This document shows, piece after piece, positions 1 to 64,000 of a stretch of 64,000 nt of DNA (within the stretch, counting starts at the first letter, position 1; every line of letters starts with the position of its first letter). The stretch is from Lepidostoma basale (taxonomy: Eukaryota > Arthropoda > Insecta > Trichoptera > Lepidostomatidae). Made by a program: the position numbers and the translations under genes. The notes beneath the pieces were generated by a model, which saw nothing but the letters and a program-made list of their open reading frames with translations, did no database searches and was not told the origin of the DNA. The stretch spans positions 186,001 through 250,000 of the forward strand of contig JAHDVF020001259.1 of the NCBI GenBank assembly GCA_022606425.2, in the 5' to 3' direction.

Positions 1-135
1 GAGAAATCGACGTGCGTGCATGACAAGGAAGCGAGAGAAATATGTCAGAACAGAACAGTGTGGCGTTTCATTATTTCTGCCTATCCCTCCAGGGAGACGG
101 CGTGTTGGTTATTTAGTTAACTGTATTTATGTTTG
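1..135 (+). mobile_element. NLR-A 3' end, cut by the window edge
   Basis: The fragment matches the C-terminal coding end of NLR-A (RNRRAC-like stretch, then the terminal hairpin and cggcgtgttgg) and ends in a decayed gttattta tail. Its 5' part lies outside the window. Bases 136-645 hold no element I recognise apart from the patch at 300-420. Confidence 0.75.
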
Positions 136-299
136 TAATATCTTTTGACTGAATAAATAAACTGTTACTGAAACATTTACCTTCAGATCATTTCGCATGC
201 AAATATTCAATGATTAAAATAGGGTTTTACATAATTTTTCAAGAAACAATAAATTTATAAGTATTTAGTAGAGCAAGCGCTTTGCATAAAATATGTCAA

Positions 300-420
300 T
301 GGATCAGGGCTCCGTCTACCGTGACCGAGGCTTCAGCGACGTGCCAGCAATAGGCAGCGGGGCTGACGCGACAAGGGGCGCCCAGGGGAGAACGGAGGCG
401 GGGTGCGACCATTAAACTTT
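300..420. other. GC-rich patch without recognised gene
   Basis: A locally GC- and CpG-rich stretch stands out from its AT-rich surroundings. No convincing ORF or repeat match to the rest of the window was seen. It could be a conserved non-coding segment or an old element. Confidence 0.3.
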
Positions 421-645
421 CACAATGTCCGCTTTAATGTCATTATTCGCAGTGAGCGGGTTATGTGCAGCGGCACTTTGTCAAAAAAGGCTAAAACTTG
501 AAACACTTAGATAGACATTTAGACCGCCGGCGCGGCGGTTGTCAAAGTATAGACTTTATCCACGGAAACTCGAGTCGAGATTATCCTAATTTAAAACACG
601 TATTAATTATTTATTTCTGACTCACTTTGTGGTTATACATTTTAA

Positions 646-1310
646 ACGAACAAACAAACCATCACGCCGTTTCTCCACAGGAGTAAGCAGAGAGAATGGA
701 CCGCCACACTAGTATATCCTGGCAAACCTCTCTAGCTTCCTCCACATTCATACTGCAGAACATGCTGCAGAACATGCTGCTCCACATTCATGCTGCAGAA
801 CCAACCTGCCAATGGTTATGCCTGTGGGTAGGGCAATCTTATTACTTAGTCGACTTATTTCGTGATAGTGTGAGTTGCCTCAGGGATACAATATCAATGT
901 TATGATTTTTTCTTATTCTTAAGCTTAATTTTTTTTTAATGCCTATCTTTTTATTATGTAATTGTAAACGATCTGGAATTGTATGTCTGTAATGTTTGTG
1001 ATTTTTATCAAAAATAAATTAAATGAAAATGAAAAAATACGAGTCATACACGCACGTCGATTCCTCCGACTTCTAACATGACCAACATTTAAAATTTGAT
1101 TAATTTGGTCATGCCATGTTTTCCTCAGTCTACCTCGACTCCGTACTTCATTTACATCATTAATGTATACTTTCTTAACCATTCTTTCTTCATCCATGCG
1201 TTCCATATGTCCGAACCATCGCAGCGATCCTTTCATAATTTTGTTCATAATACCTTCTTCCGTTCTAAATTCCTTTCTTATATAAGCGAGATAGACATTT
1301 TAAATTAAAT
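646..1310 (-). mobile_element. NLR-A copy split by a JK insertion
   Basis: On the minus strand the two flanks (646-757 and 1036-1310) join into one NLR-A C-terminus. The distal part encodes MNKIMKGSLRWFGHMERM, then RSRGRLRKTWHDQI, then RRNRRACMTR. The 3' tail lies at about 646-660. The interruption at 758-1035 is another retroelement. The copy is 5'-truncated with scattered mutations. Confidence 0.8.
758..1035 (+). mobile_element. JK (jockey/CR1-like) C-terminus inside NLR-A
   Basis: Across two frames it encodes RTNLPMVMPVG followed by DSVSCLRDTISML and a stop at 903, the usual end of jockey/CR1-like reverse transcriptases. An A-rich 3' end follows at 1005-1035. The start contains a short tandem of the unit atgctgcagaac (about 756-805). 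The insertion lies at an ATAC sequence of NLR-A. Confidence 0.65.
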
Positions 1311-1405
1311 TAAATAAACTAAGTAACTAACAAACCATCACGCCGTTTTTTCGGAGGGATAGGCAGAGAGGATGGATCGCCATACCGTTCTGTCCTGTTT
1401 CGACC
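1311..1405 (-). mobile_element. NLR-A 3' end fragment
   Basis: Only the tail (aactaagtaactaac), terminal hairpin and penultimate codons remain, abutting the copy to the left. Confidence 0.7.
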
Positions 1406-1469
1406 AAAACAACTCAGTATAATAAACCTACTTGACATAGTTATCGTTTCTAGAGCAAAATCTTCATAA

Positions 1470-1660
1470 TTAATAATAAATATGAATATTTTATGAGATT
1501 CATGTTTTGTCTTGCGTTATCATAATATCATAATTACGTTTATCGCCTTAGCGAAGTGAAACATGTCATTTCCATAAACAATACTAAAACTTCAAAAAAG
1601 ACGTTTCCGTTCATACTTATCCAATCGTTTTAACTATTTAAGTATTGACTATTACAAAAA
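1470..1660. repeat. HH foldback, decayed
   Basis: The arms at about 1480-1525 and 1545-1625 are degenerate inverted copies of the ATGTC-type HH arm; the right arm contains gtgaaacatgtcattt. The ribozyme-like core is not intact. Bases 1661-2058 show nothing else recognisable. Confidence 0.6.
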
Positions 1661-2058
1661 GCAAACAAAAACTTGGGAATGATTCGATTGCTCCGGGTTA
1701 ACAGTAGGAATGGCAAATTTTAAATGCAATGTTTGACAACCACGTGTAGGAAAAAAGCCAAAAGCATTTTCAACTGAACTGTAAAACTTATAATGCATTC
1801 GACATTTTAAACGACTCTGAAGTATTCTGAACCTTATTTGAATACAACTATGAACTAAAACAACGCCAGCTATTTCTCAATCACCTAGTCTTGCAGCCAT
1901 TATAAAAATATAATAACATTTTTGCTATACAAAGAAAAATCTTTGAATTGACAATACGTTGTCAATATTAAAGTCAAATGAATCAGTGCGATTTTATAAT
2001 AATACGTTATTTCTTTAATAACGGAGTAAAAAACATATATTAAATAATTAATACAAAT

Positions 2059-2228
2059 GAAAATTTTGTTTTTTGATTGTATACAAATACTTGTAGACAA
2101 ATACTGGATTTTACCAATTACGGCATTAAGAATTAATTGTACATATATACATGTAATTCTTAATGATTAACCCGTAATGGGTAAAATCCAGTATTTGTCT
2201 AAGTATTTGTATACATTCAAAAAACGAA
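2059..2228. repeat. R-family foldback end
   Basis: Two inverted arms of about 75 bp meet at a centre near 2140. Each carries a short hairpin (acccgtaatgggt in the right arm) followed by aaaatccagtatttgt. The same arm recurs at 9097, 9243, 15930, 23785, 32950 and 49470. Confidence 0.75.
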
Positions 2229-2576
2229 ATTATGTACGAGTATACATTTTTAGAGTTTTCTCCAGGCGTTGTCTAGTAATGTGTGATAATTGGGTTGATA
2301 GCCTTTCACATTACATTAATAAAGATTACCTGCTTAATGCTTACATCTAGTCTCAATGGTGAACTAAAATATGTGAAATGTTTCTCAACATGGTAGCATA
2401 TATACAACTTTCAAAAATAATTTTCAGACGTGGTGTTCGTAAGAAGGGCGGAATGGGGAATGTTGTATTACATAAAGCAATCGCTTAACCCAACCAATTA
2501 CAGGTCATAAGTCCTGTAAACGCCTCGACCACCATATTCTGTTTCCAAGTTCATCTTCGTGTCTATTGAGATACAT
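2229..2576 (-). repeat. R-family body
   Basis: A non-coding repeat. Its distal half, containing the complement of ttaagcg and acaggacttatgacctgt, recurs at 8816-9070, 15711-15905, 32985-33120, 49500-49612 and 58668-58930. The segment starting gagttttctccaggcgttg (2256-2323) recurs at 9280-9346. Confidence 0.7.
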
Positions 2577-2768
2577 TAATTACAAATGAAAATGTCTGTT
2601 TTTTTAGAAATTTTAATTTATTTTATGGGAATGTCATGTTTCGCATGTCATAGACATGATCAAACTATATAAAAAAATAGATAATGAATTAAACAGGCGA
2701 AACATGTCATTCACATAAAATTTAATAAAACTTCTACGAAACAGACGTTTTCTTTCTTAATAATTATT
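2577..2768. repeat. HH foldback (ATGTC type), both arms
   Basis: Near-complete inverted repeat with outer ends taattacaaatgaaaatgtc and its complement. The left arm contains a perfect hairpin catgtc-tat-gacatg just before cGAAACATG on the minus strand. The CTGANGA box reads TTGAT-CA and is degenerate. Confidence 0.75.
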
Positions 2769-2869
2769 TAATAAGAACTTCCCTTACTGGTGCTTCGTAG
2801 TATAAACACGTTGCTTATTACTTTAATATATCTTTAACTACATAAAAAAAAAGATAAGAAAAACATTGA

Positions 2870-2962
2870 ATTACTGTTTGATGGAAAAACATGCCATTCC
2901 CATAAATTATAAAAAACTTCTAGAAAACCGACGATTTCATTCGTAATAATTAGTAACATAAA
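2870..2962 (+). repeat. HH half-element
   Basis: A single right arm (aacatgccattcccataa followed by cttctagaaaaccgacg) without its partner. Confidence 0.6.
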
Positions 2963-3426
2963 CTGTTAAAATTTGCGTGATGATACTTCATTATAATTCA
3001 CGTGATTATAATTCATTATTGCATAGTATTATATAATAAACACTTATTGGAAACATAATAAAATTTATTTTAAAAAATATTAAAATGGTTTCTTTTCTAT
3101 TCACCTTCACGTGAAATTACATTAGAAATTTTAAGACACTTTTTAACGTATTTTTAATTAATTCCACAGTGTTAAAATTATGTATTATCATAATTGCTCA
3201 TTTTCAATGATTTGATAAAACACATAATTAATTTGAAATGAATAACTCTAAGCCCCATTCTCGATATATTTATTTTATCGACACAATCCTAATAAAATCA
3301 AAATTACTACTGTATTAATGCAAAATATTACCCACTCCACTACTTTCACAATATATATATATTTTTTTTTCATAGCAGAGGGGTTGTTTGTGAAAAATTA
3401 TTTAATATTAAACTAACAAAGAAAAT
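2963..3426. other. AT-rich stretch without recognised feature
   Basis: Very AT-rich, no ORF of note. An attccacagtgttaa motif at about 3161, the flank seen beside ATGTC-type HH elements, hints at an eroded copy. Confidence 0.3.
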
Positions 3427-4107
3427 TTAAAACTAACTAACTAACTAACCATCACGCCGTCTCCCCGAAAGGGTAGGCAGAAAGAATGGACTGCCACACT
3501 TTAATCGATGCGGCAATCCATCCTTCTCTTTTCGCCATCGCGAGAGACGCGGTGTGATGGGTTGCGAACCTCATCGCCACCAAAAGGCATCTCCCCCGCA
3601 CATTTCGATCGTTCAACGTCTACATAATAAATCTAAAACAAATTATCTGTAATACAATAATATAAAATAAAATAACAAAGAAAAATAATTTAACACATAA
3701 TGTTATTTTAGATGGTGCACTTGTCGTCAGCTGGACGATCCGGACATTTGTGTTTATTTAATTTTTATTCCACGTTATCCACTGTTTTTTTAATTTACTG
3801 TAATAAGGCACTTAAAACAATCCAACACCAAGCAAGAACTTCAAAATATTATTGAAGAATTTATTCAAATTGTCGTTGGAACAAATGAAAAATTTATTTT
3901 TGCACCTGTCAAAATTCTTTTTATAAACGAAAAAACTTATATAATTTTAACACCAAAACAGTAAATACGTATTTTTTGACACAAATAACTATTATAAAGA
4001 GCGGCAATAATCAAATTGACCAAAACAATTCACTTATTCACGAAATATCTCCAAATTGACGGGAGCACCATATGAACCAAACCAAATTTTCAAAATCAGA
4101 ACCAAAA
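3427..4107 (-). mobile_element. NC-B element, near full length
   Basis: A non-coding element of about 680 bp. Its 3' tail (gttagttagtt on the minus strand) is at 3427-3445, followed by the NLR-A-like terminal hairpin, an internal block complementary to acgcggtgtgatgggttgcg (about 3549-3568), and a 5' end with ggttctgatttt at about 4100. No ORF. Other copies: 5966, 8266, 41940, 48503, 57750, 59940. Confidence 0.8.
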
Positions 4108-4412
4108 AAAAAAAATATTAAATTATATTATATTCAGATTTTTCTATTGTTTTTCATAATGATGTCGTATTATAGGTAGGTATCTATAAAAATTCTTAAC
4201 GCTTGTAGACATAAAGAGTATATCTGACATTTCGCGGTCAAATAAAATTTACAGTTTCATGTTGTTGGTCATATTTTTGATTGATATGTTTTTTGCTCGG
4301 CTTCTAAGCACGATTGCGTATCGTTGAAACCACAACACTCAACATCAAAGTACTATAAATAAAATAGGTTTGAATATCCAACAAAACCGACCTTTCGACT
4401 TGTTCTTCTATT

Positions 4413-4505
4413 GGCAGAGGAGTAGGAGAAATCGACGTGCGTGCATGACACGATGTGTGAATGAAAGTGAAGGAATCTATAGTGAGACGGTCTATGCTTT
4501 TTGAC
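4413..4505 (+). mobile_element. NLR-A fragment
   Basis: Encodes the RRACMTRCV-like stretch of the NLR-A C-terminus (gagaaatcgacgtgcgtgca...), then decays before the terminal hairpin. Bases 4108-4412 to its left show no recognised element. Confidence 0.65.
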
Positions 4506-4519
4506 TAGCTATACGATAA

Positions 4520-4882
4520 GACAGAAAGGGCCATGGAAAGAGCCATGTTAGAAATAAGCGTAAGAGGCAAAGTCAGAAACAATACGGTGAGAGAAAAAAA
4601 CAAAGGTCACTGACATCATCCACCGGGTAGCGACTCTAAAGTGGCAAAGGGCAGGTTACGTAGACAGAAGCTAGGACGAAAATGGACAAGAAGACTGCTG
4701 ACTTGGAGACTGTGAACGGCAAAAAGAAGTACAGGGCGACCGCCAGTTGAAGGATGACCTGAACAGATATGTCGGAATAACCTGGATGCAGTCTGCACAA
4801 GAAAGATTGACATGGAAGCAAATGGAGAAGGCCTTTGTCCAGAAGTGAATGGGAATAGGCCGAAGATGAGGAAGGAGAAAAG
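4520..4882 (+). pseudogene. RTE-D reverse transcriptase C-terminus, decayed
   Basis: Begins with MERAMLEISVRGKVRN (from atggaaagagcc at 4533), then the TLKWQ-AG region of the RTE C-terminal GH motif (frame broken near 4650), WTRRLLTWRL and the WMQSAQERLTWKQME end. It aligns with the copy at 19455-19830. Stops and small indels disrupt it. The (GAA)-like tail is at about 4865-4882. Confidence 0.75.
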
Positions 4883-5464
4883 AGCTTTTCAAGGTTGTCC
4901 TGATTTCTCTTTAACGCGAGAGTTTTCACCGTATACCCAGCTGGTTTATGATCGACTGGTTTGTTATTCTTGCCGTCCAGAGTTTACGCAGCATTCGCCG
5001 ACATCACCACATCTCGAAAGCATCAATTTTTCGAAACACAATGTATAAAAAGATCCATATTACTATTTATTGTACCAGGAACTGCGGTGTCTGCTCAAGA
5101 GTTGGGCAATAAATCACCCAGTTCCTTATTTCTCAGTGTCGAACAAATATCTGCGAGATGTAATATAACAAACATCGAAACACGGTCCGCCTGAGAAAAT
5201 CCGGACTCTCAGATTGTCGAATACCGCACCTACTGCTGCTACAAATAATGTTCCACGTAAGACGAAAGACACGGCGATATTACTCGTAGGGGAGGTTTAG
5301 CAGGGGGCGTGCGAGATGAGTTCGGGTAACACAATAAGAATGGAAAACACTCTTAAGGTGTTCCATTTATTTACGAACGAAATACAGTGCTGGAAAATAA
5401 CCCATTTTATATAAATGCAAAACTTTAAAAATACATAAACCTATATTCATTGAAATTTAGGATT
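4883..5464. other. Unassigned stretch
   Basis: Moderate GC content with short open frames (for example 4961-5194) that resemble no family I know and lack codon-like features. No repeat match inside the window was noticed. Confidence 0.3.
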
Positions 5465-5570
5465 TTAATTTTGTTCTTGAACAATAATATAAAACTCTAT
5501 AATAAATAATTAATACCAATGAAAACATGTGTTTTCTTGAAGTATTATTATATTTTATGGGAATGACATG
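5465..5570 (+). repeat. HH half-element truncated by NC-B
   Basis: The left arm of an ATGTC-type HH element ends at gggaatgacatg (about 5570), exactly where an NC-B 5' end begins. The second arm is missing, suggesting replacement or insertion at the hairpin. Confidence 0.6.
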
Positions 5571-5640
5571 AACTGGCTCTGATTTCGAAAATTTGGTTTG
5601 GTTCATGTGGTTCTCCCGTAAATTTGGAGATATACTCCTT
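5571..5640 (+). mobile_element. NC-B 5'-end fragment
   Basis: Matches the first about 65 bp of NC-B (ctggctctgatttcg, then ttggtttggttcatgtgg) before diverging at 5635. Together with 5966 and 4107 it helps define the 5' end of NC-B. Confidence 0.65.
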
Positions 5641-5799
5641 AAGGAGCGGAAGACAACAAAAGAAAAACTATCCGTAACAAGTTACGTGGCCGGGTTAATA
5701 AGAACATTGGCTATATTATATTTCATCAGTAGAGTGAAAATGCGTGCAGTAGAGGTCTTTGTGAATATTTATTCTTCCGTGTTATTGTGATGGCAATGA

Positions 5800-5962
5800 C
5801 TCAATATTTGATTTATTTGATCGTGACACGTTTGTCCAAGTCTTCCTCAATTTATAGTCATATTAACGTTGTTAACATATATTTCATGTACCATTCTTTG
5901 CAAACCCTTTTAATGTCTCTTTCATAATTAAGTCATAACACTTTTTTGCACTGCATTAACTT
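5800..5962 (-). mobile_element. NLR-A internal fragment
   Basis: Complement encodes the TWHDQI-to-KGLMKDI region with frameshifts. It lacks both ends of the element. Confidence 0.55.
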
Positions 5963-5965
5963 TTT

Positions 5966-6582
5966 ACTGACTGGTTCTGATTTTCAAAATTTGGTTTGGT
6001 TCATGTGGTTCTCCCGTAAATTTGGAGATATTTCGTCTCTAAGTGAATTGTTTTGGTCAATTTGATTATTGCCGCACTTTACAATAGTTAATTGTGACAC
6101 GTAATACGTTTGTATTGTTTTGATGTTAAAATTATACAAGTTATTTCTTTTATATAAAGAATTTTGACAGGTGTAAAAATAAATTTATCATTTGTTGCAA
6201 TGACAATTTGAATAATTTCTTCAATATTATTTTAGGGTTCTTGCTGGTGTTGGTTTGTTTTAAGTGCCTAATTACAGCTAATTAAAAAAACGGTGGATAC
6301 GTGGAACATAAATTAAATAGACAATATGTGCGTCATCTAAAAAGAACATTGTGTTAAACTATTTTTATTTTGTTATTTTATTTTATACCATTGTTTTTTT
6401 ATGTTATTCATTTCAGATTTATTTTATGGATGTTAGACGATCGGTGCGCGGGAGATGCCTATTGGTGGCGATGAGGTTCGCAACCCATCACACCGCGTCG
6501 AGTGTTGCATCGGTTAAAGTGTGACAGTCCATTATTTCATTTCTACCCCTTCGAGGAGTCTGCGTGATGGTTAGTTAGTAAG
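5966..6582 (+). mobile_element. NC-B element, near full length
   Basis: Colinear with the minus copy at 3427-4107: 5' ggttctgattttcaaaat, middle block ttgacaggtgtaaaaataaa, cattacaccg-type GC block near 6480, terminal hairpin ctaccccttcgaggag and a gttagttagtaagtt tail at 6568-6582. No coding capacity. Confidence 0.8.
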
Positions 6583-6645
6583 TTAATTTATTCTACTTTC
6601 ATCTTTCTTTTGCCAGTTTCATGCTTCGCTTCCATACATAAGAGT
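6583..6645 (-). mobile_element. NLR-A fragment
   Basis: The complement encodes TLMYGSEAWNWQKKDESRIN-like residues, abutting the NC-B tail. Confidence 0.6.
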
Positions 6646-6810
6646 CATAATCAGAACAAATTTCAAAATAACCCAGAAACGTTTTCGGGCATGCGCATCG
6701 TGTGCATGTCGAATTTCTTTCGGAGAAAATCGAAATATTTCTCTCTCGCTCTCTTGTATACAAATAATTCTCGAATCCCTTATTTATGACATCGGGGGTT
6801 TTACCTATTC
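6646..6810. repeat. H dispersed repeat
   Basis: About 165 bp shared with 44868-45040 and 62285-62450. Landmarks: aatcagaacaaatttcaaaa, then ctctctcgctct, then a run ending ttttgcctatt. Non-coding; class unknown. Confidence 0.6.
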
Positions 6811-7024
6811 AAATTGTGATAAACAATATCAAATTGAGTGCTAATTATTTTTGTACAATCATTTGACCTGAATGATTTGCCTATTATTATAAATAATTGA
6901 ATGTATCACGACAATTATTCAAACCACATCCCTTGCGTCAGAACTCAAACATTTTTTCCCTAGACCGCAAAACTAACAACTTTTATTCATTTGAATAAAT
7001 AAAATTAATTATTATTTTTATTAC

Positions 7025-7480
7025 AACGCTTTTTATTTTCACTGAACTCAGACGTGTTTCGGTTACAAGTAACCTTTATTAATAATGAATACAATATTAA
7101 CAACCAAATAAAACAGAGCGGTCACTTATCACACTCATCGGGTTATGCATAAAAGTGGAAGGGGTATAATTAGGATTGAGGAGAGGAGAGATGTAAAGGG
7201 AATATATCGAGCATAAGAATTTAATTTAAATTTAAGTGATTATATATTATATTTTCATTATTTTTGATGGCTGTTTTAATTTCTAAAATTTCTAAATTGT
7301 TTAAAGTGAGATTTTTATTTTTATTTTAGTACCGTTTTCTTTATTAAATGTATGATTATTTTCAATTAAATGGTAAGCAAAAACCGAAACATGTCAGAAT
7401 TTAGTATTCATATATTCACTTATATATATTCAAATATGAATCCACAACACAAAGTGAAGGCGAATATACAAGAAACTTCT
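7025..7480. repeat. Hairpin-bearing dispersed repeat (eroded HH-like)
   Basis: The minus strand near 7046-7080 has a hairpin GGTTAC-TT-GTAACC directly followed by GAAACACGTC. A related accgaaacatgtc lies on the plus strand at about 7383. Bases 7430-7477 recur at 60584-60630 and, inverted, at 58612-58657. The hammerhead box upstream of the stem is not intact. Confidence 0.5.
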
Positions 7481-7812
7481 ATAAATGTTTATATAAATAT
7501 TAAAAATATTTAAACTCCATCGGCATACATAACAAGAGAACACCGTTATTTAATGAATGTACTCGTAAATGTTGCTAAGAGAACATATTATTTATGATTA
7601 ACTATAAAAATCTCTGAACGTTCATTTTATACAAGGAGCCTGATAGCAAATCATCTGCTCTCGGCATCATAAGGTGTACAATCCGACGCATAAATAAATA
7701 AACGTAAATTGCACATATTTTTATTCATTGTTTCTCTAACAATGAGGCACTATACAATATTAACATTGTATAGTATCATCGATAACGCCTTAGTAAAAAT
7801 AATTCACAAATT

Positions 7813-8265
7813 CACTAACCATCACGCCGTCCCCCCGAAGGGGTAGGCAGAAAAAATGGACTGCCACACTTTTATTTCCTAACATACTTCTCTCGCTTTT
7901 ACAACATTCCATCAATTCGTTAACATATACTTTCTTTATCATTATTTCTTCATTCATTGTGTCCAACCCATCTTAAAGATAATTTCATTAATTTGTTCAT
8001 TCGCACCGCATTCACTTCTTATATTTTCATGCGACACTCTATCGTACACAGAGTATTCACACATTCATCTGAGAAATCTGAATTTCACTTCATTTATTCT
8101 ACTTTCATCTTTCTTTTGCCAGTTCCATGCTTCGCTTCCATACATAAGGGTCGATACAAGAACACTATTGTGCACTGCCATTTTAGCTTTTTTGGATAGG
8201 TTGTTGTTTGCGATGACAACTTTAAGTGCACCATTCACTTTGTTGCCGCCCTACCTTTGTTAACA
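7813..8265 (-). mobile_element. NLR-A copy with internal deletion
   Basis: The 3' tail and hairpin are at 7813-7850. The complement then encodes MNKLMKLSLRWVGHNE-like, ECGAN, YSVYDRVS and TLMYGSEAWNWQKKDES segments up to KVVIANNNLSKKAK. About 100 bp of the TWHDQI region is missing near 7912. An NC-B copy in the same orientation follows directly. Confidence 0.75.
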
Positions 8266-8462
8266 TAACTAACTAACTAACTAACCATCACGCCGTCTCC
8301 CCAAAAGGGTAGGCAGAAAGAATGGACTGCCACACTTTAATTGATGCGGCATTCCATCCTTCTCTTTTCGACATCGCGAGAGACGCGGTGTGATGGGTTG
8401 CGAACCTCATCGCCACCAAAAGGCATCTCCCGCGCACACTTCGATCGTTCAACGTCTACATA
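8266..8462 (-). mobile_element. NC-B 3' half
   Basis: Tail (aactaactaactaacc), terminal hairpin and the GC block to acgtctacataata. 5'-truncated. Head-to-tail with the NLR-A copy on its left. Confidence 0.75.
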
Positions 8463-8815
8463 ATAAAATTTCGATTAAAAAATATTAAGCATATATTATT
8501 TTTATAAAGCCAACTGTACCCGATTATAAATGAGGCAAAACATGGAAACCTGAATTTTACATACGCGAAAAATATAACCCAGTTTGCCGGGAGTAAAATA
8601 AATAATTTTAATACATCCATCTCGCTGGCTTGCTCTCCCGTTACAAGCGTCGACACCCGCAGGGCTGGCTATACTCGTATGTACAACGCAGAAATGCGGA
8701 CGCGAAATGTTGTGATACTCGCGCGCAGTGAGTATCATCAAATTAAGGATTTAAAATATAGGGGCTTTGACAAATTAGGTCATGCCAATATTCTATTTTG
8801 AGTAGATAATTTTAA
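8463..8815. other. Unassigned stretch
   Basis: Mixed sequence with overlapping short minus-strand ORFs (66-79 aa) that I do not recognise. No internal repeat was noticed. Confidence 0.25.
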
Positions 8816-9346
8816 TGATTTAATTGTATCTCAATAGAGACGAAGACGCAAACTAAATATGGATGATCAAGGTGTTTACAGGACTTATGACCTGTCATTG
8901 GTTGGGTTAAGCGCACGCTTTATGTAATAACAACATTCCCCATTCCACTTTTCTTTATGACCATGTTTGACAAATTTTTGGAAGTTGTATATATGTTAAA
9001 GTCCTATGCCAGATTTCACATGTCAGTTTAAATGTGCCATCTATGAAGATTTTGATTACATATGTTAATCTTACATTACAATTTAATCATGAATTGATAA
9101 CCCACGGTGGGTGAAATCCAGTATTCGTATACAAGTATAAGTATACATTCACAAAAAAAAAAAAAAAATTGACATTTGTTTTTTTTATGTTTTTGAATTT
9201 TTGATAGACAAATAATGGATTTTACCCATTACGGGTTAATTATTCAAAATAAATTATTAAATCAATTAAAAATTGGAGAGTTTTCTCCAGGCGTTGTCTA
9301 GTAATGTGAGATAATTGGATTGATATCTTTTCACATTACATTAATA
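8816..9346 (+). repeat. R-family element, long copy
   Basis: The body 8816-9070 (gagacgaagacgcaaac, acaggacttatgacctgtca) matches 58668-58930 closely. Then come two hairpin arms in opposite orientation (9097-9150, acccacggtgggtgaaatcc; 9200-9243, acccattacgggt) around an A-rich run, and the gagttttctccaggcg block at 9280-9346. Confidence 0.7.
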
Positions 9347-9497
9347 ATGTCCGCTAAAATTACACTCCGCTCATTTTGGCACCTTCATCCAACCCTTTCA
9401 GGTCTTTCATAGAATAATAAAAATAATATAATAACAATTGAATAATCATATATTTCATTGCATTTAACTCCTGCTCGAAAAGAAATATAATATATTA

Positions 9498-9790
9498 ACC
9501 TTAGAGCCAGACGGATGCAAAGACCATTTTTCGTAAAATGACTTTTTTATTGAATAATAATGACAAAAACGTTATCTTTTATTGGTAAAAAGATGGCAGA
9601 GCTACTTGCTATGGTTTAGAATTTAAAAAATAAAAAGGATGTAAAGACCAAAATGATCATAGAGCCAGAAGGATGCAAATCCATATACATGGATTTGCAT
9701 CCATTTGTAATATCGGCGAAAAGACTCAAATCCATTTACACCCTTCTCTCTCTCAAATCTGTGGATTTGCATCTTTTTTTGTCTATGGGT
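9498..9790. repeat. Cluster of GGATGCAAATCCA terminal motifs
   Basis: Fragments carrying gagccaga(c/a)ggatgcaaa occur at 9503, 9661, 9696 (inverted) and 9755 (inverted). They are the terminal sequence of the long-inverted-repeat element that follows. ATGCAAAT matches the metazoan POU-octamer consensus, probably by chance. Confidence 0.55.
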
Positions 9791-9825
9791 GACGCGCTTA
9801 TACTGTATTCTCACGACGCTGCAAT

Positions 9826-10443
9826 TCTGTACCTTAGAGGCAGACGGATGCAAATCCAAATAGTGAGTTTTTCAGTAGAGCCAAAAACAAAAGTATGTTT
9901 TTATTTATGCCTTTTAATTCTTTGAAATGAATTATTTGAGATGTGTTTTTTTATTTTATATTGTAGTTCACTTCAAGTTCTTTCATTTTATGTAAAAAAA
10001 ACATTATTTTATTTTATTTCTGGACCTAAAAAAATACAAATAAAAACAGTCTTGTGGATTTGCATCCTTCTGCCTCTAAAGTATGTGGGAGTGGGTGCCA
10101 AATTATAAAATTACACTTAACTTGATTTAAATTATTTGAATTGATTTTTTTTTAAATAAATAGAGATTGTGTGTTTTTATTGTTTATTTTAAAATTCTGT
10201 CATAAAAAATATAAAAAAATTCATACATAGAGGGAAAAATGAGTTTTATTTGAAAAAATGATTGTGATTTATTTTTTAATTATTAGTTTTATCTGTTTAT
10301 GGATCTTCTGGAGGATATTCAGGAACTGGTAAATTCAGGTGGGGTAAATTATTATAAAAAATGTGAAGAGGTTTCGGTATCCACTTCAATTTTTATCCAC
10401 TTATTATTTTTGCAATTTCTAATGAATTGTTCCCTGTCATGGG
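9826..10443 (+). repeat. Left long inverted-repeat arm (about 615 bp)
   Basis: Inverted copy of 11714-12333 with only scattered differences. The outer tip is TCTGTACCTTAGAGGCAGA. Within the arm, 9833-10080 is itself bounded by inverted cttagaggcagacggatgca and its partner ending gcctctaaag, so a MITE-like unit is nested inside the arm. A TA or GTAC target duplication is possible but ambiguous because both are palindromic. Confidence 0.8.
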
Positions 10444-11523
10444 ATATAGAGAAGGCATTCGACACGGTGGAATGGAGAGGGTTGTTCGGGATGATGGACA
10501 GAATTAGAGTCAAACACAGAGACAAACGAATTATCCAAGCGATATACGAGTATAAGGAAGAAGCCGCCATCCTCAGACTGGGCAAGGATGAAAAGGAAGC
10601 AAGAATAAGACAAGGGGTGAGACAGGGCTGCTCTCTTTCCCTTTCTCCTGTACTCTTCAATGGCTATATACAATGTGCGATAGATGAAATAAGAGAGGAA
10701 ATGGAACATAGAAGAAGTGTAAGAATTCACGGACGGAAAGTAGATATGACAAGATTTGCAGACGATATCGCCATTGTTGCCAACGATGAAATTGAACTAA
10801 AAGATACCTTAGATACCATGGAAAAAATACTAAGTACAACGTATAACATGAAAATAAACACAGGTAAAACTAAGGTAATGACTGTGGGTAGAGATGAGCG
10901 CCAAATAAATGTAGAGATGGCTGGAACTGCGATTAAGAATGTAAAGACTTTTGTTTACCTGGGGAGCAGTATTACATGGGATGGTCGATCCAAGAAAGAC
11001 GTCGATAGTCGTATCCACCAGACTAAACTTGCCTTCAATAAAAAGTCTATAATATTCGAGTCCAACAATATAGACCTGAACCTCCGAAAACAACTTTAAA
11101 AAACATTGGTGTGTAGTGTTTTACTGTACGGCTGCGAGACTGGGCCTGGGCGAAAGAGAGCGCAAAAGGCTGGAGGCATTTAAGATGTGGACCTACCGAG
11201 AGTTGCCCATGTTTCATAGAGGGACCACATTACAAATGAAGAAGTTCTCAGCAGAGTTGAAGAGAGTAGACACGTGTTGAACACCATAGTGGAGAGGCGC
11301 GCAATATGGATTGGTCATGTGTTGCGACACGAATGTTTCCTGCATAATGTGTTGGAGGGAATGGTCGAGGGAACGATTGGCAGAGGACGACCTCGCCAAG
11401 AGTACCTAGACCAGATTTACCGAGATATGGGCTGCACCTCTTATGCGGAGTTGAAGAGAGTTGCCGAGGATCGAGCGGAGTGGAAGAGGAGATGCTTCGT
11501 CTTGCTGCAGACCAATCGCTAGA
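10299..11523 (+). pseudogene. RTE-like reverse transcriptase, decayed, between long inverted repeats
   Basis: The open frame from 10299 to 11099 encodes 266 residues. Residues 1-48 are read from the inverted-repeat arm and are not RT. From residue 49 the RT fold is clear: DIEKAFDTVEW (49-59), RIRQGVRQGCSLSLSP (102-117), catalytic FADDI (153-157), a K-x-K segment after INTGKTKVM, and FVYLGSS near 218. After the TAA at 11097 the frame continues with VLLYGCET, then after frameshifts RRAIWIGHVLRHECFLHN and GRGRPRQEYLDQIYRDMG to a stop at 11521. RNA-directed DNA synthesis is the family function; this copy lacks the endonuclease and RT N-terminus and cannot be active. Confidence 0.85.
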
Positions 11524-11713
11524 TTGAAACCGGAGAGAGAGAATGTTTTATGTATGGTTACTGATGCAAAACATTTCCAAATTAAAAATTGTAAATCACA
11601 AATTTCTTCTTCGAGGTCACACTCATCTGGAAGTAGATTCTGTGCATTCAGTAATTGAACGGCCCAAGAAAAAGATTCGAAATTCATATGTAAAATTCAT
11701 ATAAAATGTTCAT
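11524..11713. other. Spacer between RT relic and right inverted repeat
   Basis: About 190 bp without recognised coding content. It may be 3' UTR of the RT or a unique part of the inverted-repeat element. Confidence 0.4.
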
Positions 11714-12333
11714 ACCCCATGACTGGGAAAAATTCATTGGAAATTGCAAAAATAATAAGTGGATAAAAATTGAAGTGGATACCGAAACCTCTTCACATTT
11801 TTTATAATAATTTACCCCACCTTAATTTACCAGTTCCTGAATATCCTCCAGAAGATCCATAAACAGATAAAACTAATAATTAAAAAATAAATCACAATTA
11901 TTTTTTCAAATAGAACTCATTTTTCCTCGTATGTATGAATTTTTTCATATTTTTTATGACAGAATTTTAAAATAAATAATAAAAACACACAATCTCTATT
12001 TATTTATAATTTTTCCAATTCAAATCATTTAAATCAAGTTAAGTATAATTTTATAATTTGGCACCAACTCCCACATACTTTAGAGGCAGAAGGATGCAAA
12101 TCCACAAGACTGTTTTTATTTGTATGTTTTAAGGTCCAGAAATAAAATAAAATAATGTTTTTTTTACATAAAATGAAAGTACTTGAAGTGAACTACAATA
12201 TAAAATAAAAAAACACATCTCAAATAATTCATTTCAATGAATTAAAAGGCATAAATAAAAACATACTTTTGTTTTTGGCTCTACTGAAAAACTCACTATT
12301 TGGATTTGCATCCGTCTGCCTCTAAGGTACAGA
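11714..12333 (-). repeat. Right long inverted-repeat arm (about 615 bp)
   Basis: Complement of 9826-10443, starting inside at ccatgactggg and ending at CCTCTAAGGTACAGA. The low divergence between arms suggests a recent insertion or ongoing conversion between them. Confidence 0.8.
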
Positions 12334-12404
12334 TATTAGTGTTTATTTGTGTAAGAAAAAACACACTTCATAGAAGCATATATTTATACATATAGACATA
12401 ACGA

Positions 12405-13205
12405 ACTAACTAACTAACCATCACGCCGTCTCCCCTGAGGGGTAGGCAGAAAGAATGGACTGCCACACTTTTCTTTCCTGACATATTTCTCTCGCTTCCT
12501 CAACATTCATACATCGTGCCATGCACGCGCGTCGATTTCTCTGACACCTCACATGGCCGACATTCAATATTTGATTTGTTCTATAGTGCCATGTTTTCCT
12601 CGGTCTTCCTCTATTTCTGGTTCCATTTACATCGTTAACATTTAATTATTTTACCATTCTTTCTTCATTCATTCTTTCCATATGTCCAAACTATCTTAAA
12701 GATCCTTTCATTATTTTGTTCATGACACTATCATTCGCACCGCATTCACTTCTTATATTTTCATTCGACACTCTATCATGCACAGAGTATCCACACATTC
12801 GTCTAAGAGATCTCATTTCTACTCCATTTATTCTACTTTCATCCTTATTTTGCCAGTTCCATGCTTCGATTCCATACATAAGGGTCGGTAGAAGAACACC
12901 ATTGTGCACTGCCATTCTAGCTTTTTTGGATAGGTTTTTGTTTGCGATGACAACTTTAAATGCCACCATTCACTTTGTTGCCTGCCCCAACCCGTCTTTC
13001 AATATCCCTCTCCACTCTCCAATCTCTTGTAAACATACTACCTAAATACACAAACTCAACTACTCGCTCCAAATTTTCACCATTCACGCTAATGTTGCAG
13101 ACTGTCATGGTTTCTTCCTTTTCAAAAATCATTACCTTGGACTTATTAACATTCATCATCAGATCATTTCACATGCATACCTCATACATACTATTCACCG
13201 GGACT
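12405..13205 (-). pseudogene. NLR-A reverse transcriptase C-terminus, longest copy
   Basis: Complement reads from the end of the RT domain to the tail. MMNVNKSKVMIFEKEE and VEFVYLGSMF are at 13159-13050. After a frame break come KARMAVHNGVLLPTLMYG, RSLRRMCGYSVHDRVSNENI and MNKIMKGSLR (12969-12691). The GH, TWHDQI and VWQSILSAYPSGETA-stop segments follow, with the (GTTA)n tail at 12405-12420. Frame breaks make it non-functional. It is 5'-truncated inside the RT domain, as expected for target-primed reverse transcription. Confidence 0.85.
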
Positions 13206-13241
13206 TGTAGTTCATGCTCGAAAAGAAATATAATATATTAA

Positions 13242-13700
13242 TGTTTATTTCTTCTTCTTCTTCAAGTGCCCTGTCGGGTCCCCCCAACGTTGGCGATCAC
13301 CTCGGCGAACCTGTCCCTGTCCTGCGCCGCTCGGAACAGCTCCTCAACACTTCGGATGCCGGTCCACTCCCTCACGTTTCGCAGCCAGGACATTTGTCTC
13401 CTTCCGGGCCCTCGGCGTCCCTCAATTTTTCCCTCCAATATCAGTTGGAGAAGGTGGTACTTTTCCCCACGCAGTATGCGACCCAGATATGAGATCTTTC
13501 GGACCTTGATAGTTGATAACAATTCCCTGTCAACTCTAGCTCGCCTCAGGACTTCGGTATTGGTAACCATGTCTGTCCAGGGAATTCTGAGCATTCGGCG
13601 ATGGAGCCACATTTCAAATGCTTCCAGTCTGTTCATTGAGTTAACTTTCAGGGCCCAAGTTTCACACCCGTACAATAAAACAGACCACACATAGCATTAG
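13242..13700 (-). CDS. RTE-C reverse transcriptase C-terminal fragment, open frame
   Basis: An uninterrupted frame (13690 to 13262) gives 142 residues: VLLYGCETWALK, RLEAFEMWLHRRMLRIPWTD, SYLGRILRGEKYHLLQLI, GRRGPGRRQMSWLRN and a C-terminus ending GGTRQGT. This is the typical end of RTE-like endonuclease/reverse transcriptases. A (GAA)n tail (complement of cttcttcttcttc) sits at 13249-13262. The intact frame and high similarity to 55402-55620 suggest a young, 5'-truncated insertion. Confidence 0.85.
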
Positions 13701-13980
13701 ATCATTCTCTGGCGGAGTTTTAAGTTTATTTGATAGAAGCATATATTTAAACATATAGACATCAATTTGAAAAATGCTAAATCGTAAACGCACAAATAAA
13801 GGCCATATTTCAGTACAGTATCTGCGATTGAGAAAACGAAAATGAATAGACGAAAATATCACTTTGATCAGAGACAAACGTCGAAGACGAAATGGAGAAA
13901 ATTGAAATAATTACGAGATAAGCCTGGCTCCCGGACCCATCAGGCTAAATATAAATCTGTCAAAATTCCGCTAATCCCCC
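13701..13980. other. Unassigned stretch
   Basis: The segment tagaagcatatatttaaaca at 13734 resembles 12374-12400, so part of this DNA may have flanked the NLR-A insertion site. Nothing else recognised. Confidence 0.3.
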
Positions 13981-14255
13981 TACCCTGGGCCCGTCACCCA
14001 AGACGGGTCACGTGGGCGGGGGCCGGCCACTCTAATTGGTCGGATTCTCATCTACTCTGGCGCCATTGGCCGCGCCCGTGACGTCACGCATACGTCACGG
14101 AACAGGAGACCGCCGGGTGGTGACGGCCGCCCGCCCCTGTCATTTGTCAGCCGCTAATGTCCCGACGACGGTACACTCCAATCCACGTGTATGGAAATCG
14201 CGTACCGGAGAACGTTCACCGATGCCCTTAGAACAGGGACAATCGAAAAACTGAG
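13981..14255. promoter_or_regulatory. CpG-rich promoter-like block
   Basis: Unlike its surroundings, this segment is GC- and CpG-rich and has dense matches to animal promoter elements: CACGTG E-boxes (14009-14014, 14184-14189), CCAAT/ATTGG boxes (14035-14039, 14065-14069, 14178-14182), a perfect cAMP-response element TGACGTCA (14079-14086) and a near copy TACGTCA (14091-14097), plus GGGCGGGG (14014-14021). No TATA box or clear start codon context was seen. It may be the promoter and first exon of a gene whose remaining exons lie outside. Direction unknown. Confidence 0.5.
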
Positions 14256-14520
14256 TCACCATTTAGGACACCAAAATATTTAAATTTCGAATTTAATATT
14301 TTATCTTTAAAAATCCACTCCATTCTAGACTGCACAAGACTTCGCACTTACTAATGCTGACTTCGCAACTCTTTTTAACTTACAACAGAAGAGCACTACA
14401 TAGGAAACTGACTTCAGGGTGGGATTTTTCAGGATTCTAGTACCCCCTTAGAGTCGTCCATAGTCAAAGTAAGAAAGCGCAATAGCCAACCAATTTATAG
14501 AAAAAAGCCTTTAAACTTTA

Positions 14521-14707
14521 AATCGGGTGGTGGTCTAGGGGATAGAATGCTTGGCTCCTGATCCAAGGGACTTGGGTTCGAGCCTGGACACGACAAGATT
14601 CCTTATCTTAATAATGAACTATTTTCTGATTATATTAAAGATTGTAAAATAAATTCTAATATCATTGATTTAAATCATTGGTGTTAGTATTTTTAAAAAT
14701 AAAAAAA
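14521..14707 (+). mobile_element. SINE-1, tRNA-derived, full length
   Basis: The head has an internal RNA polymerase III A box (tggtctagggg, 14530-14540) and B box (ggttcgagcc, 14574-14583). An anticodon-arm-like cttggctcctgatccaag lies between them, resembling tRNA-Arg(CCT). A non-tRNA body ends with ttaaatcattggtgttagta and an A-rich tail. Other copies: 18923 and 40084 (minus). 14256-14520 shows no recognised element. Confidence 0.8.
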
Positions 14708-14749
14708 CCATTGCTAACGTATTAGAAATTTCGCCAAAAATATTTTAAA

Positions 14750-14905
14750 TAATAAATTATACAATATAGTAAATTTCAAAATAATAAATTATATAAAAAG
14801 TAGTGACAAATTTGTTTCGCCTTGTGAGGACATTTTCGGTTTGAGAATGCCCTCGCCAGACGAAACAAATGTGTGACTACTTTCAATTTATAAACTGTTA
14901 AATTA
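14750..14905. repeat. HH foldback (ACAAATTTGT type), decayed
   Basis: Inverted arms (tagtgacaaatttgtttcg and cgaaacaaatgtgtgacta) surround a 40-bp centre. On the minus strand GAAA is followed by the 10-base palindrome-forming CAAATTTGT and then C, matching the HH plan with a longer stem III. The core box is mutated. Confidence 0.55.
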
Positions 14906-14934
14906 AAAAAACTTTGTTTTATGTATCACAATTA

Positions 14935-15182
14935 TATACTTATGAAATTGAAAATAACTTTGTTTAATCCATTATTTATTAAAAAATATTTTTAAAAACA
15001 CGACATGTTTCGAAGGATACCTCCATTTTCAGGTGTAAAAATATTATATAATTTATATTTTTACACCTGAAGATGACCTCCTCCGAAATATGTCGTGTTT
15101 TTTTAGTAAATAGTGGATTAAACAAAATTATATTCAATTTCCTAAGTATATTACTATGGAATTCCACAGTGTTAATGCCTTA
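14935..15182. repeat. HH foldback (ACATGT, CTGAAGA type)
   Basis: Both arms are present, with outer sequence tttgtttaatccattattt and its inverted partner. The plus arm has CTGAAGA (15067-15073) and GAAATATGTC; the minus arm has CTGAAAA. The right flank ggaattccacagtgttaatg (15159-15178) recurs at 28446, 37376 and (inverted) about 16530. Confidence 0.75.
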
Positions 15183-15185
15183 GCG

Positions 15186-15570
15186 CTCAATAAGTTCACA
15201 AATGAATTTTTATTTTACGCGACAGCTGTTTCATCAACCTATGTTGACATCATCAGGTGTTACAATAATATATCAAATGTAAATTTTCTTGATTTTTCGA
15301 ACCTTTTTGTGTATTTGTTTCTATGTCAATTTGAATAATTTCTTCAATATAACTTTGACATAGGAACAAATACACATAAAGGTTCGAAAATTTACGAAAA
15401 TTTAACATTTGATATATTATTTTAACACCTGATGATGTCAACATTGATTGACAAAACAGCTGTCTCGTAAAATAAAAATACAATTATACATTTAAAAAAA
15501 ATCAATTTAACAGTTTATAATGTTAAAGTATCATAGTGTTTCGGCCAAAAAATGGACTTTTAATATAATT
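15186..15570. repeat. HH foldback (ACAGCTGT type), both arms
   Basis: Arms of about 130 bp surround a centre near 15345. The minus arm keeps a near-consensus core (separate entry); the plus arm has CTGATGA (15429-15435) but GAAAC mutated to AAAAC. The right flank runs to a cactatgat...ggccgaaaca-type block (15530-15560, minus), the boundary sequence also seen at 28630, 33350, 33530, 34915 and 54350. Confidence 0.75.
15217..15260 (-). ncRNA. Hammerhead-ribozyme-like motif
   Basis: Minus strand: stem I strand ACAC (15257-15260), core CTGATGA (15250-15256), one unpaired T, stem II GTCAAC/GTTGAT with a 4-base loop, GAAAC, self-complementary ACAGCTGT, then C (15221) as the expected cleavage position and GCGT. 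Stem I has one mismatch. Motif recognition only; activity is inferred. Confidence 0.55.
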
Positions 15571-15710
15571 TATTATAATATATAAATTTAATCCAAGTAA
15601 AATCATTAAACAATCGTGTTTACTATTGGGTATAAACGCATAAAACATAATCTTAATCCAATCCTAATAGATGGCGCTAGTGTAGATTGAAAAAAAATGT
15701 GAAGTGTGGT

Positions 15711-15958
15711 GTTACATTGTAGCATAAATACATCTTCCAAAAATTTGTCAGACATGGTAGTCGTAAGAAGGGCGGAATGGGTAATGTTGTATTACATAAA
15801 GCTTGCGCTTAACCCAATTAATGACAGGTCATAAGTCCTGTAAACACCTCGACCACCATATTCTGTTCCAATTGACATCTTGCATTTGAGATACAATTAA
15901 TCCTTAAATATGATAACCCGCAATGGGTTAAATTCAGTATTTGTATACATTCAAAATG
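15711..15958 (-). repeat. R-family copy
   Basis: Matches 2400-2580 in the same orientation (gtaagaagggcggaatggg, aacaccctcgacca-type middle) and ends with a acccgcaatgggt hairpin arm at 15929-15945. Confidence 0.7.
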
Positions 15959-16440
15959 TTGCATAAAACATATTTTTAATTTAATAATATCGCGAAGATT
16001 TGATCACATTTTTTTTCCGTTACAACTCTCGCAATGAACATCAAAGAGATTGGTCAGAGAGATTTCAACGACTCCAAGTTTATGGTGCATGAAATCACGG
16101 ACCGTGAAGAGATTTATCAATTACCTCTTCACCCAACTGGGCCAAGGCCGCAAGGAGTAAATATACTTCTAAAACTAATTGACAAATCCGGTTATCTCAT
16201 CGGCTCCAAATCAAATTACAGGGGAGTTTGGAGATAAAAAGATGCTGTTCAAATTAAGCTCTACGCGGGAATTCCGTAATGAATACAGCCCTCTAGTTGT
16301 GGTATTGTATGATAAATCAAATTCAAGATATTTACTCACTGTGAATAGCGTAGGAACAGGGCAATGGAATGAGATGTTTACCTGAAACAAACAACAAAAA
16401 CAATCAGGTACAAAAGTTATCGCATAAAAGGTTTTTAGTT
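15959..16440. other. Unassigned stretch with a short open frame
   Basis: A 67-residue frame (16034-16237, MNIKEIGQRDF...) and an overlapping 68-residue frame (16179-16385) are open. I recognise no domain and see no splice evidence, so I do not call a gene. Composition is closer to coding than its neighbours, so a decayed element ORF is possible. Confidence 0.3.
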
Positions 16441-16445
16441 AGACT

Positions 16446-16520
16446 GAAGATTGAGAAAAATAGGTTCAGACCGAGGAAAATGTGATACGATCTAATTAAT
16501 CAAATATTAGAGTATTGAAA
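16446..16520 (+). mobile_element. NLR-A fragment
   Basis: Encodes a decayed RFRPRKM-DLINQILEY version of the RGRPRKTWHDQINQIL segment. Confidence 0.55.
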
Positions 16521-16521
16521 G

Positions 16522-16615
16522 CTAAGGCATTAACACTGTGGGATTTCATAGTAACATATTAAAAAACACGTCATGTTTCGTAAGACACCTCCATCTTCAG
16601 GTGTTAATATATAAT
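16522..16615 (-). repeat. HH half-element (CTGAAGA type)
   Basis: Outer flank (complement of ccacagtgttaatgcctta), then ACATGA (minus; 16571-16576), GAAAC (16575-16579) and CTGAAGA (16594-16600). Stem II is decayed (GGAGG against CTTAC). The second arm is absent. Confidence 0.6.
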
Positions 16616-16846
16616 ATAAACTAAACAAAGAAAGGCTTATATAAAAAAAACGCATTTAAATTTCGATACAATAATTTAAATTTAAATAACCTGGGCTAAT
16701 TGTTATAAGTAGTAATAATTATTTTTTATCCATAAGAACTAATAAATAATATCAAATAATAATAACACATAATAATAATATATAAATATAAAATTGTAAT
16801 TTAGAAAAAACGTACATTTGAAAAGACATAATTTATATTAAAAAAA

Positions 16847-17293
16847 AAACTAACTAACTAACCATCACGCCGTCTCTCCAAAGGGGTAGGCAGAAAGAAT
16901 TTACTGCCACACTTTTCTTTCCTGGCATATTTCTCTAGATTCCTTAACATTCCGCTACGTTTTCCTCGGTCTTTCACTATTTCTAGTTCCATTTATATCG
17001 TTAACATATATATATTTTTTACCATTCTTTCTTCATTCCATCTTTCGATGTGTCCAAACCATATTAATGGTCCTTTCATTATTTTGTTCATAACACCATC
17101 ATTCGCACCGCATTCACTTCTTATATTTTCATTCGACACTCTATCATACACAGAGTATCTACACATTCGTCTAAGAGATCTCATTTCTACTGCATTTATT
17201 ATACTTTCATCCTTCTTTTGCCAGTTCCATGCTTCGCTTCCATACATAAGGGTCGGTAGAAGAACACCATTGTGCACTGCCATTCTAACTTCT
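16847..17293 (-). mobile_element. NLR-A C-terminus
   Basis: Tail and hairpin at 16847-16895. Then VKNIYM-, WFGHIERWNEER, MNKIMKGPLI, ECGANDGV, MCRYSVYDRVSNENI and HNGVLLPTLMYGSEAWNWQ, with internal loss of the RNRRAC region near 16950. Ends at a 5' truncation near tatacatatagacatcacg (17292-17310), which resembles 12385. Confidence 0.8.
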
Positions 17294-17299
17294 TTATAC

Positions 17300-17360
17300 A
17301 TATAGACATCACGCATCTGCCTACCCTTTCGGAGAGATGGCGTGATGGTTAGTTAGTTCG
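17300..17360 (+). mobile_element. NLR-A 3' tip in opposite orientation
   Basis: Only the last about 50 bases (ctaccctttcggagagatgg, stop, gttagttagttcgtta tail) abut the minus copy to the left. Confidence 0.65.
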
Positions 17361-17449
17361 TTATGAATTAATACATGTGAATGTTTCATTTAATGTTGTA
17401 ATCGCCAACAAAACTCCATCCAAAAAGCTAAGATGACAGTAATTCATTC

Positions 17450-17656
17450 AAAACTGACTAACTAACTACAATAAAGCTGTCTCTTGGAAGGGGTAGGCAG
17501 AAATAATGGACCGTCACAATGTTTTTTTCCTGACATGCTCTCGTTTCCTCAAAGTTCATACATCGTTTCATGCATGCACCTCGATTTCTACGACCACTCA
17601 CGTGGCCGATATTGAATATTTTATTGATTAGATGCTGCCACGTTTTCCTCGGGCTT
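17450..17656 (-). mobile_element. NLR-A 3' fragment
   Basis: Tail at 17456-17468, mutated hairpin (tctcttggaaggggt), then the complement of RNRGACMK and the INKIFNIGHV region up to PRKTW. 17361-17449 is unassigned. Confidence 0.65.
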
Positions 17657-18150
17657 AAGATGACTGGGGAAATTCATTCAAATTAATAATAAAACAAAAA
17701 TATTTGATGTTTTCAGTGTACATTACCTAAGCAAAAAAAGGTTTTCTATATTTAATGAAATGGGCAGAACACCCCACCCTTCAAAGGCTCATAAACCGTG
17801 TTTATATCGCGTTTTGTCGGAATATTTGTATTGCTAAATTTAATTTCCGGGCCCAGCGCCACAATGAATGTTAATTCCGAAGCTGAAATCCGACAGAAAA
17901 TTGTATTAATTTGCCCTTTTTAATCAAATGTCAATATATCGGTAAGCAAATTTTAATTCCTGAAATGTATATTCGCATAATATTGTATCGTGTAATTTTT
18001 TTACGAGAATTCTTTCGACAAATTCATAAGCGCCGAAATGTGTACTTTTTTTTATTAACTGACATTCCTGACAATGATCACTTAGACGGTATGGACATAT
18101 GGAAAATATAAATGAAAAAAAAATGGATAAAAATATATGGATATATATAA
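17657..18150. other. Unassigned stretch
   Basis: Unique-looking DNA. A short open frame (17911-18111) lacks recognisable features. No repeat match was noticed. Confidence 0.25.
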
Positions 18151-18665
18151 TGGAACTAACTAACTAACTAACTAACCATCACGCCATTTCCCGGAAGGGG
18201 TAGGCAGAGAGGATAGTTAGCCACAATGCACTGTCCTGGCATACCCCTCGGGCATCCACTACATTCATACATCGTACCATGCACGCACGTCGATTATTCC
18301 GACTTCGAATGTGACCGCCTTTTAGTAATTGATTAATTTGGTCATGCCATGTTTTCCTCGATCGTCCTCGGCTTCTTTTTCCACTCACGCTGCTTGTGTA
18401 CAACTTTTTTTAACCATTCGACTCTCATCCATACGTTCCATATGTCCAAACCATCTCAGGGATCCTTTTTTAATTTTATCCATGATGCAGTCATTTGCCT
18501 AACATTTCTTTCTTATTTCATCGTTCGGTATTCTATCATACAACGTTTTCCCGAACATTCTTCTTAGTGATCTCATTTCTACGGCGTTTATCCTGCTTTC
18601 GTCCTTATTTTGCCAGCTCCAAGCTTCACTTCCATACATGAGGGTTGGCACTAGAACTCCATATA
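18151..18665 (-). pseudogene. NLR-A C-terminus, subfamily with open 3' frame
   Basis: The frame 18403-18179 encodes GKRSRGRSRKTWHDQINQLL, RNNRRACMVRCMNVVDAR and ends LTILSAYPFREMA-stop, showing that the terminal hairpin is coding. Upstream come MDKIKKGSLRWFGHMERMD-like, VGENYV and LMYGSEAWSWQNKDESR segments with frame breaks. The five-unit aactaactaac tail is at 18151-18177. Confidence 0.8.
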
Positions 18666-18764
18666 TAATGGAAAAATATATATAAGCAGAGGGAATAGAA
18701 AAGAAAACCCGAAATCGGTGGAGGCATGACTAATTTAATGTGTTACTAAAACGCAACAACATTC

Positions 18765-18914
18765 AAAGTCGGAAAAATCGACGAGTGTGCTTGTTACGAT
18801 GTATAAACTAGTGGAAACTCAAGCGGTATATTAAGGGGGAGCAGTGTGGCGGTCCATACTCACTGTCTACCCCTGCGGGGAAACGGCGTAATGGTTGGTT
18901 AAGTGAGTTAGTTC
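18765..18914 (+). mobile_element. NLR-A 3' fragment
   Basis: Decayed RNRRACLLRCIN region, VWRSILTVYPCGETA-like end with hairpin ctacccctgcggggaa, and a ggttaagtgagtta tail. Confidence 0.65.
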
Positions 18915-18922
18915 TGACATTC

Positions 18923-19066
18923 AATCGGATGGTGGTCTACGGGGTAAAACGCTTGGCTCCTGATCCAGGGGACTTGGGTTCAAGCCTGGACACAACCAGA
19001 TTTGTTCATAATAATAATAAGCTTTTTTCTTATCAAAGATCGCAAAATAAATTCTAATACCATTTC
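18923..19066 (+). mobile_element. SINE-1, 3'-truncated
   Basis: Same tRNA-like head as 14521 (A box tggtctacggg; B box ggttcaagcc) and the first part of its body up to caaaataaattctaatacc, where similarity stops. Confidence 0.75.
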
Positions 19067-19136
19067 TCTTTTTCTTTTTTATATACCTTGTATATACAAA
19101 ACTTACATAATCTACATAATACATAATCTACATAAT

Positions 19137-19412
19137 ACGTATTTATTGTTTCTTGAACAATGATGTAAAACTCCATCTTAAATAATTAATACGAATGAAA
19201 ACGTCAGTTTTCTAGAAGTTTGATTATATTTTATGGGAATCACATGTTTCGTCCTTCTAAGGCATTATCAAATGTGGCAATCAATTCAAAGGCAAATGTG
19301 GTATCAAATGTCTAATGCCTTAGAAGGGCGAAACATGTCATTCCCATAAAATATAATAAAACTTCTAGAAAACTGACGTTTTAATTCGTATTAATTATAC
19401 ATAATAAATAAT
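19137..19412. repeat. HH foldback (ATGTC type), both arms
   Basis: Outer tips are atttattgtttcttgaacaa and a related inverted end. The right arm reads tgccttagaagggcgaaac then atgtcattcccat; the left arm is its inverse. Stem II is GCCTT-AGA-AGGGC and stem III is ACATGT. The box upstream is degenerate, so cleavage is doubtful. Confidence 0.8.
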
Positions 19413-19454
19413 ACGTGACTAGACGTAGTTTATAGTGTTTAGTTGTAAATTGAA

Positions 19455-19830
19455 AGAGGAGAAATGGAAAGAGCCATGTTAGGAATAATATAGGAATAAT
19501 AGACAGAGTCAGAAACGATACGGTGAGAGAAAAAACAAAGGTCACTGACATTATCCACCGGGTGACGACTCTAAAATGGCAATGGGCGGGTCACGTAGCC
19601 AGAAGCTCAGATGAAAAATGGACAAGAAGACTGCTGACTTGGAGACCGTGGACGGCGAAGAGAAGTGCAGGACGACCGCAACTACGGTGGAAGGATGATC
19701 TAAACAGACACGTCGGAATAACCTGGATGCAGTCTGCACAGGACAGAATGACATGGAAGCAAATGGAGGAGGCCTCTGTCTAGGAGTGGACGGGAATAGG
19801 CTGAGGAAGAAGATTAAGAAGAAGTTGTAA
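19455..19830 (+). pseudogene. RTE-D reverse transcriptase C-terminus, near-intact
   Basis: From 19464 MERAMLGI (with a short duplication aggaataata), RVRNDTVREKTKVTDIIHRV, TLKWQWAGHVARSSDEKWTR, RPWTAKRSAGRPQLRWKDD and WMQSAQDRMTWKQMEEASV to a TAG at 19781. The GH and GRP-RW motifs are diagnostic of RTE-like C-termini. A GAA-rich tail is at 19805-19829. 5'-truncated. Confidence 0.85.
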
Positions 19831-20400
19831 ATTGATATACCAAAGTTTCTTGAGCAGTGCCAGCACTTCCTCAGTTCCTCTCTCACTTGACTCCGGAGTC
19901 ACGCTGGAAGACATGGACACTGTACGCCTTGAGTACGACGATAGCAGCCGAGTCTGCCGCAGAAGGATACATTGGAGCCTCCGCAACCTTCTTTTTTCAG
20001 ACTTCTAAGCAGGAGCGGTGACTGCCATCCACCCCTTTACCGAGGAGTCTAGAACATCAGATCTCAAAGTGTGCTCTGCGGAGCACGCTTTTTAATAAGA
20101 TTTTTCTTTTGACATAAACGCCGCAAGGGCTTTTACAAAAAAATGACGTGTTTAATAACAAAGATGATAATTATTTGCACACATAAACACACAAATAACA
20201 TATAAATATTACATAATAAAAAATATAAAATAAAGTATATAATAACAAGGATAATTAATATTAGCACACATAAACAGACAAATAAATATAAATATAACAT
20301 AATAGATAATATAAGTAACGTACATGAGATAGAAAAGAAACATTCATTATAATAATTTAACTGTGAAATGCTGAAAAGAGAAGACAATAAATTAATTGGG
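19831..20400. other. Unassigned stretch
   Basis: Includes a small perfect hairpin gtgctc-tgcg-gagcac at about 20071 followed by a T-rich run, and AT-rich DNA from 20140. No gene recognised. Confidence 0.25.
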
Positions 20401-20407
20401 AGACAGG

Positions 20408-20550
20408 AAATTCTTATATATACGAGTATACACATATACACACATACATATGCACCTATACATATGTGCATATATATAAACATACACTTATATACGTATA
20501 TACAAATACACACATACACATATATGGTAAATACGCACACATACACATTA
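20408..20550. repeat. Interrupted AC/AT microsatellite
   Basis: Alternating tacacatatacacacataca-like runs. The ORFs read across it on either strand are low-complexity artefacts. Confidence 0.8.
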
Positions 20551-20559
20551 CCCATGTGC

Positions 20560-21780
20560 GTATGTTCAAGTTTATTGTTCAAGATTAGAGAAAAAAAAGA
20601 AAAAAAAAGTTATGGTAATTTACCAATCCAACATATGATCAGATGGTATACATGTGGGCGAGCGAATGGGAGACGAATACTCATATAAATTAAGTTTAAA
20701 ATCTATGTAAAATCAAAAAGAGCAAGGAGTTGTTTTTTAAAAATTGAAAAACTCTTACAAAACATGTCAAACGATTGTCCATATACATTGCCAAGTCTGT
20801 GCATTCGAGGTATTATTATAAAATGAGATAATAAGGTTATGAGCATAATTTATAATGTACATGATTATTTGATGATTTTCATTAAATGATTAAATCAAAG
20901 AGTTAAATAATTAAATAATCAAATAATAAACAAAAAACCAGCTATTTCTTATTGTTGGGTTTCATAAAATATGTTGAGTTTAAAGACCACACCGAAAGCG
21001 ATGGAGAAATAGCAGCCGAAGCCGATCACATAACCACTTCACTTCACCACTGCCACCTTGATGTAAGGAAGCGAGAAGTTCACAAACACACGCGGTGGAG
21101 ACAGGGAGAATAAACCTGCGAGGCAGGAATGACACAGATCCGGCGAACTATCTAGAGTAGCCGGCTAGATCACATATGAAATTTGAAGTTTGAGAAGCAC
21201 TGGAAAAGATTGGGAAACACTAGAAAAATATTGAGACGCTCAGGAAAATTTTAGGAACCGCTGGAGAAATCACAGATTGTTAAATATTACAAGATGGCGC
21301 ACGGCGGTCGGACAAGCCGCCGCGCGAGCGGAAACAAACTTGACCGATATATGTAGATTGCGACATATAAAAATGGCGGTTAGAGAAATATGTTAGGTTG
21401 AAACGAGTGGGACGTCACCACGCGGTAATAAAGAAATTACGCAAAAACAGCAAAAAAACACATCTTTCAACCTCTAAAACAGTTAAAAACAATACAGAAA
21501 TACGAAAGGCACACTATTAATATATATTCGTAATTGTATGGCTACTATTTCACAATTTTAAAAGGATACGTGAAATGCAGAACAGACACTTGCGTGGCGG
21601 CCATTGTCACAAGCCGAACTGACTCTTTTTTATATACAAAAATAATATGCGAATATTAACACTATAATTTTCTGCAACAATACCTTTTTCTATCACATTA
21701 ATTTTTTTCCCGATATTGACCGTTACTTCTACAGCGGCCTCTCTGTCTTGCAACACAAAATACCTCCATAAAATTAATCT
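20560..21780. other. Unassigned 1.2 kb with a GC-rich core
   Basis: Unique-looking DNA. 20985-21140 and 21290-21360 are CpG-richer; the latter holds an inverted pair gcggtcggacaagccgc. No long ORF, no repeat match seen. Confidence 0.3.
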
Positions 21781-22400
21781 AACAACAAACCATCAAGCGT
21801 TTTCCGTAGGGGTAGGCAGAGAGAATGGACCGCCACACTACTCTATCCTGGCACACCTCTCAAGCTTCCTCCACATTAATACTTTTTAATGCTTTTTGTC
21901 TCTGATAGATATCTCCGACAGCGACAGCATAGATTGTTTTACCTACCGGCCGCCAGAACCAACCTGCCTCTGGTGACTGCGGTGAGAAGAGCAATTAATC
22001 TGCTGAACGTGGTCTCCTCGGAGATCGACGTCTTTCATATGAGTGAAAGTACGTTCAGAAGGCTCTTGATTCTGGAGAGTATTCTGTCTTCCTAATGTTG
22101 AACCATCTCTCATGCGTTTTTGGTAGTATACTATACACAATATATTATTTTACCTGTTCTTAATAGATGCCTTAAAAATTAATTTTATAATGTCTGTTGA
22201 TGAAATAAACTGATTTGATTTGATTTGATTTGAATACAGCGAGTCAAACACGCACGTTGATTCTTCAGACTTCTAACATGAACAACCTTTAAAATTTTAT
22301 TAATTTGGTCATGCCATGTTTTTCTCGGTCTGCCTCGACTTCTTACTCCATTGACATCATTAACGTATACTTTCTTAACCATTCTTTCTCTAAATGAATC
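21781..22400 (-). mobile_element. NLR-A copy split by a JK insertion
   Basis: The flanks 21781-21886 and 22234-22400 join to the same NLR-A segment as at 646-1310 (hairpin, RNQRACLT, TWHDQINKIL, VNGVRSRGRP). The break falls at aatac, within a base or so of the break in the 646-1310 copy. Confidence 0.8.
21887..22233 (+). pseudogene. JK (jockey/CR1-like) RT C-terminus inside NLR-A
   Basis: The frame 21889-22095 encodes LRQRQHRLFYLPAARTNLPL, TAVRRAINLLNVVSSEIDVF and HMSESTFRRLLILES then stop. The 3' UTR ends in atttgatttgatttg pentamers (about 22213-22232). Flanking aatac on both sides is a candidate target duplication. Related copies: 758, 26171, 35972 (minus), 48985 (minus, tail only). Confidence 0.8.
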
Positions 22401-22449
22401 TATAATATAATAATAGATTTCATGAATTAATCTGTAATAGAATAATTAA

Positions 22450-22650
22450 ATAAAACGATGTTTTTTAACTACTTCAACTTTTGTATTTATTTCGACAGCG
22501 ACCGGTTTCGCCTGACTTGCTGGAATCGACAGACTGGTGACACTATTGTAAACCGAATCCTATATACATACAGATCAGGGGGTAATAAACGTGATTCTAT
22601 ACAAAAATAATCTTCAAATATGTATGTAAAATTTACTGAATTTAAATATT
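22450..22650 (-). repeat. HH half-element (ACCGGT, CTGTCGA type)
   Basis: One arm of the element seen as a full foldback at 57245-57690, including ttaactacttcaacttttgt (22476-22495) and the distal cagatcagggggtaataaac. Its motif is entered separately. Confidence 0.7.
22496..22536 (-). ncRNA. Hammerhead-ribozyme-like motif, CTGTCGA variant
   Basis: Minus strand: stem I CAGT (22533-22536) pairs with GCTG (22496-22499, one G-T pair). Core CTGTCGA (22526-22532) departs from CTGANGA at the fourth base. Stem II is CCAGC...CAGGC-like and imperfect. GAAAC is followed by self-complementary ACCGGT (22501-22506) and C. Confidence 0.45.
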
Positions 22651-22654
22651 GTAG

Positions 22655-22935
22655 TAACCGGCCCTTCGGCCTGGAACAATCTTTTAGCAGACCTCAAGTG
22701 CATTGAGAATCAGTCAGAGTTTAGATCGAGACTCAAAACCCACCTTTTCAAATTATCATTTCCTGACAAGAAGGGTTGATCGACTGCGTTGGGTGCAGCC
22801 CTCGTTGTAAATATGTTTATTTTTAACTAGTTCATAAAACGGAGCATTTTTTACAGCGCCCTTCACATGAGTAATTAATAAAAATGGGGCGATATAAATT
22901 ATCCAATTTATTATTATTATTATTATATTGTATTA
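22655..22935 (+). pseudogene. L2/CR1-like non-LTR C-terminus with (ATT)n tail
   Basis: In the plus frame it reads NNLLADLKCIENQSEFRSRL then KTHLFKLSFPDKKG and a stop near 22780. This W/N-N-L...F-x-x-x-L-K-T-H-L-F pattern ends many L2/CR1/Rex1-type reverse transcriptases. The 3' UTR has a cagcgccctt...ggggcgatataaatt hairpin-like end, then tattattattattatta. Unlike any other element here. Confidence 0.7.
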
Positions 22936-23012
22936 TAAAAATGTTTCGAATGTACGGGATTTACCTCAATACAGTCAAGTCAAAATACTTATTTAGAACA
23001 TGTTCGTTTTAA

Positions 23013-23128
23013 CACGATGTATAAATGTTGAGGAAGCGAGAGAATTATGTCAGGAAAGAAAATTGTGGCAGTCCATTCTTTCTGCCTACCCCTTCGGAGA
23101 GACGGCGTGATGGTTAGTAAGTTTTTTT
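23013..23128 (+). mobile_element. NLR-A 3' end
   Basis: TRCINVEEAREL (stop), CQERKLWQSILSAYPFGET-like end with hairpin ctaccccttcggagag and gttagtaagtt tail. Confidence 0.75.
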
Positions 23129-23557
23129 TTTTTCGTTTTAACAAACTAAAAATTACACACAAAAACTGATATTACGAAATCATTTTAAAAACTTAATCAT
23201 GTAAGAAACAGATTAAATTGACGTGTCATTTAAGGTAAATTATAGATCAGAATCCATTTAAACAGGGTGTAAAAGGCTAAGAGATGACCTAAACACGTGT
23301 CATCATCCTTCATCCCTTCAGTCCGTGTTCCCCCGCCCCCGTTCGCTGGACCCGCCACTACCCGTTCTGCCCTTTAACACCGGGATAATAAACCTGGGCC
23401 AGACTCCCGCGGGCCGGTGGCGGTGTTAATCGGAGGAAAAATCGCATTTCCCGGCACTGAGGGGAGAAGTCACCCCATGAGAGTAGTAAAGATTATTGAA
23501 AAAATACAGAATTATTTGAAAAGGTTTGCTTAAAGTAAACATCTGAAAACGTATGCT
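23129..23557. other. Unassigned stretch
   Basis: Includes a GC-richer block at 23320-23475 (ccgccactacccgttctgcc). No ORF or repeat recognised. Confidence 0.25.
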
Positions 23558-23775
23558 TTAATGTTTTTCTCTCTTTCTCTTTTTTTCGTTTTCTCTCTTT
23601 CTCTCTTTCTCTCTTTCTCTCTTTCTCTCTTTCTCTCTTTCTCTCTTTCTCTCTTTCTCTCGTCTCTCTCTCTCTCTCTCTTTCTCTCTTCCTCACTTTC
23701 TCTATTTCTCTCATTCTCTCTTTCTCTCTTTCTGTCTTTCTCTCTTTCTCTATTTCTCTACTTCTTTCTCTCTGT
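23558..23775. repeat. (TTTCTCTC)n microsatellite
   Basis: More than 200 bases of imperfect octamer/tetramer TTTC-CTCT repeats. The Arg/Glu-rich and Ser/Leu-rich ORFs spanning it are artefacts of the repeat. Confidence 0.95.
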
Positions 23776-23782
23776 CTCGCAG

Positions 23783-23842
23783 AGACCCGCAATGGGTAAA
23801 ATCTAGTATTTGTATTCAAAATGTATACATTCAAAATGTTAC
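23783..23842 (+). repeat. R-family hairpin arm
   Basis: acccgcaatgggtaaaatc then agtatttgt and a duplicated attcaaaatgt, as at 15929 (inverted) and 49470. Confidence 0.6.
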
Positions 23843-24771
23843 AAAAAAAAAATTATTGAAAAAAAAAATTACGTGTCATCATTCCAATCAATCACATCAA
23901 TCGCCAGAACCCTATTTCATAGTTATCAGATACATCCCTGCAGAAAAAGTTACCGATTCCTCCCGCAGATGAATTAAGCTCGATATTGATTACATTCCAC
24001 CGCGTCAATCTATGGGAAGACCCACCCCTTTGTTTTCCTAGGTCCCCTTTAATGGGAGATTTATTATTTCCACCGTTATGGATAAGAACCAGACCAAAAA
24101 TTCGAAACCCGGATCGATGAGGCAGAATGTGTTGCAAAAACGAGATTTTTATTGTATTCCAGTGAGTTCCGGAAATCAATTTGGCCCTAAGATGTATTCC
24201 TCTCGATGTGAATGTGTTTCGTGTTATATGCAGCAGCGGGGGAAAAAAACGTTAGATTTATTTTACGTTTATTACGACGGCATAAATTTTCCTTATATAG
24301 GAAAAATTTCATTATTACGAAAGGAATATTTCACTGTGAGGAATGCCCTGATAAAAAGGGTTTGCTGTGTTTTTTTTTTGTTTCCCTTTTCAATTTTATG
24401 CCGTTTAAATGAGGTGTGAATGATATTTATTTGTCGTTAACAATGCAATTTATTTATTTATTGGCGAATTTCGTAAAACAATCACTCCATACTTACATCG
24501 AAGCCCTTAAAGCTCACAATAAAAATATTATTTACGATTTAACTTTAGATATAAAAAGAAAGATTTTTTAGATAGAGATTTTCACATTGTTTTAACATTC
24601 TATTGCTTATATATAAGTATTGACAGAGCCTTTTAAGATCTTCCTTTTGAATTCTACCTTACGTTAATGTTTATGGACATCCTTACCTCATCTTGCACGA
24701 ATCTTTTCTGTTTTTTTTTATATATTGTAATTAAGACTACGATTCGATTTTTCCAATCACTTGAATATCAA
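23843..24771. other. Unassigned 0.9 kb
   Basis: Mixed sequence. Overlapping plus-strand frames at 24078-24419 and 24212-24412 encode nothing I recognise. No repeat match noticed. Confidence 0.25.
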
Positions 24772-24943
24772 TGTATGGAAGAGAAGCTTGTAGTTTGAAG
24801 AAGAATGATGAAAGTAAGATAAATGCCGTAGAAATGAGGTAACTAAGAAGAATGTGCAGAATATAATATCTAATGATGAAGTAAGAAAGGAATGCAAGGC
24901 GGATGAATGCGTGATAAATAAAATTAAGAAAGGCTCTGTCCTG
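24772..24943 (+). mobile_element. NLR-A fragment fused to RTE-C
   Basis: Encodes MYGREACSLKKNDESKINAV, RRMCRI-, NDEVRKECKADECVINKIKK. At ggctctgtcctgcgcc it joins directly to a minus-strand RTE-C piece. Confidence 0.65.
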
Positions 24944-25285
24944 CGCCACTTGGAACAGGTTCTGAACTCTTGTAATTTTAGTCCACTATTTAATGTTCCG
25001 CAGCCAGGACAGCTGCTTTCTACCAACTCCCCGACGTCCCTGCACTTTATCCATTATTACCAGTCGAAGTAGGTGGTATTTTTCTCCATTGAACATATGA
25101 CCCAAATATGAAACCTATTTAATTTTCACACTCGACAACCGTTCTCCATTGGCTCTGGCTCTCTGTAGTACGTCTGCATTACTGACCCTATCGGTCCACG
25201 GTATACGGAGCATTCTGCGGTATATCCACATCTCGAACGCCTTCAACCGGTTCATTATATTCACTTTCAAAGTCCAGGTATAGGA
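24944..25285 (-). pseudogene. RTE-C reverse transcriptase C-terminus, decayed
   Basis: Complement follows the 13242 copy: LKVNIMNRLKAFEMWIYRRM, RIPWTDRVSNADVLQRARAN, then the SYLGHMFNGEKYHLL-like stretch, with several frame breaks. The (GAA)n tail and last 30 residues are missing at the junction. Confidence 0.7.
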
Positions 25286-26170
25286 ACATAATTTAAAAAC
25301 GTACGAAAAAGTTAATTTAACGATTCAACTACCTATTAAAGGAAAACCCGCTTATCAAAATTCAAAATAAAATATAGTGCGAAGTAAAAAATTTCTTGAC
25401 AAAATCTCTCGTAATAAATATATTTGATCTCCGTATATCAGGCTAAACCCTCTTGAAACCATTTAAGTGTTAGATATTACTTCATTTGTTTTAATAAACT
25501 CAAAAACATTCGATTAAAAAAAAGCTTTGTGTTCATTTAAAATTAAGCATCAAAGAAAACTTTAATTAAAATGCAGCCCTAAAAACGTATCATTTTCTAT
25601 GTGAAACGAAAGCTTGCTAAAATAATTACGTTTCCAAGGAAACTTTTGCACAGCGCTAGAATTTGACTTAATGACCTAACACGGGTCAAATTATTCACAA
25701 CACCTTGCTAGGGAGAAATTTTGATTTCCATGGGTTAGCTGCGTAATATTTAATGTAAAAATAATTGATTAAGTTAGGTGCAACCTTCGGGCCTTGATTT
25801 AACCTGTCACCGATTCTATTGTCCAATAATAAAGTCCCCCGAGTTGGGCTCAAATCTGGCAAAATTGGGAAAACTTTCCCCGCCGAGAAGGGCAAAGCAA
25901 ACGCCTTCTTTATGTAGGGGCAGATCGAGGGGAGGGTTGGCCAACTTTCTAAGGTTGGGAACTTTCCGTTTGATCAGAGGGTACTTCTTAAGAGAGCATG
26001 TCCATCAAAGTACCAACCCGGAGATGACCATTTAAGCAACTCGACAGAAATAAGCTAGTTCTGTTTTCAAAGTTGCTTAAAGCGTTTTATATTATTCATT
26101 TGATTACAAAAAATTTATATCACAATATATTACATACTGTTTTCATGTAATAAGAAAATATACAAAACTC
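25286..26170. other. Unassigned 0.9 kb
   Basis: Unique-looking DNA with a GC-richer segment (25780-26040). An 85-residue plus frame (25778-26035) is proline/arginine-rich with no recognised domain. Confidence 0.3.
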
Positions 26171-26321
26171 GGATGTCCTAAGTGATGTAGGTCTATTTGT
26201 CCCTGATAATAAGCTTCGTCAAAGACAGCACAGATTGTTTTATTTGCCGCAATGCAGAAACAACCTGCCAATGATTATGCCTGTGGGTAGGGCAATCTTA
26301 TTGCTTAATCGGGTCGCCTAA

Positions 26322-26817
26322 AGTGGGTGATAGACGGGCGAGCAAGTACGCGTACTTATGGCTCGACGACCTTTTTCGCTCGTGTGTCACCGTAAGTACG
26401 CGTACTTTAAAACCGCCGAGTAAGTTCGTCGGCGATCCAACCGGTTTGAAATCTTACTCGTAGCTCGTCTTGGCTCGTACGTGTGGCAGCACTGCGAGCC
26501 GCGAGCCGCCATTTTGTACGATATAATTCCTAAATACGATATAATTATAATACGATATAATTATAATACGATATAATTATAATACGATATAAATACGATC
26601 CTAAATACGATATAATTATAATACGATATAATAAATACGATATAATTATAATACGATATAATTCCTAAATAACACAAAGCTTCTTCAGTGGACGACATCG
26701 CGATACGGTATGAGTAAGTTGGCGCGTGTATCGCCGACGTCGAGTCAAGTAAGTTCGCGATCTTAAAAACCGCAGACTTTAAGTTCGTACGTCTATCACC
26801 ACCTTTAGAGGTCGACG
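26322..26817. mobile_element. MITE-like element nested in JK
   Basis: Terminal inverted repeats CCTAAAGTGGGTGATAGACG (left) and a right end whose complement reads CCTCTAAAGGTGGTGATAGA. A tcg next to each end may be a 3-bp target duplication. The subterminal regions are rich in acgcgtac/agtaagttcg. The centre is the minisatellite entered next. No transposase. Confidence 0.7.
26514..26668. repeat. Minisatellite, unit TACGATATAATTATAA
   Basis: About nine imperfect units of 11-18 bp in the middle of the MITE. Some units carry attcctaaa in place of attataa, so two unit types alternate. Confidence 0.85.
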
Positions 26818-27041
26818 TCGTAACGGTAGTGTGAGTTGCCTCAGGGGTGCAATATCAATGTTATGATTCTTTCTAATTCTTAATCTAAATGGGTTTTTTT
26901 TATGCTTCTCTTATAAATTCTAATAATGTAATTGCAAACGATCTGGAATTATATGTCTGTAATGTTTCTGATTTTTATTCAAATAAATTAAATGACACTG
27001 TCTTATATTCGGCCGACAGTTCTATAAACAAACAAAAAAAG

Positions 27042-27330
27042 TCATTCTGCAAAATCTGCTTTCCTTCTATCCTGAGTGATCCGCATCCAGGCACTTTCCC
27101 CACTATTCCGTACAATCGCGCCAACGCAACAGCAACGTAGCGGCAGCGGCCGCCAGCACATCAGTCGCCTTGTCCACTTTCCATCTGGTTCACGAGAGAC
27201 GTGTCCCGCCCAACGCCACTTAAGGATTGCGGCCAACTTGATGGCGTCGGAGACTTTTGTGCTGGCTCGCATGTCCTCATTCCTGACTCTGTCCCGCAAG
27301 CTAATATCCAACATGGCTCTCTCCATGTAT
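27042..27330 (-). pseudogene. RTE-D reverse transcriptase C-terminus, divergent
   Basis: Frame 27326-27042: MERAMLDISLRDRVRNEDMR, KVSDAIKLAAILKWRWAGHV, SREPDGKWTRRLMCWRPLPL and SAWMRITQDR. The GRPQLRW segment is replaced by RCCCVGAIV, indicating a local frameshift pair. 5'-truncated. Confidence 0.75.
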
Positions 27331-27339
27331 GCATTTGTG

Positions 27340-27800
27340 CTGTTTCTTGCCCTCCGAGGGTGCGCTGTTTTCCAGCTGGGAGAAGGAGGTTGCCACTCTG
27401 TGACGGACCTCGTTCCTCTCCCTCTTGGCCATTATAATAATTTGTGCAGTGGTTTTATTTATTTATTTAATATTATGAAATGCTTCCTAAACCTCGTCCT
27501 TTGTCCTACATGCCAAAAACTGTACTCCACATTTTTTTCCCATCCCGCATTTGTCACCTCTGCCTCTCCTGTTCTTCCCGCTGTATATCCCTGTGGTGTA
27601 TCATTCTTTTTATCTCTTATATAATGTTCCTAAAATATTCATGTATTAAATATTATGTTTATTTATTCAATAAAGTACAGGGGAGCATAGAAGTAGGATG
27701 GAGTAGATTAAATGTGGTCTGGCACCCCCTTGTTGTTGCCGTCTTTAAATGTAAGTCCCGGATGGACCCGGGACAGGCCCAGGCTCTCTCCATTTCTCTC
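27340..27800 (+). repeat. G-family element
   Basis: A non-coding or decayed repeat. ttaaatgtggtctggcaccc (27707) and taagtcccggatggacccgg (27753) recur, inverted, in 38990-39080 and, direct, near 40374. Likely the 3' portion of an unidentified non-LTR element. Confidence 0.5.
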
Positions 27801-28240
27801 TGATTAACTATGAATAGCCTACATAAAAATCAAATAGTTCCACTGTTTTTCATAGTGTTAAATCAGGTGAAACCCCCCTTTTATTATTCGAGCGATTAGT
27901 TCCACGCATACAAAATATACAAGAAGGCCGATTGGCTTTGTATCTTCTGCGCGGGGAGCCACGGATCAATATGTAAAGCATAGAGTATAATCGAATTCAT
28001 TAAACAGTCCACTTTGAGACTTCACGGGTCATTAAACTATTGGCAGTTCGGTACAATTCACATCGAGGGAGCTTAAGCGGCAATAATGTTGATTATTGTA
28101 TATCCCTCTGAAGGGATGGCTCGCATGCGGGGGGTTAACTTAATCGCAAACGCGGATTAAAATGCGGATTATTGCGATATCACGATCGGCGGGCATGCTT
28201 TATTATTGAACAAGAAAAAAACATATGCATACAAACATGA
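27801..28240. other. Unassigned stretch
   Basis: Unique-looking DNA, moderately GC-rich at 27950-28180. No ORF recognised. Confidence 0.25.
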
Positions 28241-28470
28241 AACGTACTTAAGAAATTGAAAAACTTTATTTAATCCTTATTTAATAAAAAAATAGTAAAA
28301 AACACGACATGTTTCGGAGGATACCTCCATCTTATATTTTTACACCTGAAGATGGAGGTATCCTCCGAAACATGTCGTGTTTTTGAAAAAAAAATTTAAA
28401 TAGTGGATTAAATAAAGTTTTTCAAACTCCTTAGTATAATACTATGGAATTCCACAGTGTTAATGCCTTA
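28241..28470. repeat. HH foldback (ACATGT, CTGAAGA type), young
   Basis: Highly similar inverted arms (aattgaaaaactttatttaa and its partner; acacgacatgtttcggagga and its partner). The left arm lacks the four bases at the apex of the core, so the loop is short. Right flank ggaattccacagtgttaatg at 28446-28465. Confidence 0.8.
28342..28380 (+). ncRNA. Hammerhead-ribozyme-like motif, best preserved
   Basis: Stem I ACAC (28342-28345) pairs perfectly with GTGT (28377-28380). Core CTGAAGA (28346-28352), one unpaired T, stem II GGAGG/CCTCC (28354-28358, 28362-28366) with TAT loop, GAAA (28367-28370), self-complementary ACATGT (28370-28375) and C at 28376, the predicted cleavage site. The minimal stem III implies action as a dimer. 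The extra T between core and stem II is unlike textbook hammerheads. Confidence 0.6.
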
Positions 28471-28683
28471 GAGTTCAATAAACATGAAATAAACTGCCAT
28501 TACTTCTATAATAATACAAATATTTAACAGACAGACAGACAGAAATGCTTTTTTTCTTGTATACAACAGGTCGTTTGAACCCAATTACTGTTTACACATT
28601 ATTTTTACTCTATTGTTTTGGCCGAAACACTATGACGCCAACATTTTAAACTGTTAATGAATAAACTTTGTTTTTTAGCCATT

Positions 28684-28812
28684 ATATTGATGATTTTTCA
28701 TAACATGAGATAAGTAGCCAATCTATCGCCATTTTATTGTCACGTGAACTCTACACCAGACCAATACAAAGGCAGTGTGACAATCACAATGCCATAGCCG
28801 GGAATCGATAAT
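28684..28812 (-). mobile_element. SINE-2, 5'-truncated
   Basis: The complement carries the SINE-2 body (tggtctggtgtagagttcac, gtgacaataaaatggcgata) and part of the B-box region (tcgattcccgg). The A box is missing. Bases 28471-28683 hold an HH boundary block (ttggccgaaacactatgac at 28618). Confidence 0.75.
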
Positions 28813-28849
28813 TTGTTTTGAATTAAGTTTAACTTCACTTTATTGAAAG

Positions 28850-29010
28850 TAAAGGGGTTAATACTGCGGAATTCCATTCTAATTTTAAAAACCAACGCTG
28901 TTTATGTCCCACTTTAATTTATTATATATTTTCAAAAAATATAAATATTAACCATGACATGTTTCGGAGGCGACCTCCATCTTCAGGTGTAAATATATAA
29001 CAATGTATAT
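28850..29010 (-). repeat. HH half-element (CTGAAGA type)
   Basis: The outer flank (complement gaattccgcagtattaac, 28858-28875) is followed by one arm with an intact motif. No second arm. Confidence 0.65.
28952..28990 (-). ncRNA. Hammerhead-ribozyme-like motif
   Basis: Minus strand: CTGAAGA (28980-28986), unpaired T, stem II GGAGG/CCTCC with loop TCG, GAAA, self-complementary ACATGT (28957-28962) and C. Stem I strand ACAC is kept, but its partner has mutated to ATGG. Confidence 0.5.
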
Positions 29011-29023
29011 AACTAATACGAAT

Positions 29024-29300
29024 TAAAACGTCAGTTTTCTATAAGTTTTATTATATTTAATGGGAATGGCATGTTTTGCCCTTCTAAGGCATTATCAAAT
29101 GTGCGGAAACTTTAATTCGTTGCAGTTTATATACACTAGTAAATGGAGCAGAATATGGTTAGTAACGAAAATTGATGTGTCTTTATACATTTTTAACAAA
29201 GAATTATTTGGGTAGGTCCAGAAATATTGAAAATAGTTTCTTGGAACTCGTCAAGAAATTTAATGACAATGATCACATAGTTAGGGGATACTAAATGATA
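29024..29300 (+). repeat. HH arm plus shared 200-bp body
   Basis: One ATGTC-type arm (29024-29102) continues into a body (gttgcagtttatatacacta, aattatttgggtaggtccag) that is repeated at 31120-31325. Both copies have a single arm, so this looks like a longer parent form rather than a broken foldback. 29301-29669 is AT-rich and unassigned. Confidence 0.7.
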
Positions 29301-29669
29301 TTAAATAAATCAAAATAAAGTTATTTGAGGTGGGACGAAATAAAGTGTTTCTAAGAAAAACTTAATTTTACAAATTGTTTACATATGATTTTACATATTT
29401 CAATATGACTAATGATTCTTAGTATTATTTATAAAATAAAATTGCCATCCTGTGTGCGTAGACTCAATTGATGTATTCTTCTATTGAAAATATAAATAAA
29501 TAAATTTATATAACAGTTATATATTATTATTTACTATTATTTAACTATGAAAATATTGACATTAATTTGAAATACTTAAATAAATTATATCCAAGGAATT
29601 CTATCAATTTTTATAATATTGAAATAATCATATTTTTTCTGTTTTACTTTTTTTTATTACATTTATTAT

Positions 29670-29985
29670 TCTTCTTCTTCTTCTTCTGCTTTACTTAGGA
29701 CTATGTCCTGTTATTTCTCGGAGCCTGTTCCTGGGATACAGATGTCCAACTGTCCAACTGTTTAGGTGGTCTTCCCGCCGGTCGATATCCTGTTGGTACT
29801 TTATTTGCGGCTATATTGATCACTCTTTCAGAACATGCTCTTTCCACATGATCTCTACAGTAGCGTCTTCTTAGTCTTCCCCATCGCACGACATCTTCTA
29901 CATTGCAGATCTTTCTTATTTCAGAATTTCTTATTCTGTCTCGGAGTGTCGTTCCCGCAACGGATCGGAGAGTCTTCATTATTAT
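29670..29985 (-). pseudogene. RTE-E reverse transcriptase C-terminus
   Basis: Frame 29979-29701: MKTLRSVAGTTLRDRIRNSE, IRKICNVEDVVRWGRLRRRY, CRDHVERACSERVINIAANK, VPTGYRPAGRPPKQLDSWTS then stop after PRNNRT. The (GAA)n tail (complement cttcttcttcttcttc) is at 29671-29688. Nearly intact frame; 5'-truncated. Confidence 0.85.
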
Positions 29986-30562
29986 TATTTATTATTATTA
30001 TTATTATTATTATTTTGTATAGGTGTACCCAATCCCTGTTCACAACTTGTGTATATTTTGATTCTCGTAATAGTTAGGTAATCTATTATAAGTATTTTAA
30101 TTCATAAAAAATTCGTAAATGGTTTGAGTTTAACGATTTCTTTTTAATATTTCATGAATCGTTTTTAATGACAACAGATAAATTAATACAGCTATTTCGC
30201 TACGTTAGTTTACGTTTTAACTAACCGTGACTTCGTAGCTTAATCCGCGGGAATGCGGACGCCGACACCTTGACAAATCCCCACATCACTACGGCGAGGC
30301 CACTCGGCAGGCTTTCAATGGGCCGTCACTAAGTGAAACTTAAGGAAAACTATTTTCAGGCGCCGAGGAGAACGCCGTTAATAACGCGACTAACGGAATA
30401 TCGGCACACTATCGCAAAGCCGGGCGCCACGTAAAGCGAGGGAAATAACGGCCGTTATAATTTATCCATTCCCTTACAGAAGTGAGCTTTTAAATAAATA
30501 GATTCCTCTTCAAATAATGCTCTTGACGCTCAGTAAAGCGACTCTGGAAGGTTCCTAAGAAT
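29986..30562. other. (ATT)n microsatellite then unassigned DNA
   Basis: A (tta)n run at about 29980-30014, AT-rich DNA, then a GC-richer unique block at 30230-30460 (cgcgggaatgcggacgccga) without repeat match or long ORF; possibly conserved non-coding. Confidence 0.35.
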
Positions 30563-30712
30563 TATATGCACGAGACTCCAGAGGGCCGTCGACGACCAGG
30601 ACGACCACCAAAGAGATGAAAAGAAGGCTAGTCGTCTTCATCACAGGAAGAAAGTAAATATCCTTCATAAACATATCGCAAGATCTACAATAAGAAGAAG
30701 AAAAAGAAGAAT
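30563..30712 (+). mobile_element. RTE-E 3' end
   Basis: Encodes MHETPEGRRRPGRPPKR then SSSQEESKYP and ends aagaagaagaaaaagaagaa. Nearly identical to 49120-49270. Confidence 0.75.
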
Positions 30713-30726
30713 AAGTACCTCTTAAA

Positions 30727-31325
30727 ATATATTTATTGTTTCTTGAACAATGATGTAAATCGAAATTAAATAATTATTCTTCTTCTTCTCCTTATAGACC
30801 TTTGGTCTGTTCCTGAAACCAGGTCGGCCTCTCTTGGGAGGTTGACTCCCAGCTATGTCTCCATCTCTTCGGCGGTCTTCCGGGGGGACGGCAGCCGGCA
30901 GGAATCTGATGCGCCACAGCGTGTGGGATTCTGGTGGGATCCATCCTCTGCACGTGCGCATTCCAGTATCTTCTGCGTTGTCTGCCCCATCTCACGACAT
31001 CCACCTTGCAGATCTCGCGATTAAATAATTAATACGAATCAAAACGTCAGTTTTCTAGAAATGCTATTATATTATATGGGAATGACATGTTTCGCCCTTC
31101 TAAGGGCGTTATCAAACGTGACGAAATTTTAACTCGTTGCAGTTTATATACACTAGTAAATGGAGTAGAATATGGTAATTAACGAAAATTAATGTGACTT
31201 AATACATTTTTAACAAAGAATTATTTGGGTAGGTCCAGAAATATTGGAAAGTGTTCCTTGGAACTTGTTAAGAAATTTTATAACAATGGTTGCATAGTTT
31301 GGGGATACTAAATGATACTACTGTG
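30727..31325 (+). repeat. HH arm plus body, interrupted by RTE-E
   Basis: tttattgtttcttgaacaat (30731) starts the arm. It is interrupted after attaaataatta and resumes at 31020 with the same 12 bases, then acgtcagttttctagaa, the gacatgtttcgccc motif region and the 200-bp body shared with 29100-29300. Confidence 0.8.
30777..31019 (-). mobile_element. RTE-E insertion with 12-bp target-site duplication
   Basis: Complement encodes the DVVRWGRQRRRYW-, AHVQRMDPTRIPHAV, HQIPAGCRPPGRPPKRWRHS and ESTSQERPTWFQEQTKGL-stop segments, with tail attcttcttcttc at 30776-30788. The duplication attaaataatta lies at 30765-30776 and 31020-31031. Confidence 0.85.
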
Positions 31326-31407
31326 ACACTTCAGTGTGACCGTATCCTAAAGGACCTATAGGTCATTTGGAAAATGTCCATATTCAAGAGCACCATAGCA
31401 TGCTGCG

Positions 31408-31640
31408 TCATGACATTAATTCTGCTATGCGGTATGTACAACAGATCGTGTCTTTTAGCGCGACCATACCTGTACGGTCCCTAAAAAAGCGCTTCCTCTG
31501 GCCACCGTGTGAGCGTTTTCCTTGGGTAAGCTGAGAGTACATAATCTTCCTTGGTCTTGCCTCAGGCATTCTAACGACGTGTCCAGCCCAGCGCAGTTGT
31601 TTTTGGATATTGGCAGCCTCAATAATTATCATATTACGTC
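31408..31640 (-). pseudogene. RTE-like C-terminus, inverted 5' segment
   Basis: Frame 31632-31408: ANIQKQLRWAGHVVRMPEAR then SQLTQGKRSHGGQRKRF and VALKDTICC. It is the GH domain of a family whose C-terminus normally continues into a C2H2 zinc finger. That finger lies immediately to the right on the opposite strand. Confidence 0.7.
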
Positions 31641-31790
31641 ACAAGGCTCCATTACAGGCGCCTTCCCCTGCCCCAGATGCCCCAAAATATGTGGGTCCAG
31701 GATGGGACTCTTCAGTCACATGCGGACCCACAACCGTGAAGGACAGTATTCCTCGGACACGAGGGACAGCCGATGATTATGATGATGACC
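31641..31790 (+). pseudogene. C2H2 zinc-finger end of the same RTE-like element
   Basis: Plus frame: ITGAFPCPRCPKICGSRMGL then FSHMRTHNREGQYSSDTR and stop at about 31776. C-x2-C...H-x3-H is intact (PCPRCPKIC, HMRTH). A finger at the very C-terminus is known in several RTE-like insect elements. Followed by a gatgatgatg-rich 3' end. Confidence 0.7.
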
Positions 31791-32430
31791 TGTCCGGTGC
31801 ATTGAAGCCATAACACTCCAAGAGGTATGGGTATAAATGAGAGATTCGAGCTTAATTCGAGACTGCGGTACATTGTGTGAATTGTGTATTTTCATAACAT
31901 TTGTTATATTACAGATTATGTATCACGAGGTCAAACGAAACGCGACGGAAGTGACGCTACGCTATTGCGAAACGCCGCAAAACGAATCTATGGAGACATT
32001 CGAAAACCAGAGCCGAATTTCTTAACGGAATCGTTGCCCCAAAATATGTGGGTCCAGGATCAGGCTCTTCAGTCACATGCGGACCCACAACCATGAAGGA
32101 CAGTCTTCCTCGGATACGAGGGACAGCCAATGATGATGATGATGACCTGTCCGGTGCATTGAAGCCATAACACTCCAAGATGTATGGGTATAAATGAGGT
32201 TACGGGGTCTTCTTAATTCGAGACTGCGGTACATTGTGTTAATTGTCTATTTTCATAACATTGGTTATATTACAGATTATGTATCACGAGGTCAAACTTC
32301 ATGCAATAGAAATAATCTGAAATGGGACCGAGACGAAACGCGACGGAAGTGACGCTACGCTATTGCGAAACGCCGTAAAACGAATCTATGGAGACATTCG
32401 AAAACCAGAGCCGAATTTCTTAACGGAATC
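31678..32430. repeat. Direct tandem duplication (357 and 396 bp)
   Basis: Units 31678-32034 and 32035-32430 both start tgccccaaaatatgtgggtc and end cttaacggaatc. Unit 1 lacks 37 bases present in unit 2 (ttcatgcaatagaaataatc region at 32299). Each unit contains the zinc-finger end plus 230 bp of adjacent DNA; ORFs inside are by-products. Confidence 0.85.
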
Positions 32431-32924
32431 CTTGTCCGCTCGAGTGGGCAATGCTCGGGGTGCCAGCGCAAAGTTTCGAGGCCGGTCCAAAAGTTGCGAA
32501 ACGATAATAATTATCGAAAATTCCCGATACATACTATGTGGGTTAAATTATTTATTGACAAAGTAATGTTTTATTTCATGGGCCCCCCATCGGGCTACAA
32601 TCAACGTAAACCACTCCGCTTAATGAAAACTCCGAGTCGGAATGCTTTGATTAACTAATACAACTAGGTGGGAGTATAATTCAGTCAACTTTAGTTTGTT
32701 TTAATCAATTAAGGGCTGATTCGTTCCTTTCGGGTACTTTTGTTTTCAAGCGTTCCAAATTTAAAAGCAATCAAAAATGTACTCGGGGAAACCAAGAAAA
32801 TTAAATTCGGAAGATTTTCTATTTGTTTATATAAATTAAAATACAAAATTGATACAAAAATGATACAAAATTTCTTGCTGTTAAAATATAAAACACTGTT
32901 AAAATAATATTTTTTGTGAATGTA
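32431..32924. other. Unassigned stretch
   Basis: Unique-looking DNA with no ORF above 70 residues that I recognise. Confidence 0.25.
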
Positions 32925-33120
32925 TACTTATACTTGTATACGAATAATGGATTTCACCCACCGTGGGTTATCAATTTATGTTTTAATTGTATCTCAATAG
33001 AGACGAAGATGCAAATTGGAAACTGAATATGGTTGATCAAGGTGTTTACAGGACTTATGACCTGTCATTGGTTGGGTTAAGCGCACGCTTTATGTAATTA
33101 CAACATTCGCCATTCCACCT
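32925..33120 (+). repeat. R-family copy
   Basis: Hairpin arm (acccaccgtgggttatcaat, 32957) then body gagacgaagatgcaaattgg to aacattcgccattccacc, matching 58668-58810 almost base for base. Confidence 0.75.
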
Positions 33121-33134
33121 TAAATATATCTCAA

Positions 33135-33375
33135 TTTATTTTTATTCACTGAGAATGTCGCAATAGCCGTTTCGCAAACCGATATTGACATCATCAGGTG
33201 TTACAATAATATATTATAGTTTAATGTAAAACCTGATGATGCCAACATCGGTTGGCGAAACAGCTGTCGCGACGCTCTCAGTGAATAAAAATAAATTGTG
33301 ATTATAACAGTGCTTTAAATTTTAAGTAATAATGTTGAAGTATCATAGTGTTTCGGCCAAAACAATGGACTAAAA
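33135..33375. repeat. HH foldback (ACAGCTGT type)
   Basis: Inverted arms with outer parts tttattcactgagaatgtcg and gctctcagtgaataaaaata, centre at about 33220. Right flank contains gaagtatcatagtgtttcgg (33338-33357), the family boundary block. Confidence 0.8.
33229..33272 (+). ncRNA. Hammerhead-ribozyme-like motif with perfect core and stem II
   Basis: CTGATGA (33233-33239), unpaired T, stem II GCCAAC/GTTGGC (perfect 6 bp, loop ATCG), GAAA (33257-33260), self-complementary ACAGCTGT (33260-33267), C at 33268. Stem I is weak (AAAAC against GCGAC). Confidence 0.55.
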
Positions 33376-33515
33376 AAATTCTTTATTATTATATATTTGG
33401 TGTGCTTCTACTTGTGTTCAACGTCGAGCAGTTTCGGCAGCTTGCTGCCATTTTCTGGCAAGTGGAACTACACTAAATATATAATAATAAAGAAATTTTG
33501 AATATTTTTTTTTTT
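33376..33515. repeat. HH-like foldback (GGCAG stem type)
   Basis: Outer arms ctttattattatatatttgg and its inverse (33475-33497). The minus strand has CAGAAAA (33451-33457), one T, stem GGCAG/CTGCC with loop CAAG, then GAAAC (33431-33435). Stem III is not self-complementary here. Confidence 0.55.
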
Positions 33516-33519
33516 AAAT

Positions 33520-33765
33520 AATCCATTGTTTTGGCCGAAACACTATGATACCTTAACATTTTAAACTGTTAAGTTAAATAACTTTGTTTTATGTGTTACA
33601 ATTGTACTTCATTTTACGCGACAGGTGTTTCGTCAACCCATGTTGACATCATCATCCTGATTATGTTAACATAGGTTGACGAAACAGCTGTCGCGTAACA
33701 TAAAATACAATTGTCACACATAATACAAAGTTTTTTTAACTTAACAGTCAACATTTTTTTTTATT
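33520..33765. repeat. HH foldback (ACAGCTGT type), short centre
   Basis: Begins at the boundary block tggccgaaacactatgatac (33531-33550), followed by arms whose inner halves have collapsed around 33655. The right motif reads CTGATTA-T-GTTAAC-ATAG-GTTGAC-GAAA (33657-33684) then the ACAGCTGT block and C; one core base differs. Confidence 0.75.
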
Positions 33766-34384
33766 TTCATTATTTAAAATGAAGTTCTACCACGAAATTT
33801 CAATTAAAAATATTAACTATAAGAAGAAAAATAATGTTTCATTGAAGTTTTATTATATTTTGCGGAGATGACGACGAAATATGAACGCTGTCCTCAATAT
33901 TAATTAGGTTTTAAAGTTTGAAAACTACTACGAATTTATACAATACGCACAAATTAGATTGCCTTTCACATTACATCGGGGTGGTCCGAAACTAGCAGCA
34001 AGCAACAAATAATATTAATTGAAAGCTCTAATAAGTTACTCGGTAAATTTGTTTACCCAATACAGTTGACTGAAAAGACTAATGACCAAATCGGGGAGAT
34101 TTGATTTAATTGGCCCTCCCCCACCCTCTCCAAGCCCACCCCTAAACACGCCGCAAAAACAATCAGAATTTCAAATTTGCTAATAAGATTACAAAGTGTA
34201 ACTGTTTACTTCGATATAACGACTCAATTTTCATCACTTCGAAATATCCATTTGCGCCGAACTCCTCTCCTGATTTATTCAATTAATTTCGTACTTATCC
34301 AAATTGAACTCGTCGCTGAATTCGGCGTAAATAAGACAAGGCATTACAAATTTCGCTTAAAACTCTCCACATAAACGAAAAAAA
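33766..34384. other. Unassigned stretch
   Basis: Mostly AT-rich. 34080-34150 is C-rich (ccctcccccaccctctccaa). A weak aagttttattatattttgcg at 33845 suggests an eroded HH arm. Confidence 0.3.
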
Positions 34385-34935
34385 TACCACGTGATGATTC
34401 TAACATAGGTTGACAAAACAGCTGTCAAAATAAATAAATAAAATACAAAAATGTGATACCATAACAGCGTTTAAATTTTAACAGTTAATAAGATCTTCGG
34501 TATCGCAGGTCTCACGTATTACTGTGTTTCTGATTCTGTCCCTCGGTGTTTTGCCCAGAATAGCGCGGAGTGTCTTCATTTCGGCGGTTCGTAATAGTGC
34601 TTTGGTTCTATTTGTGTCAGTCCTCGATTCTATACCATAAGTCTTTTTTTTTTTGTCGAAGATATTGTCAGATAGAGCAGAAAAAAAAGACGCTTCTGGC
34701 GCGACCACGTAGAACGAATGAGCAACGATAGACTCCCCCAGGCAGCCGCAAACAACGTGCCAATGGTAACTCGCCAACTCGGAATACCTGCGAAGAGATG
34801 GCGAGACAGTTGGAGTTCTGTGTCCCAGGAGACCTCGACGCCATAAAAACAGATCCACAGATCTATTAAAGGAGGAAGAAGAAGAAGAAGTTAATAATAT
34901 TAGAATAAAATAGTGTTTCGGCCAAAACAATTAAC
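34385..34935 (+). repeat. HH half-element interrupted by RTE-E
   Basis: Left piece 34391-34491 (gacaaaacagctgtc, then tgataccataacagcg). Right piece from 34889 (taatattagaataaaatagt, gtttcggccaaaacaatt). Joined, they match 33265-33370. Confidence 0.7.
34483..34897 (+). pseudogene. RTE-E insertion with 5' inversion and target-site duplication
   Basis: The 3' segment (plus, about 34672-34888) encodes RRFWRDHVERMSNDRLPQAA, VPMVTRQLGIPAKRWRDSWS and SVSQETSTP, ending in (GAA)n. The 5' segment lies inverted to its left (minus, 34650-34492): YGIESRTDTNRTKALLRTAE, MKTLRAILGKTPRDRIRNTV, IRETCDTEDL. Read together they are consecutive parts of one RTE-E protein. Flanks share agttaataa (34483-34491, 34889-34897). 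This is the layout produced by twin priming during target-primed reverse transcription. Confidence 0.85.
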
Positions 34936-35063
34936 TATGAAATTGAGTATTCTTATAATTTTTCTTTTTGTATTATATCACTCCTACAATTATTAGACAA
35001 AAAGTAAATGTTTCTTCTAACGAGTTTATGGCGTCACTATTTTCTTCGAGGATAAGTTGAAAC

Positions 35064-35184
35064 AAAACTAACCATCACACCCTCTCTTCCCGAAAGGGTA
35101 GACAAAAATAATAGATCACCGCACTGCTCTTTCTTGACATACTCTCTCGTTTCCTCAACATTCATGCATCGTGTCATGCACGCA
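35064..35184 (-). mobile_element. NLR-A 3' fragment
   Basis: Tail aactaacc, hairpin cttcccgaaagggta and the complement of RACMTRCMNVEETRE; truncated where an HH element begins. Confidence 0.65.
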
Positions 35185-35189
35185 ATTTA

Positions 35190-35370
35190 TTATATTTTTA
35201 TTTTTCGCGACAGCTGTTTCGTAAACCGATGTTGACATCATCAAGTGTTACAATATTTTTTTCAACAAAATTTAAATTGAAAAAATTATTGTTACACCTG
35301 ATGATGTCAACATCGTCGCGAAAAAAAATTTGATACCATTAACAGTGTTTTATATTTTAAAAGTAAATAT
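35190..35370. repeat. HH foldback (ACAGCTGT type) with core deletion in one arm
   Basis: The minus arm keeps TTGATGA (35238-35244), stem II and GAAACAGCTGTC. The plus arm has CTGATGA (35298-35304) and stem strand GTCAAC, but jumps from catcg to tcgcg, losing the second stem strand, GAAA and stem III. Confidence 0.7.
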
Positions 35371-35472
35371 TTCAAATAAAAAAACGTTTTCTCACGTATA
35401 ACATATAATTATTTTCAATTGAAAAGAGATTCCTTTTGTACGAGTATCTATCCATTATTAAATGAAAAATAC

Positions 35473-35960
35473 CAACTAACTAACTAACCATCACCCTATC
35501 TCTCCGGAGGGGTAGGCAGAAAGAATGAACATGCTTTCTTACATGACATGCATCTCCTATTTCCTTTTCATACATCGAGTTATGCACACGCGTCAATTTC
35601 TCCCCCCCCCCTCCCCCGCCTCCCTGACATTTAATGCTTGATTTATTTGATCGTGCCATATTTTCATTGGCCTTATTCTATTTCTAGTTCCATTAATATT
35701 GTTAAAATATGCATTTCAATCATTTTTCATTCAATCATTCTTTCCATGTGTGCAAACCATTTAAACGTTCCTTTTTATTATTTAATTCACTTTCATTCGC
35801 ACCGCATGCACTTCTTCATATATGCATTTCTATATATTGCTCTTTCATATAATATTAGTGCACTTTCATTGCATATAGGGTTAAAAAAAAAATACTACTA
35901 CCGCATTCATCTGGAAAAACTCACGAAGAAAACGAATCTTCTGTGTCGGTTATGGTTAAA
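35473..35960 (-). mobile_element. NLR-A copy, strongly decayed
   Basis: Tail at 35473-35488 and hairpin ctctccggaggggtagg. Then degenerate segments for TWHDQINQAL, MNDNEKVWMIEMHI-like and ECMRC up to an internal poly-A interruption at 35882. Confidence 0.6.
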
Positions 35961-35971
35961 AATTATCAAAT

Positions 35972-36219
35972 TATCAAATCAGTTTATTTACTCAAAAGAC
36001 ATTACAAACAGCATAAATGTTTAAGGCATCTATTGAGTACAGGTAAGATATTATACACAGACAAGATACTTTAAAATTCAAGAGTATTTGTCCCCTGAAC
36101 GTACTTTCACTAACATGAAAGACGTCGATCTCCGAAGAGACCGCGTTCAGCAGACTAATTGCTCTTCCCACCGGTGTCACCAGAGGCAGATTGGTTCTGG
36201 CGGCCGGTAGGAAAAACAA
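35972..36219 (-). pseudogene. JK RT C-terminus and 3' end
   Basis: Frame from 36219: FFLPAARTNLPLVTPVGRAI, SLLNAVSSEIDVFHVSESTF, then decay. The tail end (complement of caaatcagtttatttactca) is at 35972-35992. Same family as 21887 and 48985. Confidence 0.75.
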
Positions 36220-36235
36220 ACAACAACAAGGTAAA

Positions 36236-36560
36236 ACAATACCTAGAGTTTTTAAATCGATAAATATCTAGAATTTTTTAAGTAGAGAGATAACTAGAAT
36301 TTTTTAAGTCTAAAATACTAGAATTTTTTGAATCGAAAATAACAAGAAATTTTTAAGTTTAATAATACCTAGATTTTTTTAAGTAGAAAAATAACTATAA
36401 TTTGTTAAGTCGTAAAAGATCCGGAAGTTTTTAAATCGAAAATATCTAGAACTTTTTAAGTTGAATAATACCTAGAATTGTTTAAGTAGAAAAATAACTA
36501 GAATTTATTAAGTCGTAAAACACGTGGAAGTTTTTAAGTCGAAAACTTCCTAGAATTTTA
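36236..36560. repeat. Minisatellite with higher-order repeat
   Basis: About twelve imperfect units of 25-30 bp with the pattern ctagaattttttaagt(c/a)g. The blocks starting aataatacctaga at 36361 and 36464 give a 103-bp higher-order period of several unit types in the same order. Confidence 0.85.
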
Positions 36561-37130
36561 AAATTTGTTAACCGACAAATTAAACTTTCATTTTTTTATA
36601 TTTTTTATTTGTAAGCAGAAACATTATTTAGAAATTACAAAGTTAAATTAACAATACGCAAAGGTTGAACATTGTATTCAAACGCACAGCGAACGAAACG
36701 TATTCATAAAATTAAAAAACATTATTTAAGAGTATTATAATTTGGTTATATAAACAACGTCACAAAACAATGAAAAATTCCATTGTAATTCAAATTAAAA
36801 CAACGGTTTTCTTGATTTCATGGCGAATGTAAACCTCTCCTTTTTACGCGGACTTTATTGTACTTGTTATTTTTCGTGTAGCAATAAATATAATTAAAAA
36901 CAATCTCGGAGGGCGAAAGGGCGCAAGTTCCACGGGGCATTAGCAAGAGTTACGCCCCTTAATCAATTCGGCCCTGGAGGCAGTGGTGACGCGTCACACT
37001 TTTAGCTGGTTCGGCTAACCGACATCAAAATTTCGCATTTTACATGTAGCCGAATGATTTAGACCAATGATTCCCAAAGTAGTATTTACAGACCCCCAGG
37101 GGTCTACGACAACTCGCAAGGCATCCATGT
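36561..37130. other. Unassigned stretch
   Basis: AT-rich to 36890, then a GC-richer unique block (36905-37030) without repeat match or ORF; possibly conserved non-coding. Confidence 0.3.
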
Positions 37131-37400
37131 GAAATTCCATAATAAATATTATTTTATGAATTAAATCACTGTTTTTTTCCACTTTTGAGTTTATTTCCTC
37201 GACATATTTCGAAGGCTTACACCTTTTTCATTGTTTGAACTTTGTTTGTAATAATTTTGATTAGTTTATATTATTCTCCCGATGATGAAAGTGTAAGCCT
37301 TCGAAGCATGTCGAGAAAATAAACTCAAAAGTGGAAAAAAACAGTGTTTTAATTCATAAAAAATTCGTCAATATGGAATTCCATAGTGCTAACGCCTTAA
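37131..37400. repeat. HH foldback (ACATGT, GATGA type)
   Basis: Arms of about 95 bp (gtttttttccacttttgagt and inverse; cgacatatttcgaaggctta and inverse) around a centre near 37250. The right flank tggaattccatagtgctaac is the boundary block of the CTGAAGA type, so the two types share ends. Confidence 0.75.
37274..37317 (+). ncRNA. Hammerhead-ribozyme-like motif
   Basis: Stem I TTCTC (37274-37278) pairs perfectly with GAGAA (37313-37317). Core CCGATGA (37279-37285; second base changed), unpaired T, stem II GAAAG/CCTTC with one mismatch and loop TGTAAG, GAAG (last A changed), CATG, then GTC ending at 37312. Confidence 0.45.
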
Positions 37401-37571
37401 ATTTATCTAAAATTATTTTGTGTTAATGACATTTTTCGCCTGTTTAAGGCATTAAAATTCGAAATAATTAATAAAAAAGATTTTTTTTTAACTTTCGTAC
37501 GAATCACTTTATTTGTTGTGTGACATTATTAAATAAAATAAATTAATACACTTTTAGTAATTTGTATTTAC

Positions 37572-37610
37572 ACCAAACGGTTTCGCTCCAGCCGGAGCTT
37601 CGTCAGGGTG
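37572..37610 (-). ncRNA. Hammerhead-ribozyme-like motif
   Basis: Minus strand: stem I CACC (37607-37610) pairs with GGTG. Core CTGACGA (37600-37606), unpaired A, stem II GCTCC/GGAGC with loop GGCT, GAAAC (37580-37584) and ACCGTT, one change from the self-complementary ACCGGT. Confidence 0.55.
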
Positions 37611-37649
37611 AGAGATTAAACTAAATATGATATATTCAGTTTACTCTCT

Positions 37650-37689
37650 CACCCTGACGAAGCTCCGGCGGGAGCGAAACCGGTTGTTG
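37650..37689 (+). ncRNA. Hammerhead-ribozyme-like motif
   Basis: Core CTGACGA (37654-37660), unpaired A, stem II GCTCC/GGAGC (37662-37666, 37671-37675; loop GGCG), GAAA (37676-37679), self-complementary ACCGGT (37679-37684) and T at 37685. Stem I partner mutated. Confidence 0.55.
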
Positions 37690-37745
37690 TTACCAAATAA
37701 AGTGGTGTTAATACTAAAAGGGTATTTTTATTTTATTTAAAAATG

Positions 37746-37892
37746 AATAAGTGTGTTTTCTAAAAGTTTTATTATATTTTATGTGGTTTGTTATTTGATA
37801 ATTCCTTAGGCAGGCGAAACACATCATTCAAATATAATATAATAAAACATTTAGAAAACAGACGTTATCATTCGTATTAATAATTTTATTTT
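37746..37892. repeat. HH foldback (ATGTC type), short centre
   Basis: Arms gtgttttctaaaagtttta and tagaaaacagacgttatca surround a centre where the left core is lost. The right arm reads cctta...caggcgaaacacatc. Confidence 0.7.
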
Positions 37893-38300
37893 ATTAGATT
37901 TGTACCTGATTGTGATTATGGTATTTTTGTTAGACGCCACTGCCCGGGGGTAGAAACAAAAGTAATTCCACCCACTGCGGCCCTGGACAAAATTGCAAAT
38001 TATTGCGAGTGGAAGAGGCTTCATTAATTTATGCATCGTGCTTCCTCATTACCGGACCTCTGGGGACATACGTTAAACATAAAAAAAATAAGTTGCAACA
38101 TCCGAACGGCTCTTTCCCGCCGTTTTGCCGGGGAATGGCGCAAAAACACCTAAACTTAACCGGGTTATTAGTGGTTGGATTAAAAGTAACGGTAGGTACG
38201 GTTGTAACGATCACGGCGCTCTCGACCGCATTACGGTCAAAGATACAGCCACTCTTATAGCAAATTTAAAATAACGTTTTCATACGAAATGCACTAATTG
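37893..38300. other. Unassigned stretch
   Basis: Unique-looking; opposed frames at 38003-38260 (+) and 38029-38214 (-) encode nothing recognised. GC-richer near 38110-38230. Confidence 0.3.
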
Positions 38301-38301
38301 A

Positions 38302-38665
38302 TCAACGTAGTCGAAGCAAGGGCAGACACAGAAAGGACCAAACAAATTTTGAGGACTTCCGAAATGAAGACACTGAGGACGATAGCATGCAAGACAGTGA
38401 GGAATCGCGTGAGGAACACTAGAATAAGAGAGATATGTGAGGTTGAGGATATTATAAGATGGAGCAGACAGCAAAAAGGGATTGGTACGGTCATGTCAAA
38501 AGAATGGACACCTATAATGCATTGCATAATCAACCTCATGGGACTCGTCCTCGTGGAAGACCTCCTAAAAGATGGAAGGACAGCTGGAAATCTACCTCAC
38601 AGGAGGAGCAACACTCTGAAAAACAAACCACATAGGCCTACAATAAGGAAGAAGAAGAAGACTCG
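38302..38665 (+). pseudogene. RTE-E reverse transcriptase C-terminus, one frameshift
   Basis: EARADTERTKQILRTSEMKT, LRTIACKTVRNRVRNTRIRE, ICEVEDIIRWSRQQK, then after a one-base shift near 38480 RDWYGHVKRMDTYNALHNQP, RPRGRPPKRWKDSWKSTSQE and stop (TAG at about 38632). Tail aggaagaagaagaag at 38648-38662. Confidence 0.85.
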
Positions 38666-38859
38666 TATCACCATCGCGTCATCTATATAAACAAAAATGT
38701 AAACGTTCGTGTTGAAAAAATTAAATATTACACCACGTTGCATTCGAATTCGCGCGTGTTTTAATTTTTGATATAATCTTCTAGTGAGTTCCAGCCCGGA
38801 AGTTTATCTTCATTCACATGTAGGAAATTTCTTTATTGGATGTTGTGGTTTGATATTGT

Positions 38860-39290
38860 TGGATGAATATGGCCAAGCCATAGAGGGCTCCCTCCGCTTA
38901 CCCGAAGGTTTTATAGGCGCAGCGGCGCCTATAACACCGTGCTGTTATAGGCGCCGCTGCGCCTATAACAGCATCACTCGTGCACTCCCTAGGCCCGTCC
39001 CCCGTCCATGCGGGACTTCCGTTTAAAAAAATAAGATATGTATATTTGCAAACCAGGGGGGACCCAGACCACATTTAAGGTAGGCTGCTCTCTTTCGATG
39101 TCCCGCCGTACACACATAGCAAAACAACAGCAAAAGAAAATACACAATTGATACAAAAATATGCTAGAGAAAAAATAAAAAATAAATAATGCACAGCGGG
39201 AGGCACAGGAGGGAGAGAGGAGATAAAATGCAAGATGGGGGAAATAAGAAAATTTATTTAATATGTGCATAGGAAGAAAGAAAAATATCT
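38860..39290 (-). repeat. G-family copy with terminal palindrome
   Basis: Inverted relative to 27340-27800 and 40370-40495. Shared blocks are the complements of taagtcc...gggcgggcctaggga and aatgtggtctgg. The left end carries the perfect palindrome entered next. Confidence 0.6.
38911..38968. repeat. Perfect 26-bp inverted repeat, 6-bp loop
   Basis: Left arm 38911-38936 and right arm 38943-38968 are exact reverse complements, loop ccgtgc. Each arm is itself nearly palindromic (ataggcgc-agcg-gcgcctat), so a cloverleaf-like or cruciform fold is possible. Confidence 0.95.
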
Positions 39291-39419
39291 AACATAGGAA
39301 GTAAGAAAAACAATGCAATTGAAACAAGGATATTGTTGGATGATGAGATGAGGATTTCTTGGAGGAAGTGGTGGGTTAGGTCCGACATTTGAAAATATTA
39401 TATATCATGACTGATATTT

Positions 39420-39574
39420 TAAGGATCGGCCATGTTTGAAGTCGGAAGAATCGACGCACGTGTGAGACTCGCTGTATGAGTGTGAAGGAATGTAGAAATG
39501 TGTGTCAGGATAGTGTAGTGTGGCGGTCCATTTTCTCTACCTTCCCTTTCGGGGAAACGGCGTGATGGTTTGTT
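39420..39574 (+). mobile_element. NLR-A 3' end
   Basis: RIGHV-EVGRIDARVRLAV-like decayed C-terminus, then hairpin ccttccctttcggggaaacg, stop and ggtttgtta tail. Confidence 0.7.
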
Positions 39575-39669
39575 ATTGCTGTAATATTGATTTTTATAAA
39601 TCTGGTTTGTCTGAATGAATTCATAATTTCATCCCCGTTTAATTTTAATTTCGTCCCCGTACGGATGCA

Positions 39670-39937
39670 TGGAAATAATGAATGAAGGAAGTATGGTAAA
39701 GAAAATACATGTAAACGACGTGAACTAGAAATAGAGTAAGACCGAGACAAAACGTGGCACGATCAAATCAATACAATATTTATTGTTGTCACGTACGGAG
39801 TCGGAGAAATCGGCGTGCATGCATGACACGATGTATGAATTTCGAGGAAGCGAAATAAGAGTGTCAGGAAAGTACAGTGTGACGGTCTATTATTTCGGCT
39901 TACCCCTTCGGAGAGACGGCGTGATGGTTAGTAAGTT
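39670..39937 (+). mobile_element. NLR-A 3' part
   Basis: NNE-RKYGKENTCKRRELE-like, RPRQNVARSNQYNI, RRSRRNRRACMHDTMYEF in shifting frames; hairpin ttaccccttcggagag; gttagtaagttag tail. Confidence 0.7.
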
Positions 39938-40083
39938 AGTTTTATATAATGACTACCGACTGGTAATAACGCAACATTTGTCTTTTATCATTCCAAGTTT
40001 TCCCTCCCATCCCACACACAATTTTATAATAGGCCATAAAATCATGTACCATATTTTGCTTTTCTTTTGTTAGATTGGGACAT

Positions 40084-40270
40084 TTTTTTTTTTTTTAAAG
40101 ACTAATACCAATGATTTAAATCAATGATTTTAGAATTCATTTTACAATCTTCAATATGAGCAGAAAATAGCTCAATATTATGAAAAAGGAATCTGGTCGT
40201 GTCCAGGTTCGAACCCAAGTCCCCTGGATCAGAAGCCAAGCGTTCTATCCCCTAGACCACCACCCGATTA
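40084..40270 (-). mobile_element. SINE-1, full length
   Basis: Complement carries A box tggtctagggg, B box ggttcgaacc, the common body and a poly-A of 13 (t-run 40084-40096). Closest to the 14521 copy. Confidence 0.8.
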
Positions 40271-40369
40271 TATCCCGACATAGAAGTGGATTGAAATTAA
40301 ACTGGATAATGTGGCCTAGATACCCTTTTTGCCATTTGCTTTTTTTCTGGAATGGTGCATTCTCCAGCT

Positions 40370-40495
40370 AATGTAAGTCCTGCGTGGATGGGGGCGGGCC
40401 TAGGGATTGCTTGAGCGAAACTGACGAAGAGGCGCCGCTGCGTCCTATAACAGCTTCGGGTAAGCGGCGGGTAACCTTCTATGGCTTTATTTAAC
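40370..40495 (+). repeat. G-family copy
   Basis: taagtcctgcgtggatgggg to gaggcgccgctgcgtcctat and gggtaagcgg, direct to 27753 and inverted to 38870-39020. The palindrome is only half preserved here. Confidence 0.6.
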
Positions 40496-41454
40496 TGTAA
40501 GTTTGTTCATTTGCATTTTTATTAACATTGTATGTTACCCTACAATAAATAACGCAACATTATCTTTTAAAACTAAAAAATAAGCGCGAATGGTGATATT
40601 CTACAATAAGTGTCTATCACGTGCTTTTGGAATAGAATTTTCAAATTGTACCATTCGAACATAGATTAGGTTAACCGGTAAAAAATAGTTGAATTCCATT
40701 CCAGTGGGAAAATCTGCGCATTCTTTTAAAGCATTTCATTCACCCTGCACCTGGGTACCGGGTGACAATAAAATCCTGGGCACCGGGTGTCAATAAAATA
40801 AATAGTACACCCAGCGCTGTGTGAGTGCGTCGTTAAGCAATAAAGCCCGATGCACACTCAGGGACAAACCCACACTTTTGACGTAGATGTGCATCTTGCA
40901 TTACAATATTATTGAACTAGAACGGATAATCGAGCGTAATGCTTATCATTTCAATACCAACTAAGTGTGCACGCAAACATTTTAATGCATTGTAATAATA
41001 TGGATGCAGCGGTTTTGGTCAGATTTAGTTTAAGCGTACCATTCAAAAACAATGCATTCAAAATAATGTTTGTATTTGTAGATAAATGTGCATAATATAT
41101 GAGATATATAGAAGATCAAAATCGCATACTCAAAGCCGAAAAAAAAACTGATGCTGAGACGCGAGAAGCAAGAATTCGTCACAGGCAAGAGCAGAAGGAT
41201 GCCCTGGATATTGTTGCTGCAGCAGGTTCTTACTTTATGGTGCCGGAAACGACGATTCTATCTAAGTTGAATAGTTATGTGTGTGTTATTTCAATTTAAA
41301 ACTTCAATCGTGTTTTTCTCGAAACTCTATTTTTGAAGTCGGTTGTCAAGATATCTCTTAAAGTTAAAAACCGATCTTTAATTTTTTCCGACATTTCAAT
41401 TCGTTCAAACTATGAACTATACATTATCTTTATATGTATATTATTTTTTTTAAT
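40496..41454. other. Unassigned 1 kb
   Basis: Contains a duplicated phrase gggcaccgggtg(a/t)caataaaat at 40755-40800. A 66-residue frame at 41099-41299 is Lys/Glu-rich (RILKAEKKTDAETREARIRH) and could be a helical remnant; not recognised. Confidence 0.3.
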
Positions 41455-41575
41455 TAATAAAATGAAATAAAACGAAGTTTTTTTAACTACTTCCACTTTA
41501 CCACAGCGACCAGTTTCGCTTTAACTTTATTTCCGTCGAAATAAAGGCCACTAGTAGTTTAAAAAACATATTTTT
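41455..41575. repeat. HH foldback remnant (ACCGGT, CTGTCGA type)
   Basis: tttttttaactacttccact with cagcgaccagtttcgc, followed at 41534 by cgtcgaaataaa on the other side. The inner motif halves are deleted. Confidence 0.55.
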
Positions 41576-41939
41576 TATTTTTTTTATTTTGATAAATTTC
41601 ATTTTTAACAATGTTAAAAAAATAATTACAAATAACACATTAAATAATATTAAACCAATAATCGTAGGTCCTCAGCAATAAGAAGTACTTCTGTACTTGG
41701 TGAGGGATATCACTACATAAAAATATACATATAATATTAGAAAGATTACAATACAAGGTAAAAGTATGAGGTACAACATACAAATCAATACAAAAACATA
41801 ATAAAGTACAAAATATTACACATTAATCACAACAAATACTATAAGGATGTTAGCTCACACTCTGTATAATTAAATTATGTATAAATTTAGTCTCATTTTA
41901 AATTTATACATATATTTTTTTATTCAATATTATTTTTAA
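41576..41939. other. AT-rich stretch
   Basis: Short direct duplication: attacacattaat(c/t)acaaca at about 41815 recurs at 42427 and 42490. No gene. Confidence 0.3.
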
Positions 41940-42418
41940 GTTCTTGCTGGTAAAGTGCCTAATTACAGCTAATTTAAAAACGGTGGATACGTGTAACATA
42001 AATTAAATAAACACAAAAGTCCGGATCGTCCATGTCAACATGTACAACATCGAAAAAAACTTATGTGTTATTACATTATGTGGTAAATTAAAAAACGGTG
42101 GATTCGTGGAACATAAATTAAATTAACAATATGTGCACCATCTAAAAAGAACATTTTGTGTTAAATTGTTTTTATTTTGTTATTTTATTTTATATCATTT
42201 TATTTTATATTTTTTGTTTGAGATTTATTTTGTGGGTGTTGGACGATCGAAGTGTGCACGGGAGATGCCTTTTGGTGGCGATGAGGTTCGCAACCCATCA
42301 CACCGCGTCTCCCGCGGAGCGAAAAGAGAAGGATGGAGTGCCGCATCAGTAAAAGTGTAGCAGTCCATTCTTTCTGCCTACCCTTTCGGGGAGACGGCGT
42401 GATGATTAGTTAGTTAGT
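41940..42418 (+). mobile_element. NC-B 3' part
   Basis: Colinear with 6235-6582: gttcttgctgg, aaaacggtggatacgtg (partly duplicated at 41981 and 42089), the GC block at 42240-42315, hairpin ctaccctttcggggag and gattagttagttagttt tail. Confidence 0.75.
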
Positions 42419-43017
42419 TTACAAAATATTACACATTAATTACAACAAAAACTGTCAATGCAAAAATGTAATAAAGTATTATACAAAATATTACACATTA
42501 ATTACAACAAATGCTGTAAGGATGTTAGCTCATCCTCTGTATAATGAATTTAGGAATAAATTTAGTCTCATTTTAAGTTGACTTAATTTTTTATTTGTTA
42601 AATTATTATTTTAAAAGGAACTTCCATCAAGAGATTTCGGTAAAATCATTCGATTATCTCAAATATGTTTTTATTCGGTTATACGAGTAGGTACACGGTA
42701 CACTTCTGGTACGCCGGTTACTTAAAAACCTGGAAACTCCGCCGGAGAGAGCGCTCGGGTAATCCGTTTGAGATCAAGCCAAGCTGATATTGATCAAGTT
42801 TTAGTAATTTACAACCGATGCACCCGGGTTTTGAGATATTTCGCCGACGCGGCACTATAAGAGTGCAATTTCGTTAGATTTCGGTACTAAACCGGCTACC
42901 GTATAGTGGGCAAACTTAACTCCATTGATGTGAGGGAAGCAAATCAGGGGAATACAGATAAAAGAATCACATTTCATAAAATCCTTTGGTTTCAATTTCA
43001 TCTACAATATATATAAA
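42419..43017. other. Unassigned stretch
   Basis: Repeat of AT-rich phrases from 41815-41900, then unique-looking DNA with a GC-richer part (42740-42900). No ORF recognised. Confidence 0.25.
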
Positions 43018-43110
43018 GAAAAACGAATGAAAACGTGTATTTTCAAGATTTTATTACTAGAAATAACGTGTTTCGTCATGCAAAGACATTATCAAATGTC
43101 ATTGATATAC
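43018..43110 (-). repeat. HH half-element (ATGTC type)
   Basis: One arm ending at the motif: minus strand TTGATAA-T-GTC...GAC-GAAACACG. Stem II is only 3 bp. Confidence 0.6.
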
Positions 43111-43149
43111 ATACTATGTTTCTGTTACATTTCTGCCATGATACTAAAT

Positions 43150-43505
43150 TCCTAAGGCCATAAAACTCTTAGAGTTTTAGCCTCCTTGATAATTTTCCGT
43201 CTAGCTCCTCGATCCTGCGCCTTTTGCTCCCAGCAGTCCGATTCGCCCAACCTAGCCAGATCAGCCAGAGCATCGTCCATTAGGCGCTGTCTAGGCCTTC
43301 CTAGAGGTCTTACTCCAGTCGGTCTAGACGCGTACAGCGTCTTGATTGCTCTGGTCTCTTCGGCTCGGCATACGTGCCCAATCCATGCTAAGCGACCGGC
43401 TTTTACGGTGCTCGTTATAAGGGGCTGCTGGGTCATCGTACGGATCTCTTGGTTGGTCATAGTTCTCGGTCCTAGGATCATTTTAAGTATTCTATTCTCA
43501 AACCA
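43150..43505 (-). pseudogene. RTE-F reverse transcriptase C-terminus, open frame
   Basis: Frame 43481-43152: MILGPRTMTNQEIRTMTQQP, AGRLAWIGHVCRAEETRAIK, YASRPTGVRPLGRPRQRLMD, LGESDCWEQKAQDRGARRKI, ending VLWP-stop. Upstream, IENTLK (43505) continues the match to 61250. Closely related to the plus copy at 61085-61640. Confidence 0.85.
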
Positions 43506-43697
43506 GTAGATTCTTTGTTGTTATTTTAGAGTCAGCGGTGAGTAAACTTCTGTGTCTTTATTTAAATGTATGTTTGTTCATTTGTATGTGTATTAACAAT
43601 CACTCACACAATAAATAACAACAACACACAATATATAAAATAACAAAAAAATAATGATAAACCTATGAAGTATGATTTTGAAAAATCAATTCATATT

Positions 43698-43857
43698 CAA
43701 ATAGGATACCACACATAGCTCTCCATGGAACGCCAAACGGACAACGCCGACCAGGAAGACCCTCGAAACGGTGGAGAGAAAGCTGGAGTTCAGCGTCTCA
43801 AGAGGACCCGCCTGAAATAACAGACTCCTGAGTCTACCAAAAGTGAAGAAGAAGAAG
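43698..43857 (+). mobile_element. RTE-E 3' end with 10-bp target-site duplication
   Basis: Encodes GTPNGQRRPGRPSKRWRESW, SSASQEDPPEITDS, and ends gaagaagaagaa. aattcatatt flanks it at 43688-43697 and 43858-43867, giving exact insertion limits. Confidence 0.85.
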
Positions 43858-43867
43858 AATTCATATT

Positions 43868-44150
43868 ATTTATCATAATATATACATATGCTTTGGTTGA
43901 ATCACTATTTTCTGGCATTTTCCCTGTATTATTGATACTGTTCTTGTAACGAAAACACTTTGCCTGGGTCCCTGGGCGAACTTTGAGCTCAGACCTTCTC
44001 ACCGAATAGTGTGAATTCCAGAGATTGAACATTTTATATTTTACACGGGATACCGATAATGGAAGCAAATATCATTAACTCAAAATTATATCCTTAAATG
44101 ACTTTAGATAAATATAACTAGTTACAACCCGTGAAATATTCACAAGATTA
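43868..44150. other. Unassigned stretch
   Basis: cattttgcctgggtgccttt-like DNA at 43958 recurs near 50616 (attttgcctgggtgccttta), a short dispersed similarity. No gene. Confidence 0.25.
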
Positions 44151-44765
44151 CTTACTTACTTACTTAGACAGCCGTTGTCGTCCACTGCTGGACATAGGCC
44201 TCCCTCGTACTTCTCCACGTATCCGTATCTTGTGCCTTTTGCTTCCAATCGCCAGCAATTCTTGTAATGTCATCGGACCATCGTGTGGGGGGTCTCCCTC
44301 TGTTTTGTTTGTGTTCACGGGGTTTCCACTCTACCACCCTTCTGGTCCATCTATCGTCTACCAATCTGGCAACATGTCCCGCAAATGGCCATTTAAGCTT
44401 AGCTACCCTTGCGACGACATCTGTTAATCCCGACCTTCTACGTATTTCAGTATTTCTTATCCGGTCTGAGAGTCTTACGTGTAGCATGGCTCTTTTGTAT
44501 TTCCTCTGTGCTACATGGAGTCTCCTTATGGTCGACTTGGTAAGGGTTAGCGTTTGTCTCCATATGTCAGAACCGGAAGTACGCATTGATCATACATTTT
44601 GTGTTTCAGACACTGGGGAATCTTACTATTAAAGAACTTCTTCAGATTGCCATATGCCGCCCACCCAAGACCGATTTTTCTCTGAAGCTCAGCAGTCTGA
44701 TTATCTCTGGAAAGCAAGATGTTGTGGCCGAGATATTTGTATTCACAAGATTATCTACCCTTACA
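44151..44765 (-). pseudogene. RTE-D-like reverse transcriptase C-terminus
   Basis: Upstream part (44765-44590): EYKYLGHNILLSRDNQTAEL, QRKIGLGWAAYGNLKKFFNS, KIPQCLKHKMYDQCVLPVLT. A frameshift at the YG-W junction follows, then from 44586 SDIWRQTLTLTKSTIRRLHV, AQRKYKRAMLHVRLSDRIRN, KLKWPFAGHVARLVDDRWTR and GRPPTRWSDDITRIAGDWKQ to a stop at 44164. Tail (taag)n at 44151-44166. Longest RTE-D-like copy here. Confidence 0.85.
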
Positions 44766-44867
44766 AACGTGGTTCACTGTACAATCGTAATCAGAAATAA
44801 GTATTAACTTTTAACGTAAACCATTTTCTTCACACAAGTTAAAATTTTACAATTAATAATTCTTTTT

Positions 44868-45040
44868 TCTACACTTCTGTCATACAACAATAATCAGAAC
44901 AAATTTCAAAATTGATTCAGAATCAGAACAAAATTCAAATATGTATTCCTCTCTCGCTCTCATGTATTCAAAATATTCTCGTACTCTTCCTTGATGACAA
45001 CCGGTTTTTGCCGGTTTATATTATGATATAAATAGCTTAT
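44868..45040. repeat. H dispersed repeat
   Basis: catacaacaataatcagaac to ctctctcgctctcatgtatt and tttgccggtttatattatga; matches 6646 and 62285. The phrase tcagaacaaa(t/a)ttcaaa is duplicated within it. Confidence 0.6.
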
Positions 45041-45168
45041 GCAAACATTGCAGTATCAAAGTAAAATGTTACAATAAAACACCAACTCATTTTTCTCACA
45101 GTAAAGAAATTGCAAAGAATAAATATATATAGAAATAAATATATTGAATGTCAAACATTTATTTGTTT

Positions 45169-45211
45169 ATTTAAAAAAAAACTAACACCAAAGATTTAAA
45201 ACAGTGGTATT
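45169..45211 (-). mobile_element. SINE-1 3' end fragment
   Basis: Complement of the last 40 bases of SINE-1 (taaatc...tggtgttagt) with its A-run. Confidence 0.55.
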
Positions 45212-45467
45212 AGCATGGAAAGAATTAATGAAAATAGAATATGTAAACGACATAAACGGAACTAGAAATAGAGAAAAACCGAGGAAAACGTGACAAGATC
45301 AAACCAATCAGGAATTAAATGTCGACCACTCGAGAAGCCGGAGAAATCGACGTGCGTGTATGACACAATGTACGAACGTTGAGGATTGAGAGAAGTATGT
45401 CAGGAAAGAAGAATGAGGCAGTTCATTATTTCTAGCTATCCTTTCGGGGAGACGGCGTAATGGTTAC
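45212..45467 (+). mobile_element. NLR-A 3' part
   Basis: ERINENRICKRHKRN-like, RPRKT-QDQTN, EIDVRVYDTMY in broken frames; hairpin ctatcctttcggggag; stop TAA in place of TGA; tail lost after ggtta. Confidence 0.7.
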
Positions 45468-46104
45468 TTTCGATTGTTTAAATTCAAATAGTAAAAAATA
45501 AAATTACAAGCTGAATTCAAGCGCATGCAATAAAAAAAATTAAAATAAATAAACATTGCACTTTTCAGGAAAGTAAACTAAAAACACCAACCTCCAGTTT
45601 ACATAATTTGCATTAAAAAACTAGCTAAAGTAAACCTAATTTCATAAAGAAATCGTTAAATCTGAAGCAGTTTCAAACAGAGATTTCAACGTTGTTTTTA
45701 CTTCCAGCTACAAAATTAATTTACTTTTTCATATCCTGTAAAAACATGCTTCTATCTTGGAGATTTAGTAGGAATAAAATTACCCGCCAAACGGCGGCCA
45801 CTCCATCAAAATGTCAAGAGACAAACGTAAGCGTCTCGCCGGATAACTGGCTAGATCATTTCTCATTTTTCCACGGAACAATGAAAGATACATTACCCTA
45901 CTCGTCTGGTATGAGACTCGCAACTCTCTGGATTCTAAATATCTTTGAGAAGAAATCTGTGTGTTTGGTACTCGTGAATTTAAAGTAACAACTCGTACGT
46001 ACGTCATTGTGCTCGCAGAATAAGAAGAACTGAATATGTCTTGTCAAAAATACGATTTATCTTGTATGTTAAATGGATCCATTCGTACCTCCAATGTAGT
46101 TAAA
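45468..46104. other. Unassigned stretch
   Basis: A 98-residue plus frame (45692-45988) is open without recognisable motif. No repeat match noticed. Confidence 0.25.
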
Positions 46105-46345
46105 GCTAAAAAATATTAGGTCGAGGATATCGTTAGTCGGGGAAAGCAAAGGAGAAGATGCTGGTATGCACACGTGAGGAGAATGGATCCATCCAGACTC
46201 CCTTTCATTGTATTGCACGCCCAACCACAAGGAAGGCGACAGAAGACGAAGACGAAGAAGACAGCTGGGAATCGACCTCGCAGGAGACCAATACCTCATA
46301 AGAAACAGACCACAAGACCTTCACTAAGAAGAAGAAGAGAAGAAC
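46105..46345 (+). pseudogene. RTE-E C-terminal fragment
   Basis: VEDIVSRGKQRRRCWYAHVR then RMDPSRLPFIVLHAQPQGRR, with a short GAA/GAC expansion (gaagacgaagacgaagaaga) in place of the GRPPKRW codons, then STSQETNTS-like and tail aagaagaagaagagaaga. Confidence 0.75.
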
Positions 46346-46432
46346 AAATGACGTAATAAAAAAATAATACTATTTACTTTCATATGAAGCACTTAATTTG
46401 TGGTGTGACATTATTATTTTTTTTAAATATAT

Positions 46433-46655
46433 ATATTGTTTCTCCAACGATGATGTAAAACTCCATGTTAAATAATTAATACGAAAGAAAACGACTGTTT
46501 TCCAGAAGTTTTATTATATTTTATTTGAATGATATTTTTCACCTATGTAAGGCATTATCAAATGTCAAATCTCAATTTGAAAATGTCTTAGACAGGCGAA
46601 ACATGTCATTCGCATAAATTACAATAAAACTTCTATAAAATGGACCTTTTCATTC
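46433..46655. repeat. HH foldback (ATGTC type), both arms
   Basis: Outer tip atatattgtttctccaacga; right arm tgtcttagacaggcgaaac then atgtcattcgcat. Stem II TGTCTTAGACA forms a 4-bp hairpin, different from the copy at 19137 yet still paired. Confidence 0.75.
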
Positions 46656-46679
46656 GGAGAAAACTAATAAATATAATTT

Positions 46680-46830
46680 GTTTTATTACCGCTTTAATTT
46701 TTTTTATTGCAACCACCCGGTTTCTTTCCCATCGGATCTTCCGCTGTTTATTTTGTCACCCTGAAAAACTCCAGTGAGAGCGAAACCGGTTGATTAAAAA
46801 AAAAATATTAAAATTAATAGTATTTTTAAT
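46680..46830. repeat. HH foldback (ACCGGT type), decayed
   Basis: Right motif caccctgaaaaactcc...gagagcgaaac then cggttg (46757-46792); left arm acccggtttctttccc. Core boxes mutated. Confidence 0.6.
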
Positions 46831-46984
46831 TATTTTATAAAGCTATAAAAACTATGAAATCTTATACATGTGTCAAAAATGTATAAATATTACATACTAT
46901 TATAAAGATGTTTTTTTAGAGGTATACAATACATATTCAAATGAAAAAAAAAAGTGTTAATGTTTATGATATTGGCTTTATTTA

Positions 46985-47350
46985 ATAGATAATATATTAT
47001 TATGTCATTATTGTTTAAATACGATTTCGGGCATATGAGCGCCACGGCTAGCTCGAATGAAGCGCAATCGTGAAGTCCAATTTTCGACAATTGTCTTCTT
47101 TGTGGATGCGTATTATCCACTAGAGTGTACGTGGTGCGAAAACGATCCATGGTCTTCCGATGCTCGGATGGACGATTATGTCTACCGTAGTGCACGATAA
47201 GTTTGGCGAACCGAACCATGATTTTGTAAATAAATTTGCACAATTTATAAGCGCTGTTCTGACGTCAGTCTATTCATGGTAAAATGGCAAAACGCACTAA
47301 CTACAAATCAACTGTGAACTGTCAAATTGACCATACCTGTAAAAAAAACA
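46985..47350 (-). pseudogene. Tc1/mariner-superfamily transposon, internal deletion derivative
   Basis: On the minus strand from the ATG at 47277: MNRLTSEQRL (stop), IVQIYLQNHGSVRQTYRALR, then in another frame GRHNRPSEH, RTMDRFRTTYTLVDNTHPQR. This is the N-terminal DNA-binding half of an insect transposase of the IS630/Tc1-mariner superfamily. It then jumps to the C-terminal end (RFIRASRGAHMPEIVFKQ, stop near 47010), so the catalytic DDE region is deleted. Upstream 5' UTR and terminal tract reach about 47350. Confidence 0.7.
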
Positions 47351-47569
47351 CCTGTACCTCTCTTCGAAAGAACTAATATTTAAATAAAGAAGATTCAAAA
47401 TATAAAAAAGCTACTTACATTATCAGGTTGGAAACAGAATTAAACAAATGTTACGCTTTTGTTTCAAAAGTTGTTCCCATCGGTATGACCATGATTTTGT
47501 TGAGAAGTTTGTTTACCTGAAACAAGAAAAATAAAAACATCGATGAATTTTTTTTTATATCAAAATGCA

Positions 47570-47728
47570 CGTACGCAAGCGCTGTTCTGACGTCGCGTCA
47601 GTCTATTTTTGGTAAAATGGCAAAATGCACTGACTACAAATCAACTATCAACTGTTAAATTGACAGTCTGTAGAATCAATGTTGCCAGTTTAAAAACCAA
47701 ACCTCTAAAAAAAACACCCTGTATATTT
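47570..47728 (-). mobile_element. Second copy of the mariner-type 5' end
   Basis: Matches 47255-47350 of the neighbouring copy (ctgacgtc, aaaatggcaaaatgcact, gtgaac/caactgt, tgtcaaattgac) and reaches the presumed terminus acaccctgtat (47716-47728). No transposase codons beyond the first few. Confidence 0.65.
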
Positions 47729-48502
47729 TCTATCATCATCATCACCATTAGTCAAATGTTATACATACACCTTCCTTTCCGACTTCCACGACTTCTTATC
47801 CTTCGCTATTCTGTACCATAGACGTCCTGCCACTCTTTCAATATCATCAGTCTCTCTTGCTTGTAATTTGTCGGTTCACGGTCGTCAATCCAGGGTGCGT
47901 CACGTCCACCAATCTTCCATTGTCCTCTCAAAATCACGGTTTTTACGACTCACATAAAAAGACGTAGAAATAGCTAGTAAATAGATCCATAGGTTTAAAA
48001 ATAAAAATGATTAATCAAGGATAATATGAGCCATTCTGATTTGTCACATCGCAAAAAGAAGAAATTCCAATTGATTCTATAATATTTACACAAACCGTTT
48101 TTCTTGTCATATGAAAAAAAAAAAAGTCTTGCACGAGAAGAAGCCATATCACAAAGAAAACGAAAATGTTCAATTCTTGAGTTTTCGAGACGGCAAAGTT
48201 TTTACGGCGACATCATACAATTTTCAGTGCACCCCGAAGAAAGGGAAAGTTTATAGGTGATGTCTTAATATGTAAATGCGAGCGGAAAATTATCGCCACA
48301 AACTTTAACGAGAAAATTAAAAATTAACCCCACCGCGTAGTGCCATCGCAGGGTATAATATAGGGTGATCTGCAAATATGTAAACGAAGGTTTACATAAA
48401 ATATTGTAAATGTTTAGAAAATTCTTAACATTAAGAAAGACACATGGTTTGACTAGAAATTTCTACATATTTAATGATTGCTCAAAAAATATTCTAACTA
48501 AC
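47729..48502. other. Unassigned 0.8 kb
   Basis: 47760-47920 resembles a decayed retroelement C-terminus on the minus strand (RTWWT-, ATDKLQARETDDIERVAGRL) but too weakly to assign. The remainder is unique-looking. Confidence 0.3.
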
Positions 48503-48640
48503 TAACTAACTAAACATCACGCCGTTTCCCCAAAAGGGTGGGCAGAAAGAATGGACTGTCACACTTTAACCGATGCGGCACTCCATCCTTCTCTTTTCGC
48601 CCCGCGGGAGACGCGGTGTGATGGATTGCTATCTTTATTT
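48503..48640 (-). mobile_element. NC-B 3' end
   Basis: Four-unit aactaacta tail, hairpin tttccccaaaagggtggg, block to gggagacgcggtgtgatgg; truncated there. 48641-48984 is AT-rich and unassigned, with a 20-bp inverted pair attctaataa/ttattagaat near its start. Confidence 0.75.
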
Positions 48641-48984
48641 ATTAGAATATTTTTTGAGCAATATTCTATTCAAAATTCTAATAAAGATGGTTGTTTCACA
48701 TGTTCTATGAACCTATTTCAAAGTAATTTTAAAATAATAATTATAAATTGGAATATTTTTTTTAAAAACAATTGTTTATTACCACATTGTTTTGCATTTT
48801 TCAAAAATGTTTCGGACCACAGACGCCCTTTCTCAGTGTAGAAATTAAAATTTGAGGCAAACACAAAATGATGGCGAATGTAGAAGATATAAATAATTAA
48901 AAACATTTATTATTAAAATCGTGTTAATAAATTTAAAATATGAAATTATGAATTTATTATACAAAATTTAAAACATAGTTTTCA

Positions 48985-49045
48985 AATCAAATCAAATCAG
49001 TTTATTAACTCAATAGACATTACAAACAGGAAAATGTTTAAGGCA
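48985..49045 (-). mobile_element. JK 3' end with (ATTTG)n tail
   Basis: Complement of the 3' UTR seen at 22160-22232 (caaatcaaatcagtttatta, tagacattacaaacagg). An RTE-E copy begins directly at its end. Confidence 0.7.
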
Positions 49046-49046
49046 G

Positions 49047-49272
49047 TAAGTTAGAGTAGGCAGAGAAGACATTTCTGGAGGGATCATATCCGGATTATGG
49101 ATTCAGCAAGAATTCCTAAGATCGTGATGCACAAGACTCGAGAAGGACGTCGACTACCAGGACGACCACCAAAGAGATGGAGAGAAGGCTGGTCGTCTTC
49201 ATCACAGGAAGAAAGTTGATATCCTGCATTAACAGATCGCAAGATCTAAAATCAGAAGAAGAAGAAGAAGAA
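49047..49272 (+). pseudogene. RTE-E C-terminal fragment
   Basis: SRQRRHFWRDHIRIMDSARI, PKIVMHKTREGRRLPGRPPK, RWREGWSSSSQEES-stop, 3' UTR and a (gaa)6 tail. Frame intact; near-identical to 30563-30712. Confidence 0.8.
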
Positions 49273-49424
49273 ATTTATTTTTAATAAAAACACGCCCTCT
49301 AACACTCCATAAATAGGTACCTACAATAATAATAAAATGCTTTTTGTTAGTTTTTATTGTTATTACAGTCGAGATGTGACAAATAATGGAAAATATTTAA
49401 TATTTTATCTTATTTTATAACATT

Positions 49425-49612
49425 TTGAATGTATACAAATACTTGCAGACAAATACTGGATTTTACCCATTGCGGGTAAATTATTTTTTATAAGGATTAA
49501 TTGTATCTCAATAGAGACGAAGATGTAAATTGTTTTCTGGGAACAGAGTATAGTGGTCGAGGCGCTTACAGGACTTATAACCTGTCATTGGTTGGGTTAA
49601 GCGATTTTATTA
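49425..49612 (+). repeat. R-family copy
   Basis: gaatgtatacaaatacttgc, hairpin arm acccattgcgggt, body gagacgaagatgtaaattg to ttgggttaagcg, where it is truncated. Confidence 0.7.
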
Positions 49613-49744
49613 AATTTAAGCAGATCTTTACAAACAAATAATGTTATTCGCAAAATACTAATTTATTTACATTCCTACTTGTGTTGCTAAACATGAACTT
49701 TTCACAATACCTATCCATATTTTCATTTTATTATTCAAGTATGC

Positions 49745-50100
49745 TTTTAAGCAGCGTTCCATGGAAAGACATATGCTCGGCGTCAGTCTCCGAGATAGAA
49801 TCAGAAATGAGGAGATTAGACGCCGAACAAAAATAACGGACATCATGGAACGACTAGCGAGACTGAAGTGGCAATGGGCGGGTCATGTGACGAGACAGAG
49901 TGAGGATACATGGACCCAGAAAATAATAATGTGGCGACCATGGAAGAATAGGAGAAACGTCGGCAGGTCGCAAAAAAGGTGGGCCGACGACATTGCTGCC
50001 GTGGGGGGGGAAATGTGGCTACGGCCACATTTCCCCCCGGAGGAGGCCTATGTCCAGCAGTGGACCGATAAGGGCTGACGAAGAAGAAGAAGAAGATGTT
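49745..50100 (+). pseudogene. RTE-D reverse transcriptase C-terminus with hairpin-replaced segment
   Basis: SVPWKDICSASVSEIESEMR in one frame; main frame from 49761: MERHMLGVSLRDRIRNEEIR, ARLKWQWAGHVTRQSEDTWT, RPWKNRRNVGRSQKRWADDI, then EEAYVQQWTDKG-stop at 50078. Between ADDIAAVGG and EEAYVQQW the expected W-x-x-x-A-Q-D-R segment is replaced by a perfect hairpin (50005-50038). Tail (gaa)n at 50081-50095. Confidence 0.8.
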
Positions 50101-51379
50101 TTTAAGGAAGGATGCTGCTATAAATACATCCCAGTTTTTAATAAATGAATGTTCAATAGCATGGCATTAACCGTCGCGTTGCCATGTGGTCAATTCAGTT
50201 TCCACTGCCAATTTAAAGTTGATTTTCTTAAAACCTATGGACCCTAATATTATAAAAAAATTGTAATCCTCCATTGAAGTGTTTTCAATATTTCGTAATA
50301 AAAAAAAAAGCAAAAAATTACTTCCTTCATCCCAAAAAAAAATATTTTCTAAAACTGCCCTCACCTTCATTCGTGTTAAGGTAGAATTTGTTTTGCTAAT
50401 ATTTACAACTTTATCAAAAGTGACAAATACTTATTCGCTGTTTTGAACGTATTATAAATTATATGTTTAACCTTTTCAATAGGTACGTAATAATACCGAC
50501 TGTGGATGGAAACGCAGAACGCAACTTAATAATATCAGAACTGTGAAAATATTAACACTTTACCAAAAGGGACAAATATTAATACGTACTCGTTGTCTTG
50601 AACGTACTATACATTTTGCCTGGGTGCCTTTATCATACGTAAAATCTCGTAAAGTCTCGCCCCGCCGGCCGCGCGCGGAGACAAGTTTATACTTGGTGTC
50701 CAGTTGCTCGTATGCTGTGACGCATTCCATATCAGAAATCGCATGGTTCCAGAAAAAAATTAATAATGATATGTTTTTCAAATAATCCATGTATGTTATA
50801 GATATCGATCTATTCCTAATGAAATTTCCTACAAGATGACATAAATTAAATTTTGATTCATCTAGTCATATGCTTGATATTTAGATAAAGTTAGCGGTTA
50901 ACTGAATTTACCACATGGGAGCGAGCGTTTTGTTTTGAACACGGTACGTTAAGGGTTAAAAAAAGAAGAAAAAAAACGTTTTGTTTTTTCAAATGTTGAA
51001 TTTAACCCCCCGTTTTATAGCAATGTTTATATGCAGCACACTGTATACAGTTGCAATCGTATGGAGAACTAAAAGAATTGTCGGGTGAGACTCCTCTAGT
51101 GGAAATTTTCTCCAGCAGATACAAGACAAAATCCACTAAAGGAAATGTAATGGAACACCCGGGACCGTCACTCCCATAAAAGTCAGCGGAATGTAAACAA
51201 ATCGATGTATTTGTTGCAGATTGCACGACCCCCGCACCAACAAGCGAATCTCACACCCCCGATCCGGCACTGATAAAAATTTATCTTCTTCGTATGTACC
51301 ATGGCCAGCTTGTTCTAGCTTACCGGGCTTCACAAAAATATGTATTTTTATAATTCAGAAAAAAAGAAATAAGAATAAT
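50101..51379. other. Unassigned 1.3 kb
   Basis: Unique-looking, AT-rich with a short CpG-rich island (50650-50690, gccccgccggccgcgcgcgg). Opposed 76-80 residue frames overlap it. No repeat or gene recognised. Confidence 0.3.
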
Positions 51380-51480
51380 GAAATTAAAATAAATGCATTA
51401 GAAATGGGATCTCTTAGACAAATGTGTAAAAACTGTGTTTTACGGTGTCAAATAAAAATGTAAATGAGTGCATTGCGAAT
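51380..51480 (+). mobile_element. NLR-A fragment
   Basis: INALEMGSLRQMCKN then VSNKNVNECI-like residues; both sides truncated. Confidence 0.6.
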
Positions 51481-51662
51481 TATTTCATTAGATTTTTTTT
51501 GATATTTCATTTATTTATTTTTAACATATCTAGAGCATTACAGATTTTTTTTCCAATACACTAAAGATACAAGTTAGAGATACACAATAATAAGTAATAC
51601 ATAATAGATTAATAAAAAGAGCGAGAAACATAAGATGCATGACAAATTAATAAAATAAATAT

Positions 51663-52235
51663 ACCAACTAACTAACCATCACGCCGTCTCCCCGTAGGGG
51701 TAGGAAGAAAGAATGGACTGCCACACTTTTCTTTCCTGACATATTTATCTTGCTTCCTCAACATTCATACATCGTGTCAGGCACGCACGTCGATTTCTCT
51801 GACTCCTCACATGGCCGACATTCAATATTTGATTTATTTGATCGTGCCACGTTTTCCTCGGTCTTCCTCTATTTTTGGTTCCATTTACATCGTTAGCATA
51901 TATTTTTTTTACCATTCTTTCTTCATTGTTTCTTTCGATATGTCCGAACCATCCTAATGATCCTTTCATTATTTTGTTCATAACATCATCATTCGCACTG
52001 CATTCACTTCTTATATTTTTATTCGACACTCTATCATACACAGAGTAGCCACACATTCGTCTAAGAGATCTCATTTCTACTGCATTTATTCTACTTTCAT
52101 CCTTATTTTGCCAGTTCCATGCTTCGCTTCCATACACAAGGGTCGGTACAAGAACACCATTGTGCACGGCCATTTTAGCTTATTGGATAGGTTTTTGTTC
52201 GCGATGACAACTTTCAGTGCACCATTCACTTCAGT
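51663..52235 (-). pseudogene. NLR-A reverse transcriptase C-terminus
   Basis: Frame 52173-51745: MAVHNGVLVPTLVYGSEAWN, AVEMRSLRRMCGYSVYDRVS, NDDVMNKIMKGSLGWFGHIE, VNGTKNRGRPRKTWHDQINQ, SQRNRRACLTRCMNVEEAR and one nonsense codon, then ICQERKVWQSILSSYPYGET-like end with the hairpin and aactaactaacc tail. One of the best-preserved copies. Confidence 0.85.
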
Positions 52236-52269
52236 GTTTTTAATAAAATGTATTTCATTAAATCGGAAA

Positions 52270-52533
52270 ACTTGGTTATTAATATGTATGAAAAAACGAT
52301 AGTTTTCAAGGAGTTTTATTATATTATTTATTTATGACATGTTCGCCTTTATACGGCATTATCAAAAGTAATTTGCATTATCAAAAATCATTTGATAATG
52401 TCTTAGAAGGGCGAAACATATCATACATATAAATATTATAATAAAACTTCTTGAAAACTATAGTTTTTTCATACATATTAATAATTTAATATGGAGTTTT
52501 ACATCGTTGTTCAAGAAACAATAAATAAGGAAA
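52270..52533. repeat. HH foldback (ATGTC type), both arms
   Basis: Arms of about 110 bp: atatgtatgaaaaaacgata and inverse, agttttattatattatttat and inverse. Right motif atgtcttagaagggcgaaac then atatc. The outer right end caagaaacaataaat marks the element tip. Confidence 0.8.
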
Positions 52534-52695
52534 ACTTGGCATGATCAAATCTTTCAAGTATTTAATGTCGGTCACGTGAGGAGTCTAAGAATACGACGTG
52601 CATGGATGACACGATGTATGTGTGTCAGGACAGAACAGTAAGGCGGTTATTCTTTCTGCCTACCCCTTCGGGGAGATGGCGCGATGGTTAGGTGT
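52534..52695 (+). mobile_element. NLR-A 3' end
   Basis: KTWHDQIFQVFNVGHVRSLR then RRAWMTRCMCVRTEQ; hairpin ctaccccttcggggag; stop; single gttagg tail. Confidence 0.75.
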
Positions 52696-52854
52696 TTGTA
52701 GGTGGAATATTATTTTTTTTAAACGGTGGAAAAAACTGCTTATTAGTTTGTTCTTTAAATGAAGCAAGTTGATTAACATAAGTTTTTTACTTTGTTTAAT
52801 TTTTTTTCATATTTAAATTGCTCTAAAGATTATTCAAAGAATTATTTAGAGAAT

Positions 52855-53015
52855 GCATGCGTTATGAATAAAATAATGAAAGGATCAATTAGATAGTTTG
52901 GACATATTGAAAGAATGAATAAAGAAATAATGTTAAAAAAAGGGCTATGCTAACGATGTGTACGGAACTAGAAATTGAGGAAATCCGAGGAAAACGTCAA
53001 TATGAATGTTGAGAT
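52855..53015 (+). mobile_element. NLR-A internal fragment
   Basis: VMNKIMKGSIR-FGHIERMNK then frameshifted ANDVYGTRN-GNPRKTS-YEC. 53016-53379 is AT-rich and unassigned. Confidence 0.6.
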
Positions 53016-53379
53016 TTCGCTAAAAAAATGTAGTAGATATATATTTTTTTTCTTCACAAATGCTCCTTCGAAGATTACTTCTAAGATGGCTTAGCCGTTA
53101 ATCCCGGCTTAAAGGCAAAGAAAATAAAAATATTACTCATTTTCTAAGAGTCTAAAATATCCGTAGAAACATATTCGAAATCCGCTAAGTCCGCGAATAT
53201 GGATTATTTCGGTAAAAATATATTATGCCATATAATCGCAATATATTTTTATTAAAAATGAAAATAAATTCATTAATATGAGTGAAATGTCTTGACTTAT
53301 ATACTTTCATAAAAAAGCACTTAATTTTTGTTGTGACATTATTTAAAACCCTTGTATTCTTTGTTTTTATACAACTTTA

Positions 53380-53440
53380 TTTTTTTTTTATAGAAACAGA
53401 AGGGTTTCGCTCCTGCCGAAGCTTCGTAAGGCTTACAAAA
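53380..53440 (-). repeat. HH half-element (ACCGGT type)
   Basis: Minus strand CTTACGA-A-GCTTC-GGCA-GGAGC-GAAACCC (53404-53432): core changed at one base and stem II carries a mismatch. No partner arm. Confidence 0.5.
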
Positions 53441-53467
53441 ACAAACTGAATAATTATCAGAGAAACA

Positions 53468-53630
53468 CGTCCTTGGTGGCCGAGTGGTAAGTGCTTTGAC
53501 TGCCACCCTGAAGGTCCCAGGTTCGATTCCCGGCTTTGTCACACTGTCGTTGGTCTGGCGCAGAGTTCATGTGACAATAAAACGGCGATATATTAGCTAC
53601 CTATCACATGTCATGAGAATCAATATGATA
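53468..53630 (+). mobile_element. SINE-2, full length
   Basis: tRNA-like head with A box tggccgagtgg (53477-53487) and B box ggttcgattcc (53520-53530). The body cactgtcgttggtctgg then gtgacaataaaacggcgata ends gtcatgagaatcaatat. It resembles class-II tRNA heads (Ser/Leu) but the shared body in four copies shows it is a SINE. Confidence 0.8.
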
Positions 53631-53713
53631 ACTTTACCATTTACATCGATTTGGCTCGCGCTGTTATGATGTAAAGAGCGATTAATAAAATAATAATAAT
53701 ACATAATAAATTG

Positions 53714-54212
53714 TGTTCTTCTACCGACCCTTATGTATGGAAGCGAAGCATGGAAGTGGCTAAAGAAGGATGAAAGTAGAATAAATGCAGTAGTAATGAG
53801 ATTTCTAAGACGAATGTGTGGATACTCTGTGTATGACAGGGGGTCGAATGAAAATATAAGAAGTGAATGCGGTGCGAATGAGGGTGTTATGAACAAAATA
53901 ATGAAAGGATCATTAAGATGTTTTGGACATATGGAAAGAATGAATGAAGAAAGAGTGGTAAAAAAATTAAATGTAAATGGAACCAGAAATAGAGGAAGAC
54001 TGAGGAAAACGTGGCACGATCAAATAAATCAAATATTGAATGTCGGCCATGTGAGGAGTCAGAGAAACCGACGCGCGTGCATGACACGATGTATAAATGC
54101 TGAGGAAGCGAGAGAAATATGTCAGGAAAGGAAAGTGTGGCAAGTCCATTTTTATTTTTGCCTACTCCTTCGGGGAGACGGCATGATGGGTAGTTAGTTA
54201 GTTAGTTTTAGC
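53714..54212 (+). pseudogene. NLR-A reverse transcriptase C-terminus
   Basis: Open frame 53733-54197: MYGSEAWKWLKKDESRINAV, RRMCGYSVYDRGSNENIRSE, MNKIMKGSLRCFGHMERMNE, GTRNRGRLRKTWHDQINQIL, RSQRNRRACMTRCINAEEAR, EICQERKVWQ. One inserted base near 54142 shifts the last 15 residues. Hairpin ctactccttcggggag and gttagttagttagtt tail at 54194-54208. Confidence 0.85.
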
Positions 54213-54329
54213 ATTTAATAGTACCTTAGCAAGACGAAACATTTTATTCCCAAAATTGGCATTTTCAGCAAAAGTCTTAGCAGCATTAACTATGTCGTGA
54301 AATACAATATTAATATAAATTCACTAAAA

Positions 54330-54600
54330 CATACATTTTAGTTTATTGTTTTGGCCGAAACACTATGATACTTTTATAACTGTTTAATTAACAACACTGT
54401 TATAATGTCACAATATTTTTATTACACACTTTTTGAGAATGTAGTGACAGCTATTTCGCCAACCGATGTTGGCATAATCAGATATCGGATGGCGAAACAC
54501 CTGTGGCGACATTCTCTAAAAGAGTATCATAAAAAAATGTGAAATTATATAATATAAATAGTGTTGTAAATTAAAAAATTAAAAAAGTATCATAGTGTAT
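54330..54600. repeat. HH foldback (ACAGCTGT type)
   Basis: Left boundary block ttggccgaaacactatgata (54351-54370). Arms ctttttgagaatgtagtgac and cgacattctctaaaagagta. The plus motif is mostly deleted; the minus motif is entered separately. 54213-54329 holds a faint HH remnant (cgaaacattttattccc). Confidence 0.75.
54446..54485 (-). ncRNA. Hammerhead-ribozyme-like motif
   Basis: Minus strand CTGATTA (54475-54481; G8 position changed), unpaired T, stem II GCCAAC/GTTGGC with loop ATCG, GAAA, then TAGCTGT (one change from CAGCTGT) and C. Stem II is perfect. Confidence 0.45.
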
Positions 54601-55206
54601 ATAGGTTCCCAAATAGGGCCCACTTCGGGAACCTAAGCTCTAGAACATAAATAGGGAATAAAAGTTTCAGACATTTTCAAAAGATTCAAAAAATATATTC
54701 GTTAACAAAACTTCCGTTACAGTTAGTCGCCATAGAACCTATTGAATAAATACGAAGTATTAACATCCACAAAACTGATAACTGTGCATTTTAAAACTGT
54801 AAAACAACAGATAATTAATGAGTTAAATGTATATAAATCTGGTAAGAACGTTTAACACCTTTAACTCGGAAAAAAGTAGCATCATAATAGTTTTTTATAT
54901 ATAAAAAAGTTTTAAGTGTAAAATATAGCATTGAAATAAATAGACAAAAAGTGTTTATGAAATAAAATAAATAATGCCAATTAATTTTTTTTTTATTTAA
55001 TTTTACACGCTAATCGAAATCTATAACTATGTTTTACTGAAACGTAATAAACGTGAAAATAAAAAAAAAAACGCTTTTGATAAATTATTTTCAAAAAAGC
55101 ACGAAATTCCGGTGTCAACTCTGTAAATTCATGAACAAAATCTAAATTTATTTCAAAATAATTTTTAAAAAACCAAAGAGTTAATAACCAAATTTAGAAT
55201 TTTCAT
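54601..55206. other. AT-rich unassigned stretch
   Basis: Contains gggcccacttcgggaaccta near 54617. No gene, no repeat match noticed. Confidence 0.25.
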
Positions 55207-55345
55207 ATTTATTGTTTCTTGAACAATGGAGTAAAAATCCATATCAAATAATTAATACGAATGAAAACGTCTGTTATCTAGAAGTTTTTTTATAATTTAT
55301 GCAAATGACATTCCCATAAATTAAAATAAAACTTCTATAACTGTC
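55207..55345. repeat. HH foldback (ATGTC type), collapsed centre
   Basis: tttattgtttcttgaacaat to gaagtttttttataatttat, then directly acattcccataaattaaa; the hairpin motifs between the arms are deleted. Confidence 0.7.
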
Positions 55346-55399
55346 ATGTTAGATGCAAAATATCATAGTACGAAACGATTTACCGCGTGTTTAATATCT

Positions 55400-55700
55400 T
55401 CTTTTTCTTCAAGTGCCCTGTCGGGTCCCCCTAAAGTTGGCGATCACCTCGGCGAACATGTCCCTGTCCTGCGCCGCTTGAAATAGCTCCTCCACACTTC
55501 GGATGCCGGTCCACTCCCTCACGTTTTGCAGCCAGGACATTTGTCTCCTAGCGGGCCCTCGGCGTCCCTCAATTTTCCCCTCCAATATCAGTTGGAGAAG
55601 GTGGTACTTTTCCCCACGCAGTATTTTTATTTATAAACATACAATAGTTACATTGTATTCCCATGAGTAGAAGATCTTTCGAACTTTGATAGTTGATAAC
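55400..55700 (-). mobile_element. RTE-C C-terminus, interrupted
   Basis: Complement of the 13242 copy: C-terminal GDPTGH-like end, MFAEVIANF, LQNVREWTGIRSVEEL, GRRGPARRQMSW, KYHLLQLILEG (55402-55622). A 43-bp AT-rich insert (55623-55665) separates it from NYQSSKDLLL-like residues (55666-55700). Confidence 0.75.
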
Positions 55701-55889
55701 AGTTAATTTAACAGTTCAATATAAAAACATTTAAATAAAATTAAAATATTTTAAATATAAAAATATAAAATAATAAAACACATCGTATTTAACCACGGTA
55801 TGGTTATTATAATTGATGCCAACTAATTTCGCTCAAACCCAAGCTTCAATAGAACAATATAATAACTGTTGAAACTAGTTGGCATCAAT

Positions 55890-56060
55890 TGGCGACCTTC
55901 GTGGTGGTAAGAGCTCCGACTTCCATTCTCAAGGTCCCGGGTTCGATTCCCGGCGATGGCAGTGTGATTGTTACACTGTCATTGGTCTGGTGTAGAATTC
56001 ACGTGGCAATAAAATGGCGATAGATTGGCTACCTATCACATGTCATGAGAATCAATATAA
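55890..56060 (+). mobile_element. SINE-2, A box deleted
   Basis: Head shortened around gcgaccttcgtggtggtaag; B box ggttcgattcccgg (55940-55953); body and end atgtcatgagaatcaatata intact. 55701-55889 includes an inverted pair gttggcatcaattg/aattgatgccaac... at 55813 and 55878. Confidence 0.75.
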
Positions 56061-56680
56061 TAGCTAAAATAAATTGTATACATTAATTGGGTTCAAACGA
56101 CCTGTTGTATAGGTACGAGGATAAAAAATAATAAATAATAAATTAATAAAAATTATAATAACCATATCGTGAATAAATACAAACTGTTTTGTTATTTAAT
56201 TTATATAAGTTATATATTTTATTTTATATTTGACCAGACATTCATTTGTGTCAATACTAGAGATTGATTTGCAGCAAAGTCTATAAATATCTTTGTTGGT
56301 TCCTTGGATGCCATTTACGCCTTTTTCCACCAGATTATTTATTAGAATAAACCGAATTTTCGTATTAAGCGTCTACGCGTTAAACAATTTCTACTGTACA
56401 CAATGAAGATAAATTTTAAACACATTGACATCATTTAAAATATAACAGGTAAGTTACTGTATATATTTTCTTTGGGAATAATACAAATGGTTCTCTTAGA
56501 AAATCTTAAGTTATGTTTTACGGTCCATTCTGATTCTTTAGTGAACGTCATAAATCATTTTGAAAAATGTTAAATCCCTAACATAGCAAACTAAACTAAA
56601 CAAAAAGTGTTAGATAAAATATTGTTCTCTCTAACAACACAACACAGAGTATTCTAATTTTAAATATATCAATATATAAC

Positions 56681-56851
56681 AGCGACCTTCATGGCAGATT
56701 GGCAAGAGTAATGACTGCCACACTGAAGGTCCCGGATTCGATTCCCGGAGATGGCAGTATAATTTTCACATTGTCTTCGGTCTGGTGTAGAATTCACGTG
56801 ACAATAAAACAGCGATAGATTAGCTTATTATTACATGTCATGAGAATCAAT
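56681..56851 (+). mobile_element. SINE-2, full length
   Basis: Head cagcgaccttcatggcagat, B box ggattcgattcccgg, body tcggtctggtgtagaattca, end catgtcatgagaatcaatag. 56061-56680 is AT-rich and unassigned. Confidence 0.75.
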
Positions 56852-57003
56852 AGTATACAAATGTGGAAAGCAACAGGAAACTACCACGTTAAAAAGTGCC
56901 CTAGTGGCAACATAAGAACCAGCAAAAATGTTACACTTTGCGGCAAACGAATCCATTGAATTGAATCTAAAGAAGAAGACAAAGCGTGTTCAATCTACTC
57001 GTA

Positions 57004-57150
57004 ATTAATATGAATGAAAACATCTGTTTTCTAGTTTTATTGTAATTTATGGGAAAGACATGTATCGCCCGTCTTAGGCATTATAAAATATGACAATGCC
57101 TTTGAAATGCGAAAAATGATATTTCCATAAATTACAATTAAATTATTGAT
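57004..57150. repeat. HH foldback (ATGTC type), decayed
   Basis: atgaatgaaaacatctgttt, gacatgtatcgcccgtctta, then aatgcctttgaaatgcgaaa. Both cores mutated. 56852-57003 unassigned. Confidence 0.65.
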
Positions 57151-57244
57151 GGTTAAAGTATTAGTTTTGTTAAACTCCGCTATAATTTTTTAACAAAATA
57201 GTCCATTGTTCTGAAACACTAAGATACTTCAACATTATTAAGTA

Positions 57245-57690
57245 TTATAATAATTAAATAAAAAGATGTTTTTAACTACTTCCACTTTTGTCTTTATTTC
57301 AACAATGATCGGTTGCGCCAGGCTCGCTGGCATCGACAGACAGGTGACACTATTGCAAATCAAGTCCATTAATATACACACAGATCTGGGGTGGTAAACA
57401 TAATTCTATACAAAACTTTACTGAATTTAAATATTGTTATTATTCCAGAAGATTCATATTCAATACAATGGATTTTAAATGTAATACCAATATTTGAATT
57501 TTACATAAATATTTTTGATTATTTTTGTATAGAATCATGTTTACCACCCCTGATCTGTATGTATTTAAAGGACTCGGTTTGCAACAGTGTCACCAGTCTG
57601 TCGATGCCAGGTAGCCTGACGAAAACGGTCGCTGCCGAAATAAAGACAAAAGTAGAAGTAGTTAAAAAAAAGATAGATTTATTTAATTAT
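57245..57690. repeat. HH foldback (ACCGGT, CTGTCGA type), largest copy
   Basis: Arms of about 170 bp: tttttaactacttccacttt and inverse (57655-57674 region), gtttaccacccctgatctg and inverse, agaatcatgtttaccacccc and inverse. The 103-residue plus frame that crosses it (57391-57702) is fortuitous. The centre 57420-57520 is AT-rich. Confidence 0.8.
57594..57634 (+). ncRNA. Hammerhead-ribozyme-like motif, CTGTCGA variant
   Basis: Stem I CAGT (57594-57597) pairs with GCTG (57631-57634; one G-T). Core CTGTCGA (57598-57604), unpaired T, stem II GCCAGG/CCTGAC with one mismatch and loop TAG, GAAA (57621-57624), then ACGGTC, one base from ACCGGTC. Confidence 0.45.
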
Positions 57691-57749
57691 TATTTAAAAT
57701 GAACTTCCATCAAGAGATTTTAGTAAAATCATTTGATATTATGATTTTA

Positions 57750-58000
57750 ACTAACTAACTAACCATCACGCCGTCTCCCCGAAAGGGTAGGCGGAAAGAA
57801 TGGACTACCACACTTTAATCGATGCGGCACTCTATTCTTCTCTTTTCGCCATCGCGAGAGACGCGGTGTGATGGGTTGCGAACCTCATCGCCACCAAAAG
57901 GCATCTCCCGCGCACACTTCGATCGTTCAACGTCTACATAATAAATCTTAAACAAATTATCTGAAATACAATGATATAAAATAAAATAACAAAAAAAAAT
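57750..58000 (-). mobile_element. NC-B 3' half
   Basis: aactaactaacc tail, hairpin ctccccgaaagggtaggc, GC block, and aataaatcttaaacaaatta; nearly identical to 3430-3680. Confidence 0.75.
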
Positions 58001-58057
58001 AATTGAATTTATTTATTATATAAATTAATTTATAATAAAACCATTAAACAGTAGCGT

Positions 58058-58165
58058 TTACTTTCATAAATCAATTATAAAGCTTCTAGAAAACAGACAT
58101 TTTCATTCGTATTAATTATTTAAAATGAAGTTTTACATCATGGTTCAAGAAACAATAAACAAAAA
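58058..58165 (+). repeat. HH half-element (ATGTC type)
   Basis: Right arm only: aagcttctagaaaacagaca, attattt...aaaatgaagttttacatca, ending at the caagaaacaataaac tip. Confidence 0.65.
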
Positions 58166-58199
58166 TATTCAACATTCACGAAATTAGTCGATGAAAATT

Positions 58200-58580
58200 A
58201 AACTCTTTTGTTTTTTTTTCATATTTTTACCTCGCGCGTCAAGTGTCGCCGCCTCGCCCTGGGCGGAAGTGTTGCCGCTACGGTAAAAAAAAAACGGTCA
58301 TTATGCAAAACTTCGATGACAGACCAAAAAGAGGCTGATTTGCATAATGGCCGGACAAGCCATTCGGCCCGCACCGGGGACACGGACAAAACTGCTTCAT
58401 TACAAGAGAGTAATCGTATAAAGAAGATCGGTGGACTCTCCGCCAACAATGGACCGTCACGCAACGGAGGTTTTAACACTCATCCAGTTTAAATTTGCAC
58501 CACTTAAAGATTCTACAATCTTACGTAACGCTTATTTTATACAGCGAATTCTCCATAACATGTTAAGACACTGACAAGTA
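58200..58580. other. GC-rich unique block
   Basis: CpG-rich at 58230-58290 and 58350-58400 (ccgccctgggcgg-like). Opposed frames of 94 (+) and 86 (-) residues overlap and neither shows a domain. Possible regulatory or exon-adjacent DNA. Confidence 0.3.
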
Positions 58581-58611
58581 ATTAATAAGAATGAAAACGT
58601 ATATTTCTTCT

Positions 58612-58930
58612 ATATTCGCCTTCACTTTGTATTGTAGATTCATATTTGAATAAATATTAGTACATGATTTAATTGTATCTCAATAGAGACGAAGATGCAA
58701 ATTGGAAACTGAATATGGTTGATCAAGGTGTTTACAGGACTTATGACATGTCATTGGTTGGGTTAAGCGCACGCTTAATGTAATTACAACATGCCCCATT
58801 CCACCTTTGTTTATGACCATGCATGACAAATTTTTGGAAGCTGTATATATGTTAAAGTCCTATATCAGATTTCACATGTCAGTTTCAATGTGCCATCTAT
58901 GAAGATTTTGATTACATATGTTAATCTTTT
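58612..58930 (+). repeat. R-family copy with upstream shared block
   Basis: 58612-58657 is the inverse of 7430-7477 and 60584-60630. From 58668 the R body (gagacgaagatgcaaattgg to tttgattacatatgttaatc) follows. Confidence 0.7.
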
Positions 58931-59099
58931 TAAGATTACTCTACATAATCTACAAACTAACGCCATCTATGGAGATTTATTTTTATTAAGCATTAAGCAG
59001 ACCTTTTTAACTTTAACTATAAATATTAGTACATTTAGTATTACAACACTTTATTGCACGTATCGTATCTTCTTCTTTCGGTGCGGTGTCAGCAGAGGC

Positions 59100-59334
59100 G
59101 GTACTCTCATAGAAACTCAGAAGCCCGGCTTGCGTAAGAAATTTTGAATCAGAACCTCCTCTGGCTTACAAAAGTTCAGCTCTTGTGGCTATTCCTCTTA
59201 CTTCTGATGGGAACATTGTTGGAAAGTGATTTGGTGGGTTGTTTGTTTATGCGGGGGCATGATTACTTAGATTTGGGGGTTTTGATTCAAAATTTCTTAC
59301 GCAAGCCGGGCTTCTGGACTTCTATGGGAGTACC
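59100..59334. repeat. 51-bp inverted repeat with 133-bp spacer
   Basis: Left arm 59100-59150 (ggtactctcatagaa..., cccggcttgcgtaagaaat) and right arm 59284-59334 match at 47 of 51 positions. No hammerhead core and no TA or known transposon tip was recognised. Confidence 0.85.
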
Positions 59335-59939
59335 GCCACAGGGTGTCAGGTCTCCCAACGTCCCAATATGGATCGTATACATACGAGTACGATCAAATAA
59401 CTTGTTAAATAATATACATACATGTGAAAAGCAATGAGAAACTATCAGTTTAAATGCACAAGTGGCAAGATGTCTTTGCAGCAAAACCAATCCCTCGGAT
59501 TGAAACATAAAAAAAAGTTATTAAGTTTCGTAAAAAAATCTGTAACTGTATTCATTGTAATGTATAAGTTTATTAAAATAAAGATATCAAAGAATCCACA
59601 AAGAGAATTCAGTAAAAAGAAAATTAATTTAAAAACTGACTTTGGAATACTTTTTTTTTTATTATTTCATTCGGAAAACTCGCTCCCGTCAACTTTTATA
59701 AGAAAACCATATCGCCGTGGAGGCAGACCCGGGATGTGCAACTTTCCTAAGTGACGTCATCACTCAGTGGCGTGCGGTGACACTTTTATGAAAATCCAAG
59801 TCAAAAATGTCATCTCAAATCTTCTGAACAACTTTATATTTGCAGATGATGGAATAAGATAATACATTTTATATGAGACTTTGTGGAATTCGTTCATTTA
59901 CCAACAAGTTAAATTGTTGATATACTAAGATTTTTTTCC
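59335..59939. other. Unassigned stretch
   Basis: A 106-residue plus frame (59434-59754) is Lys-rich and unrecognised. No repeat match noticed. Confidence 0.25.
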
Positions 59940-60380
59940 TTCATAATATAAAAAATCTTGTGATAACATTTTGAAGTTCTTGCTGATGTTGGATTATTTT
60001 AAGTGCCTTATTACAGTTAATAAAAATAACGGTGAATGCGTGGAATATAAATTAAATAAACACAAAAGTCCGGATCGTCCAGCTGACATGTGCACCATAA
60101 AAAATAGCATTAAGGGTTAAGATTTTTTTATTTGTTATTCTAGTTGATATCATTGTATTCTTTATATAATTTGTTTAAGATTTATTTTGTGGACGTTGGA
60201 GAATCAAAGTGTGCGCGGGAGATGCCCATTGGTAGCGATGAGGTTCGCATCACATCACACCGTGTCTCCCGCGGGGGCAAAACGAGAAGGATGGAGTACC
60301 GCATCTGTTAAAGTGTGACAGCCGATTCTTTCTGCCTACCCCCTCGGAGAGACGGCGTGATGGTTAGTTAGTTATCATTT
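59940..60380 (+). mobile_element. NC-B 3' part
   Basis: ttgaagttcttgctgatgtt, aaaataacggtgaatgcgtgg, GC block at 60195-60280, hairpin ctaccccctcggagag and ggttagttagtta tail (60362-60374). Confidence 0.75.
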
Positions 60381-60519
60381 TAGTGTGATATATTAATGTG
60401 ACTTTTTATTTATTTACATATGAACATGTGTTTTATATACGATAAAACATTTAAGGTCTAAATACGGCAGAGAAGTATGCATAGAATTATTTTAATTTCG
60501 TACATTGAAAAAGGTTATA

Positions 60520-60800
60520 ACTAAAACATGTCTGCGATAAGTGAAAAAAAGTGTGGTAATACTATGTAGAGTTATATTTATTCAAATATGAATCCACAAT
60601 ACAAAGTGAAGGCGAATATAGAAGAAATTCGAAGTGCAAGTGTTGCTACGAATGCCAAAATGTCCAAAAACATTTGATTAAAAATCTGTAGATTGAAAAA
60701 GTTATGTTATAACCGAAACATGTCTGTGATAAGCGAAATAAAGTGTTGTAATACTTACAATAAATGCAGTTATATTTATTTAAATATTTCTGGCACAATT
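60520..60800. repeat. Direct pair of hairpin-like repeats
   Basis: 60525-60600 and 60700-60785 share ggttataac(t/c)(a/g)aaacatgtct, a gataagtgaaa/gataagcgaaa block and gttatatttattcaaata. Related to 7025-7400. gttataac forms a short stem directly before cGAAACATGTC in the second copy. Confidence 0.55.
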
Positions 60801-61084
60801 TATTTTTATTTCAACTTTGTAATTGTAAATAGATATTGACAATATATAACCATGTTTTAATATTTGAAGAAACTACAATATTATGGAAGAGGGGCGAAGG
60901 ATTTTTTTTCCAGGGCAGTGGTCCGGAAAGGGTTGGGAACCTTTGAATCATTTACTGTTTTGATAAATAATAAATATAAGAATGATCAATCAAAACGTAA
61001 AAATATGTAGTATTTTTTTGTGTAAAATATGCTTTATAACAAGTTTCTCGTACGGTCATGACGGAAGCCAACGATATGCACGCG

Positions 61085-61640
61085 GAGTTGTAACACAGAG
61101 TTCAAAAAGGTCTACGAGCTGCAGCCTCCTTGCGAACGTTCCTAAAGTCCAAGCTTCTATCCAGAAACACCAAGCTGCGTATTTACAACACCATTTTCAA
61201 GCCAGTGGTGACATATGCTTCTGAGTCATGGACAAAGAATCTACGGGTTTGAGAATAGAATACTTAGAATTATCCTGGGACCCAGATCCGATGTTGCAGC
61301 GAGAACTTGGCAAACGATCAACCAAGAGATCCGTACGATGACCCAGCAGCCCCTTATAACGAGCACCGTAAGAGCCATTCGCCTAGCATGGATTGGGCAC
61401 GTATGCCAAGCCGAAGAGACCAGAGCAATCAAGACCCTGTACGCGTTTAGACCGACTGGAGTAAGACCTCTAGGAAGGCCTAGACAGCGCCTATTGGACA
61501 ATGTTCTGGCTGATCTGGCTAGGTTGAGCGAATCGGACTGCTGGGAGCAAAAGGCGCAGGATCGAGGAGCTTGGCGAAAAATCATCGAGGAGGCTTAAAC
61601 TCTTCAAGAGTTGTATGGCCATAGGAATTAAGTAAGTAAC
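61085..61640 (+). pseudogene. RTE-F reverse transcriptase C-terminus
   Basis: Upstream frame: RVQKGLRAAASLRTFLKSKL, LSRNTKLRIYNTIFKPVVTY then ASESWTKN. After a shift near 61245: FENRILRIILGPRSDVAART (an insert relative to the 43150 copy), NQEIRTMTQQPLITSTVRAI, RLAWIGHVCQAEETRAIKTL, TGVRPLGRPRQRLLDNVLAD, SDCWEQKAQDRGAWRKIIEE, stop at 61596. Tail aagtaagtaac at 61630-61640. Confidence 0.85.
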
Positions 61641-62117
61641 AAGTTTTAACAGCATGCTTCCGAGATTTCAATGATTGTGCACGGACGCCTATGCAGCATC
61701 TGATTACTTAGCGCGATATCGAGCCACCCCCCTTTGAATATTAACATTACTACAATATTGACTAAAGTAAAAGTCCAAAGAAATAACTAGATATCTTCTT
61801 TTGCATTTTTCAAACTTTCTAGAATTATACTGGTTATCCCGCTGTACGCGACCAGTTACACGACTATGAGAATTGCGAACATTATTGTAATGAAAAAATT
61901 ATATTCGTTTCGTTTACTTTGCAACTTGACGTGGAACAAAAAACTTGAATATTGAGAGCGGTCATAAGCAAGATGAGTTAATTAATCTGCTAGTAATTAT
62001 AAATGAACCACTTACTTCTATTAGTCCGTGTGAAAGTAAAATGCGAAAAAACGACGACTCGTGTTCGCGGGACACATGAGTAAACATCAATATAAGAATA
62101 TCTTGTGTATTTATAAC

Positions 62118-62275
62118 ACCAACCCTTCTTTCGACGTCACTATCCATTCGACCATCAGCTGTGAACATGCTACCTAAATACACAAATTCACTCACCTGCT
62201 CCAAATTCTCTTCGATCACACTTATGTTACAAACTGTCATTTGCTCTTCCCTTTCAAAAACCATCACCTTTAACT
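62118..62275 (-). mobile_element. NLR-A RT-domain fragment
   Basis: Complement: VMVFEREEQMTVCNISVIEE, NLEQVSEFVYLGSMFTADGR, MDSDVERRVGV. It matches the 5'-most part of the 12405-13205 copy, so it extends the NLR-A RT consensus. 61641-62117 is unassigned. Confidence 0.75.
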
Positions 62276-62284
62276 TTAATGTTA

Positions 62285-62450
62285 TACAACAATAATCGAA
62301 ATAAATTTCAAAATAATTCGTGAATATTCGCGAGCATGCACAAAATATGCATTTCGAATAATTTTCCCAGAAAGTCGAAATTTTCCTCTCTCGCTCTCGT
62401 GTATTCAAAATTCAATTCTCCTACAGGTTTTGCCTATTTATAGTATGATG
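62285..62450. repeat. H dispersed repeat
   Basis: atacaacaataatcgaaata to ctctctcgctctcgtgtatt and gttttgcctatttatagtat; matches 6646 and 44868. 62451-62904 is AT-rich and unassigned. Confidence 0.6.
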
Positions 62451-62904
62451 TATTTTTTTTAATATGGCAATAAAAATCTTATTCAAAAGTTTGGTAATGG
62501 AACACGGAATATCATTTTTCAAAAGAAAGTAAAATTGACACGCATATAATATGGAAGGAAAACAACAATTTAAGAATTTATAGGTTAGTTAACACATTAA
62601 TATGCAAAACACAAAAAGAAAACGAGGACAACAAAGCCATAATGAAAGTTTTGAAAGGAAAGAAGAAAAAAAACGAATTAAAAAAAAAAACGCTACAGTC
62701 CCGGTAATGAAAGCCATAAAAATAACGAACCCAAATCATTTCGTATAAAGGGGAAGTTTTTTAAGGGAAAATATGGCATGCTCGCACGCCGTAAGACGCC
62801 TTACGACTGTTTAGGCTTTCGGCTACAGTCCGCTTAAAAAACAAACAAACTAATAAATCGCAATTTTAACAGTAACGGGTAATGTGCATTATAACTAACT
62901 AACT

Positions 62905-63412
62905 ATCTAATGGTGTTCTTCTACCGACCCTTATGTATGGAAGCGAAGCATGGAACTGGCAAAAGAAGGATGAAAGTAGAATAAATGCAGTAGAAATGAA
63001 ATCTCTTAGACGAATGTGTGGATACTCTGTATATGATAGAGTGTCGAATGAAAATATAAGAAGTGAATGCGGTGCGAATGATGGTGTCATGAACAAAATA
63101 ATGAAAGGATCATTAAGATGGTTTGGACATATGGAAAGAATGAATGAAGAAAGAATGGTAAAAAAATTATATGTTAATGATGTAAATGGAACCAGAAAAA
63201 GAGGAAGACCGAGGAAAACGTGGCACGATCAAATAAATCAAATATTGAATGTCGGCCATGTGAGGAGTCAGAGAAATCGACGCGCGTGAATGACACGATG
63301 TATAAATGTTGAGGAAACGAGAGAAATATGTCAGGAAAGAAAGGTGTGGCAGTCCACTATTTCTGCCTACCCCTTTGGAGAGTCGGCGTGATGGTTAGTT
63401 AGTTAGTTAATT
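62905..63412 (+). pseudogene. NLR-A reverse transcriptase C-terminus, best copy
   Basis: Open frame 62933-63289: MYGSEAWNWQKKDESRINAV, RRMCGYSVYDRVSNENIRSE, MNKIMKGSLRWFGHMERMNE, VNDVNGTRKRGRPRKTWHDQ, SQRNRRA, then TGA where TGC is expected. Beyond it TRCINVEETREICQERKVWQ and STISAYPFGESA-stop (TGA at 63387-63391 region), hairpin ctacccctttggagag and gttagttagttag tail. Confidence 0.85.
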
Positions 63413-63414
63413 TT

Positions 63415-63845
63415 AATTATCTAACTAATCATCACGCCGTTTTCCGAAGGGGTAGGCCGAAAGAATTAAGTGCCACACTTATCTTTCCTTACACACTTCT
63501 CTCGCTTCCTCAGCATTCATACATCGTGTCATGCACCCGCGTCGATTTTCTCCGCCTACCCACGTAGTCAACATTCAATATTTGATTTATTTGATCGTGC
63601 CACGATTTATCCTCGGTCCTCCTCTATTTCAAGTTTGATCATTCTTTCCATGTGTCCAAACCATCAAAATGATCCTTTCATTACTTTGTCCATAACACCA
63701 TCATTCGCACGGCATTCAATTCTTATATTTTCATTCGACACTCTATCATACACAGAGATCCACACATTCGTCTAAGAGATCTCATTTCTACTGCATGTAT
63801 TCTACTTTCATCCTCCTTTTGCCAGTTCCGTGCTACGTTTCCTAC
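63415..63845 (-). pseudogene. NLR-A C-terminus, tail-to-tail with the previous copy
   Basis: Tail ctaactaatc and hairpin ttttccgaaggggtaggc at 63421-63455. Then complement of RRRRRACMTRCMNAEEARE, NQILNVDYVG, MDKVMKGSF-WFGHMERM and NWQKEDESRIHAVEMRSLRR up to 63845, where an RTE-E fragment begins. Confidence 0.8.
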
Positions 63846-63950
63846 ATAAATATGGAGGAAAAACTGGTAATCTACCTCACAGGAGGAGCAACCCACTAAG
63901 GAACACACCACATAGGTCTACAACAAGGAAGAAGAAGAAGAAGAAGAATT
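63846..63950 (+). mobile_element. RTE-E 3' end
   Basis: tggtaatctacctcacagga then acacaccacataggtctaca matches the end of 38302-38665; tail gaagaagaagaagaagaag at 63929-63947. Confidence 0.75.
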
Positions 63951-64000
63951 AACTGATTATTAATTAAATATTATACCCGCGGGATCGTGAAAAAACATTA

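Follow-up and report, generated by a model that had tools for sequence, protein, structure and literature searches.

The insertion of Penelope-like elements (PLEs) is poorly understood. According to PMC3846280, the PLEs of Adineta vaga carry pseudo-LTRs (pLTRs) inverted head to head; their junctions are palindromic, a 31-bp tail may extend one side, and the target-site duplications (TSDs) measure 8–10 bp. The Poseidon protein of Anolis (PAc) cuts and extends both strands; reverse transcription (RT) starts internally, 111–118 nt into the ORF, the tail corresponds to the sequence lying between two sites at which RT starts, and the ORF begins at stem II of the hammerhead, with the cut 26 bp downstream (PMC11167929). 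Minimal type I hammerheads are scattered in animal genomes and PLE pLTRs (Cervera and de la Pena 2014; Lunse et al. 2017, as related by the review PMC7761336), and metazoan retrozymes, according to PMC7229834, are small non-coding repeats with type I hammerheads in same-strand tandem that give rise to circular RNAs.

Here we describe foldbacks with hammerhead-like motifs in a 64,000-nt window of the caddisfly Lepidostoma basale. The window holds 106 inverted pairs, the 25 longest with arms of 36–106 nt, and by our own count 16 of these 25 fall into the families treated below. In families F1–F6 the arms are inverted and head to head, with the 3' sides of their motifs facing outwards (arm identity profiles are ungapped). 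Judging from this and further anatomy, on which the link to PLEs rests, the foldbacks are very likely short insertions left by several PLE families, presumably through two-sided, target-primed reverse transcription of the 5' pLTR.

The hammerhead-like motif is real and far above chance. A preliminary description of this DNA had recognized a plan of CTGANGA box, one unpaired base, hairpin and GAAA, and a strict search (CTGANGA, spacer of 0–5 nt, hairpin of at least 5 bp, GAAA) bore it out with six matches in the 64-kb window against about 0.035 expected, the spacer being exactly 1 nt in all six (expectation 0.005–0.01 per spacer class; 200 sequences). A looser form (stem of at least 3 bp, GAA, spacer of 0–2 nt) returned the identical six sites against a mean of 0.56 and a maximum of 3 (100 sequences), while a relaxed scored scan gave 8 against 0.05 at a score of at least 12, and 15 against 1.6 at a score of at least 8 (20 sequences); all these backgrounds were Markov-1 resamplings. 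The predicted cut positions 28376/28377 and 33268/33269 agree with the hammerhead rule, and the minimal hammerhead, its stem III very short and self-complementary, was upheld as to form. Comparison with Rfam, which had been named as a check and covered the whole window (gathering score; E ≤ 10) plus two stretches, turned out negative: across the window no hammerhead model matched at gathering score, and the sole hammerhead match at E ≤ 10 was HH9 at 46748–46808 (18.8 bits, gathering 52; E 7.1), which covers an F3 arm at 46782. Other matches at E ≤ 10 were mostly long hairpins that hit miRNA families by chance.

The families, the 45 catalogued arms, the 15 inserts of the TSD analysis and the 34 arms of the peptide analysis were all chosen by hand. 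We counted a core as intact if it had C3/G5/A6/G8/A9, GAA, a full stem II, A15.1–U16.1 and H17; six of the 45 arms qualify and 39 are broken. The intact motifs lie at 28346–28376 (+, F1; predicted cut after 28376; stem I ACAC/GTGT, 4/4), 28956–28986 (−, F1, a single arm; stem I 2/4), 33233–33268 (+, F2; predicted cut after 33268; stem I 1/4), 15221–15256 (−, F2; stem I 3/4) and on both arms of the F3 foldback at 37570–37690 (37606–37575, −; 37654–37685, +). Over all six, stem I is fully paired (4/4) in two and pairs 3/4 in another two, the remaining two reaching 2/4 and 1/4. Two core-intact motifs are weak outside the core, one in stem I (1/4, 33257+) and one in stem III (2/3, 37584−). Stem II is 5–6 bp and appears in the isolated minimum-free-energy folds of five of the six, and stem III exists only as an intermolecular palindrome. 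The F4 core has U3/A8 in place of C3/G8. Among the roughly 30 places counted at first, intact and decayed arms are mixed.

That description had also read the layout, mostly inverted pairs, as one that would put a motif on each strand's transcript. The inverted arms do exist and extend beyond the motif, but only 37570–37690 is core-intact on both; at 28298–28384, for instance, no CTG is present in the box of the left arm. An inverted pair acting as a functional device, with an active ribozyme in each strand's transcript and cleavage as dimers, would suit that one foldback and the intact copies, whose stem III blocks are for the most part palindromes with the potential for intermolecular pairing. 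Against it stand the few intact arms, the insertion of Anolis PLE hammerhead mutants in vitro (PMC11167929) and the predicted folds: whole-foldback RNAs of six inserts, on both strands, are predicted to fold into a single long hairpin (−91 to −158 kcal/mol, isolated motifs −10 to −16 kcal/mol). With most arms broken and the whole transcript predicted to fold in this way, the idea that the inverted layout serves a function is unsupported; such a device is very improbable, and paired cleavage arising from this layout is unlikely. A by-product of insertion is the better explanation for the layout. The ribozyme in the foldbacks is probably a passenger, and its role, if it has any, would probably lie in the parent RNA rather than in the foldback.

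A hairpin that changes but stays paired had been another early observation. The stems do differ, mostly between families, but within F2 pairing (90% of cells over 10 arms) did not exceed that of shuffled partners, which were as high in 172 of 500 cases. CATGTC/GACATG, formerly taken for a hairpin type, is a single decayed copy at about 2642 (− strand) with an extra base ahead of GAAA. Similar arms at 1558, 2642, 2699 and 2887, and an F4 foldback at 2600–2741, extend the set beyond the range of 14750–57690 first assigned to it. F1 and F6 can be aligned (67% over 158 columns), which means that not every family is independent of the others.

Three inserts of 237–267 bp have likely boundaries, with TSD-like repeats of 9–11 bp abutting both ends. 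The F1 insert at 28243–28479 (+) consists of head-to-head inverted pLTR arms with the tail on the right (28444–28479, +; start codon opening MEFHSVNAL) and is flanked by direct-repeat matches of the 10-bp AAACATGAAA (28233–28242 and 28480–28489). An F4 insert at 52276–52528 (+), tail likewise on the right (52491–52528, +; start codon opening MEFYIVV), lies between two copies of the 11-bp GGAAAACTTGG (52265–52275 and 52529–52539). For the F4 insert at 19141–19407 (−), tail on the left, the candidate TSD is the 9-bp ATAATACGT (19132–19140 and 19408–19416), which was picked by eye, the automatic longest match being a different 9-mer. The other 12 of the 15 inserts have no clear TSD, and in the F2 inserts none is clear; TSD-like repeats of at least 9 bp flank 5 of 15, two of these being low-complexity, and such repeats occur in 4.9% of random window pairs.

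The hammerhead spacer base mostly completes an ATG. Measured from this ATG, the ends of the three bounded inserts lie at 84/131 nt (F4), 88/128 nt (F1) and 93/125 nt (F4; last by arithmetic), which places them in two classes, 84–93 and 125–131 nt, in two families; in F1, 25 nt separate the A from the predicted cut. Long inverted arms in short non-coding units, some with TSD-like repeats, would also be expected of DNA transposons of the foldback or MITE type, mobilized by a transposase, the resemblance to a hammerhead being incidental. Inside their TSDs, however, the three bounded inserts lack the symmetry of such elements, one end carrying an extra tail (32, 40 and 47 nt), and the constant 1-nt-spacer motif far above chance and a motif-to-start-codon spacing common to several families speak against this origin as well, which we regard as decidedly unlikely.

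Further foldbacks vary on the same plan. A second F1 insert (14927–15185, +; right end approximate) has both motifs broken and its tail, MEFHSVNAL, at 15156, and a further F4 foldback (46429–46656, −; ends approximate) has its tail, MEFYIIV, on the left. F2 includes inserts at 33128–33372 (+; left end approximate), tail right, and 33519–33748 (−), in the opposite orientation with the tail left; an insert with extra inverted sequence at its centre (15191–15560, +); a foldback without a tail (35183–35323); and one with the tail left (54329–54598, −). The F6 foldback (37130–37405) has MEFH start codons, and seemingly a tail, on both sides, the F5 foldback (14790–14890), which has a ACAAATTTGT block, is decayed, and the F9 foldback (57269–57710) has the box CTGTCGA and a start codon, MNFHQEI, at 57699.

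The first reading had called these units Penelope/retrozyme-like derivatives, and its two halves fared differently. The anatomy published for PLEs is matched by the head-to-head arms, the one-sided tail, the candidate TSDs of 9–11 bp in three inserts and the two similar end offsets, which argue for the Penelope origin. As for animal non-LTR retrozymes, small tandem hammerhead repeats spread via circular RNA, the likeness lies in type I hammerheads within short non-coding repeats of similar size (PMC7761336, PMC7229834). The paired motifs here, though, are on opposite strands, no same-strand tandem 150–400 nt apart being found among them, and the arms continue past the cut into the tail; the F2 motifs at 33257 and 33681 do share a strand, but they lie in two separate inserts of opposite orientation. 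A retrozyme origin is very unlikely.

Within the explanation by PLE insertion, the palindromes might have been inherited whole, as SINE-like palindromic RNA recopied by PLE proteins. The F4 arms were compared by MAFFT, and a free-end-gap alignment, under which random sequence scored 0.72 identity, was discarded. Arms are each other's closest relatives in only one of five F4 foldbacks, the insert at 52276, so that four speak for inheritance and one against. Identities between F4 inserts reveal no left- or right-specific lineage (left–left 0.744, right–right 0.689, left–right 0.723), and junctions, by eye, vary among inserts. We consider this sub-case unlikely.

On the tail side, near the arm end, 12 of the 34 arms, drawn from five families, have a start codon at +85 to +103 that begins a similar peptide (F1 3/6, F2 3/10, F4 3/10, F6 2/2, F9 1/2, F3 0/4), in forms such as MEFHSVNA, ML[KR]YHSVSA and MEFYI.... 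We rejected the idea that this start codon matches known N-termini of PLEs, as the M-x-F-[HY] start is absent from all 201 PLE proteins compared. The reading frame through the hairpin and GAAAC predicts a different pattern, M-x(4-6)-E-T, which precedes the N-terminal block in 6 of 36 PLE proteins against 0.33 in shuffles (six reached in 0 of 2,000), with the pattern picked after viewing examples and the 36 proteins mutually related. A protein search with a PLE N-terminal region matched only itself. Two other protein searches were read from their best 120 proteins. In line with the earlier remark that no Penelope ORF is visible, tblastn of the window with the 201 PLE proteins detected none (best E 0.015, over 39 residues on the opposite strand of a LINE ORF), and no RT or GIY-YIG coding sequence was found in the window. 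The foldbacks are therefore not autonomous PLEs, but at most stubs.

Outside the window, pattern scans of viral contigs gave 0, 0, 1, 0 and 0 matches, the single match lacking a hairpin, and no PLE loci were found in these contigs. A scan of genome contigs returned 88 stretches, near the chance expectation, four of them with a hairpin of at least 4 bp; one (L022), with a hairpin and by eye a 4-bp stem I, was rejected, having neither an inverted partner nor Rfam support. BLAST found no match for one insert among phages, nor for one among plasmids.

If the foldbacks are PLE insertions, each would consist of two copies, placed head to head, of the 5' pLTR region of a PLE RNA. Such a copy comprises part of the leader, the minimal type I hammerhead motif and about 90 nt, followed at one end of the insert by a tail with a conserved start codon. 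The PLE protein would make a staggered cut at the target, RT would be primed from both DNA ends at either internal RNA site (about +84–93 or +125–131), copying would run as far as the 5' end of the RNA, and the resulting pair of short cDNAs would be joined 5' end to 5' end. Such two-sided priming would account for 3' ends that face outwards, for a junction close to the motif, and for the one-sided tail, the TSD of 9–11 bp and the missing ORF.

The inserts share with the A. vaga PLEs (PMC3846280) inverted head-to-head pLTRs, palindromic junctions and a tail at one 3' end, and the candidate TSDs of the three bounded inserts are of similar length; they differ in having no ORF between or beside the arms, so that the pLTR pair is the whole insert, and in the presence of several families within 64 kb. 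With Anolis PAc they have in common a hammerhead with an ATG at the foot of stem II and a predicted cut about 25 nt on, and presumably two internal RT start sites flanking the tail and a protein that cuts and extends both strands. In contrast to PAc (111–118 nt), the ends lie at 84–93 and 125–131 nt, and it is a second start codon at +85–103 that resembles an ORF start. The minimal type I hammerheads likewise have a CUGANGA...GAAA core with little or no stem III and may act as dimers, whereas here F4 has U3/A8 for C3/G8, the motifs form inverted pairs and most catalogued copies are decayed. Metazoan retrozymes (PMC7229834) differ in their tandem motifs and circular RNAs from the inverted motifs and tails found here. 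It is possible, if doubtful, that PLEs of several families recurrently yield non-autonomous head-to-head inserts by two-sided RT from a staggered cut at their own 5' pLTR start sites, with U3–A8 of the F4 core a natural compensation for C3–G8.

This kind of element is already known, and the stubs neatly record how such elements may insert. Short inserts expose both ends, junction, TSD and tail together, so two-sided PLE priming and its RNA sites become testable by genome statistics. If this explanation is true, it would suggest that in such genomes some inverted repeats easily filed as MITEs are PLE stubs, and that a hammerhead within such repeats is a pLTR passenger.

A strict pattern (CTGANGA, a spacer of 0–5 nt, then a hairpin of 5 bp or more followed by GAAA) matched six sites in the window, all with a 1-nt spacer, versus 0.035 expected overall (0.005–0.01 per spacer class) in Markov-1 background sequences, which bears out the preliminary description of exactly one unpaired base between box and hairpin. 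These sites are split among three families of arms (an arm being one side of a foldback insert), named by stem II hairpin and self-complementary block: F1 (GGAGG/CCTCC, ACATGT), F2 (GCCAAC or GTCAAC, ACAGCTGT) and F3 (GCTCC/GGAGC, ACCGGT). Looser forms, namely F4 (GCCTT/AGGGC), F5, F6, F7 and F9, were included by eye; the full core is present in 6 of 45 catalogued arms, identical to the six strict sites. Stem I pairs at 4/4 positions in 28346+ and 37606-, 3/4 in 15256- and 37654+, 2/4 in 28986- and 1/4 in 33233+. Stem III, palindromic in five of the six, could pair only between two RNAs, as already proposed for the hammerheads of Penelope-like elements (PLEs). The stem II hairpin appears in five of the six predicted folds of isolated motifs, with 33233+ favouring a different fold. 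The Rfam hammerhead search suggested earlier as a check returned no match in the window at the gathering score and, at E ≤ 10, a single weak one over an F3 arm. Between two F2 inserts (33372–33518) lies an extra hairpin with GAAAC (CCAGAAAA-T-GGCAG/CTGCC-GAAACTGCTCG; F7), which may be nested or may represent another family.

Covariation of the stems, also described previously, held in part. Stem II differs among families with pairing retained, a comparison biased by the choice of families partly for pairing. Within F2 (10 arms), 90% of cells pair and slid versions fall to 17–39%, but shuffled partners paired as well in 172 of 500 trials, so within-family covariation adds little. In F4, the box reads TTGA[TA]AA in 8 of 15 aligned arms and CTGANGA in none; U thus replaces C3 together with A replacing G8. 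The two F5 arms read TTGAGAA and CCGAAAA. C3 pairs with G8 in the active hammerhead fold. The U3-A8 combination, which counts as one event because F4 copies share an ancestor, may reflect compensation within the core or a master copy that has decayed; in an Anolis PLE, cleavage is partly recovered when both positions are altered (C3G/G8C; PMC11167929).

The motifs sit within foldbacks with long inverted arms. Likely boundaries were found for inserts 52276–52528 (F4; flanked by the 11-bp GGAAAACTTGG), 28243–28479 (F1; 10-bp AAACATGAAA) and 19141–19407 (F4; 9-bp ATAATACGT, chosen by eye over the 9-mer TACATAATA from the automatic search because it adjoins both insert ends). Flanking repeats of at least 9 bp occur in 5 of 15 inserts tested, two of the five being low-complexity; in 2000 random window pairs, chance repeats reached at least 9, 10 and 11 bp in 4.9%, 2.4% and 1.1%, respectively. 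One end is 32–47 nt longer than the other in all three bounded inserts, with short/long offsets from the A of the motif ATG of 84/131 (F4), 88/128 (F1) and, derived by arithmetic, 93/125 (F4). A functional role for the inverted layout, which in the preliminary description would put one motif on each strand's transcript, was not supported: transcripts of six foldbacks, from either strand, are predicted to form long hairpins (-91 to -158 kcal/mol, compared with -10 to -16 kcal/mol for the six isolated motifs), and, given how few arms are intact, the layout is unlikely to be maintained through paired cleavage.

The longer end carries a tail, a one-sided 3' stretch beyond the arm. In 12 of 34 arms, an ATG on the tail side, 85–103 nt past the A of the motif ATG, opens a similar peptide: MEFHSVNAL (two arms) and MEFRSINPF (one) in F1, MEFHSANAL and MEFHMDA in F6, ML[KR]YHSVSAK (three) in F2, MEFYI[IV]V (three) in F4 and MNFHQEI (one) in F9. 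The remaining examined arms have an unrelated ATG or none in this region, and no F3 arm examined has a start of this type. In the window, ATGRARTTYYAY was counted 10 times (one being the complement of another) versus 1.07 expected (maximum 5 in 200 sequences). The peptides look like opening codons of a parent ORF; they matched no N-terminus among the retrieved PLE proteins. Among 36 PLE proteins with an N-terminal block, M-x(4-6)-E-T, which is what the hairpin followed by GAAAC would encode, precedes that block in six (shuffles 0.33, maximum 3). A conserved F2 tail block like GTATCATAGTGTTTCGGCCAAAACAATGGACTA lies at 33331–33372, 33519–33560, 15542, 28624, 34919, 54357 and 57213, including places where no motif adjoins, and the tail-like ATGAAGTTCTACCACGAAATT (MKFYHEIS) lies downstream of an F2 insert at 33779–33815.

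The analysis was based on the window, retrieved proteins and papers. The 64-kb window (G+C 32–38%) is rich in repeats and has a reverse transcriptase ORF at 10299–11099 (RVT_1, E 2.9e-22); it gives the impression of arthropod DNA, perhaps lepidopteran. It also holds a large, apparently LINE-like inverted repeat (62931–63849; 968 aligned columns, 79% identity), a tandem array with periods of 26, 77 and 103 bp (36238–36559) and a direct duplication of ~400 bp (31678–32437; 85% identity). Outside it, a contig titled Zoogloeaceae MAG (JAIRPW010000049.1), perhaps from termite gut, carries CCCC-CTGAGGA-T-hairpin-GAAACATGTC-GGGG with a 4-bp stem I (6576–6622, minus strand); a search for an inverted partner found none. 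Its G+C drops from 52–63% to 35–42% near 2.1 kb, and the AT-rich part, which holds the motif, looks eukaryotic, so that the contig is probably chimeric or contaminated.

In Penelope elements of Adineta vaga, inverted pseudo-LTRs (pLTRs) meet head to head at palindromic junctions, one 3' end may carry a 31-bp tail, pLTR plus tail contain 12–22 ORF codons, and target-site duplications (TSDs) measure 8–10 bp (PMC3846280). In the Anolis PLE, both strands of the DNA are cleaved and extended by the element's protein; reverse transcription (RT) begins inside the RNA, 111–118 nt into the ORF, and the tail corresponds to the segment between two RT start sites (PMC11167929). There, the ORF begins at hammerhead stem II, with the cut 26 bp downstream, the ribozyme requires the protein, and hammerhead mutants insert normally in vitro (PMC11167929). 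In F1, F2 and F4 the 1-nt spacer usually supplies the U of an ATG at the corresponding place; in F3 it is A. Our literature search, conducted without two key PLE-hammerhead papers, showed, among the papers listed, no account of hammerhead-bearing head-to-head pLTR stubs, and we do not claim them as undescribed.

We infer that each insert would arise from two cDNAs primed from the two ends of a staggered cut. Synthesis of each cDNA would begin at either of two RT start sites within the 5' pLTR of the RNA, and the cDNAs would be joined through the ends that copy the RNA's 5' end. The arms of insert 52276 are mutual closest relatives, which a single RNA source for both would predict. Foldbacks may instead have been inherited as units: in the other four of five F4 foldbacks the arms are not mutually closest, although those of 52276 speak against this; within-insert identity is 0.59–0.89, and the between-insert mean is 0.71. 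Two-sided priming would explain why the 3' ends face outward, why the junction falls in or close to the box and why only one side has a tail, and would also account for the TSD and the absence of an ORF.
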